Origin: an uncultured Clostridia bacterium
GTDB taxonomy: Bacteria; Bacillota; Clostridia; Christensenellales; Borkfalkiaceae
Length of the DNA: 37,230 bases
NCBI GenBank assembly: GCA_947626935.1
Contig: CANQUD010000001.1
Location: forward strand, 98,089-135,318
Direction of reading: 5' to 3'
Both the position numbers and the translations under genes were made by a program. Positions 1 through 37,230 of this stretch are shown in pieces (within the stretch, counting starts at the first letter, position 1; every line of letters begins with the position of its first letter). A model generated the notes under the pieces. That model did no database searches and was not told where the DNA came from. It saw only the letters and a list, made by a program, of their open reading frames with translations.

Positions 1-467
<467 letters not shown>

Positions 468-501
468 ATGAATTTCGGGCAATTTCTTCGGAAAGCGGTC
501 A

Positions 502-1395
502 TTAAAATTCGTTCCGAAGGCTTTTGCTGATGTAGCCGAGCGCGAATGCCCCCGGACCGACGTGGGCGCCGATGACGGGTCCCATGATCTGCACGTACGG
601 CTCGATCGCGAAGTGTTCGCGGACGTAAGCCGCAAGTTCGTTTGCGGCGGGTTCGTTGTCGGTGTGGACGATGAAGCAATATTGATAGGTCGGATCGGGA
701 CCCTCGGTGTCGAGCTTGTGCTTGATGTAGGAGAGCGCCTTTTTCGTGCCCATGACCTTGTCGATGACGCCCAGTTTGCCGTCGTTGTCGAACGCGATAA
801 TCGGCTTGACCCGAAGCATTCCCCCGACGGCTGCGGCTGCGGCGGAGATGCGCCCGCCGCGCTTCAGAAATTGCAGATCGTCCGCAACGATGAAGTGTTG
901 GATGTGCAGGCGGAGCGATCTGCAGAATTCTGCCGTCTCCTCCGCCGTCTTTCCCGCATTCCTGCAGATGAGGGCTTGCCGCACGAGCGCCCCCTGCCCC
1001 ACCGTCGCGGTGAGCGGGTCGACGACGAACACGCGGAAGTCGGGAAAGTCCTTCCTGACGTCGGCTGCCGCCTTTTCCGCGATCGTCCATGTGTCCGCAA
1101 GTCCCGAAGAGATCGTGAAGTGGACGACGTCCTTTGCGCCCTCTTCCGCAAGCTTCAGAAAGTGGGAATAATGGGACTCATAGTTGAGCTTGCTCGTCTT
1201 GGGCATCCAGCCGTCCCGCAATTTGTTGTAAAATTCAACATACTGCCCGATCTCGGTGAAGTTATCGAGATACTCCTCGATCTTTCCGTCCTTCTCGAGC
1301 ATAAAGGTAAGAGGTGCGAACTTGATATCGTTTTCTACGACGAAATCATGGAAGAGATCGCAGGTAGAATCGGTGGACAGAGTAAATTTGTACAT
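502..1395 (-). CDS. DegV family fatty acid-binding protein
   Basis: DegV proteins bind a fatty acid and, in Gram-positive bacteria, act with fatty acid kinase (FakA) to pass acyl-phosphate to phospholipid synthesis; no kinase gene is seen here. The 297-aa length is normal for the family. The N-terminal STDSTCDLF segment, the FTISSGLADTW segment and the FVVDPLTATVGQGALV region are typical, as is the central SLRLHIQHFIVADDLQFLKRGGR (shown in part as LQFLKRGGRIS). Start ATG 1395, with a GAGAGG ribosome binding site about 12 bases upstream. It is divergent from the phosphohexomutase gene. The exact lipid ligand cannot be read from sequence. Confidence 0.88.
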   Translation of the reverse strand: MYKFTLSTDSTCDLFHDFVVENDIKFAPLTFMLEKDGKIEEYLDNFTEIGQYVEFYNKLRDGWMPKTSKLNYESHYSHFLKLAEEGAKDVVHFTISSGLADTWTIAEKAAADVRKDFPDFRVFVVDPLTATVGQGALVRQALICRNAGKTAEETAEFCRSLRLHIQHFIVADDLQFLKRGGRISAAAAAVGGMLRVKPIIAFDNDGKLGVIDKVMGTKKALSYIKHKLDTEGPDPTYQYCFIVHTDNEPAANELAAYVREHFAIEPYVQIMGPVIGAHVGPGAFALGYISKSLRNEF

Positions 1396-1428
1396 GAAAA
1401 ATTTTATCCTCTCCGTATATTTATATTC

Positions 1429-1458
1429 ATTATATCACACAATCCTGTCCGAATGCAA
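1429..1458 (-). promoter_or_regulatory. Promoter of degV
   Basis: Minus strand TTGCAT (1458-1453), an 18-bp spacer and TATAAT (1434-1429), 34 bases before the degV start. Confidence 0.6.
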
Positions 1459-1498
1459 GATAATTTCCGAAGTTTGTTTTCTTTTTTCTTTGAAAGAC

Positions 1499-1527
1499 TT
1501 GAAAAACGGAAAATTTGTCTGTATAAT
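1499..1527 (+). promoter_or_regulatory. Promoter of the phosphohexomutase gene
   Basis: TTGAAA (1499-1504), a 17-bp spacer and TATAAT (1522-1527), followed by an AAGGGGGG ribosome binding site and a TTG start at 1572. Confidence 0.8.
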
Positions 1528-1571
1528 AGAGGAAAGTTTGAAAAAAATTTCCAAGGGGGGAAATCATACCT

Positions 1572-3053
1572 TTGAAAAACTATCTCTCTCTCAAGAACGG
1601 GACGGATGTCCGCGGGACTGCGATCGCAGGCGTCAAGGACGACCCCGTCACGCTCACCGAGGAAGCGGTAAAGGACATCGGGATGGCGTTTTGCAGATGG
1701 CTTACCCTCGAAAAGGGCTTCCCTTCCGCAACGGTCGCCGTCGGACACGATTCCCGTCTCTCCGCAAAGAATATCGAGGCTTGGCTGACGGAAGGGATCG
1801 TATCCTGCGGCTTCGACGTGATCCGCACGGGGCTGTCCTCGACGCCCTCGATGTTCATGCTCCTGCAGGACGGGTTCGGGGCGGACGCTTCCGTCATGAT
1901 CACCGCAAGTCACCTTCCCTACCAGAAAAACGGGCTGAAATTCTTCGTGAAGGACGGCGGGCTGGAGGGATCTGACATCGAAAAGATCCTCTCTCTCGCG
2001 GAAGAAGGCGTCTCTCCTTCCCCGAAGCGGGGAAAAGTCTCCGACAAGTCCTATATCGAAACGTATGCGCACGGTCTCGTCGAAAAGGTCCGCCGCGAAA
2101 CGGGGAAAGAGACCCCTCTCGCGGGCAAAAAGATCCTCGTGGACGCGGGAAACGGCGCGGGCGGCTTCTATGTGGACCTCGTGCTCAAGCCGCTCGGCGC
2201 GGATACGGAAGGGTCGCAGTTCCTCGAAGCGGACGGATCCTTCCCCAACCATATCCCCAATCCCGAAAACGAGACGGCGATGAAGTCCGTATGCGACGCG
2301 GTGAAACGGCACAAAGCCGATTTCGGCATCATCTTCGACACCGACGTCGACCGTGCGGGCGCTGTCTCGTCAGACGGCGAGGAGATCAACCGCAACCGCC
2401 TCATCGCCCTCATCTCGGCGATCTTGCTCGAGGAACGGGCGGGCGCGACGATCGTCACAGATTCCGTCACGAGCGACGGACTCAGCGCGTTCATCAAAAG
2501 CCACGGCGGCATCCATCACCGCTTCAAGCGCGGGTACAAGAACGTCATCAACGAGAGCAAGCGGCTCAACGAGGCGGGGATCGATTCCCCCCTCGCCATC
2601 GAGACGAGCGGGCATGCGGCGCTCAAGGAGAATTACTTCCTCGACGACGGCGCCTACCTCGTGACGAGGCTCCTCATCGCCCTCGCAAAGAAGGGAGACC
2701 TCGAGAGTCTGATCTCCGACCTTCCCGAGCCTCTCGAAGCCGAGGAGATCCGCCTCAAGTTCAAGCCGAACACCGATTTCAAGACGCTCGGCGGGGTCGT
2801 ACTCAAGGACTTCGAAGCGTACGTCAAGACAGTTCCCTATCTCTCTCCCGCTGCGGAAAATCACGAGGGCGTGCGCGTCAACTTCGACAAAACGCACGGC
2901 GACGGCTGGACGCTCATCCGCATGAGCCTGCATGAACCGATCATGCCCATCAACCTCGAGAGCAATGTCCGCGGCGGCAACGAAGTCATGAAAAAAGAAC
3001 TCGGCGCCTTCCTGAAACAGTACGACTTTCTGGAGACCGACGGCGTTTTTTGA
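1572..3053 (+). CDS. Phosphoglucomutase/phosphomannomutase family protein
   Basis: A four-domain alpha-D-phosphohexomutase moving phosphate between C1 and C6 of a hexose phosphate. Visible landmarks: the phosphoserine loop TASHLP with the catalytic serine near residue 113, the metal loop DTDVDR (256-261), the sugar-specificity loop ETSGH (344-348) and a C-terminal phosphate loop reading RGGNE instead of the more common RxSGTEP. The segment SLHEPIMPINLES near the C-terminus recalls the branch shared with plant plastid mutase-like proteins, so glucose versus mannose specificity is uncertain. It starts at TTG 1572; the AGGGGGG ribosome binding site is 11 bases upstream and there is no better in-frame start. 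493 aa, complete. Confidence 0.88.
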   Translation: MKNYLSLKNGTDVRGTAIAGVKDDPVTLTEEAVKDIGMAFCRWLTLEKGFPSATVAVGHDSRLSAKNIEAWLTEGIVSCGFDVIRTGLSSTPSMFMLLQDGFGADASVMITASHLPYQKNGLKFFVKDGGLEGSDIEKILSLAEEGVSPSPKRGKVSDKSYIETYAHGLVEKVRRETGKETPLAGKKILVDAGNGAGGFYVDLVLKPLGADTEGSQFLEADGSFPNHIPNPENETAMKSVCDAVKRHKADFGIIFDTDVDRAGAVSSDGEEINRNRLIALISAILLEERAGATIVTDSVTSDGLSAFIKSHGGIHHRFKRGYKNVINESKRLNEAGIDSPLAIETSGHAALKENYFLDDGAYLVTRLLIALAKKGDLESLISDLPEPLEAEEIRLKFKPNTDFKTLGGVVLKDFEAYVKTVPYLSPAAENHEGVRVNFDKTHGDGWTLIRMSLHEPIMPINLESNVRGGNEVMKKELGAFLKQYDFLETDGVF

Positions 3054-3080
3054 GCGGAAGAGAAAATTTCCTCTCATGCG

Positions 3081-3107
3081 AAAAATGCCCAAAATCAGGG
3101 CAATTTT
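3081..3107. terminator. Possible terminator after the phosphohexomutase gene
   Basis: A ten-pair stem with one mismatch (AAAAATGCCC / GGGCAATTTT) and a 7-nt loop. The U-rich stretch lies within the stem arm rather than after it, so termination is only possible. A second weak CAGGGC/GCCCTG pair overlaps it. Confidence 0.35.
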
Positions 3108-3134
3108 CCGCAAAAACAGCCCTGAAAAAGAGTA

Positions 3135-3157
3135 TTATGTGTGACATAGTACTATGT
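3135..3157. promoter_or_regulatory. Putative operator upstream of tkt
   Basis: TTATGTGTGACATAG (3135-3149) matches, with two differences, the palindromic sites TTATGTCTGACATAA upstream of dgt (26286-26323). It overlaps a 14-bp perfect palindrome ACATAGTACTATGT (3144-3157). The GTC-N-GAC core resembles FadR-type GntR operators; this family assignment is inference. Confidence 0.45.
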
Positions 3158-3206
3158 TCCACCCGAAAAATCATCAAGAAAACAATGTCATAAGGAGAAA
3201 TGAATC

Positions 3207-5195
3207 ATGAAACAGACGACCATCAATGCCATCCGCATCCTCTCGGCGGAAGCGATCCAAAAGGCAAATTCGGGACACCCCGGGCTTCCCCTCGGTTCCG
3301 CCCCCATCGCCTACACGCTCTGGCAAAACTTTTTGAAGTTCAACAATAAGGATCCCAAGTGGGACAACAGAGACCGTTTCGTCCTCTCCGCGGGACACGG
3401 CTCCATGCTCAACTACTCTCTCCTCTACCTCTATGGGTTCGGGCTTACAATCGAAGATCTCAAGAACTTCCGCCAGCTCGGCAGCAAGACCCCGGGGCAT
3501 CCCGAATACGGTCACACGGCGGGCATCGAGACGACGACGGGTCCCCTCGGTCAGGGCATCGCGAACGCCGTCGGCATGGCGGTCGCCGAAGCGCACCTTG
3601 CGGCGAAGTTCAACCGCGAAGGATTCCCCGTCGTCGATCACTACACCTATGCCCTCTGCGGCGACGGCTGCCTCGAGGAAGGCATTTCCTATGAAGCATG
3701 CTCGTTCGCGGGAACGCACGCGCTCGGCAAGCTCATCCTCTTCTACGACGACAACGACATCACGATCGAGGGCAACACCGACATCACCTTCAAAGAGGAC
3801 GTCGCGGCGCGGTTCAAGGCGCAGAATTGGCAGGTCATCAAGGTCGACCTCGTCTCCCATCCCGACAATGTCATGATGCTTTCCAACGCCATCAGAAAGG
3901 CGCAGAAGGACACCGAGCACCCCTCCGTCATCATCTGCAAGACGAAGATCGGCTACGGAACCCCGCTCGAGGGCAGCCAAAAGTGTCACGGTTCCCCTCT
4001 CGGCGAAGAGAATCTCCAAAAGACCAAGGAAAAGCTCGGCTGGACCTCTGCTCCGTTCGAAGTTCCCGAAGAAGTTCTCAAGCACTGCAAGACGGCGGGC
4101 AGACGGGGCGCAAAGAAAGAACGTGAATGGAAGGCGATGTTCGCGGAATACGAAAAGGCGTATCCCGAACTTGCCAAGGAATATCGGGCGGCGATGAAGG
4201 GCGAGATCGTCGATCTCACGACCTGCGAGGACCTCTTCAAATTCGAAAAGCCGATGGCGACCCGCCAGACTTCGGCGCAGGTGCTCCAGAAGATCGCGGC
4301 GCTCGTTCCCTCTCTCATGGGCGGAAGCGCGGACCTTGCTCCGTCCAACCTTTCCGACATGAAGAATACGGACAAGATCACCTACGGCGACTTCGGTCCC
4401 GATAACTATGCGGGAAGAAATATGCACTTCGGCATCCGCGAACATGCGATGGCGGCGATTGCGAACGGCATGCAGCTCCACGGCGGCATCCATGCATACT
4501 GCTCCACCTTCTTCATCTTCTCGGACTATTGCAAACATGCGATGCGGCTCTCCGCGCTCATGAATATCCCCGTTATCTACATCCTGACGCACGACAGCAT
4601 CGGTGTCGGCGAGGACGGTCCCACCCATGAACCCGTGGAACAGCTCATCGCGCTCCGCTCCATTCCCAATATGAAGGTCTACCGTCCCGCAGACGGCAAG
4701 GAAACGGCGGCGGCGTGGATCTCGGCGCTCACGGGGACGGCGCCCACTGCGCTCGTTCTCACGAGGCAGAACCTTCCCCAATATGCAAACAGCGGTCTCA
4801 ATGCCCTCAAGGGCGGGTACGTGCTCGAGGACTGCGACGGGAAGCCCGATGTTCTCCTCATCGCGAGCGGGTCGGAAGTCGAACAATGCGTCGGCGCGAA
4901 GGCGAAACTTGCAGAGGAAGGGATCAAGGCGCGGGTCGTCTCGATGCCCTGCTTCGAGGAATTTGAAAAACAGAGCGAAAAGTACAAGGAGAGCGTCCTT
5001 CCCTCTTCCGTCAAGGCGCGTGTGTGCGTGGAAGCGGGCAGCCCGTACAGCTGGTACAAGTATGCGGGCGACAAGGGCGAGATCGTCGCGATGACGGGCT
5101 TCGGCGCAAGCGGTCCCGCGGCACAGCTCTTCAAGAAATTCGGCTTCACCGTCGAAAACGTCGTCGAGAAGGCAAAATTGAGCTTGGCGAAATAA
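3207..5195 (+). CDS. tkt: Transketolase
   Basis: A thiamine diphosphate enzyme of the non-oxidative pentose phosphate pathway. It moves two-carbon units between ketoses and aldoses and makes erythrose 4-phosphate, which AroF (16359-17387) needs. The 662-aa protein is full length. Landmarks: SGHPG (His24), GHGSM (His64), the diphosphate/Mg motif beginning GDGCLEEG (152-159), KCHGSPLG (His261), and the cofactor-activating glutamate in GIREHAMA (Glu412), followed by EDGPTHEPVEQL. Start ATG 3207 with AAGGAG nine bases upstream. It lies alone between a possible weak terminator and a strong one. The palindromes upstream suggest a dedicated repressor. Confidence 0.97.
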   Translation: MKQTTINAIRILSAEAIQKANSGHPGLPLGSAPIAYTLWQNFLKFNNKDPKWDNRDRFVLSAGHGSMLNYSLLYLYGFGLTIEDLKNFRQLGSKTPGHPEYGHTAGIETTTGPLGQGIANAVGMAVAEAHLAAKFNREGFPVVDHYTYALCGDGCLEEGISYEACSFAGTHALGKLILFYDDNDITIEGNTDITFKEDVAARFKAQNWQVIKVDLVSHPDNVMMLSNAIRKAQKDTEHPSVIICKTKIGYGTPLEGSQKCHGSPLGEENLQKTKEKLGWTSAPFEVPEEVLKHCKTAGRRGAKKEREWKAMFAEYEKAYPELAKEYRAAMKGEIVDLTTCEDLFKFEKPMATRQTSAQVLQKIAALVPSLMGGSADLAPSNLSDMKNTDKITYGDFGPDNYAGRNMHFGIREHAMAAIANGMQLHGGIHAYCSTFFIFSDYCKHAMRLSALMNIPVIYILTHDSIGVGEDGPTHEPVEQLIALRSIPNMKVYRPADGKETAAAWISALTGTAPTALVLTRQNLPQYANSGLNALKGGYVLEDCDGKPDVLLIASGSEVEQCVGAKAKLAEEGIKARVVSMPCFEEFEKQSEKYKESVLPSSVKARVCVEAGSPYSWYKYAGDKGEIVAMTGFGASGPAAQLFKKFGFTVENVVEKAKLSLAK

Positions 5196-5203
5196 AAACT
5201 ACG

Positions 5204-5224
5204 GGCACGCCTTCACGGCGTGCC
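5204..5224 (+). terminator. Intrinsic terminator of tkt
   Basis: Perfect 8-bp GC-rich stem GGCACGCC / GGCGTGCC with loop TTCAC, then TCATTCTT. It ends eight bases before the next start codon. Confidence 0.7.
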
Positions 5225-5232
5225 TCATTCTT

Positions 5233-6012
5233 ATGAATCAGCATCCATTCATCCTCGTGCACGGGATCATCGTTAAGGAGTTCCTGTTCTTCAAAGCCTT
5301 CGGCGGGATCGGAAAGAGACTCAAAAAGGCAGGGTATGCCGTGTTCACCGCCGACACGGACGGCTTTGGCACGATCGAAAACAACGCCGCACAGCTGAAA
5401 GCGTACACGGAGAGGGTGCTTGCGGAGACGGGTGCGGAGAAAGTCCACCTCATTGCCCATTCCAAGGGCGGTTTGGATGCAAAATATGCGCTTTCCGCCC
5501 TCGGCATGAGAGAAAAAGCCGCCTCGCTGACCACCCTGTGCACGCCCCACCGCGGATCGGGCATCGCCACATGGCTGTACCGCCGCCCGCGGTGGCTTAT
5601 GAAATTCATCGCCTTCTGGATCGATCTCTGGTATCGCATTTGCCGCGACAGACACCCCGACAGCTACGCAGTCTGCAGACAGCTCTGTTCCACAGACGAG
5701 GAAATTTCCTTCGGCGACCTCGACGGCGTGTACTGCCAGAGTTTTTCCTCGGCGATCGACAGCTGCAAGGATGATTTCCTCTTGAGCGCTCCCCTTCTCC
5801 TCTCCCGTCACTGCAAGGAAGGAGAATCGGACGGGATCGTCACGGTGGAATCCTCCCGCTTCGCCAATTACCGCGGAAGCTGCCTCGGCGAAAAGGCTTC
5901 CCACTCGGACATCATCGGTCTATCGCGCAACAAGAAAAAACGGGAAAGCGTCTATGAATTTTATATCGGACTCTGCGAGGAATTGCTCGGGATCGATGAA
6001 GATTTCGGGTGA
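5233..6012 (+). CDS. Lipase-like alpha/beta hydrolase
   Basis: Probable ester or lipid hydrolase of the triacylglycerol lipase type. The first strand leads to the oxyanion motif FILVHGI (His10-Gly11). The nucleophile elbow is AHSKGG (Ser77, in a GxSxG variant with Ala first). CTPHRGSG follows, as in bacterial lipases. Asp200 (SDGIV) and His224 (ASHSD) are in place for the rest of the triad. No signal peptide is visible, so it is likely cytoplasmic. Start ATG 5233 is needed to keep the first strand, yet no Shine-Dalgarno sequence precedes it and the tkt terminator hairpin ends just upstream. It is followed at 43 bp by the nitroreductase gene. The substrate is unknown. Confidence 0.78.
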   Translation: MNQHPFILVHGIIVKEFLFFKAFGGIGKRLKKAGYAVFTADTDGFGTIENNAAQLKAYTERVLAETGAEKVHLIAHSKGGLDAKYALSALGMREKAASLTTLCTPHRGSGIATWLYRRPRWLMKFIAFWIDLWYRICRDRHPDSYAVCRQLCSTDEEISFGDLDGVYCQSFSSAIDSCKDDFLLSAPLLLSRHCKEGESDGIVTVESSRFANYRGSCLGEKASHSDIIGLSRNKKKRESVYEFYIGLCEELLGIDEDFG

Positions 6013-6055
6013 ACTTCGGGAGAACGAGATCAAAAAACAATTCAAGGAGATCTTT

Positions 6056-6595
6056 ATGGAACTTTCGGACATCGAAAAACTATATTTACAAAGGCAGAGC
6101 TGCAGGGAATTCTCGGACAGGGAAGTCGGGGAAGATCTCATCGGGGAAATTTGCAGGATCGCCCTGCTTGCCCCCTCTGCCCGCAACGCCCAGCCGTGGC
6201 AGCTCATCGCCGTCATGGGAAATCAGCTGCCCGAATTCGTCAAGGCGGTCCAGCCGATGGGTATGAATCGGTTCGCTTCCGATGCGAATGCGCTCATTGT
6301 CGTCGCAGAGGACGGGGGCGGCGTCATGCAGGTCGGTCCTGTCCTTCGGGAGAATCCCTATGTCAAGAACGATCTTGGCATTCTGACGGCACATCTCGTC
6401 CTTGCGGCGGAAGCGGCGGGTCTCGGAACGTGCATCCTCGGCGCACGGGACGAAAACCGTCTCCGCGAACTCTTGGGGTTCAAAAAAGATCGGCACATTC
6501 CCCATGTCGTCGCGGTCGGCTATCCCAAGGAAGGATACGAGATCCGCGAAAAGAAGCGCAAGCCCCTCGAAACGACGTTCACACTGCTCAAATAA
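6056..6595 (+). CDS. Nitroreductase family protein
   Basis: FMN-dependent NAD(P)H oxidoreductase fold; members reduce nitro compounds, quinones or flavins, and the true substrate cannot be told. Evidence: the N-terminal QRQSCREFSDREV, then APSARNAQPWQLIAV (FMN phosphate region), and a late LAAEAAGLGTCILGA followed by VVAVGYP. At 179 aa it is among the shorter members. ATG 6056 is chosen because AAGGAG sits six bases upstream; an in-frame ATG at 5954 inside the previous gene is too far from any ribosome binding site. It probably shares a transcript with the lipase and the following gene. Confidence 0.87.
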   Translation: MELSDIEKLYLQRQSCREFSDREVGEDLIGEICRIALLAPSARNAQPWQLIAVMGNQLPEFVKAVQPMGMNRFASDANALIVVAEDGGGVMQVGPVLRENPYVKNDLGILTAHLVLAAEAAGLGTCILGARDENRLRELLGFKKDRHIPHVVAVGYPKEGYEIREKKRKPLETTFTLLK

Positions 6596-6619
6596 CTTCG
6601 GGGAGCCGCAGGAGATCGG

Positions 6620-7714
6620 ATGGAAAGTACACAAAAGAGAAATGCGCGGGCGAGGGCGTTCCTCGGATCCCTCTATGAAAAAGCTCTCGATCCGACGTTT
6701 CAGCCGAATGAGACAGACGTTCGGGAGCATCTCGAAAAGCTCTTTCAGACGTCCGCTTGGGGGTTTCGGGAGATCCTTTTGGTCGTTGTCGTCGGCATGG
6801 CGCTCGACCCCTCTTTCCGCGCGTCCGAAGAGTTCTACCGCTGCAAGCCCCGTGCGATCTACGAGGGTCCGATCAAGGAATTTTTGATCGAAAAACACAT
6901 CCCGCACAGAAAATCGGGTCCGTTGAATGTCGCAAAAGCAACGGTCGGACTCGATCGGACGTGGGCGGCGCAGCGCAGACCTTCCGATGTTGCCGAGGCG
7001 ACGGTCGGACTCGTCCATTTTCTGGAATCCGCAAGCGACATCCCCTCTGCGGTCACGGAGATCGGCGTCGCCCTCGTGCGGCGTCTGCTCGAACAGGCGG
7101 AGAAGCTCTCTTCCCTCGCCGTCGAACCCGACCCCGACGCGGACCCATGCCGTCTCTTTGCTCTCTGCAAAGCGTTGATCGAACGGGCGCCCGATGCGGG
7201 GAATACGCCGCAGAAGATCGCCGCGCTCCTGTTGAAGAGCTACCACGCCTCTCTCCGTACGGGCATAGAGGTGACGGGAGACGACCGCGCTTCCGTGGCG
7301 AGCACTGCGAGCCGAAAATCCGGGGATCTCAACGAAGAACGTTCGGGTGAGATCTACAAAGTGTATGAGGTCACGGTGAAGCCCTTCGATCTTTTCAGGA
7401 TCAGGGACTCATTCGACTGCATTTCGGACTACAATGCAAAGGAACAAACAGAGATCCGTGAGGTCGTCGTCATCTGCCGCCCCAAAGACTGTCCGAAGGA
7501 GATGGTCGCGAGCGGGCTTCATACCTATCTCGGGCAATATCGCTATCGGGACGTCGTGTATTTCTTTTGGGATATCTTTGAGTGGGTCGCCATGGTCCTG
7601 CAGCAGATGCCGTCGGACGGGCGGAGAATGTTTTATCTTCTCCTGAACAGTCATGTGAATGACATGAACACGGCGGAGAAAGTCAAACGGCTCTGGAGAG
7701 ACCTTCATCTGTAA
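6620..7714 (+). CDS. Putative type II restriction endonuclease
   Basis: I do not recognise the exact family. The role is inferred mainly from position: it converges on a DNA cytosine methyltransferase (7772-8836), the usual arrangement of a type II restriction-modification pair. The 364-aa protein has no membrane segment or signal peptide. A possible PD-(D/E)xK-like nuclease core is GDL (Asp236) followed by KVYEVTVKPFD (Glu250, Lys254), at the usual spacing but with E-V-T-V-K rather than E-x-K. The sequence VAxATVGL occurs twice (104-111 and 124-131). Start ATG 6620 with AGGAG seven bases upstream. The recognition sequence cannot be read. An unrelated protein of unknown function remains possible. 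Confidence 0.55.
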   Translation: MESTQKRNARARAFLGSLYEKALDPTFQPNETDVREHLEKLFQTSAWGFREILLVVVVGMALDPSFRASEEFYRCKPRAIYEGPIKEFLIEKHIPHRKSGPLNVAKATVGLDRTWAAQRRPSDVAEATVGLVHFLESASDIPSAVTEIGVALVRRLLEQAEKLSSLAVEPDPDADPCRLFALCKALIERAPDAGNTPQKIAALLLKSYHASLRTGIEVTGDDRASVASTASRKSGDLNEERSGEIYKVYEVTVKPFDLFRIRDSFDCISDYNAKEQTEIREVVVICRPKDCPKEMVASGLHTYLGQYRYRDVVYFFWDIFEWVAMVLQQMPSDGRRMFYLLLNSHVNDMNTAEKVKRLWRDLHL

Positions 7715-7740
7715 ATAGACGGTCGATTTTCCGTTCAGAG

Positions 7741-7773
7741 AAAAACAGTTCGCGAAGGGCGAACTGTTTTTTT
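7741..7773. terminator. Bidirectional terminator between endonuclease and methyltransferase
   Basis: Perfect 13-bp inverted repeat (AAAAACAGTTCGC / GCGAACTGTTTTT) with loop GAAGG. It has U runs in both directions and serves both convergent genes. Confidence 0.92.
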
Positions 7774-8836
7774 ATTCATTTTCACTTGACAGATATTGTT
7801 TGACTGCGCTTGCGACGGCTTCCGCCAATTTGCAGGGGACCGCGTTGCCGATCTGCGTGTAGATTCTGCTCTTCGTCCCGCAAAACACGTAGTCGTCGGG
7901 GAAGGTCTGCAGCCGTGCGGCTTCCCGAATCGTGATCCGCCGAAGCCGTTTGGGCGGCTCCTCTTCCGTGATCGGCTGTCCGTCCTTGAGCCTTTTGTGA
8001 AAGTCGGCGACCCAGTCGCTTGCGGCATCTCCGTACAGATATTCCTCGTCGAGGAAGGGCGTCTTGTTTCCCCCCATCGAGGCGGGAAGGGTGTTGGCAT
8101 AGCCGTCCGCATCGATGGGTCTGCCCTGCCCGTTGAAGTACATCCCCGCATAGGGAGAACTGCGCATGACGGGACGCGTTGCGAAGGTGATCTTTGCCGT
8201 ACAGGTGTTAGGATTTTTCTCCGTTCCCGCCCGTCCGAGCGGGAGAAGAAGGTCGCGGACGCAGGGCGCTTTTTTTTGCAGACTTTCGATGATTTTTTGC
8301 ATATGGGGTCGGAAAAACTTATCTTTGTTCTCTCGGATCCCGATGAAAAATACCCTCTCGCGCTTTTGGGAAACGCCGAATTTTGTCGCGTCCAAGAGGA
8401 AAGGAACGCAGTCGTAGCCCAGCGCTTTTGCCCGCTCGAGATAGCGCTTTCGGACGCTCTCCCATCTTGCGAGCACGCCGAGCGCCTTGACGTTTTCCAT
8501 GACAAAGGCGCGGGGACGGACGATTTCGACGGCATCGAGAAAGGTGAAGATCAGGCGGCTCCTCGTGTCGTCGGGATCCATCTTCCCCGCGACAGAGAAC
8601 CCTTGGCAGGGCGGACCGCCGAACACGAGGTCGCAGCCGCGGTACCCGTCAAGCCGATCGATGACGTCATGGATGTCCCCTTCCGCCATCACGCCCGCCG
8701 CATGGTTTGCGTTGTATGTAGCTGCCGCCTCCGCCATCAACTCGTTTGCGAAGAGGACGCGGAACCCGACTCCCTCGAAGCCGACGTCCATTCCTCCCGC
8801 ACCCGTGAAGAGGGAGACAGCGGTAAGTTCCCGCAT
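7772..8836 (-). CDS. DNA (cytosine-5-)-methyltransferase
   Basis: Methylates C5 of cytosine in a specific DNA site, probably protecting host DNA from the facing endonuclease. All main C5-methyltransferase motifs are visible: I (LFTGAGGMDVGFE), IV (GGPPCQGFS, catalytic Cys77), VI (MENVK, 113-117), VIII (QKRERVFF), IX (REAARLQTFPDDYVF) and X (QIGNAVPCKLAEAVA). The target recognition region lies between VIII and IX. ATG 8836 gives 354 aa and has AAGGAG ten bases upstream; an upstream in-frame TTG (8875) lies inside the promoter -10 region and is rejected. Its own promoter is strong. No small control-protein gene is next to the pair. Confidence 0.96.
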   Translation of the reverse strand: MRELTAVSLFTGAGGMDVGFEGVGFRVLFANELMAEAAATYNANHAAGVMAEGDIHDVIDRLDGYRGCDLVFGGPPCQGFSVAGKMDPDDTRSRLIFTFLDAVEIVRPRAFVMENVKALGVLARWESVRKRYLERAKALGYDCVPFLLDATKFGVSQKRERVFFIGIRENKDKFFRPHMQKIIESLQKKAPCVRDLLLPLGRAGTEKNPNTCTAKITFATRPVMRSSPYAGMYFNGQGRPIDADGYANTLPASMGGNKTPFLDEEYLYGDAASDWVADFHKRLKDGQPITEEEPPKRLRRITIREAARLQTFPDDYVFCGTKSRIYTQIGNAVPCKLAEAVASAVKQYLSSENE

Positions 8837-8863
8837 GGTCACTGTTCTCCTTCCGACATCCGA

Positions 8864-8892
8864 ATTGTACCCCAAATTTCATCCAAAGTCAA
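8864..8892 (-). promoter_or_regulatory. Promoter of the cytosine methyltransferase
   Basis: Minus strand TTGACT (8892-8887), a 17-bp spacer and TACAAT (8869-8864), about 27 bases before the ATG. Confidence 0.8.
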
Positions 8893-8910
8893 GTCCTTTT
8901 TGGGAGACTC

Positions 8911-10320
8911 TCAACCGAAGATGCGGCGGCGCAGGGACGGGAAATCGGGGAACGGCAGGAGGCGGGGCAGCGGCGTCGGCTCCCTCTTTTCTCCGTTGAC
9001 GGTCACATATCCCCCGCCCACGACGTATGTTCCGACTGAACTTTCCCCGTCGAAGTCGAACGTAGCGCCGTTTTCCCCTTCCTCATTTCCATAGAGATAG
9101 ACGGAAAGGACGCCGTCGGGGGAAATCACCGCCGTCTTTTTGAGCGAAACGGCGGCAGGCGCACAGTAGGCGGCGTAACCTCGGTTGCCGACGACGAGAC
9201 CCGCCATCGGGACTTCGCTGCCTTGGCTCCATGCTTCATACAGATATTTTTCGGTCTCGGGATACGCTCCCGTCGTCTCCAAAATGCTGTTTTCGATCTC
9301 CGCCGTCCCGCAGCGGACGACAAGCGCCTGTCGGGAACCCTTCAGCGTACTGTCCTTGACCGAGAGCGTACACGGCACATTGACGAGAACGGCAGTCGAA
9401 TCGCCGTCCGCCGTACCGTCCTCTCGCAGCGCCGAGAGGTCGCTGTTCTCGATGAGGATGCACACGTTCTCCCCCCAAGTAGGGTCGGTCGCGAGGACAC
9501 CGTAGCCGCTTGAACGCAAGTCGCAGTCAGAGATCCGCACAAGACTCTCCCCCATCGGGCAGACGAGCGGTCCGTTTCCGTCATACGAGACGTGCTCGAG
9601 GACGAGCGATGCGCCCTTGCCGACCGTGATCTTGGCACGTTTGGCGGCGATGGCATCATCGGCGTCCGAACAGATCTTGCCGTCCCTGACGGTAAAGGAG
9701 ACCCCTTCCGCAAGACGGAGAGGGTCTTTTCCCATGATCGTCAGGGAGTTGCCGCAGAGGTCGATCGAACAGTCCTCTCCGATCGGGTTGTCCGCGGAAA
9801 GGGTCAGATCGGTGACGGCGCGAAGGCTTCCGCCCCGTTTGAGCTGTTCCCCGAGCGTTTCCGCCGTGAAGGTCCTGTTCTCCTGCACGCCGTAAGAGAG
9901 AAGGAGACGCCGCTCGTTCTCCGTCTCCGCCTGATAGCTCCTGTTGGGATCGACGAGAAGATGGGGGTCCTCTTCCGTCGACGACGACGTTCCGTCCGTC
10001 AACGTAAACACGAACCAGCGGGCGATCCCCCACTTGTCTGTCCGCTGTTCCACGGAAGAGACACCGACGCCGCCCTTGCCCTGTTCTCCCGTAACTCCCC
10101 TCTCTCCCTGTTTCCCCGCGAGACTCTCGAGCCATTCCGTTTCGGTCCCCGCAAAGCCGTTCCGGCATGCGATCTCATAGGCGGAAAGTCCGCGTTCGCC
10201 CTGCGAGGGCTTTGCCGCCCCGACGCACACGACAACGATGGCGGCAATGAGAAGCGCCGCGCTCAAGATCATCAAGATAAAATTTGCAAGAAACAGTCCG
10301 CCGTCCTTTTTGTTCTCCAT
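8911..10320 (-). CDS. Membrane-anchored beta-helix protein with short collagen-like linker
   Basis: Function unknown. The 469-aa protein has one N-terminal membrane segment (about 9-35, LFLANFILMILSAALLIAAI) acting as an uncleaved anchor. A SAYEIACRNGFAGTETEWL motif (46-64), seen in many Firmicute surface and phage proteins, comes next, followed by a short Gly-x-y run (about 69-86). The remainder is repetitive and rich in short strands with Asn, Asp and Gly turns (SIDLCGNSLTIMG, VRISDCDLRSSGYGV, ILIENSDLSAL), as in right-handed parallel beta-helices. No sortase signal is present. ATG 10320 has AAGGAG five bases upstream; an earlier TTG at 10338 lies before that ribosome binding site. Likely displayed outside the membrane. 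Confidence 0.65.
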   Translation of the reverse strand: MENKKDGGLFLANFILMILSAALLIAAIVVVCVGAAKPSQGERGLSAYEIACRNGFAGTETEWLESLAGKQGERGVTGEQGKGGVGVSSVEQRTDKWGIARWFVFTLTDGTSSSTEEDPHLLVDPNRSYQAETENERRLLLSYGVQENRTFTAETLGEQLKRGGSLRAVTDLTLSADNPIGEDCSIDLCGNSLTIMGKDPLRLAEGVSFTVRDGKICSDADDAIAAKRAKITVGKGASLVLEHVSYDGNGPLVCPMGESLVRISDCDLRSSGYGVLATDPTWGENVCILIENSDLSALREDGTADGDSTAVLVNVPCTLSVKDSTLKGSRQALVVRCGTAEIENSILETTGAYPETEKYLYEAWSQGSEVPMAGLVVGNRGYAAYCAPAAVSLKKTAVISPDGVLSVYLYGNEEGENGATFDFDGESSVGTYVVGGGYVTVNGEKREPTPLPRLLPFPDFPSLRRRIFG

Positions 10321-10372
10321 AGGTTCTCCTTCCGCCAAGCGGTCACAGTTAATATGGGGAACTTTTTCTTTT

Positions 10373-10383
10373 TTATGGGAAAA
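10373..10383. promoter_or_regulatory. Possible half-operator upstream of the beta-helix gene
   Basis: TTATGGGAAAA repeats exactly one half of the palindrome at 10634-10655. The XRE protein encoded at 10417-10626 might therefore also act on the beta-helix gene. The second half is degenerate. Confidence 0.3.
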
Positions 10384-10416
10384 TCAAAAAATTGACGGAA
10401 AAGAATGGGACGAGCG

Positions 10417-10626
10417 CTATTCGTCCTTCAGTCCCGCGAGATAATCGATGGAAACATGAAAGAATTGCGCGATCGCGACAAGTCGGGAAAGGGTCGGCTC
10501 ACAGCGCCCGATCTCCCACAGACTGATGATCGATTTGCCAACGTCAAGCTCCTTCGCAAGCTGGATCTGACCGATGCTTTTTTCCTGCCGCAGAGCGCGG
10601 AGCCTTTCTCCGAATACATTGTCCAT
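10417..10626 (-). CDS. XRE-family transcriptional regulator (69 aa)
   Basis: A single-domain DNA-binding repressor of the Cro/CI type. ERLRALRQEKSIGQIQLAKELDVGKSIISLWEIGRCEPTLSRLVAIAQFF (in part: LAKELDVGKSIISLWEIGR) is a complete helix-turn-helix fold, and SIDYLAGLKDE is the usual C-terminal end. No sensor domain is attached. It is divergent from the zinc-ribbon membrane protein gene at 10719, and the 92-bp gap holds two palindromes that fit as its operators. No clear Shine-Dalgarno sequence precedes ATG 10626. It probably represses both itself and its neighbour; the ligand or partner is unknown. Confidence 0.88.
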   Translation of the reverse strand: MDNVFGERLRALRQEKSIGQIQLAKELDVGKSIISLWEIGRCEPTLSRLVAIAQFFHVSIDYLAGLKDE

Positions 10627-10633
10627 ACCAACA

Positions 10634-10655
10634 TTTTCCCATAATTATGGGAAAA
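10634..10655. promoter_or_regulatory. Operator O1 of the XRE/zinc-ribbon pair
   Basis: Perfect 22-bp palindrome with core TCCCATAATTATGGGA, eight bases upstream of the XRE start codon. Its centre is 29 bp from the centre of O2. Confidence 0.75.
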
Positions 10656-10659
10656 ATAC

Positions 10660-10688
10660 TTGACTTCCCAGTATTATGGGAGTATAAT
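10660..10688 (+). promoter_or_regulatory. Promoter of the zinc-ribbon gene with operator O2 in its spacer
   Basis: TTGACT (10660-10665), a 17-bp spacer and TATAAT (10683-10688). The spacer is filled by O2, TCCCAGTATTATGGGA (10666-10681), a near-palindrome sharing its arms with O1. A bound regulator would block RNA polymerase. Confidence 0.85.
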
Positions 10689-10718
10689 ATGACATAATCA
10701 TTCTCACGGAGGAAAGAA

Positions 10719-11075
10719 ATGTACTGTAAAAATTGCGGCAAAGAAATCAGCGACTACGCCTATGTCTGTCCGAACTGCGGCGTTAAGACGGACAGTTCCC
10801 TCTCGCAGGGAAATGCACCTGCCGAGAAAAAGACCAACACCCTTGCGATCGTCGGGTTTGTTCTTGCCTTTCTCGTTCCAATTGCGGGTCTCATCTGCAG
10901 CATCATCGGCAAAAAGCAATGCGCAGAGCGGAACGAAGGCGGCGCGGGGCTTGCGCTTGCGGGACTCATCATCAGCATCGCGGAAATGGCGATCGTGCTT
11001 CTGTACGTCATCATCGTCGTCGCGTTTGCGGGGAGTCTCATAAGCTCCATGGCGCTTCCTGTCACGCTTCTCTGA
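10719..11075 (+). CDS. Zinc-ribbon membrane protein, DUF4190-like
   Basis: A small protein (118 aa) of unknown function. The N-terminus is a zinc ribbon (YCKNCGKE ... YVCPNCG), likely cytosolic. A polar linker comes next, then two hydrophobic segments (about 43-65 and 83-108) joined by KKQCAERNEGGAG, as in DUF4190-type proteins. The promoter carries an operator in its spacer, and the divergent XRE gene is the obvious regulator, so it appears to be expressed conditionally. Ribosome binding site GGAGG six bases before ATG 10719. It is followed by a strong terminator, so it is a single-gene unit. Confidence 0.8.
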   Translation: MYCKNCGKEISDYAYVCPNCGVKTDSSLSQGNAPAEKKTNTLAIVGFVLAFLVPIAGLICSIIGKKQCAERNEGGAGLALAGLIISIAEMAIVLLYVIIVVAFAGSLISSMALPVTLL

Positions 11076-11081
11076 AAATTA

Positions 11082-11119
11082 CATCAAAATAGACGCCTTT
11101 GCGGGCGTCTTTTTTGATG
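11082..11119 (+). terminator. Terminator of the zinc-ribbon gene
   Basis: Stem CATCAAAA-T-AGACGCC paired with GGCGTCT-T-TTTTGATG around a 6-nt loop. There is one T-T mismatch and a run of six T. Confidence 0.9.
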
Positions 11120-11184
11120 ATAGAGATTAAGCGGTCGAGGCACGGTCAGAATGAGGCGATCGCAGAGAAAAAGGTCCCCGCAAC

Positions 11185-11220
11185 ACAAAATGTAAACCCT
11201 CGGTTTACATTTTGTAAACC
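11185..11220. promoter_or_regulatory. Operator array upstream of the 363-aa XRE gene
   Basis: A perfect 14-3-14 inverted repeat (11185-11215; arms ACAAAATGTAAACC and GGTTTACATTTTGT). An overlapping third half-site TGTAAACC follows at 11213-11220. It lies just upstream of the -35 box of the XRE gene, as expected for autoregulation. Confidence 0.75.
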
Positions 11221-11228
11221 GTAAAATC

Positions 11229-11257
11229 TTGCATATAGCGGCGTTTTATGATACAAT
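11229..11257 (+). promoter_or_regulatory. Promoter of the 363-aa XRE gene; predicts a leaderless mRNA
   Basis: TTGCAT (11229-11234), a 17-bp spacer and TACAAT (11252-11257). Only six bases separate the -10 box from ATG 11264, so transcription should begin at or next to the start codon. Confidence 0.7.
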
Positions 11258-11263
11258 GAACGT

Positions 11264-12355
11264 ATGAAAACCTATCAGAAACTGCAATTTTTAAGAAAAC
11301 AGCACAACATGTCGCAGGAAGAACTCGCCGACAAGCTCGGCGTTTCCCGTCAGTCCGTCTATAAATGGGAATCGGGCATCAACGATCCCGAACTTGAAAA
11401 GCTCAAGGCGATCTCCGAACTCTTCGGCGTCTCTTTCGATTATCTCTTGAACGATTCCATCGATTCCGAACAGACGTCTGCGCCGACTCAACCGACGAAA
11501 CAGAAATTCAGAAAGCCCTTCCGCTCCAAAAATTCGCTCCCGAGCGTGAAAGCGGAATCAGACCACGGATATGTCTCCGACTCTTACGGCAGAAACCGCC
11601 GCTCGGAAGAGATCTACCAAGCCGCCTCGGACGAATTCAACAAAGCCGTCGCCGCAAGAGAATATACGACCCACTTCCGTCTTCAGCCCGACATGCTCGT
11701 GGAATTTTTCTCCGACCAAAAAAGGGCGGTCATCGGATTTTTCTGGGACGGCGCGGAACAGTTTGTCTGTCCGTATGAGAACATCGTCACGCTCACCGTC
11801 AACAACAACGGTCCCTCTTCCTCTGTCGGTTCGCAGGATGTCGTCGGCGGGGTATTCGGTTCGGGACACGTCGGGATCGGCGTCGGGCGTGCACCCGTGA
11901 CGAGGGTCAATCCCCCTGTCCTGTATAAACTGGATATCGTCTACTATGCCAACGAGGGTAAGACGGAAAAATATACGGTCAACCTCACCTGCAGCAGGAA
12001 ATACGCCATTGAAAATGCGAAAGATGCGGATGTCGAATACCATGCCCTCATGAGCGCCCTCTCCGCGGCGACGGGCGATTCCTTGAATCAGATCTCTTCC
12101 GCCGTGACCGTGGCGAAGAACTTCTTGCAGCGGAACGAAACAGAGAATTTGCCCGAGATCGACTTCGAGGTCTGCTATCGGGAGATCGCGAAAGGCGAAC
12201 GCGCGGCAAGAGACCGCGCTACGAACATCCTTGCGATCCAAAAGGAAGAGGGAAAACATAATACGCTCGTCAAGCTGCTCACGTTCGGGTCGATCGGTGT
12301 TCTTGCCGTCCTCGCCGTCGTGCTGTTCATCTGGATGTACGCCGCCTCACACTGA
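11264..12355 (+). CDS. XRE-family regulator with C-terminal membrane segment
   Basis: A 363-aa protein with an N-terminal helix-turn-helix (about 5-60; MSQEELADKLGVSRQSVYKW) and a middle region I do not recognise. The middle has a strand-rich part around VEFFSDQKRAVIGFFWDG and a Gly-rich turn GGVFGSGHVGIGVG. One transmembrane segment lies near 334-356 (LLTFGSIGVLAVLAVVLFIW). The layout suggests a membrane-tethered regulator sensing an envelope or lipid signal; that is inference. The promoter has three TGTAAACC half-sites and lies so close to ATG 11264 that the mRNA is probably leaderless; no Shine-Dalgarno sequence is visible. It converges on rarA. Confidence 0.78.
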   Translation: MKTYQKLQFLRKQHNMSQEELADKLGVSRQSVYKWESGINDPELEKLKAISELFGVSFDYLLNDSIDSEQTSAPTQPTKQKFRKPFRSKNSLPSVKAESDHGYVSDSYGRNRRSEEIYQAASDEFNKAVAAREYTTHFRLQPDMLVEFFSDQKRAVIGFFWDGAEQFVCPYENIVTLTVNNNGPSSSVGSQDVVGGVFGSGHVGIGVGRAPVTRVNPPVLYKLDIVYYANEGKTEKYTVNLTCSRKYAIENAKDADVEYHALMSALSAATGDSLNQISSAVTVAKNFLQRNETENLPEIDFEVCYREIAKGERAARDRATNILAIQKEEGKHNTLVKLLTFGSIGVLAVLAVVLFIWMYAASH

Positions 12356-12368
12356 TTTTCTTCCATAC

Positions 12369-12400
12369 GAAAAGACACGGTTGCTGCCGTGTCTTTTTTC
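12369..12400. terminator. Terminator between the XRE gene and rarA
   Basis: Stem GAAAAGACACGG / CCGTGTCTTTTTTC with loop TTGCTG. It has T runs on both strands and serves two convergent genes. Confidence 0.9.
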
Positions 12401-12416
12401 GTTCATTGCATTTCGT

Positions 12417-13721
12417 TCAGTGTTTCCCCTTTCTTTCGCGGAGTTTTTTGATCTCCGCCTCGAATCCCTTGTCGGAAGGATAGTAAAAAACGGAGTCCTT
12501 CAGAGAATCGGGCAGGTATTGCTGTTTCACCCAGCCGCCGTAATTGTGGGGATACTTATATTTGGCGCTCTCCGCCTTCATCTCCTTGCTTCCGAAAGAA
12601 TTGTCCCGCAAGTACTTGGGAATGTCGTCGTCCTTGCTCTCCTTGGCAGCCCTGATCGCGGCATCTTTCGCCATGACGACGGAGTTGCTCTTTTCCGTCT
12701 CGCAGACATAGATGATCGCCTCCGCAAGGGGCAGAAATCCTTCGGGCGCCCCCATATTTTGAAACGCCGTGAGCGCCGAAGTCGCGACGACGAGCGCTCT
12801 CGGGTCGGAAAGTCCCACGTCCTCGGCGGAATGTGCGATGAGACGGCGGAACACGAGGAGCGGATCACACCCTCCCTCGATGAGGCGGAAGGCATAGTAG
12901 AGCGCCGCGTCGGCGTCGCTTCCGCGGAGAGACTTGCAGAAGGCGGAAAGAATGTCGTAATATAAGTCCTCATTATAGCTCAACGCCTTGCGCTGAATGG
13001 ACTGCTCTGCGTCGGAGAGAGTGACATGGACCTTCCCCTCTCCGTCGGGCGGGGTCGTCAGGACGGCAAGCTCCAAGGCGTTGTAGGCGGTCCGAAGGTC
13101 CCCCGAGGCGACGAAGGCGATGTGGTCGAGCGCGTCGTCGTCAACGGTCGCCTGATAGCTCCCGAGACCCTTCCGCTTGTCACCGAGCGCCTTGACGAGC
13201 GCCGCACGGATCTCCCCTTCGGAGAGAGGGAGAAATTCGAACACACGGCAGCGGGAGACGATCGCGGGCGTCATGGAAGCGTACGGATTTTCCGTTGTGG
13301 AGCCGATGAAGAGAATCGTTCCCTGCTCGATGGCGGGAAGGAGAGAATCGGACTGCGTCTTGTTGAAGCGGTGACATTCGTCCAGCATCAGATAGGTGCG
13401 TTTCCCGTACATTTTGAGGTTGTTCCGCGCCGTATCGACCGCTCTCTTGACATCCGCGACGCCCGAGGAGACGGCGTTCAGCTTGATGAAGTCCCCGTTC
13501 GTCTGGGCGGCGATGATGTTTGCGAGCGTCGTCTTTCCGCACCCCGGGGGACCCCAAAAGATGCAGCTACCCAGTCTGTCAAGCGAGATCGCCCGACGGA
13601 GAAGGGACCCCTCGGAGACGATATGGCTTTGACCGACGAAGTCCTTGAAAGTCGACGCACGCATGCGTTCGGCAAGCGGCTTCGCCTTTTCTTCATTGTC
13701 GTTAAAATCGAAGAGATCCAT
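12417..13721 (-). CDS. rarA: Replication-associated recombination protein A (AAA+ ATPase)
   Basis: RarA/MgsA acts at stalled replication forks and belongs to the clamp-loader branch of AAA+ ATPases. Visible: an N-terminal PLAERMRASTFKDFVGQSHI region, Walker A GPPGCGKTT (57-65), Walker B LMLDECHRF (111-119), the sensor GSTTENP (140-146) and the C-terminal GYYYP-like end reading VFYYPSDKGFE. The 434-aa length is normal. ATG 13721 shares its first base with the stop of the upstream patatin gene (TAATG) and has GGGGGA just before it, so the two are translationally coupled. A longer reading upstream would run through the patatin gene and is rejected. Confidence 0.95.
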   Translation of the reverse strand: MDLFDFNDNEEKAKPLAERMRASTFKDFVGQSHIVSEGSLLRRAISLDRLGSCIFWGPPGCGKTTLANIIAAQTNGDFIKLNAVSSGVADVKRAVDTARNNLKMYGKRTYLMLDECHRFNKTQSDSLLPAIEQGTILFIGSTTENPYASMTPAIVSRCRVFEFLPLSEGEIRAALVKALGDKRKGLGSYQATVDDDALDHIAFVASGDLRTAYNALELAVLTTPPDGEGKVHVTLSDAEQSIQRKALSYNEDLYYDILSAFCKSLRGSDADAALYYAFRLIEGGCDPLLVFRRLIAHSAEDVGLSDPRALVVATSALTAFQNMGAPEGFLPLAEAIIYVCETEKSNSVVMAKDAAIRAAKESKDDDIPKYLRDNSFGSKEMKAESAKYKYPHNYGGWVKQQYLPDSLKDSVFYYPSDKGFEAEIKKLRERKGKH

Positions 13722-14518
13722 TATTCCCCCAAAAGCGCCTGAATTTTTGCAGCCTTGCGTTTGCCGAGTTCGTACCCCTTTTGATAGGCGAACTCGAGAT
13801 CCTTGAATTTGTACTGGTCCATTGCACCGAGTTTCGGCTCCAGCCACAGAGAGACATGGTCGCGTGACAGCCGTTTGCGGCGGGTCTGTCGGGTGTCCAT
13901 GATGTCGATGACGCGGAGCACGGTGTTGAGGAGCCTGCCCGTGGGTTCCCGATCCATGATGAGGTTGCCGAGAACGTCGACCGCGACGATGACCTCCGCT
14001 CCCATTTCATGGAGTTCCCGCGTGGGGACACGCTCGGTGATACAGCCGTCGATGAGCATTTCATACTTCCCGAACGCGGCGGGCGTAAAGACCCCGGGGA
14101 TGGATGCGGAAGCGAGCGCGGCGTCGATGACGTTGCCTTCCTTCAAAAGAACGGTCTTGCCCTCGACGAGGTCGGTCGCGACGCAGGCGAAGGGGATCGG
14201 GAGAGAGTCGAACGTACGCTCCCCGCCCATGAGATCGAGGACGATCTTCCTTGCCTTTTTCATGCGCATGAGACCGTTTTGTTTCAGGGGAGAGAGATTG
14301 ATGTAGGCGATGTCCGCCATCTTCAATTTTCTGACCCCGTCTATCATTTTTTCGGGAGAAACGCCCGCGCAGTAAAGTCCGCCGACGATGGCGCCCATCG
14401 AACAGCCCGTCACGAAATCTGGGGTTATCCCCGCTTCGCCGAGCGCTTGCAGAAAGCCGATGTGCGCGACGCCCCTTGCGCCGCCCGCGCCCAGGGCAAG
14501 TCCCAATGTTTTTTTCAT
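13721..14518 (-). CDS. Patatin-like phospholipase family protein
   Basis: A Ser-Asp dyad acyl hydrolase of the patatin/RssA type, probably acting on phospholipid or other acyl esters; the substrate is unknown. Evidence: the oxyanion loop GAGGARG, the nucleophile motif GCSMG, and the DG of the dyad in LIDGCITERVP. The 265-aa length is typical of the short bacterial members, and there is no signal peptide. ATG 14518 has GGGGGA five bases upstream. It is paralogous to the gene at 30949-31788 (shared pattern LGLALGxGGAxGxAHxGxL). The stop overlaps the rarA start; the divergent gene is ylbJ-like. Confidence 0.88.
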   Translation of the reverse strand: MKKTLGLALGAGGARGVAHIGFLQALGEAGITPDFVTGCSMGAIVGGLYCAGVSPEKMIDGVRKLKMADIAYINLSPLKQNGLMRMKKARKIVLDLMGGERTFDSLPIPFACVATDLVEGKTVLLKEGNVIDAALASASIPGVFTPAAFGKYEMLIDGCITERVPTRELHEMGAEVIVAVDVLGNLIMDREPTGRLLNTVLRVIDIMDTRQTRRKRLSRDHVSLWLEPKLGAMDQYKFKDLEFAYQKGYELGKRKAAKIQALLGE

Positions 14519-14548
14519 ATTTGTCCCCCGTTCGACGTATGTTTTAGC

Positions 14549-15475
14549 ATGGTCACAAGAAAAAACTTCGGCGCGGTCCTCGCGGCAGTCCCGATCGTGT
14601 TTGCGATGGTCTGCCTGCTCTCTTCCCCCACAAGATACGGAAAATGTATCATGGACGGCATCTCTCTTTGGGCGGTGTGTGTCCTTCCCGCGACCTTCCC
14701 CTTTCTCTTTCTGACCGCCCTCTTCACCAAGCTTTCCCTCTATGAAAGGCTCTCCAAGAGGCTTTCTCCCCTCTTTTCGAAGGCTTTTCGGGTGTCGGGA
14801 GCGGGCGGATGCGCCGCGCTCCTCTCCGCGCTCTCGGGCTATCCCGTGGGTGCGAGAACGGTTTTCGATCTCCGTGAGAGCGGAAAGCTCGACGAGAATG
14901 AGGTATTCCGCCTTGCCTGCCTTGCCTCGACGACGGGACCGATGTTCCTCGTGGGCGCCGTCGGGAGCGGCATGTTTTCCTCTCCCGCGCTCGGCTGGAT
15001 GATGCTCGCGTGTCACTTCCTCGGCGTCCTATCGGTCTGCTTTGTGATGGGACGGTTCGGAAAGAAGCCGAAAATGTTTCTCTCCCCCGCGCCGAAGGGG
15101 GAAAACGCGCTCTATGACAGCCTGTACAACAGTGTGATCTCCATTCTCTGCGTGGGCGGAGCGATCGCGCTCTTCTACGCTTTTTCGGAGATGATCTTGA
15201 GTTTTTTGCCCCCCATGTCCCCATTTTGGGAGGGATGTGTGCGCGGGCTTCTGGAGATGACAGCGGGGTGCAAGAGCTTTTCCGCCGAAAAAAGTCCGCT
15301 CTCGGTCGCCGCATGCTGCTTTTTGACGACGTTCGGGGGAATGTGCGTCCTCATCCAACAGATCGCCTTCCTCTCCCGCGCGGGCGTCAAGCCTCTCCCC
15401 TTCGTCGCCGTGAAATTGTTACAGGCGATCGTTTCGGGGATCGTGTGCTTCGTTGCGGCGGTTTTTATGCTTTAA
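14549..15475 (+). CDS. ylbJ: YlbJ-like sporulation integral membrane protein
   Basis: A polytopic membrane protein of the YlbJ/nucleoside-recognition (gate) family; in Bacillus YlbJ is needed for heat-resistant spores. The 308-aa sequence has about eight hydrophobic segments, starting with FGAVLAAVPIVFAMVCLL, and carries the typical CVLPATFPFLF and LSALSGYPVGARTV signatures, then TTGPMFLVGAVG. ATG 14549 is the only plausible start, since the 14 codons before it contain no start. No Shine-Dalgarno sequence is visible in the 30-bp divergent gap with the patatin gene. Its presence suggests a spore-forming ancestor, not proof of sporulation. Confidence 0.82.
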   Translation: MVTRKNFGAVLAAVPIVFAMVCLLSSPTRYGKCIMDGISLWAVCVLPATFPFLFLTALFTKLSLYERLSKRLSPLFSKAFRVSGAGGCAALLSALSGYPVGARTVFDLRESGKLDENEVFRLACLASTTGPMFLVGAVGSGMFSSPALGWMMLACHFLGVLSVCFVMGRFGKKPKMFLSPAPKGENALYDSLYNSVISILCVGGAIALFYAFSEMILSFLPPMSPFWEGCVRGLLEMTAGCKSFSAEKSPLSVAACCFLTTFGGMCVLIQQIAFLSRAGVKPLPFVAVKLLQAIVSGIVCFVAAVFML

Positions 15476-15497
15476 CGAAGCATAAGTGGGCATTTTT
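15466..15497 (+). terminator. Weak terminator candidate between ylbJ and pheA
   Basis: Perfect 7-bp AT-rich stem TATGCTT / AAGCATA with the ylbJ stop codon in its loop. A six-T run follows seven bases later. Confidence 0.35.
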
Positions 15498-16349
15498 TCA
15501 GAGATATGCGCCGATGAGCTTGTACTGGTCGCACCGTTCGGCGACCTCGAGGAGCGCTGTCTGCACCCGTTCGGTCGCGATGTCGCCCGCAAATTCGATG
15601 AAGAAACGGTATTGCCCGAAGGTGTCCTTGACGGGACGGGACTCGATGCGCGTCAGATTGAGGCTGTAGCGCTGGAAGATTTTCAACAGTCCCAAAAGCT
15701 CCCCGGGGCGGTGGGCGCAGACGGCGCAGAGAAAGACCATGGCGCTGTGCGTCGCACGGGAGACACTTCCCCGTCTCACCCGCAAGAAGCGCGTGTAATT
15801 CTGCTTGTTGTCGGCAATGTTTTCGTCGGAGAGGACGATCCCCTCCCGCTTCACATGCGATCCGACGATGCCCGCCGTCTCGTCGTCGAGAAGTCCCAGA
15901 CTTTCGGCGGTCGATGAGGTCGCGCGGAGGATCGCCGCGGGGAAATTCGAAAACAGATACTCCGAACATTGTCCGAGCGCCTGTTCATGCGAACAGATAT
16001 ACTTGATATTTTCCCGCTTCGCCCCCTCTTTCATGGCGATGCGGTGATCGATGCGGAGCATGGACTCCTCGTCTCCGAAGATGTCCTCGCACGCGAGAAG
16101 GTCGAGAACGGGCACGATGCCGCCGTTGAGGGAATTTTCGACGGGAAGCACGGCATAGTCGGTCTCCCCGCGGAGAAGTTTTGCGACGGACTCCCGAAAG
16201 CTGCGGCAGAGGACGATCTCTTGTTCCTTGCAGAGCGCCTCGGCGGCGAGCTGGGAATAGCTCCCCTCGGGTCCCAAACAGCTCACTTTGCCCGTTCTTT
16301 CCCCAAGGTCTGCCGCCCGTTCCGCCTCGGTTGCATAGAGTTTAGCCAT
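15498..16349 (-). CDS. pheA: Prephenate dehydratase with ACT domain
   Basis: Converts prephenate to phenylpyruvate in phenylalanine synthesis. The catalytic domain (about 20-195) shows GPEGSYSQLAAE, LPVENSLNGGI and the key TRF (186-188) in NYTRFL. A regulatory ACT domain (about 203-280) follows, with RPGELLGLL and ESRP (236-239), the usual phenylalanine-binding motifs, so feedback inhibition by phenylalanine is likely. The first 19 residues are not catalytic, and no chorismate mutase domain is fused, unlike E. coli PheA. ATG 16349, with AAGGAG six bases upstream. It lies nine bases after aroF in the same operon. Confidence 0.95.
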   Translation of the reverse strand: MAKLYATEAERAADLGERTGKVSCLGPEGSYSQLAAEALCKEQEIVLCRSFRESVAKLLRGETDYAVLPVENSLNGGIVPVLDLLACEDIFGDEESMLRIDHRIAMKEGAKRENIKYICSHEQALGQCSEYLFSNFPAAILRATSSTAESLGLLDDETAGIVGSHVKREGIVLSDENIADNKQNYTRFLRVRRGSVSRATHSAMVFLCAVCAHRPGELLGLLKIFQRYSLNLTRIESRPVKDTFGQYRFFIEFAGDIATERVQTALLEVAERCDQYKLIGAYL

Positions 16350-16358
16350 AAATTCTCC

Positions 16359-17387
16359 TTATGCCTTTTCGGCGATATCGAGAATGAGTTTTTCGGTATC
16401 TTCCCAGCCGAGGCAGGGATCGGTGATGGACTGTCCGAACACGACGTCGTGCTTCTGGCACCCTTCGACAAGGAAGCTCTCGATCATGAAGCCCTTGACG
16501 ATCTTCTTGAAGTCGGCGTCGTAGCTGCGGTTCTGCAGGACTTCCTCGACGATGCGGATCTGCTGGCGGAAGCGCTTGCCCGAATTGGAATGGTTGGCGT
16601 CAATGATGACGGCGGGGTTCTTGAGTCCCCCTTCCGTCTTGTTGTAGCTCTCGGCGAGCTGCATCACCGTCTCATAGTGGTAGTTCGGGATGTCGTTGCC
16701 GTAGTTATCCACCCTTCCGCGCAGAACGGCGTGGGCGTACGGGTTGCCGTCCGTCGCCACCTGCCAGTTGTGATATTTGAACACCTGTGCACTCTGGGCG
16801 GCGAAGATGGAGTTGATGAGCACGGGAATGGAACCGCCCGTGGAATTTTTGATGCCGACGGGAAGTTCGATGCCGCTCGAGACGAGCCTGTGCATCTGGT
16901 TTTCGCTCGATCTTGCCCCGACGGCGACGTACGTCAGAAGGTCCTCGACGTAGGCGTAATTTTCGGGATAGAGCATCTCATCCGCGGCAGAAAGCCCGCT
17001 CTCTTCGATGACATTCAGAAGAAGGGATCGGATGGTGCGGATGCCCTTGAGGGTGTCCTCTTTGTGTTCGGGGTCGGGCTGGGTGAACATGCCCTTGTAG
17101 CCGACTCCCCTCGTTCTCGGCTTCGCCGTGTAGATACGGGGAATGATGACGAGCTTGTCCTTGACCTTTTCGTTCAGCTTCCCGAGCCGCTTGACGTACT
17201 CGAGGACGGGTGCGCTCTCGTGGGCGGAACAGGGTCCGATGATGAGGAGCAATTTGTCGCTCTTGCCCGCGATGACCGCCTTTGCGAGTTCATCGCGCTC
17301 TGCCTTGATCTGCGCGAGCGCTTCGGAGACGGGCTGTTCCGAGCGGATCTCCTCGAATGTCGGGATCTCAATCTGTCTCTTAAACAT
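16359..17387 (-). CDS. aroF: 3-deoxy-7-phosphoheptulonate synthase (class I DAHP synthase)
   Basis: Condenses phosphoenolpyruvate and erythrose 4-phosphate, the first step of the shikimate pathway. The 342-aa TIM barrel is of the AroF/G/H type: IIGPCSAHE near residue 50, PRIYTAKPRTRGVGYKG (substrate-binding), GARSSENQMHR, VGIKNSTGGS and IIDANHSNSGK with the metal-binding histidine. No fused chorismate mutase domain is present; any aromatic feedback site cannot be judged from this reading. ATG 17387 has AGGAG eight bases upstream and overlaps the coaD stop by 8 bp. The neighbouring pheA gene commits the operon to aromatic amino acid supply. The choice among the aroF/G/H symbols is arbitrary. 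Confidence 0.94.
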   Translation of the reverse strand: MFKRQIEIPTFEEIRSEQPVSEALAQIKAERDELAKAVIAGKSDKLLLIIGPCSAHESAPVLEYVKRLGKLNEKVKDKLVIIPRIYTAKPRTRGVGYKGMFTQPDPEHKEDTLKGIRTIRSLLLNVIEESGLSAADEMLYPENYAYVEDLLTYVAVGARSSENQMHRLVSSGIELPVGIKNSTGGSIPVLINSIFAAQSAQVFKYHNWQVATDGNPYAHAVLRGRVDNYGNDIPNYHYETVMQLAESYNKTEGGLKNPAVIIDANHSNSGKRFRQQIRIVEEVLQNRSYDADFKKIVKGFMIESFLVEGCQKHDVVFGQSITDPCLGWEDTEKLILDIAEKA

Positions 17388-17862
17388 GGGGATCTCTCCT
17401 GAGTATGAATTCATAGACTTCCTTCGGGACGTAATGCTCAAAGGGCGTTCCGAAGGAGATCGCGTTCTTGACGAGGGTGGATGAAATGTGCGTGTGCTGC
17501 TGTTCGGCGGGAAGATACAGCGTGACAAGTTCCGCCATCAGATCCTTGGACGCATAGAAATCGTCCGTCTCATAGGCGCAGTCCACGGCGTTCCTGACCC
17601 CGCGCACGTAGAAGGGCGTGTTCTCCTTCCGAAGCAGGGAGACGATGACGCCGTCCCAAATCAGGACGCGGACGCGAGGGTCCTTCCGATAGACCTTTCC
17701 GATCATCTCCGCCCGCTCCTCTGCCGTAAACATCGTGTGCTTGGACCTGTTTGCGGCAACGGCGACGACGACTTCATCGAATAGGGTCAGACTTTTTTCG
17801 ACGGTATCGGCATGTCCGACGGTAAAGGGGTCGAACGTGCCCGCAAAGATACATTTTTTCAA
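17380..17862 (-). CDS. coaD: Phosphopantetheine adenylyltransferase
   Basis: Makes dephospho-CoA from phosphopantetheine and ATP, the fourth step of CoA synthesis. The 160-aa nucleotidyltransferase shows AGTFDPFTVGH (7-17, ATP-binding HxGH-like), the loop FYVRGVRN and the late THISSTLVK. It starts at TTG 17862, giving the family-typical MKKCIFAGTFDP; AGGAG lies six bases upstream. TTG overlaps the rsmD stop as TTGA. The nearby ATG at 17854 is in another frame. rsmD-coaD is a very common Gram-positive gene pair. Confidence 0.97.
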   Translation of the reverse strand: MKKCIFAGTFDPFTVGHADTVEKSLTLFDEVVVAVAANRSKHTMFTAEERAEMIGKVYRKDPRVRVLIWDGVIVSLLRKENTPFYVRGVRNAVDCAYETDDFYASKDLMAELVTLYLPAEQQHTHISSTLVKNAISFGTPFEHYVPKEVYEFILRRDPHV

Positions 17863-18392
17863 GCGTTTCTCCTTTTGAGAAAGAAAATTTTGACTCTTCC
17901 GTATTCTCTCTTGTCTGCAAGTTCAAAGGACTCGGGGAATGTGATGTCCCTCTCGCTCTCATAGACGACGATCCCGTCCTCTCGCAGAAGTTCCCGCCCG
18001 ACGATGCGGCGCAGGATGTCATCGGAGAGGTCGAGACGGTAAGGCGGATCGCAGAAGATGAGGTCGAAGGTCCCCCCGACGCTCCCGAGACAGGCGTCGT
18101 AGCCGAGACGGAAAATTTGTCCGTTCTCGCCGCATGCGGCAAGATTCTTTTTGAGAAGGGCGGCGCTCTCCTTGGAGATGTCGTTAAAAACGACTTCCTC
18201 TGCCCCGCGGGAGAGGCTCTCAAGCCCGAGCGCACCGCTTCCCGCAAACAGATCGAGGACACGTGCGCCGACGAGCTTCCCCGAAAGGATCTGAAAGAGA
18301 GATTCCTTGACCCGATCGGGCGTGGGACGGATGTCCTTCCCCTCGAATGTCGAAAGGACCCTTCCGCGATGTTTCCCTGCGATGATCCTCAT
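17859..18392 (-). CDS. rsmD: 16S rRNA (guanine(966)-N(2))-methyltransferase
   Basis: Methylates N2 of G966 in 16S rRNA using S-adenosylmethionine. The 177-aa Rossmann methyltransferase shows the family N-terminus MRIIAGKHRGR, RPTPDRVKESLF, motif I VLDLFAGSGALGLE and catalytic motif IV CDPPY. ATG 18392 overlaps the stop of the upstream membrane-protein gene (ATGA), and its own stop overlaps the coaD TTG (TTGA). Second gene of a five-gene operon. Confidence 0.96.
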   Translation of the reverse strand: MRIIAGKHRGRVLSTFEGKDIRPTPDRVKESLFQILSGKLVGARVLDLFAGSGALGLESLSRGAEEVVFNDISKESAALLKKNLAACGENGQIFRLGYDACLGSVGGTFDLIFCDPPYRLDLSDDILRRIVGRELLREDGIVVYESERDITFPESFELADKREYGRVKIFFLKRRNA

Positions 18393-19063
18393 TTCTTCTT
18401 GCCCGCCGCCTTGATCCTCTCGTCCCGTTCCGACTCATGCAGTTTCCGCTGCTTTTCGACATAGGCGCCGATGAGATAGGCTGCACCGCTCACGAGGACG
18501 GGGAGCAGGACAAAGAGAAGAGACCAAATGGGATCTGCCTTGAGTCCGACGCCGCCCTCGGCGGGTCCGAACCAAGTGATGGGAATGATCGCCCAGCCTG
18601 CGAACATCGCAAAGAAGAGACCCGCGACGTCGTAAAAGAAGTGGGAAAGAATGCCCATGAGGATGACGGGGATGCCGATGAGAAAGCCGATGTAAAATCC
18701 CTTCCACGGGCTGAATTCTCGTTCGGGACGGTGGTCTCCCCCCGACGGAATGCCGAGGCGGGCGTTTCTCCTGTGGATGTTCCCCGTGATGAAGTTGTCG
18801 TAATGCAGAATGCCCGTATGATACAGAAGATGGGCGTTGAATGCCGCACCGATCAGGATACAGGCGATGCCGAGGACGATTTCGATCACGGCGTTTTCGT
18901 CGGGCACGATCGCCTGAAGGGAGAGAAGGAGCAGGCTCATAAAGAGGTACATGAGGTAGGGCGTGACCATTCTCCGCCAGCATTCTCCCTGTATTCTCCA
19001 AAACAGCTGCCATTTGGTGGGATCGGAATAATCCTTCACCTTTTTGGGTCTTTCGTTGAGCAT
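18389..19063 (-). CDS. Integral membrane protein of unknown function
   Basis: First gene of the rsmD-coaD-aroF-pheA operon. 224 aa with a basic N-terminus and about six hydrophobic segments in two groups of three: roughly 35-52, 60-80 and 85-92, then roughly 125-140, 145-165 and 185-205. A cytosolic stretch containing GIPSGGDHRPEREFSPWKG separates the groups, and the C-terminus is highly charged (KQRKLHESERDERIKAAGKKK, shown in part as ERDERIKAAGKKK). I recognise no family. Start ATG 19063 with GGGGTG five bases upstream. Driven by a perfect consensus promoter, so it is probably well expressed. Confidence 0.72.
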   Translation of the reverse strand: MLNERPKKVKDYSDPTKWQLFWRIQGECWRRMVTPYLMYLFMSLLLLSLQAIVPDENAVIEIVLGIACILIGAAFNAHLLYHTGILHYDNFITGNIHRRNARLGIPSGGDHRPEREFSPWKGFYIGFLIGIPVILMGILSHFFYDVAGLFFAMFAGWAIIPITWFGPAEGGVGLKADPIWSLLFVLLPVLVSGAAYLIGAYVEKQRKLHESERDERIKAAGKKK

Positions 19064-19075
19064 GTTTCACCCCGC

Positions 19076-19089
19076 GGGCGCATGCGCCC
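19076..19089. promoter_or_regulatory. 14-bp perfect palindrome at the transcription start
   Basis: GGGCGCATGCGCCC lies seven bases downstream of the -10 box, so it starts at about +1 of the rsmD operon mRNA. It could be an operator or a 5-prime mRNA stem. Confidence 0.5.
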
Positions 19090-19096
19090 ATATTCC

Positions 19097-19125
19097 ATTA
19101 TAGTCGTTTGCGGGAAACGTGTCAA
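19097..19125 (-). promoter_or_regulatory. Perfect-consensus promoter of the rsmD-coaD-aroF-pheA operon
   Basis: Minus strand TTGACA (19125-19120), a 17-bp spacer and TATAAT (19102-19097), both hexamers exact consensus. The leader before ATG 19063 is about 27 nt. Confidence 0.92.
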
Positions 19126-19154
19126 GTCATTCTCGATAAAACGGCAAGCGAAAA

Positions 19155-19174
19155 GGCGGAGCTGCGGCTCCGCC
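19155..19174 (-). terminator. Terminator of the dgt-to-alr operon
   Basis: Stem GGCGGAGC / GCTCCGCC with a 4-nt loop, followed on the minus strand by TTTTCGCTT. It separates alr from the next promoter. Confidence 0.75.
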
Positions 19175-19175
19175 C

Positions 19176-19218
19176 GAAAAGTCCGAACAGTCTGAAAAGT
19201 CCGAACGGTCATGTTCGG
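19176..19218 (-). repeat. 18-bp tandem repeat and hairpin over the alr stop codon
   Basis: Two adjacent 18-bp units (19176-19193, 19194-19211), each beginning GAAAAGTCCGAAC and differing at two positions. A hairpin CCGAAC / GTTCGG (19201-19218) carries the alr stop in its loop and is followed on the minus strand by ACTTTTC, so it may be a first weak terminator. Confidence 0.5.
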
Positions 19219-20216
19219 TGATATGTTTTGACAGCTTTGCCCGACAGACGCACGAGCGCTTCATAGACGGACGTCCCGTGCGCACGGGCGTATGCCTCAA
19301 AGTCGGAGACGACGAGGATCTTCTTGCCGAACGGGACGTCTCCCCCGACGATCGCGGCGTCCATGCAGAGCTTCCCGACGGCGGGAGACAGACCTTCCCG
19401 AAAAAATCCGTCCCCATACCCGAGCCGCAGGGTGTGGACGGTCTGAAAGTCCCTCTCCGCGAGGGCGTAACCGAGTCCTCTTCCCGTCTGTCTGCATCGG
19501 TTGGAGACAAAGGCGTACAGCTTCATGGCGCGGACGAGAGGCTCGGAGCCGCCGAAGGGAAGGTAGCCGTACAGTCCGAGACCGACACGCACGGCATCCC
19601 CCTTCTCCCCCTTGAGCGCTCCGCCCGTCGCGGCGATGTGGGAAATGCAGTGCGGAAAGATCTCTTTCACGGCGGAGACGGCGCTTTTGAACAGGACGTT
19701 TTGCGCTTCCCTTTCCCCGTCCTTCTCCGCCGCAAAGTAATGAGAATAGACTCCGACGACGTCGCAGCCCCTCTTTTTGAGCAGTCTCGCCGTCCGCGCT
19801 GCCGCCCCGCTCTCCACGCCGTAGCGGTTCATGCCCGTGTTGACGGCAAGGTGTACGCGCGGTGCGGTCCCCGTGCGTTCCGCCGCCCGCAGGAGAAGGT
19901 GCAGGGCGGACAGAGAGGTGACGCTCGCCGTCAGGCGGTACAGAAGGAGACGCACGCATTCCTCTTCCGTCATGGGCGGCGTGAAAACGAGGATGTCCTC
20001 CGTCACGCCCGCAAGGCGCAAAGAAGCCCCCTCCTCGACGGTCGCAACGGCAAAAGATGCCGCGACGCCGTGCAGGGAGAGGGCGACTTCCTCCGCGCCG
20101 TGACCGTAGGCGTCGTCTTTCACGACGGCGATGAGCGGACGGGAGGAAAGTTTTTTGAAATGGTTTGCGTTGAATTGGATCGCGGGCAGATCGATCTCGG
20201 CAAGAAGGGATTGCAT
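19209..20216 (-). CDS. alr: Alanine racemase
   Basis: Interconverts L- and D-alanine for peptidoglycan synthesis, using pyridoxal phosphate. Key residues: the cofactor lysine in VVKDDAYGHG (Lys33, where most members read KANAYGHG), VNTGMNRYG, the phosphate loop VRVGLGLYG, the second catalytic base in GRGLGYAL (Tyr250), RLGYGDGF and CMDAAIV. At 335 aa it is shorter than the usual 360-390, with the C-terminal beta domain trimmed. ATG 20216 has only a weak GGGG before it. Last gene of the dgt operon, 33 bp after the zinc-ribbon gene. Confidence 0.9.
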   Translation of the reverse strand: MQSLLAEIDLPAIQFNANHFKKLSSRPLIAVVKDDAYGHGAEEVALSLHGVAASFAVATVEEGASLRLAGVTEDILVFTPPMTEEECVRLLLYRLTASVTSLSALHLLLRAAERTGTAPRVHLAVNTGMNRYGVESGAAARTARLLKKRGCDVVGVYSHYFAAEKDGEREAQNVLFKSAVSAVKEIFPHCISHIAATGGALKGEKGDAVRVGLGLYGYLPFGGSEPLVRAMKLYAFVSNRCRQTGRGLGYALAERDFQTVHTLRLGYGDGFFREGLSPAVGKLCMDAAIVGGDVPFGKKILVVSDFEAYARAHGTSVYEALVRLSGKAVKTYHRT

Positions 20217-20249
20217 ACCCCATTCTATGCGGGAAAGGTCCTCCTTTGC

Positions 20250-20948
20250 TTACTGCTTATAGATGAAGCGGTGGCAGTTCTCGCATTCGATGACGTTTCC
20301 GCCCGCAAGACGGTTCCGCTGGGCGAGCGGAAGGTCCATGCCGCAGACGCACATGTCGCCGTTCAGGGGGACGAGCACGGGAAAGACCTTTTCGTTGCGC
20401 TTCTGCTTGTACCGTTCGAGCATCTCGGGCGGGATCTTTCGGGCGGTCTCTTCCATTTGCTTCGTCAGAGATGCGACCGTGTCCGCATACCTCGACTGGA
20501 CTTCCTTGTATTTTTCGGAATATTCCTTCCGCTGTTTGTTCATCTGTTTGCCCTGCTCCATGAGCTTCTTGTACTCAGCCGTGAGCTTTTCGATCTCGTC
20601 GAGCATGCCGTTGAGTTCCGCCTTCATCGCGCGGACCCGATCCATGAGCTGTTGGGCGCTCTTCTTGTAGAAGGAGACGTCGCCGCCGCCCTCGACAAGT
20701 TCCTCGACATCCGAATATTCGGCGATCGCCTTGCTCGTCTCGTCGACGCGGGCGATGAGGCTGTCGCGGAGCTGTTTGAGTTCCACGGCGCGTTTGTCCT
20801 GTGCGGCGATCCGAAGTTCGGCGTTCCGCATGATGACTTTCGCTTGGTTGAGCTTTTTCTTCTCCTCGGTGGCGCCGAGTTCCAGATCGATCTTGCGGAG
20901 TTCGCCGTCGAGTTTTTGGTATTCCAGTAGATCTTGCAATGCAGCCAT
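20250..20948 (-). CDS. Coiled-coil zinc ribbon protein (DUF164/C4-type zinc ribbon)
   Basis: Function not established. The 232-aa protein is almost entirely a long charged coiled coil (about 5-180), followed by a C-terminal zinc ribbon with CVCG and CENC cysteine pairs. This is the layout of the DUF164 (zf-RING_7) family often found beside nif3 in Firmicutes. ATG 20948 has AAGGAG seven bases upstream and lies 11 bp after nif3. The conserved neighbourhood points to a nucleic-acid or Nif3-related role; this is inference. Confidence 0.85.
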   Translation of the reverse strand: MAALQDLLEYQKLDGELRKIDLELGATEEKKKLNQAKVIMRNAELRIAAQDKRAVELKQLRDSLIARVDETSKAIAEYSDVEELVEGGGDVSFYKKSAQQLMDRVRAMKAELNGMLDEIEKLTAEYKKLMEQGKQMNKQRKEYSEKYKEVQSRYADTVASLTKQMEETARKIPPEMLERYKQKRNEKVFPVLVPLNGDMCVCGMDLPLAQRNRLAGGNVIECENCHRFIYKQ

Positions 20949-20959
20949 AGTTTTACTCC

Positions 20960-21733
20960 TTACAGAAACCGCCTGTCCGTAAAGACGGTGCAGGGCAGTT
21001 CTTCGATTTTTGTTTTGACCGCTTCTGCGAAGCGGTGGAAGCCGTAATTTTCGGATGCATAGTGGGTGAAGAGCAGGACGTTCAAGCCCTTTTCCACTGC
21101 TTCCGAAATGAGATGATGTTTTCCGTCCGAGGTGACGAGCGTATCGGCACCGTGACGGAGCGCAAAGGCGATCGCGCTGTAGGTGAAGCCGCCGCCGCAG
21201 AAACTTGCGACCCGCCTCACCTCTCTTTCGCCGTAGACAGCGAGCTTGTCCGTGCCGAACGTCTCCCGTGCGCGGGCAGCAAAGCCGTCAAGGGGTTGAG
21301 GTCTGACGTCGTACACCCTTCCGTAGCCGCCACAGGAGAGTTCTTCCATGACGGCAAGTGCCCCCTTCCCGCCCAGCCCGATCATCAGGCTCTCGTCGAT
21401 GCCCCCCTTTGCGGCGTCGAGGTTGAGGTGGGCGGAGAGGACGGAGATGCCGCCTGCGATACACTCCGCAAGGGCGGGCGTGTCGTCGGGCGTCAGGCGC
21501 ATCGCCCCTTCCCAGATGGCGGGATGATGGGTGATGATGAGGTTCGCCCCCGTTCTCTTCGCTTCGGCGACGGCGGCGAGGGAGAGGTCGAGGGAAAACA
21601 CGATCCCCTTGATGTCCCTTCCGCAGTCGAGAAGGATGCCGCTGTTGTCGTGCATGCCCCTTTCCATATACTCTTTGGAGAGCAGGAAGGGCGCGAGCGC
21701 ATCGACGGTCTCATAGATCTTTTTTAAGTTCAT
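20960..21733 (-). CDS. Nif3-like dinuclear metal-center protein
   Basis: NIF3/YqfO family. Members form hexamers with a two-metal site; some act as GTP cyclohydrolase I type 2-like enzymes, but the role here is unproven. Metal ligands are visible: THHP in LIITHHPAIW, the SAHLNLDAAKGGID motif, and late SDGKHHLISEA and LLFTHYASE. The 257-aa length corresponds to the short form without the central PII-like insert of YqfO. ATG 21733 has GAGGAG seven bases upstream and overlaps trmK by 23 bp; an in-frame start further upstream lies inside trmK. Confidence 0.92.
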   Translation of the reverse strand: MNLKKIYETVDALAPFLLSKEYMERGMHDNSGILLDCGRDIKGIVFSLDLSLAAVAEAKRTGANLIITHHPAIWEGAMRLTPDDTPALAECIAGGISVLSAHLNLDAAKGGIDESLMIGLGGKGALAVMEELSCGGYGRVYDVRPQPLDGFAARARETFGTDKLAVYGEREVRRVASFCGGGFTYSAIAFALRHGADTLVTSDGKHHLISEAVEKGLNVLLFTHYASENYGFHRFAEAVKTKIEELPCTVFTDRRFL

Positions 21734-22370
21734 GTCCGATCTCCTCGAGTTCTGCCTTGAGCTTTTCAAGGCTTCTTCTGTTCTCTTCTGTCTTTGACAG
21801 CTTCAGGCGCTCCTCCGTCCTCTCGATCCGCTCCGAAAGAGAGCGTAAAAAGTCGGGAGAAAGTCCCTTGAGGTTGTCCCGTCCGTAGCGGAATTCCCGC
21901 TCCGTGTAGCTCTCGCTGCCGCCGTGCGTCCCGAGCAGGACGTCGTAGTCCTTTTTCCCGTCCGAGAAGGTGAAGTCTTTTCCGATCTGCACGCCGCAAG
22001 CGATGAGGTAGCGGCGGAGCTTTTCCGTATTCTTCATCGGCTGGAAGAGAAATCTCTTCGGGAGAAAGCCGTCCGACAGGATCCTGACGATCTCTTCCCC
22101 GCCCATCCCCGCGATGAGGACAAAATCACAGTCGGCGGGAACGCCCTTGAGTCCGTCGCAGACGACGGGGACGCACCGCCCCGCTTCGATGTACTTTTCA
22201 AGTAGATGCTCGGCTTTTTGCAGGCTCTTCGGGCTGATGTCCGTGACGTACGCCCGCTTGCAGAGGTCATGTCCGAGCATGTACTCCGCCATGTAGCCGT
22301 GGTCGCAGCCGACATCGGCGAAGGTCTCCGCTTCCGTGAGAAGGGAACAGAGCCTCTCGATCCTGTTCAT
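21711..22370 (-). CDS. trmK: tRNA (adenine(22)-N(1))-methyltransferase
   Basis: Methylates N1 of A22 in bacterial tRNAs, using S-adenosylmethionine. The 219-aa protein shows motif I FADVGCDHGYMAEYML, VTDISPKSLQKAE, LIAGMGGEEIVRIL and a C-terminal coiled coil (about 180-215) as in B. subtilis TrmK (YqfN). ATG 22370 shares one base with the rpoD stop (TGATG). The order rpoD-trmK-nif3 is the standard Firmicute arrangement. Confidence 0.94.
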   Translation of the reverse strand: MNRIERLCSLLTEAETFADVGCDHGYMAEYMLGHDLCKRAYVTDISPKSLQKAEHLLEKYIEAGRCVPVVCDGLKGVPADCDFVLIAGMGGEEIVRILSDGFLPKRFLFQPMKNTEKLRRYLIACGVQIGKDFTFSDGKKDYDVLLGTHGGSESYTEREFRYGRDNLKGLSPDFLRSLSERIERTEERLKLSKTEENRRSLEKLKAELEEIGHELKKDL

Positions 22371-23425
22371 CAGTCGAGGAAGTCGCGCAGGCGCTTGCTC
22401 CTCGAGGGATGGCGGAGCTTGCGGAGCGCCTTTGCCTCGATCTGGCGGATGCGTTCACGCGTGACGTTGAATTCCTTGCCGACCTCTTCGAGGGTGCGGG
22501 GCTTCCCGTCGTCGATGCCGTAGCGGAGGCGGAGCACCTTTTCCTCGCGGGGGGTCAACGTGTCGAGCACGCTCAAGAGCTGTTCCTTGAGCATGATGAA
22601 GGCGACGGAGTCCCCCGGGGTCTGCGTCTTGTCGTCCTCGATGAAGTCGCCGAGGTGGGAGTCCTCTTCCTCGCCGATGGGCGTCTCGAGAGAGACGGGG
22701 TCCTGTGCGATCTTCTGGATCTCCATGACGCGGGCGACGTCGATGCCCATGGCTTCGGCGATCTCCTCGGGCGTGGGTTCCCTGCCGTTCTCCTGCAAGA
22801 GCATGCGGGAGACGCGGGTGAGCTTGTTGATGGTCTCGACCATGTGGACGGGGATGCGGATGGTCCTCGCCTGATCGGCGATGGCACGGGTGATGGACTG
22901 GCGGATCCACCATGTCGCATAGGTGGAGAACTTGAAGCCCTTTTGGTAGTCGAACTTCTCGACCGCCTTCATGAGTCCCAAATTCCCCTCTTGGATGAGG
23001 TCCAGAAAGAGCATTCCCCTGCCGACGTACCGCTTCGCGATGGAGACGACGAGCCTTAAATTGGCTTCGGAGAGGCGGTTTTTCGCTTCCTCATCCCCTT
23101 CCTGCATGCGCCGCGCGAGTTCGATCTCCTCGTCGCCCGAGAGAAGGGGCACCCTGCCGATGTCCTTCAGATACATCTTGACGGGATCGTCCAGCCCGAT
23201 ATCGGAGAGCGCCTGTTCGAGAAGTTCCCTGTCCCGCTCGTCCTCGTCGAAGATGCTGATGCCGAGTTCGGGCAGGCTCTTGTAGACTTGGTCATATTGC
23301 TGGGGAGAGAGATCGTATTTTTCCAGCTCGTTGCAGAGCTGGTTCGTGGAGATGCTCCCCTTCATGCGGTAGCCCGCAGATAAATTTTCGATCAGTTCGT
23401 TGAGTTGTTCGTCCGAAACGTTCAT
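22370..23425 (-). CDS. rpoD: Primary RNA polymerase sigma factor
   Basis: The housekeeping sigma-A factor. The 351-aa protein has a compact region 1.1-like N-terminus (about 1-70), region 1.2 [18 protein letters not shown] (80-97), region 2 with [17 protein letters not shown] and [15 protein letters not shown] (-10 recognition and melting), region 3 [14 protein letters not shown], and region 4 with [20 protein letters not shown] (-35 recognition helix). No long non-conserved insert is present, as usual in Clostridia. ATG 23425 has AGGAGG six bases upstream and overlaps the dnaG stop (ATGA). The near-consensus promoters found across this window fit this factor. Confidence 0.98.
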
Positions 23426-25197
23426 ACCGAACCTCCTATGTTTTTCATTTTCTTCGTGTATGTATCGATGCGGAGAAGGATCTCGCGCTTCTCCTCCGCG
23501 GACTTGGCTTGCTGAAACGCTTCCTGCTCTTGGGCGATCTTCTTGGTATACAGCCTCTTTTCGAGCGTTCGGACGCAGTCGCGGAAGTACTTTTCCGCCT
23601 GTTCGCCCTCTAAATTGTCGCCGAAGTCGAGGTTCAGGATGTTGGCGATCTCGCCGCTCTCGGGGAGATAGTCGAAGATGCCGCTCGCGCGGACCCGCCC
23701 CTTCTGCCGTTCCTGCATGACGAAATCTGCGACGGTTTTGTGCTCGTCCAAGTCCCATTCGAATGCCGAAAGGTCGACATCCGAGGCGTACGGCTTGCTC
23801 AAAAGGCAGGCGCAGAGGACATATCTTGCCGCCTTGACGGCGCTTCCGCTCCCCTCTTCCTTCCTGACGACGGGAAGAACTGTCTCTTCTTTGCTCTCGG
23901 GGAGACGTTCGAGGTCGCGCTGCAATGCGCCGAGGCTGATGCCCGCCTTTGCGGAGATGCGTTTTAAGAGTTCTTCCTGCTCCGTCTCCGAATCGGCGTC
24001 CCTGACGATGGAGAGCGCCTCGCGGACGAAATCGCGGACCTCGTCGGTTTTCGTCAGGTCGTACTTTCTCGCCGCCGCATGGATGCGGAAGTCGATGAGC
24101 GGCATCGCGCTGTCGAGACACTTTTGATACCCTTCCGCGCCTCTTTGGCGGATGACGTCGTCGGGATCGAGTTCGTCGGGAAGCGGGACGACGCGGAGCT
24201 TCAAGCCCTCGTTTTCGAGCAGTTTCAAGCCCCGCAGGTTCGCCGACTGCCCCGCCGCATCGCCGTCATAGCTGATGAGCACGGTGTCGGTGTACCGCTT
24301 GGCGAGGCGGACTTGTTCCTTCGTGAGAGAAGTTCCCATGCTCGCGACGACGTTGCGGAAGCCCGCCGCATAGAGGGAGATCGCGTCCATGTACCCCTCT
24401 ACCATGATGAGGTAGGGAAGTCCCCCCGCACGCTTCTCCTTCTTGACGAGATTGATGTTGTAGAGGTTCTTGCTCTTGTTGAAGAGGAGCGTCTCGCGGG
24501 TGTTCTTGTACTTTGCCCTGTCGGTGGGCTGCATGACCCTTCCGCCGAACGCGATGACCTCGTCAAAGTTGTTGATGATGGGAATGATGAGCCTTCCGCC
24601 CTCGAAATCGAAGAGCCTGCCGTCATCGGACAAGCCGCAGGCGCCGCTCTCCGCGCATTCTTCCCTGCTGTAGCCGAGGGCAAGAAGATGGGAAGGCAGA
24701 CCCGTGAAGTCGAGCGAGGCGCCGATGCCGAACTTCTTCGCAAGAGAGGGCGAAACGCCCCGCTTGGAGAGATAGGCAAGGTACTCGTCCGCCCTTCCGC
24801 TGTAGAGATTGTTCAGATAGAAGCGGGCGGCGTCCTTCATGAGCGCGACGTGTCTGTCCCGTTTCTTCTTTTTGAGCGCGGCAAGCTCGGCGGTCTTGTC
24901 GTCACGGGCGGGAACTTCGAGTCCCGCGCGGCTCGCGAGGATCTGGACCGCCTGGTTGAAATCGACGTTCTCGTACTCCTTCACGAAGCCGATGACGTCC
25001 CCGCTCACACCGCAGCCGAAACAGTGGTAGAACTTGTCGGCGGCGTTGACGGAGAAGGACGGCGTCTTTTCATGGTGGAAAGGACAGCAAGCCCAATAGT
25101 TGTAGCCTCTCCTCTCCAGCTTGATGTAGGAGCCGATGACGTCTACGATGTCGTTTTTCTCCTTGAGCGTCTGGATGAACGCGCTGAAGTCCTGCAT
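23422..25197 (-). CDS. dnaG: DNA primase
   Basis: Makes RNA primers for DNA replication and binds the replicative helicase through its C-terminus. The 591-aa protein has an N-terminal CHC2 zinc finger (Cys38, His41, Cys59, Cys62), a central core with the metal-binding TOPRIM parts MVEGYMD (Glu267) and ISYDGDAAG (Asp311, Asp313), and a helical C-terminal helicase-binding region. ATG 25197 shares one base with the dgt stop (TAATG), and GGGGAG lies upstream. Fits the classical macromolecular synthesis operon. Confidence 0.98.
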
Positions 25198-26207
25198 TAC
25201 ACGCTCCCCTCTCTCGGCACGAACAGCCGCTGGAAGAGCGTGATGGCATAGCGGTCGGTCATGGAAGAGAGATAGTCGCAGACGGCGCGGGGCGCGTCCG
25301 TCTTTGCCGTTTCGAGATAGAGAACGGGCAGCTCTTCGGGCTTTTCCATAAAGTATGTATAGAGCGCCTTGAGCATGCGTTCCGCACTCTCCTGAATGAG
25401 CTTGTTCGCCCGTTCATAGACGTGTTCGAACATGAAGGAACGGAGACGGGAGAGCGCCTCGTCCTTCTCCGCGGACATGCGGACATAGGGTTGTCCCTCC
25501 GATTCGCGGCAGATATCCATGATGGCGGTGTTGATGCGCTCGGATGTGTGCCGCCCGAACTTTGCGACGGCGTCCTTGGGAAGCTCGTCCGCCGTCAGAT
25601 AGCCCGCGCGGATCGCGTCCTCGATGTCATGGTTGATGTAGGCGATGAGGTCGGCGTACCGTACGACTTCCGCCTCAAGCGTCTCGGGTTTCCCCGCAGG
25701 CGTGTGGTTGAGGATGCCGCTGCGCACTTCGTAGGTAAGATTGAGTCCCTTGCCGTCCTTTTCGAGCTTGTCCACGACGCGGAGAGACTGCTCGTTGTGC
25801 TTGAATCCCGCGGGGTTCAGGGAAGCGAGGACGCGTTCGCCGATGTGCCCGAAGGGAGTGTGACCGAGGTCATGCCCGAGCGCGATCGCCTCGGCAAGGT
25901 CCTCGTTGAGAGAGAGGCAACGCGCGAGCGCACGCGCGATCTGTGCGACATCAAAGGTGTGGGTGAGCCGAGACATGTAGTGGTCGCCGTCGGGCGCGAA
26001 AAAGACTTGCGTCTTGTTCTTGAGACGCAAGAATGCCTTGGAATAGACGATACGGTCCCGATCGCGCTGGAAATCCGTCCGCATGGGACAAGGTCTCTCT
26101 TCGCGCTCCCTCCCCCGTGTGTTTTCGGAGCGCATCGCATAGGGAGAAAGGTACGTCCGTTCCTTCTCGTAAGTTTTTTCCTTCATATCGTAAATGATTT
26201 CTTTCAT
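25197..26207 (-). CDS. dgt: Deoxyguanosinetriphosphate triphosphohydrolase-like protein
   Basis: An HD-domain phosphohydrolase that splits dNTPs to nucleoside and triphosphate; dGTP preference is assumed from family. Motifs: RTDFQRDRDRIVYSKAFLRL, RLTHTFDVAQIAR (metal His), LGHDLGHTPFGH (His-Asp pair), VRYADLIAYINHDIEDA. About 336 aa. The start is uncertain: ATG 26207 is used here, ATG 26186 also fits, and neither has a Shine-Dalgarno sequence. TAATAA lies six bases before ATG 26207, the same geometry as two leaderless genes in this window. It heads the dnaG-rpoD operon, and two operator-like palindromes lie upstream. Confidence 0.92.
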   Translation of the reverse strand: MKEIIYDMKEKTYEKERTYLSPYAMRSENTRGREREERPCPMRTDFQRDRDRIVYSKAFLRLKNKTQVFFAPDGDHYMSRLTHTFDVAQIARALARCLSLNEDLAEAIALGHDLGHTPFGHIGERVLASLNPAGFKHNEQSLRVVDKLEKDGKGLNLTYEVRSGILNHTPAGKPETLEAEVVRYADLIAYINHDIEDAIRAGYLTADELPKDAVAKFGRHTSERINTAIMDICRESEGQPYVRMSAEKDEALSRLRSFMFEHVYERANKLIQESAERMLKALYTYFMEKPEELPVLYLETAKTDAPRAVCDYLSSMTDRYAITLFQRLFVPREGSV

Positions 26208-26282
26208 CACAAGTTATTACGCAAAAAAAGAAAAAAATCCTCTTTTTACAGGGAAATTTTTTCAAAAAAGGGAATTTTGAAA

Positions 26283-26326
26283 GTATTATGTCTGGCATAA
26301 CATTGCAGTTATGTCTGACATAATAC
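26283..26326. promoter_or_regulatory. Pair of palindromic operators upstream of the dgt-dnaG-rpoD operon
   Basis: TTATGTCTGGCATAA (26286-26300) and the perfect 7-1-7 palindrome TTATGTCTGACATAA (26309-26323), centres 23 bp apart. Together they form a 44-bp imperfect inverted repeat. A related site is upstream of tkt (3135-3149). The GTC-N-GAC core is like FadR-type GntR operators. No clear -35/-10 pair is seen, and a role as the SDR terminator is less likely because only TTT follows. Confidence 0.5.
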
Positions 26327-26331
26327 AATTT

Positions 26332-27027
26332 TTAGATGCAAAAACCGCCGTTTACGCCCAAGATCTGACCTGTGACGTACTTGCTTTCGAGAAGAGAGAC
26401 GATCGCGCGGGCGACTTCTTCCGAGGTGCCGAACCGCCCCATCGGGATCTCTTCAAAGAGGCTTTTTTTATCCTCCGAAGAAAGATGGGCGTTCATCTGC
26501 GTGTCGATGACCCCCGGGGAGACGCAGTTGACGGTGATACGGGCGGGTGCGAGTTCCTTTGCGAGCGCCTTCGTGAAGGCAATGACGGCGCCCTTCGAGG
26601 CGGAGTAGACGCTCTCACAGCTCCCCCCGCTCTCTCCCCAGACAGAGGAGACGTTGACGATCGCACCGCCCCTCTCGAGCATCTTGGGAACGGCGTATTT
26701 CGTGCAGAGAAAGGTTCCGCCCATGTTGATGTCCATGACGCGGCGGAAGTCCTCAAGGGATGTATCCTGCACCTGCGAAAAGAGGGAGACGCCCGCGTTG
26801 TTGACGAGGTAGGCAAGGGAAGGGAGTTTTGAAAAGACTTCGCGTACCTGCGCCTCATTTGAAACGTCGGCACGCACAAAGTCGACGGCGGGAAGAGCTT
26901 TCCTTGCCTCTTCCGCCGCCCGTTCGTCCGCATGGTAGAGCGCCGTGACGGAGACGCCCGATTCCGATAAGAGACGGCACACCGCGAGTCCGATCCCCCG
27001 CGTTCCGCCCGTGACGACCGCCCTCAT
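26332..27027 (-). CDS. Short-chain dehydrogenase/reductase, FabG-like
   Basis: A classical NAD(P)-dependent SDR of 231 aa: cofactor loop TGGTRGIG, YLVNNAGVS, catalytic Ser in NVSSVWG, Tyr and Lys in YSASKG, and the C-terminal ITVNCVSPGVIDT and VTGQILGVNGG typical of 3-oxoacyl-ACP reductases. The substrate is unknown. It is the last gene of the aro operon; ATG 27027 overlaps the aroK stop (ATGA), so it is co-translated with aromatic synthesis genes, unusual for a fatty acid enzyme. It could act on an aromatic or unrelated substrate. Confidence 0.88.
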   Translation of the reverse strand: MRAVVTGGTRGIGLAVCRLLSESGVSVTALYHADERAAEEARKALPAVDFVRADVSNEAQVREVFSKLPSLAYLVNNAGVSLFSQVQDTSLEDFRRVMDINMGGTFLCTKYAVPKMLERGGAIVNVSSVWGESGGSCESVYSASKGAVIAFTKALAKELAPARITVNCVSPGVIDTQMNAHLSSEDKKSLFEEIPMGRFGTSEEVARAIVSLLESKYVTGQILGVNGGFCI

Positions 27028-27530
27028 GCCCTTTCAAAGAGGCGGATGATCGTGTCCGCCACCTCGTCGACCGTCCGATCGTCCGTATCGACGATGAGAT
27101 CGGCGACCGCTTCATAGACGGGCGTGCGCTCGGAGAGGAGCATGCCGAGGCGTTCGGCGATCTTCCCGTTGTTCTTCAAAAGCGGGCGCGTCTCATCCGC
27201 GCGGACGCGCTTCAAGAGGGTCTCAAAGCCCGCACGCATAAAGACGATCTTGCCGTTTTGCTTCAGAAGTTCGTTGTTCTCGGGTTTTAAGACGAGTCCG
27301 CCGCCCGTGGAGATGACAAGCCCGTCCTTCCCCGCAAGTTCCCTGACGACTTCCGTCTCGAGGGCGCGGAAGTGTGCTTCCCCATAAAATTCAAAGATGT
27401 CGGAGATGCTGCCGTGACGGTCGGAGATGACGATATCGGTGTCGTACCATCTTCTGCCCGTCTTTTCGGCGATGCGGATGCCCACGCTGGACTTCCCCAC
27501 CCCCATCATGCCGCAAAGAATGATATTCAT
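27024..27530 (-). CDS. aroK: Shikimate kinase
   Basis: Phosphorylates shikimate with ATP to shikimate 3-phosphate. The 168-aa P-loop kinase has Walker A GMMGVGKS (7-14), the Mg/shikimate-binding DTD (30-32), the FRALE motif with shikimate-binding Arg (Arg55), the GGG loop in VISTGGGLV (76-78) and the lid arginine in RADETRPLL. ATG 27530 overlaps the aroQ stop, and its own stop overlaps the SDR start, both as ATGA. Confidence 0.95.
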   Translation of the reverse strand: MNIILCGMMGVGKSSVGIRIAEKTGRRWYDTDIVISDRHGSISDIFEFYGEAHFRALETEVVRELAGKDGLVISTGGGLVLKPENNELLKQNGKIVFMRAGFETLLKRVRADETRPLLKNNGKIAERLGMLLSERTPVYEAVADLIVDTDDRTVDEVADTIIRLFERA

Positions 27531-27949
27531 AGAAGAAAACTCTCCAATGCCAAGAGATAGCTGTCCTTGCCGAAGCCGAGGATCTCCCCCTTGCAGACCT
27601 CGGTCAGGACGGAATTGCGGCGGAAGTCCTCTCTCGCGTGGACGTTCGACATGTGGACTTCCACGACGGGAACGCTGACACTTGCGATGGCGTCGCGGAT
27701 GGCGTAGCTGTAGTGGGTGAATGCGCCCGCATTGAGGACGATACCGTCATAGACGCCCTCGGCGCGTTGGATCTGCGTGCAGATCTCCCCCTCGAAATTG
27801 CTCTGGATGAAGTCGACGGAGTGACCTTTGCCCTCGACGAAGGCTTCGAGTTCCCTGTTGATCTCCTCGAGCGTTTCTTTGCCGTAAACGCCCTGTTCCC
27901 GCTTCCCCGTGAGGTTGAGATTGACGCCGTTGAGCACTAAAAGTTTCAT
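27527..27949 (-). CDS. aroQ: 3-dehydroquinate dehydratase, type II
   Basis: Removes water from 3-dehydroquinate to give 3-dehydroshikimate. The 140-aa protein is the small dodecameric type II enzyme. It shows LNGVNLNLTGKRE with the lid arginine, the catalytic Tyr22 in GVYG, QSNFEGEI, LNAGAFTHYSYAIRDAI and the catalytic His in VEVHMSN. ATG 27949 overlaps the aroE stop (ATGA), with GAGG upstream; a longer in-frame reading would run through aroE and is rejected. Confidence 0.96.
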   Translation of the reverse strand: MKLLVLNGVNLNLTGKREQGVYGKETLEEINRELEAFVEGKGHSVDFIQSNFEGEICTQIQRAEGVYDGIVLNAGAFTHYSYAIRDAIASVSVPVVEVHMSNVHAREDFRRNSVLTEVCKGEILGFGKDSYLLALESFLL

Positions 27950-28776
27950 TGAGATACCTCGTTGTATTCTTTCCAAAGATGTTTGGCTTCTTCGCTGTCC
28001 GCCGTTCTGCCGAAAAAGATGCAGTCGGCGAGATATGCCTGATAGAAGAGCATGGCGGCGCCGTTCACCGTCTGCTTCCCGAGGATCCGCGCGATGCGCA
28101 AGAACTCCGATTCCCGCGGCACATAGATGAGGTCGACCGCCGTCCCGCAACGGGACAACAGCTCCTCTCCGACGGCTTGTTCCTTGCCGCCGATGAGGAC
28201 CGCGGGGGTCATTCCCTCGGTGTTGTGCATGCCGACGCCCGTGCAGTTGAGGATGATGTCATAGCTGCGCAGAGGGACTTCGGAAAGGGGCGTGAACCCG
28301 CCGAGTTCCCCGAAAACGCTCCCGAGTCGGGCTTGGTCGCGTTCATAGGCGTACACATCGGCGCCGCCGTCGCACAGCTTTTTGATGCAGCTGCGTCCCG
28401 CGCCGCCCGCGCCGAGCACGAGGACGGACCTTCCCTTGACGGCGATCCCCCCGTTTTCGAGCATGAGCAGAAAGCCGTAGCCGTCCGTGTTGTAGCCGAG
28501 ACGGGACTTCGAGAGGACGGTATTGACAGCGCCGAAGGTCTTTGCGTCCCCCTTGAGTTCCCTCAAATAGGGAAGAATGTCCCGTTTGAACGGGATCGTG
28601 ACGTTGAACCCGTCAAAGCGGGTGAAGAGTTCCTCCGCGCGGCTCCCGAATTCCTCGGGCGGGATACTGACCCGTTCATAGGAGTGACCATCGCCGAAAC
28701 AGCGGCGGAGAAGGAATGTATGGATGGCGGGACTGTCCGACTTCGAGACGTCCTTGCCGATGACTGCGAATTTCAT
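27946..28776 (-). CDS. aroE: Shikimate dehydrogenase
   Basis: NADPH-dependent reduction of 3-dehydroshikimate to shikimate. The 276-aa protein has the substrate domain with SKSDSPAIH (usual members read SxSxSP), the catalytic Lys64 in NVTIPFK, and Asp98 in NTDGYGF. The nucleotide domain carries VLGAGGAGRS, and NGAAMLFYQA lies near the end. Each motif has its key residue. ATG 28776 overlaps the aroB stop (ATGA). Third-to-last step before aroK in pathway order, although gene order does not follow the pathway. Confidence 0.95.
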   Translation of the reverse strand: MKFAVIGKDVSKSDSPAIHTFLLRRCFGDGHSYERVSIPPEEFGSRAEELFTRFDGFNVTIPFKRDILPYLRELKGDAKTFGAVNTVLSKSRLGYNTDGYGFLLMLENGGIAVKGRSVLVLGAGGAGRSCIKKLCDGGADVYAYERDQARLGSVFGELGGFTPLSEVPLRSYDIILNCTGVGMHNTEGMTPAVLIGGKEQAVGEELLSRCGTAVDLIYVPRESEFLRIARILGKQTVNGAAMLFYQAYLADCIFFGRTADSEEAKHLWKEYNEVSQ

Positions 28777-29825
28777 AGCGTCTGTCCGATCTCCTTCAGT
28801 TCCTCTTCGTATTCGCGGAAGCCGAGTTCCAAGAGGGCAAATTCGCCCCGTTTTACGGGAACGGCGAGCGTGACTTTGTCCTTCGCCGTGTTCTTCTTGT
28901 CGAGCAGGGCAAGACGGGCATGGGAAGCCGCGTCGGTCTTCGGATCGGCGAGCACCCTCTTGATGAGCGCGGAGAGCGCCTGAAGATATCCGACATCGGC
29001 GTCGAGATGTCTCTCGGCGATACGGCTCTCATAGAGCAGTCCGAGGAGCACGCATTCGCCGTGGGAAAGCGTCTTTTCGGCAAGCTCGATCGCGTGTCCC
29101 GTCGTGTGTCCGAGGTTGAGACAGCGTCGGAGTCCCCGTTCGTTGGGGTCCTTCTGCACGATCTCCGCCTTGATGCGGATGTTCTCGGGAACGACCGAGG
29201 CGAGAAAATCAAGGTCGGAGAGGTCGTCCTGCGCCGAAAGTTTGTCGAAGAGGGCGGCGTTCAATGCGCCGTGCTTGACGATCTCCCCCAATCCGCAACG
29301 GATCTCGCGCGGCGGGAGCGTCCCGAAGAAGGTCGGGTCGGCAAGGACGAGCGAGGGCTGGTGAAAGGCGCCGATGAGGTTTTTCACCCCGCAAAAGTCG
29401 ATGGCGGTCTTGCCGCCGACGGAGCTGTCGACTTGGGCGAGCAGAGTCGTCGGGACCTGAATGCAGGAGATCCCGCGCATGTAGAGGCTCGCCGCGAGTC
29501 CGCCGACGTCCCCCACGACGCCGCCGCCGAGGGCGATGAGCGTGGAAGTCCTGCGAAGGTTCGCTTCCGCCATGGCTTGGAGCAAGGCAAAGAGGGTCGT
29601 TTGATCTTTGTGTTCTTCCCCCGCGGGCATGACAAAGACGGGAAGGGTCAAGGCGTCGATCTGCCTTTGGTAGAGGGCATAGACGTTGGAGTCGGTAAAG
29701 ACGATCGCCCCGCCCGCTTTCAGCCGCGGGAGCAGTTCGGGAAGCGCCTTGGAAAGGACATTTTTGCGGCAGACGATGATACTTTCCCTCGGCGTCCCCT
29801 TCAATTTGATGTGGAAAGTCCTCAT
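28773..29825 (-). CDS. aroB: 3-dehydroquinate synthase
   Basis: Cyclises DAHP to 3-dehydroquinate, using NAD and zinc. The 350-aa protein shows the NAD loop ALGGGVVGDVGG, QVPTTLLAQVDSSVGGKTAID, and zinc ligands in GEIVKHG (Glu), NLGHTTGHAIE (His) and SHGECV (His). ATG 29825 gives the family-typical N-terminus; GGAGAG lies upstream, and the ATG overlaps the aroC stop (ATGA). A start 24 bases earlier is possible but lies inside aroC and has no ribosome binding site. Confidence 0.97.
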   Translation of the reverse strand: MRTFHIKLKGTPRESIIVCRKNVLSKALPELLPRLKAGGAIVFTDSNVYALYQRQIDALTLPVFVMPAGEEHKDQTTLFALLQAMAEANLRRTSTLIALGGGVVGDVGGLAASLYMRGISCIQVPTTLLAQVDSSVGGKTAIDFCGVKNLIGAFHQPSLVLADPTFFGTLPPREIRCGLGEIVKHGALNAALFDKLSAQDDLSDLDFLASVVPENIRIKAEIVQKDPNERGLRRCLNLGHTTGHAIELAEKTLSHGECVLLGLLYESRIAERHLDADVGYLQALSALIKRVLADPKTDAASHARLALLDKKNTAKDKVTLAVPVKRGEFALLELGFREYEEELKEIGQTL

Positions 29826-30952
29826 TTCAGCTCTCCGTTGCGCCTGCAAAGTTCTTCCACCGTGTCGCCGCCGAGACGCTCGGAGACGACTGCGGCGAGT
29901 TCTGCAGCGACCGCCGCTTCGCAGACGGTCTCGAAGGCGAGGATCGCACAGACGTCGCTGCGCTCGGAAGCCGCCGAAGCGGGCAGAAGCGTGTCCGTGT
30001 CGACGGTCCGAAGTCCCCTCATGAGGGTCGGGATGGGCTTCATCGCGGCGCGGAGAACGATCTCTTCGCCGTTGCTCATTCCCCCTTCGATGCCGCCAGC
30101 ACGGTTCGTCTTTCTGAAGTAGCCGAGCGTTTTGTCACGGTAAATTTCATCGTGGACTTCGCTCCCGCGGAGCGCGGAAGCGGAAAAGCCGAGACCGACT
30201 TCCACGCCCTTGACCGCCTGAACGCTCATGAGCGCGGCGCAGAGGCGGGCGTCGAGCTTTTCTCTGTACGTCATACAGCTCCCGTAGCCGCTCTTGAGAC
30301 CCTTGATGCGGAGTTCGGCGACGCCGCCGAGGGTGTCCCCTTCCGCCTTGCAGGCGTCGATGAGACGGCAGGCTCTCTCTTCCGCGTCACGGTCGAGCAT
30401 GCCCAAAAGTTCGGAGCGATGAGATATTTCTTCAAAGGAATATTGCTTGTCGTCGGAGACCGTTCCGACGCTTTTGACATAGCCTGCAATTTCGATGCCG
30501 AGCGCGGCGAGGAGCTGTCTGCAGATCTCCCCCGCGGCGACGCGGACGGCGGTCTCACGGGCGGAAGCGCGTTCGAGAATGTTCCGCGCGTCATTCTGTC
30601 CGAATTTCAGCATGCCCGAAAGGTCGGCATGCCCCGGGCGGACCTTGGAGAGGCGGCGCTTTTCCGTATCGCAGCCCTCGGGCGCCATACATTCTTCCCA
30701 GTTCCCGTAGTCGCGGTTCCGAACGGCGAGCGTTATGGGACTGCCGAGGGTGACACGATTTCTGACGCCCGAAAGGATCTCCGCCCTGTCGGACTCGATC
30801 TTCTGCCTCTCTCCCCTGCCGTAACCGCTCTGGCGGAGCGCAAGGCGGGCGTCGATGCGGCTCAAGTCAAGGTTCAATCCTGCGGGGATCCCCTCGAGAA
30901 TGGCGAAAAGCCCCTTCCCGTGCGATTCCCCCGCCGTCGTCAATCGTATCAT
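29822..30952 (-). CDS. aroC: Chorismate synthase
   Basis: Converts EPSP to chorismate, requiring reduced FMN. The 376-aa protein begins MIRLTTAGESHG, the standard signature with His11, followed by RQSGYGRGERQKIE, RPGHADLSG, ERASARETA and the late GGMSNGEEI, with the MKPIPT region. ATG 30952 is chosen: GGGGGAG lies six bases upstream and the ATG overlaps the patatin stop (ATGA). An ATG 15 bases earlier lies before this ribosome binding site. Its substrate must come from an EPSP synthase gene (aroA) outside the window. Confidence 0.97.
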   Translation of the reverse strand: MIRLTTAGESHGKGLFAILEGIPAGLNLDLSRIDARLALRQSGYGRGERQKIESDRAEILSGVRNRVTLGSPITLAVRNRDYGNWEECMAPEGCDTEKRRLSKVRPGHADLSGMLKFGQNDARNILERASARETAVRVAAGEICRQLLAALGIEIAGYVKSVGTVSDDKQYSFEEISHRSELLGMLDRDAEERACRLIDACKAEGDTLGGVAELRIKGLKSGYGSCMTYREKLDARLCAALMSVQAVKGVEVGLGFSASALRGSEVHDEIYRDKTLGYFRKTNRAGGIEGGMSNGEEIVLRAAMKPIPTLMRGLRTVDTDTLLPASAASERSDVCAILAFETVCEAAVAAELAAVVSERLGGDTVEELCRRNGELK

Positions 30953-31788
30953 TTCTTTCTCCCCCATGCGGAGATCTTGCTCTCGATCTCCGCGATCTGT
31001 TCTTTGGCGGCTGCATAGCCGACTTCATACATCGCATCCATGGAAGCCCTGTCGACACTCGTCGCCTTGAAGGCGCCGAGGTCGGGACGGATCATCACGT
31101 CTGCGGCGGCATAGCCGCGGCTCTTGTTGTCCTCTAAATATTTGACGGGCATCATTGCCGTGATCGCGTTCCCGACGAGACGGGAAATGGCGCTCTTCTC
31201 CTCATCGGGACGGTTGAAGGCAGAGAGGTCGATCCCGATGACGAAGTCGGCGCCGAGCTGCTTGCAATAGTCTGCGGGAATGGCGTCCGAAAAGGCGCCG
31301 TCGTAGTAGCGGCTTTCCCCGATATCCACCCCTCTGAAGAAGGGCGGGATCGCGGCGGAAGCCGTCAGCGCCCTTGCGAGCTTCCCTTCCTGCAAGAGCT
31401 TGCTCTGATTGCTCTCCCCGTCGGTGACGGCGACGGCGAAGGGCAAGGGAAGAGAGGAAAAGTCGCCGTCGAGGTAGTTCTCGAGGAAGGCTTCGGCAAA
31501 TCCCATGTCCGAAAAGGGCTTGAGATTCTTGGAAAACTCCTTGCGGTTGAGGTTCTCGACGATGCCCACCATGTCGGCTGAGGAATAGCCCTTTGCATAG
31601 AGTGCGCCGACGATCCCGCCGATCGAGGCGCCCGTGATGACGGCAAAGGAAAGCCCCGCCTCCTCGAACGCCTTCAATGCGCCGAGGTGCGCCATGCCCT
31701 TTGCTCCGCCGCTTCCGAGCGCGAGTCCGAGCTTTATCTTCGGTTTTTTCTTCCCAAAGAGGGACTTCAGGCGGGAAAAGAAACCCAT
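30949..31788 (-). CDS. Patatin-like phospholipase family protein (second copy)
   Basis: First gene of the aro operon. The 279-aa Ser-Asp dyad acyl hydrolase has a basic amphipathic start (MGFFSRLKSLFGKKKPK) that could contact the membrane. The oxyanion loop GSGGAKG, the nucleophile motif GASIG and the DG of the dyad in RYYDGAFSDAIP follow. It is paralogous to 13721-14518. Its stop overlaps aroC (ATGA), so it is co-translated with chorismate genes, for no obvious metabolic reason. ATG 31788 has GAGG four bases upstream. Substrate unknown. Confidence 0.87.
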   Translation of the reverse strand: MGFFSRLKSLFGKKKPKIKLGLALGSGGAKGMAHLGALKAFEEAGLSFAVITGASIGGIVGALYAKGYSSADMVGIVENLNRKEFSKNLKPFSDMGFAEAFLENYLDGDFSSLPLPFAVAVTDGESNQSKLLQEGKLARALTASAAIPPFFRGVDIGESRYYDGAFSDAIPADYCKQLGADFVIGIDLSAFNRPDEEKSAISRLVGNAITAMMPVKYLEDNKSRGYAAADVMIRPDLGAFKATSVDRASMDAMYEVGYAAAKEQIAEIESKISAWGRKK

Positions 31789-32166
31789 ATTGCCTCACTG
31801 ATTACGGTTTTTGGGGGGGAAGAGAAATGCCTTGGCTCCCCTCGGGGTCCCCGCAAAAAGACAACGTATTTTGCGGGGTGGTTTAGGGGAGCTGTCGAGC
31901 GAAGCGAGACTGAAGGGTTTCAAAACCCCTTTCCCCTCGCAAGCTCGGGGACTGTCTCGGACGGGTAGAGACCCGTCCTCGGTCACCGTTCGCGCGGGAT
32001 AATGCGCTCACTCACCGCAAAACGCAGCGCACAGCACACCGTGCTGATGCGCAAGAATTGCGTTTTGCGACCCTAAAAGGGGCAGCGAGGGAACACTGCG
32101 GTGACCCACCCCCTGTCGCGATGCAACATCCCCTCGGAGGGGGTAGAAGATTGCCCCAAGTTTGAA
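31789..32166. other. 378-bp gene-free region rich in hairpins
   Basis: No convincing gene. It lies between the end of the PhnP-like gene and the start of the aro operon and must hold the aro operon promoter, but no clear -35/-10 pair is seen. Several inverted repeats occur: CCCCGCAAAA / TTTTGCGGGG (31849-31878), GGACGGGT / ACCCGTCC (31959-31978), a 54-bp structure at 32016-32069 and CCCCTC-GGAGGGG near 32130. A segment GTCGAGCGAAGCGAGAC recalls intergenic repeat families of Clostridia. Confidence 0.6.
32016..32069. repeat. 54-bp two-tier inverted repeat
   Basis: Outer arms CGCAAAACGCA and TGCGTTTTGCG (11 bp, perfect) enclose inner arms GCGCACAGCAC and GTGCTGATGCGC (one bulge) around loop ACC. 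It would fold strongly as RNA or single-stranded DNA. It looks like a REP-type palindromic unit rather than a terminator, since no T run follows. Confidence 0.6.
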
Positions 32167-33000
32167 TTATATCTCGATTTCCATTCCGTCGAAGGCGGCG
32201 AGGACGCCGTATTCCCGTTCGGCACTGGAGAGCGCTTCCGTCGTCGGGCGGGCGTTGTGGGAAAAGTGTGTGATGACCTTTTTTGTGTGTCCGTCCGCAA
32301 GCCCGATCTCCTCGAGACGGGACATCGTCCGCATGTTCTCGTCGAGTCCCATGTGACGGGCGAAGGCGTCCGTTTCGGCAAACAAAAACGTGCAGTCGAG
32401 GGTGACGAGGTCGACGGGCTTCCCGCCGATCTCCGCGAGGTAGCGGACAGAATCCTCGGGGAGTCTGCCCGTATCGGTCAGGTGCAGGACCCGCTTGTCC
32501 CCCTTTTCGATGAGAAAGAGGAGCGGTTCCTCCGAGGAGTGATTGGCGAGCAGGGTATAGACGCGGTATGCGCCGAATTCGATCTCCTCAAACGCACCGA
32601 TTGGACAGAGACGGATGTTCTCCGCGACATCGGGCTTCATCTCGCGGGCGGTGCATTCGCCGAACACGTCCATGACTTCCTGATTGCCGTAGATGGAGAG
32701 AGTTGGCTCCGTCATGTTCCCCGCATACTTATAGCCGCGAAGAATGAAGTCGTGCGCATAGAAGTGGTCCATATGGGAATGGGTGACGAGGAGATATTTG
32801 AGCGCGGAAAGATCGATCCCCCGCGCATGGGAAAAGGCGTCGGGCGGAAAGTCGATGCCGAGTTCCCCGTCAATGAGGATCTGGGAACGGGAGCGGATCT
32901 CCCTTCCCCCTCTTTGGCGGACGCCCTTGCAGTATTCGCAGTTGCAAAAGAGTGCGGGGATCCCCTCCGCCGCTCCTGTACCGAGATAGATGAGTTTCAT
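32167..33000 (-). CDS. PhnP-like metallo-beta-lactamase fold hydrolase
   Basis: A 277-aa metal-dependent phosphodiesterase-like protein. The active-site motif is THSHMDH (73-79) with a further His83, and later metal ligands lie in LHLTDTG and near HFSHN. An N-terminal CxCxxC cluster (CNCEYC, 19-24) followed by IRSRSQILIDG matches PhnP, which splits 5-phosphoribosyl 1,2-cyclic phosphate; other cyclic phosphodiesters are possible. No phosphonate genes are present here. ATG 33000 has only a weak AGGG before it. Last gene of the pepQ-efp-dtd operon. Confidence 0.82.
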   Translation of the reverse strand: MKLIYLGTGAAEGIPALFCNCEYCKGVRQRGGREIRSRSQILIDGELGIDFPPDAFSHARGIDLSALKYLLVTHSHMDHFYAHDFILRGYKYAGNMTEPTLSIYGNQEVMDVFGECTAREMKPDVAENIRLCPIGAFEEIEFGAYRVYTLLANHSSEEPLLFLIEKGDKRVLHLTDTGRLPEDSVRYLAEIGGKPVDLVTLDCTFLFAETDAFARHMGLDENMRTMSRLEEIGLADGHTKKVITHFSHNARPTTEALSSAEREYGVLAAFDGMEIEI

Positions 33001-33026
33001 GATGCCCTGTCGGAATGCCTGTCCTT

Positions 33027-33464
33027 TCAAGCCTCGTATACGATCGTGACGGGTCCGTCGTTCGTCTGTTCGATCTTCATGTCGGCGCCGAAAATGCCGT
33101 AACGGACGGGGACGCCGTGCGATGCGAGACATTTCCCCGCCGCCAGATAGAGCGGTTCCGCCTTTTCGGGACGCTCGGCGTCCGTGAAGGAAGGACGGTT
33201 CCCCTTTCTCGCGTCGCCGTACAGCGTGAACTGGGAGACGAACAGAACTTCCCCGCCGACATCGAGGACGGACAGATTCATTTTTCCCTCACTGTCCTCA
33301 AAGATACGCAGGTTTGCGATCTTCTCCGCGCATTTTTGCGCCTGTTGCAGGGTGTCGCCGACACGAACGCCGAAATAAACGACAAGCCCGCGTCCGATCT
33401 CGGAGACGGGCTGACCGTTTACGGTAAGCTTCGCGCACAATACCCGCTGCGCGACAAATTTCAT
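33027..33464 (-). CDS. dtd: D-aminoacyl-tRNA deacylase
   Basis: Removes D-amino acids (and glycine) mischarged onto tRNAs. The 145-aa protein carries the Dtd N-terminus MKFVAQRV and the two active-site motifs VSQFTLYGD and NDGPVT at the expected places, with GNRPSF between them. ATG 33464 has AGGGG upstream. It lies 58 bp after efp and 26 bp before the PhnP-like gene. Complete. Confidence 0.96.
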   Translation of the reverse strand: MKFVAQRVLCAKLTVNGQPVSEIGRGLVVYFGVRVGDTLQQAQKCAEKIANLRIFEDSEGKMNLSVLDVGGEVLFVSQFTLYGDARKGNRPSFTDAERPEKAEPLYLAAGKCLASHGVPVRYGIFGADMKIEQTNDGPVTIVYEA

Positions 33465-33522
33465 AGAATTTCCCCTTGCCGCACCGAGGCGGCTCGGTCC
33501 CTTTCCTCCGAAAAGACGGTCC

Positions 33523-34086
33523 TCAAACGCGGGACATGTATTCGCCCGTTCTCGTGTCGATGCGGATGGTGTCGCCCTCGTTGACGAACATGGGGACTTG
33601 GAAGGTGGCGCCCGTCTCGACCTTTGCAGCCTTGGTGACGTTGGTCGCCGTGTTGCCCTTGACGCCCGGCTCCGCCTCGATGACTTTGAGTTCGACGAAG
33701 TTCTCGGGTTCGACGGAGAATGCCTTGTCATAGAGGAAACGGACGGTGACGATATCGTTCTCGCGGATATAGCGGAGCGCGTCCTCGACCTGTTCATGAT
33801 TGAGGGGAGTCATGTTGAACTCGTCGTCCATGAAGTAGTAGAACTCGCCGTCGTTGTAGGAATAGGTCATCTTCTTGGTCTCGACCTGCGCCGTCTCGAG
33901 CTTGGTCGAGGGGTTGAAGGTCTCGTCCGAGAGGACCTGTCCCGTGACGACGTTCTTTAAGGTCGTGCGGACGAACGCCGCGCCCTTGCCGGGCTTGACG
34001 TGCTGGAATTCGACGACGGTATAGACGCCGCTCTTGTACTCGAACGTAGTGCCCTTTCTGATATCGCCTGCCATGATCTGTGCCAT
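33523..34086 (-). CDS. efp: Elongation factor P
   Basis: Binds ribosomes stalled at proline runs and promotes peptide bond formation. The 187-aa protein has the three beta-barrel domains, including domain I loop [10 protein letters not shown] with Lys34 at the tip contacting the peptidyl-transferase centre, and the C-terminal [20 protein letters not shown]. Modification enzymes for this lysine are not in the window. ATG 34086 has AAGGAG eight bases upstream. It follows pepQ by 17 bp, the usual Firmicute pairing. Confidence 0.98.
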
Positions 34087-34103
34087 AAATGTATCTCCTT
34101 TGA

Positions 34104-35156
34104 TTACAAAACCAATAAATTTTTCTGTGTTTTTCCCATGAAGGAATGTGTTCTTCCGTCCTTCATGTACATGCTGTCCTCGATGCGGATGCCGAGCTTG
34201 CCTGCGATGTAGACGCCCGGTTCATCCGAAAAGACCATGCGGTCCCCGATGACCTGTTCGGAGCGCGGGGAGAGCGTGGGATACTCGTGGATCTGCAGCC
34301 CGATGCCGTGCCCGAGAGAGTGGGTGAAGTAGGGATCCAGCCCGAACTTTGCAAGATAGTTCCTTGCGATCGCGTCCCCTTCCTTCCCCGTCATGCCTGC
34401 GACGAGTTCTTCCCGCACGGCGTTGTGGGCGGCAAGGACGATGTCGTATGCCTTTTGGAATTCCGCATGCTTCCCGTCGTCGCCGAAGAGGAAGGTGCGG
34501 GTGATGTCCGAACAGTACCCTTCGACCTTGCAGCCGAAATCGATGAGGACAGGGTCGCCGAACTTCAACCGTACATTGCCCGTTTCGTAGTGGGGAACGC
34601 TGCCGTTTGCCCCGAAGGCGCAGATCGTGTCGAAGGACGTGCCGCTTGCGCCGCCGCGGCGCATGTTGTATTCGAGAAGGGCGGCGACTTCGTTCTCCGT
34701 CATCCCCTCTTTGATCGCGGGAAGGAGCTGTAAAAACGCGTCCTCGGCGATCTCGCAAGCCCTTTGGATGAGAGCAAGTTCCCCGTCCGACTTATAGAGC
34801 ATGGCGTCGCGCAGGGCGGGCATGCAATCGACAAGTTCAAAGCTCTTTTTGAGGGACTCGAACGTCGCCGCGTCGGTGAAGGGATAGGGAATGCCGAGGG
34901 TGTGTTTGCCCGCAAGGAGTTCCATCGCCTGCGGTCGGGAGCCTGCGACGACCTCGACGGCGGAGCCTTTCAGCTTCTTTTCCGCCGCTTCGAAATAGCG
35001 GGGATCGGCGACGAATTTACAGCCGCTTTCATCGAGGATCACATAGCCGTCCGTCGAATAGAAGCCCGTCAGGTATCTCCGCAAGAAATCACATTCGAGA
35101 TAGACGGCGTCCGCATGGGAATTTTCGTATATTCTGTGCCATTTCTCCGTCAACAT
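34104..35156 (-). CDS. pepQ: M24 family aminopeptidase (Xaa-Pro peptidase type)
   Basis: A dinuclear metal peptidase that removes residues next to proline. An N-terminal creatinase-like domain (about 1-115) is followed by a pita-bread domain (about 120-350) with all five metal ligands: [28 protein letters not shown] and IRIEDS. 350 aa. The start ATG 35156 lies six bases after the -10 box and has no ribosome binding site, so the mRNA should be leaderless; an in-frame GTG at 35162 is an alternative. First gene of the efp operon. PepQ versus PepP/YqhT substrate class is not settled by sequence. Confidence 0.9.
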
Positions 35157-35162
35157 AAACAC

Positions 35163-35191
35163 ATTATACCAAATTCGGGTGTAATAGTCAA
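35163..35191 (-). promoter_or_regulatory. Promoter of the pepQ-efp-dtd operon; predicts leaderless mRNA
   Basis: Minus strand TTGACT (35191-35186), a 17-bp spacer and TATAAT (35168-35163). The start codon ATG 35156 begins after only six bases, so initiation of transcription should fall at the start codon. Confidence 0.85.
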
Positions 35192-35217
35192 CGGTTTTTT
35201 ATAAGAAAAGGGTGAAT

Positions 35218-35436
35218 TTAGCCGTCCCGCCCTACCAAATCGTCCAAGGTCACGTCAAAGAGGTCTGCAAGGGCGATAAGCTGCGAAATGGAAGGTTCAC
35301 TGTATCCCGTCTCCCAATGGGATACCGATTTGAACGTCGTATGCATGAGCTCGGAAAGTTCCCTCTGCCCCAAGCCCTTTGCGATGCGAAAGTTTTTTAG
35401 ATTTCTCGGGAAATCTGACTTTTTCACTTCATTCAT
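35218..35436 (-). CDS. XRE-family transcriptional regulator (72 aa)
   Basis: A single-domain helix-turn-helix repressor: LKNFRIAKGLGQRELSELMHTTFKSVSHWETGYSEP (in part QRELSELMHTTFKSVSHWE), ending in FDVTLDDLVGRDG. ATG 35436 is chosen over an in-frame TTG 18 bases upstream because it gives the normal N-terminus; neither has a good ribosome binding site. It is divergent from the membrane-protein gene at 35531, with two palindromes in the gap. The arrangement parallels the pair at 10417-11075, so it probably represses itself and its neighbour. Confidence 0.86.
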   Translation of the reverse strand: MNEVKKSDFPRNLKNFRIAKGLGQRELSELMHTTFKSVSHWETGYSEPSISQLIALADLFDVTLDDLVGRDG

Positions 35437-35450
35437 ACGATAAATTATTA

Positions 35451-35461
35451 TCAAAATTTGA
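35451..35461. promoter_or_regulatory. Operator O1 of the second XRE pair
   Basis: TCAAAATTTGA, a 5-1-5 palindrome 15 bases upstream of the XRE start. Its centre is 29 bp from the centre of O2. Confidence 0.65.
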
Positions 35462-35470
35462 GATTTTTAC

Positions 35471-35499
35471 TTGGCATTCTCAAATTTTGAGAGTATAAT
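35471..35499 (+). promoter_or_regulatory. Promoter of the membrane-protein gene with operator O2 in its spacer
   Basis: TTGGCA (35471-35476), a 17-bp spacer and TATAAT (35494-35499). The spacer holds O2, TCTCAAATTTTGAGA (35478-35492), a perfect 7-1-7 palindrome. Confidence 0.85.
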
Positions 35500-35530
35500 G
35501 CATGTAATTCTAACTTTTGGAGGTGGGTTT

Positions 35531-35734
35531 ATGGCACTCAATTTTGATCGCTCCGATCAAGCGGCTGTGTTAAATCGGCTTGCCAAACGGCGCAACGTTT
35601 TTACGGTTTTATTCGTGATCTGTCTTGCGCTCGGTTCGGTCGCAGGTTTAGTCCCTGTGATCGGTTGGTATCTGTCTGTCGCGCTATTTGTCCTTTGGGG
35701 CGTCTTTGCGGGGTGCCGAATTATTCCAGATTAA
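35531..35734 (+). CDS. Small membrane protein, or N-terminal half of a frameshifted gene
   Basis: 67 aa of unknown function. A short charged start (MALNFDRSDQAAVLNRLAKR) precedes two hydrophobic segments (about 22-41 and 44-62). GGAGG lies seven bases before ATG 35531, and the strong operator-bearing promoter is directly upstream. It ends GCRIIPD just as another frame opens with further membrane segments, so it may be the front half of a 172-aa, four-segment protein broken by loss of one G in the GGGG run at 35710-35713. Its regulator is probably the divergent XRE protein. Confidence 0.65.
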   Translation: MALNFDRSDQAAVLNRLAKRRNVFTVLFVICLALGSVAGLVPVIGWYLSVALFVLWGVFAGCRIIPD

Positions 35735-36048
35735 AGAATCTGAATGCGGAATATGAAGCGAAATTGGAAGAGCTGACCGAACCCAAGAAACCGTTTCGTA
35801 CTACCCTCATCGGCATCATTCTGATCGCCATCATCGTCATCTCCGTCGTGAGAGCTCTCATTGTTCCCGACGCAGAATGGGTAGCATGGGAAATCGCCGT
35901 TTGCATTGTAGTCCCAATTTTCTCGGTCCTTCTCATGGTCATTCAATGGAGAAAATACAAAAAGAGATCTGACGCATACAACGATTCTATCGATCATATG
36001 CAACAGATCCTGAAAAAAGCCATTGAACTCCGAAAAGAGTCCGATTAA
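35713..36048 (+). pseudogene. C-terminal half of the frameshifted membrane protein, or separate overlapping gene
   Basis: In the -1 frame relative to the gene before it, this stretch encodes about 111 aa: a polar linker (SRLKNLNAEYEAKLEELTEP), two membrane segments (TLIGIILIAIIVISVVRALIV and WEIAVCIVVPIFSVLLMVI, shown to 21 at most in the sequence) and a charged tail. No ATG or clear ribosome binding site opens it. A GTG at 35713 overlapping the previous gene by 22 bp could start a separate coupled gene. Reading through with one added G gives a continuous AGVPNYSRLKN join. Sequencing error, true frameshift and slippage cannot be told apart here. Confidence 0.5.
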
Positions 36049-36049
36049 C

Positions 36050-36087
36050 ACAAAAGTATCCCCGCTTTCATGCGGGGATACTTTTGT
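36050..36087 (+). terminator. Terminator after the membrane-protein gene
   Basis: Perfect 16-bp inverted repeat (ACAAAAGTATCCCCGC / GCGGGGATACTTTTGT) with loop TTTCAT. The arms carry the A and T runs, so it can work in either direction. Confidence 0.85.
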
Positions 36088-36186
36088 ATATGGAATTGTT
36101 TGGTTCGGAGAGTTCTTTGGGCGACGGGCGTCCTCGGAAGAAGCGGTCACTCTTTTCCGCTGTTCCCGATCGTGCTCCCCGCGATT

Positions 36187-37038
36187 TCAATTCTTGAGCT
36201 TCAGATACATTTCCTTCATCGTCATGGCGTCCTCGGTCTGGGTGCCTGCGGACTCGGAGACAATGTAGGGTTCGAGACCGTACTTCACGAGCGCGGCGGC
36301 AAGCGGTTCGAATTCGGGTCCGAAGGTCGTATCCTCGAACGTCAGATGTCGGATCTCCCCCTTTGCGCCGTACTGGATCTTGGAAAAATGCACATGGAAG
36401 TGTTTCATCCGCTCATAGCCGATCGCGCCGAGCAAGATCTCGAGGCGGTCGCAGTAGTCCCGTTCCGTCCGCAAACTGCCCTGTTCCCGTGCGTTGACAT
36501 GTCCAAAATCGACACATGGGGTCAGAATTTCGTCGATCTTGCAGATCTCGGCGATCTCTTCCACGGTGCCGATCTGCGCGATTTTCCCCATCGTCTCGGG
36601 GCAGAACATCATGTCGTCGAGGCTGTTGAGACGGATGTAGTCGCAGAGGGTCTTGATCCTGTCGAGGGTGCGGGAGAAGGCGACGGAGCGGGTGTCCTTC
36701 CCCTGTGCGGCGGGGTGAAAGACGACGCGGCGTCCCCCCATTTCCCTGCCGACCTTTGCGCTGTCGAGGACATAGCCGTAAGATTTTGCCGCCATTTCGT
36801 CGTCGGGGTTGGCAAAATTGATGAAATAGGGCGCATGGACGGAGATCTCGACGCCCTCTCGATTGAATGCTTCCCGAATGGAATGCGCCTTCTTCTCGGT
36901 CATCTTGACCCCTCTGCCGAAGGAATATTCGAAGCAGTCGAGTCCGTGCTCCCTGACGAAGCGGGCGGAATCTTCCGTGTGCTCGAATCCCGCGGCATAG
37001 AAGCTCTCGCAGTTGCCGCTCGGTCCGAATTTTATCAT
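36187..37038 (-). CDS. Endonuclease IV-like TIM barrel protein
   Basis: A 283-aa AP endonuclease 2 (Nfo) superfamily protein. Likely metal ligands occur in order: ISVHAPYFINFA (His), VVFHPAAQG (His), MFCPETMGK (Glu), CVDFGHVNA (Asp, His), FHVHFSK (His) and IVSESAG (Glu), matching the three-zinc site pattern of endonuclease IV. It may cut at abasic sites in DNA, but sugar isomerases share this fold, so repair is probable rather than proven. ATG 37038 has GAGGAG seven bases upstream. Confidence 0.82.
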   Translation of the reverse strand: MIKFGPSGNCESFYAAGFEHTEDSARFVREHGLDCFEYSFGRGVKMTEKKAHSIREAFNREGVEISVHAPYFINFANPDDEMAAKSYGYVLDSAKVGREMGGRRVVFHPAAQGKDTRSVAFSRTLDRIKTLCDYIRLNSLDDMMFCPETMGKIAQIGTVEEIAEICKIDEILTPCVDFGHVNAREQGSLRTERDYCDRLEILLGAIGYERMKHFHVHFSKIQYGAKGEIRHLTFEDTTFGPEFEPLAAALVKYGLEPYIVSESAGTQTEDAMTMKEMYLKLKN

Positions 37039-37230
37039 GATGGTACTCCTCTCGTAAATGAAATCAAAAATTGGGCGATCTGTGTTACTCCGCCCGTTTG
37101 ACGGGATCCTTCGGCTGCGCCTCTGGATGAACGGCGGTGACCCACTCCCCTACCTTTGGGCGGCAGGGACCGCCGCAAAGCCCGTCGCGCCCGCCAGCGC
37201 TCCTGTCGCGGCGCAGCTCACAGCCCACTG
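37039..37230. other. Right-end intergenic sequence with repeat-like segment
   Basis: No gene seen. CCCGT-TTG-ACGGG forms a short hairpin near 37096-37105. The part from 37125 on (CGGCGGTGACCCACTCCCC) resembles 32098-32113 of the hairpin-rich region, and an imperfect GGGCGG / CCGCC hairpin follows. No clear promoter for the TIM-barrel gene was found. Confidence 0.4.

Follow-up and report, generated by a model that had tools for sequence, protein, structure and literature searches.

A 37,230-nt stretch of DNA from an uncultured Clostridia bacterium of the Borkfalkiaceae (hereafter the window) contains two short XRE-family genes, each standing back to back with a gene of membrane-protein type. 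Small XRE repressors that lack a sensing domain abound, often with no known target. A preliminary description had claimed that the two pairs share one operator geometry, which raises the question of whether this likeness is a coincidence or the mark of a modular family.

The first pair comprises XRE1 and a divergent partner. XRE1 (10417–10626, minus strand) is a predicted 69-aa standalone HTH_3 repressor (Pfam HTH_3, E = 8.6e-12), whose Pfam matches in the profile search are HTH families only and whose closest solved structures are 3op9 and the P22 c2 repressor. Partner 1 (10719–11075, plus strand) is a 118-aa protein with a zinc ribbon (MYCKNCG) and a DUF4190 domain, both above the Pfam cut-off (Zn_Ribbon_1, DUF4190), and three transmembrane segments predicted from hydropathy. 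Its promoter was read directly as a -35 element TTGACT (10660–10665, plus strand), also listed by the pattern search, and a -10 element TATAAT (10683–10688, plus strand). The putative operator O2, TCCCAGTATTATGGGA (10666–10681, centre 10673.5), lies within the 17-bp spacer (10666–10682), with 6 of 8 palindrome pairs matching, and is conserved across the TCCCA operator class (82 aligned loci). The putative operator O1, TCCCATAATTATGGGA (10637–10652, centre 10644.5), is a perfect palindrome, with 11 perfect pairs about its centre, and the predicted -10 of XRE1, GAAAAT (10633–10638, minus strand), ends 6 nt before the XRE1 ATG. A search of the whole window for TCCCANNNTTATGGGA with up to two mismatches found no sites besides the two in pair 1 (4 strand-matches, with 0.5 expected). 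In the whole genome, TCCCANNNTNATGGGA occurs without mismatch only at these two sites, and with one mismatch at seven further places.

The second pair contains XRE2 (35218–35436, minus strand), a predicted 72-aa standalone HTH_3 repressor (E = 4.4e-13); with 49.5 bits, against 45.4 bits for XRE1, both pass the curated HTH_3 cut-off of 23. The partner promoter again reads directly, as TTGGCA (35471–35476, plus strand) and TATAAT (35494–35499, plus strand), and its 17-bp spacer (35477–35493) holds the putative O2, TCTCAAATTTTGAGA (35478–35492, centre 35485, 7 of 8 pairs). The putative O1, TATCAAAATTTGAGA (35449–35463, centre 35456, 6 of 8 pairs), has a degenerate left half, TATCAA, that recurs in relatives. 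The best -10-like hexamer for XRE2, GATAAT (35447–35452, minus strand), ends 10 nt before the ATG and thus departs from the exact 6-nt form; the XRE2 mRNA is predicted to carry a short leader at most. What had been described as a membrane-protein gene here is not an intact gene. A 67-aa piece with two predicted transmembrane segments (35531–35734, plus strand) matches the start of the first of two genes in relatives, and the matching frame is lost after GVFAG. A second piece in another frame (35713–36048, plus strand) corresponds to the C-terminal portion of the second of these genes. In the relatives (loci L311 and L312), the counterparts of both pieces form two genes in tandem. By this comparison, what stands as the partner in pair 2 is the scarred remains of an operon of two genes.

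Re-reading of the positions bore out the common geometry: in both pairs a short XRE gene diverges from a membrane-type gene, a palindrome sits within the 17-bp spacer between -35 and -10, and a second palindrome lies toward the XRE gene at a centre distance of 29 bp. Direct comparison also upheld the claim that the two operator sequences are unrelated. To ask how far this layout recurs, we used a sample of 80 listed short XRE genes taken from eight genomes of the same genus and chosen by an HTH_3 match and an open frame of at most 130 aa, not by geometry. The sample includes everything listed for G117, G123 (minus one gene already included), G140, G111, G042, G152 and G151, and two of six for G153, with some stretches ended by contig ends. 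A spacer operator with a second copy was present at 41 of the 80 genes, where a matched shuffle null gave 6.4. The geometry of the two pairs is more than coincidence because so many of these genes carry the operator repeat, and related genomes thus hold the many further instances that the preliminary description anticipated. The repeat was likewise found at 11 of 26 short XRE genes of the bacterium's own genome (null 1.5), and at 24 of 29 XRE1 relatives and 24 of 26 XRE2 relatives, own loci included (nulls 2.1 and 4.3). In the named set, which is the best 80 of 225 relatives and hence biased to close ones, 71 of 80 loci carried it (null 3.4). These named relatives are metagenome-assembled genomes whose titles include uncultured Clostridia bacterium, Candidatus Gallimonas, Candidatus Ornithoclostridium and uncultured Christensenellaceae.

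This loose call was failed by 39 of the 80 genus-sample genes, 15 of the 26 own-genome genes and 7 of the 55 protein-search loci (L058, L059, L064, L072, L074, L078 and L100), and the strict 29-bp form was present at 17 of 80 and 4 of 26, respectively. Of the 154 modules with a 17-bp spacer, 107 have the XRE ATG 33 or 34 bp from the partner -35, and the centre distance is 29.0–29.5 bp in 44 of 48 measurable loci among the best 80 relatives. Outside the family, a class sample of 46 genes (every listed place in genomes other than the own one whose open frame reached at most 130 aa, except one with internal stops) gave 16 loose calls (null 7.2) and, read off the listing, one strict call (L340). 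Elsewhere in the phylum, XRE1 relatives matched in 178 of 299 genomes; 29 such loci, none from the own genome, comprised 9 loose calls, 13 with the promoter only and 7 with neither, at scattered positions. Among them, L296 shows a clean palindrome in the spacer but lacks the second copy. The XREs join at 50% identity into a single cluster of 152, so common ancestry accounts for part of the shared layout.

Within single genomes, the operators of different modules are unrelated to one another. Among 93 non-redundant XREs, the correlation between protein and operator distances, after correction for the remainder of the protein and taken without a permutation test, was 0.26–0.34 over the recognition helix and the next loop, with one window at 0.22, and ranged from -0.01 to 0.22 elsewhere in the protein. 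The operators appear to vary most closely with the recognition helix and the loop that follows it, and of the putative sequence-specific binding of the palindromes by the XREs it is this covariation that the sequences show. The pair 1 promoter–operator pattern, composed after the relatives' loci had been seen and allowing at most one mismatch, occurred in 17 of 151 genomes with one match each, and the reversed control gave none. All but one of these 17 matches adjoin an XRE1 protein-search match, and the pattern together with the XRE/partner pairing was found in five genera of the family. Together, the relatives, the pattern search and the covariation argue for the modular family proposed earlier, each member with its own XRE and its own operator.

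The start of the repressor genes has a signature of its own. A -10 hexamer ends exactly 6 nt before the XRE ATG in 108 of 171 modules (9.9 after shuffling), a set whose members are not independent, as its parts overlap in loci or species; this position suggests that many module repressors have leaderless mRNAs, and the transcripts of XRE1 and many of its relatives probably begin at the AUG. None of 155 partner starts and one of 38 hand-picked gene starts of the window showed the signature. It was also present at 22 of 70 non-module XREs and is therefore not tied to the modules; it is rare in the operator class of XRE2 (3 of 14) and occurred at 2 of 46 listed genes in the class sample outside the family. 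In the named set, further offsets within the conserved operator also peak for the hexamer. A Shine–Dalgarno-like 5/6 match stands at 102 of 171 XRE starts (named set, 64 of 71; genus sample, 9 of 41), which we tentatively put down to resemblance between the operator letters and the motif.

The partners are often, but not always, predicted to be membrane proteins or lipoproteins. In the own genome and the genus sample, 16 of 21 partners of strict-form modules have a predicted transmembrane segment or signal, compared with 12 of 28 partners of other modules and 52 of 135 control genes. What survives of the claim that the partners are membrane proteins is a leaning within the strict 29-bp form; the partners also include a LytTR response regulator and soluble proteins. 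The partners sort into 65 clusters; their ORFs were admitted only with a Shine–Dalgarno match, which is thus a feature by construction. Zinc-ribbon partners recur beside TCCCA, TCTCA, TCTTAC (L070) and other operators (L137, L140). Across 73 loci with mechanically chosen flanking and partner ORFs, the linkage between XRE1 and the zinc-ribbon gene is kept despite varied flanks, with 43 flanking-ORF clusters and the same partner cluster (cluster 0) in 53.

We consider it likely, on the evidence of sequence, that each pair works as a private switch in which the repressor governs one divergent target, and the best reading of the family is a set of standardised, orthogonal and self-limiting switches of this kind. 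XRE1 and XRE2 consist of a DNA-binding domain alone, each encoded back to back with one target; in both pairs O2 fills the spacer of a near-consensus target promoter and O1 lies just before the repressor start. An XRE dimer at O2 would exclude RNA polymerase from the target promoter, and a dimer at O1 would curb the repressor's own synthesis. Repressor production seems weak, as no good -35 was seen upstream by eye and the mRNA is probably leaderless in many modules. Once the repressor fell below a threshold, the target, often a small membrane protein or lipoprotein and in pair 1 the zinc-ribbon/DUF4190 membrane protein, would be strongly expressed. Since the divergent promoters overlap, firing of one should impede the other, and the switch may therefore have two states. 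The family seems to consist of many orthogonal copies in which operator and recognition helix were altered jointly.

Other readings of the layout have to be weighed. CylR2 is a short standalone XRE protein. It works with the small membrane protein CylR1 at overlapping divergent promoters (PMC3709268), and, as proposed for that pair, the partner here might itself be part of the sensor, its membrane protein or zinc ribbon capturing the XRE in a positive feedback. The persistent pairing of XRE1 with its zinc-ribbon partner and the recurrence of such partners with several operator classes fit this idea. However, direct capture cannot hold for all modules, as the same type of XRE module also precedes lipoproteins, a LytTR regulator and soluble proteins of small size, and one genome, G007, keeps partner 1 and O2, with an altered -35, where the repressor side has no ORF above 50 aa starting within 120 nt. 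We regard capture as rather unlikely. The Cyl system differs in layout: CylR1 and CylR2 are encoded together on one side and regulate a separate operon that diverges from them (PMC3709268), whereas both pairs here are divergent. CylR2 was absent from the solved-structure matches at E 0.001. G007, a single case with its altered -35, may also speak against a toxin–antitoxin or immunity pair, in which a harmful partner would be held in check by an antitoxin-like XRE. The small membrane partner suits such a pair, the XREs match NCBIfam antitoxin families below cut-off, and they match PADLOC HTH models of several families (HTH_VI, RmrA, capH, Control_protein), a result that other HTH_3 proteins could give too. 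Against it stand the 65 partner clusters and the PADLOC results for the partners: no family matched partner 1 or the 67-aa piece, and the piece at 35713–36048 gave weak matches only (PDC-M48A, 0.00024; RTasSLATT, 0.006). This explanation seems to us very improbable.

The modules could also be remnants of prophage immunity, a CI-like repressor with an early promoter and no present host function. In the immunity regions of lambda and P22, operator specificity differs between relatives, as it seems to among the modules. Phage CI/Cro regions further share the HTH fold (P22 c2), a repressor beside its target and palindromic operators, and the XREs resemble P22 c2 and, below cut-off, RstR phage repressors. 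Distant XRE relatives are present in plasmids and in phages (152 phage records, all below 60% identity), some genus modules precede small proteins that by eye may be phage genes, and in phage PY54 the cI repressor mRNA, like that of cro, is leaderless (PMC4488713). The modules differ from phage CI in being one short protein, with no C-terminal domain found, one dedicated chromosomal target and several copies per genome. A viral contig collection, searched with the pair 1 pattern alone, held no exact promoter–operator match, that pattern with its pairing recurs in five genera of the family, and XRE1 remains with the zinc-ribbon/DUF4190 gene. Phage descent suits the origin of the modules better than their present function, and as an account of them it is unlikely. 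Chance, by which strong promoters and AT-rich repeats would mimic operators, deserves next to no credence. A spacer palindrome is by itself a weak criterion: among 100 listed of 196 own-genome promoters (TTG-N20-TATAAT), 10 spacers scored at least 4 where 3.4 were expected, and pair 2 ranked first and pair 1 tied with several; we relied instead on repeat, position and covariation. Foreign operators attained 11/17 in 306 of 2759 trials (shuffled, 313 of 3920). Yet the matched nulls lie far under the observed counts, the reversed pattern gave no match, and operator and recognition helix covary. On these counts chance is untenable for the whole family; single weak modules (e.g. L024, L031, L035) may be due to it.

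The private-switch reading also has close parallels. The C proteins of restriction–modification systems have a small XRE-type fold. C.Csp231I regulates itself at its promoter through two inverted repeats, the operators OL and OR, and has a leaderless mRNA (PMC4824078); two putative operators are seen here, with a leaderless mRNA predicted in exact form for XRE1, not XRE2. C proteins control a linked endonuclease and methylase and can act as activators too (PMC4824078), whereas the modules have a divergent target, often a membrane protein, and one operator inside its promoter spacer. Pfam and the relatives gave no endonuclease or methylase domain in the partners (10719–11075 and 35531–36048), which are membrane-protein-like instead. 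In tetR/tetA, overlapping divergent promoters and two operators about 30 bp apart serve a low-level repressor and one membrane-protein target; TetR has a different fold and a ligand-binding domain. The layout is otherwise alike, and the leaderless mRNA predicted for XRE1 has a counterpart in that cited for Tn1721 tetR in PMC3293720. XRE1 and XRE2 (69 and 72 aa) match HTH_3-type families only, with no ligand domain. Among titles and abstract openings of the open-licence literature, we found no description of this repressor/partner layout.

It is tempting to speculate, though we hold this to be quite unlikely, that a lineage of gut Clostridia uses a standardised set of orthogonal two-state switches to diversify the envelope proteins of their cells, with the ribosome as sensor. 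As no sensing domain is present in the repressors and many of their mRNAs appear leaderless, the common input would be the translation state, read as the translation efficiency of leaderless mRNA. New switches would arise by copying, with recognition helix and operator changing together to give each copy a new specificity. Because the repressor mRNA is predicted to be leaderless, what lowers the repressor can be put to a direct test. With position, operator and target legible from sequence, the modules would offer a natural set of seemingly orthogonal pairs for the XRE recognition code, and they provide a predicted regulator for uncharacterised membrane proteins and lipoproteins of uncultured gut bacteria.

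Two divergent XRE/membrane-protein gene pairs lie in the window, at 10417-10719 (pair 1) and 35218-35531 (pair 2). The regulators XRE1 (10417-10626, minus strand) and XRE2 (35218-35436, minus strand) are 69 and 72 aa long, and each consists of one HTH_3-type domain and nothing more. Partner 1 (10719-11075, plus strand) is a 118-aa zinc ribbon/DUF4190 protein with three predicted membrane segments. Both pairs have a good partner promoter whose 17-bp spacer is occupied by a palindrome, the predicted operator O2, and a second palindrome, O1, lies toward the XRE gene with its centre exactly 29 bp away. The operators of the two pairs are unrelated in sequence, and the shared geometry claimed in the preliminary description is borne out. 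The sole other palindrome of such strength in the window (8 perfect pairs) is at 34655, within an ORF at 34104-35162. The next HTH gene, at 11264-12355, encodes an HTH_3 domain followed by a C-terminal part with a hydrophobic stretch at its end; GTAAACC and GGTTTAC repeats directly before it (11184-11220), not of the 29-bp form, are perhaps its own operator.

We loosely called a short XRE gene a module when the spacer of its partner-direction promoter recurs at no fewer than 11 of 17 letters within 15-36 bp, and strictly when the repeat offset is 28-32 and the promoter 30-38 bp from the XRE ATG. For the loose-call null, the spacer was shuffled and the promoter choice repeated identically. Above the cut-off, the 1.67-Mb host genome yields 26 HTH_3 matches, 13 of which have such a promoter within 100 bp; 11 are loose modules. 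Four, namely L023, L025 and both pairs of the window, are strict. In another three the spacing is narrower (L032; L027, adjoining a LytTR response regulator; and L038, adjoining an LRR_5 lipoprotein), and the loose calls L024, L031 and L035 are doubtful. Further instances, sought in this genome and its relatives, were found: the genus sample (80 genes among the matches listed in eight same-genus genomes, selected for an HTH_3 match and for the length of the open frame, and for nothing else) contains 41 loose modules against 6.4 under the null, and 17 strict ones. Loose and strict calls number 24 and 20 of 29 XRE1 relatives, 24 and 17 of 26 XRE2 relatives (the window's own counted), and 71 and 67 of 80 named contigs (best 80 of 225 relatives), though these sets and the host genome share loci or species and the counts are not independent. 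Short XREs of the same class outside the family gave 16/46 loose calls (null 7.2) and 1/46 strict.

When loci were aligned at the partner -35, a common frame emerged in four operator classes (82, 9, 13 and 10 loci): O1 comes first, then a linker rich in A and T, then CTTGAC, O2 and TATAAT. The XRE ATG lies 33 bp from the partner -35 in 82 and 34 bp in 25 of the 154 modules with a 17-bp spacer, and the centre distance is 29.0 in 38 and 29.5 in 6 of 48 measurable cases in the named set (from the best 80 of 225 relatives). A second group has operators about 18-24 bp apart. Three modules of one genome (L152, L154 and L162 in G152), with operators 21-22 bp apart, stand before genes of small proteins that contain cysteines, of the CxxC...CEYWE type; these may be phage genes.

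By eye, recognition helix and operator change together: GKSxISLWE goes with TCCCA, SKGIISLWEN with TCTTAC, KTVSHWETGY with TCTCAA, SKMAISHWESGH with GTAACA, and TQRKVSYWE with TAGACA. Among 93 non-redundant XREs out of 144 with clear operators, corrected for the remainder of the protein, the protein-operator distance correlation peaks over the recognition helix and next loop (up to 0.34, coefficients alone) and ranges from -0.01 to 0.22 elsewhere in the protein. Operators inside one genome resemble each other about as little as shuffled sequences do: the mean is 7.2-8.0 of 17 against 7.2, except for the two modules of G153 (11 of 17).

A pair-1 promoter-operator pattern, composed after the relatives' operators were known and searched without the protein, occurs once each in 17 of 151 family genomes, from 5 of 18 genera; the reversed pattern had no match in the 151. 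Sixteen matches are XRE1 loci of the protein search. The seventeenth (L265, G007:C17) keeps a zinc-ribbon/DUF4190-like partner and O2, its -35 is altered, and the nearest 120 nt on the repressor side contain no start of an ORF above 50 aa; judged by its sequence, it is an orphaned switch, a partner-1-type gene with no XRE ORF found beside it. Because TCCCANNNTNATGGGA occurs without mismatch in the host genome solely at both pair-1 sites, the XRE1 regulon is probably the pair-1 intergenic region alone; one mismatch admits 7 other places. A half operator, TTATGGGAAAA, at 10373-10383 between the XRE1 end and the start of a minus-strand ORF (8911-10338), is a possible weak second target and is absent from the full-site search results of this genome.

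A candidate leaderless signature, a -10-like hexamer (at least 4/6 with A2 and T6) whose end is exactly 6 nt upstream of the XRE start codon ATG, is present in 108 of 171 modules (shuffles, 9.9): 50/71 named, 23/41 genus, 16/24 XRE1, 13/24 XRE2 and 6/11 host-genome modules. Control counts were 1/38 for window gene starts and 0/155 for partner starts. By operator class it occurs in TCCCA (61/87), TCTTAC (8/12), TAACA (9/11) and others (27/47), and is rare in TCTCA, the class of pair 2 (3/14). XRE1 carries it; the best hexamer of XRE2 is 10 nt before the ATG. In the named set, further offsets within the conserved operator also peak. The signature is not confined to modules: 22/70 non-module XREs, at several loci, also carry it, so in this bacterial family leaderless mRNAs may extend to XRE genes more widely. 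It is present in 30/80 genus-sample XREs (among the matches listed) and in 2/46 outside the family. Published work describes leaderless regulator mRNAs for the cI gene of lambda and the tetR gene of Tn1721 (as cited in PMC3293720), C.Csp231I (PMC4824078) and PY54 cI and cro (PMC4488713), and a -10 adjoining the ORF as common in Deinococcus-Thermus (PMC12340547).

Partner ORFs, taken by Shine-Dalgarno match, were found for 155/171 modules and form 65 clusters, 55 of them single members. The largest is of partner-1 type (75 members, 71 with the zinc ribbon), chiefly behind TCCCA operators and behind others too. A transmembrane segment or signal is predicted for 123/155 partners versus 52/135 control ORFs, which flank the XRE on the side away from the partner; the large TCCCA class dominates the partner count (control in the named set, 35/68). 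In the host genome and genus sample (the latter among the matches listed), such a segment or signal is predicted for 16/21 partners of strict modules and 12/28 of the other modules. The XRE1-class pair seems to stay together amid changing surroundings: at 73 loci the mechanically picked flanking ORFs fall into 43 clusters, and at 53 of them the partner belongs to cluster 0. Elsewhere in the host genome, a 97-aa XRE (L026, G000:C19:27199-27363) diverges from a 350-aa ORF, DNA methylase-like by eye, and is possibly a restriction-modification controller; two divergent HTH genes (L031/L037, G000:C9:32396-32891), one long with a C-terminal part LexA/S24-like by eye, are perhaps a prophage immunity region.

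The membrane-protein gene described for pair 2 does start at 35531 (plus strand) behind the operator, but it is not intact. Loci L311 and L312 of relatives have two genes in succession: window positions 35531-35734 match the start of the first up to GVFAG, and 35713-36048, in a different frame, the end of the second. The 67-aa piece is present in 3/151 family genomes, the host counted. By this comparison partner 2 is damaged or rearranged. An internal deletion fits as the origin of its pieces; a fault in the assembly, which comprises 55 contigs, is a possible alternative. By eye, an operator of the pair-2 kind was not seen upstream of L311, and at L079 an XRE2-type module is followed by a protein resembling the second gene alone.

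The arrangement fits a model in which the XRE repressor would block the partner promoter from O2 and limit its own synthesis from O1, and the overlapping promoters could form a two-state switch. Since these repressors are without a ligand domain, candidate inputs would be the amount of repressor, proteolysis, the state of leaderless translation, or the partner capturing the repressor. Taken singly, XRE repressors, divergent self-regulation, paired operators and leaderless repressor mRNA are all known already. A limited literature check found no description of their combination, a fixed frame repeated with varied specificities across one family's genomes and often aimed at envelope genes.
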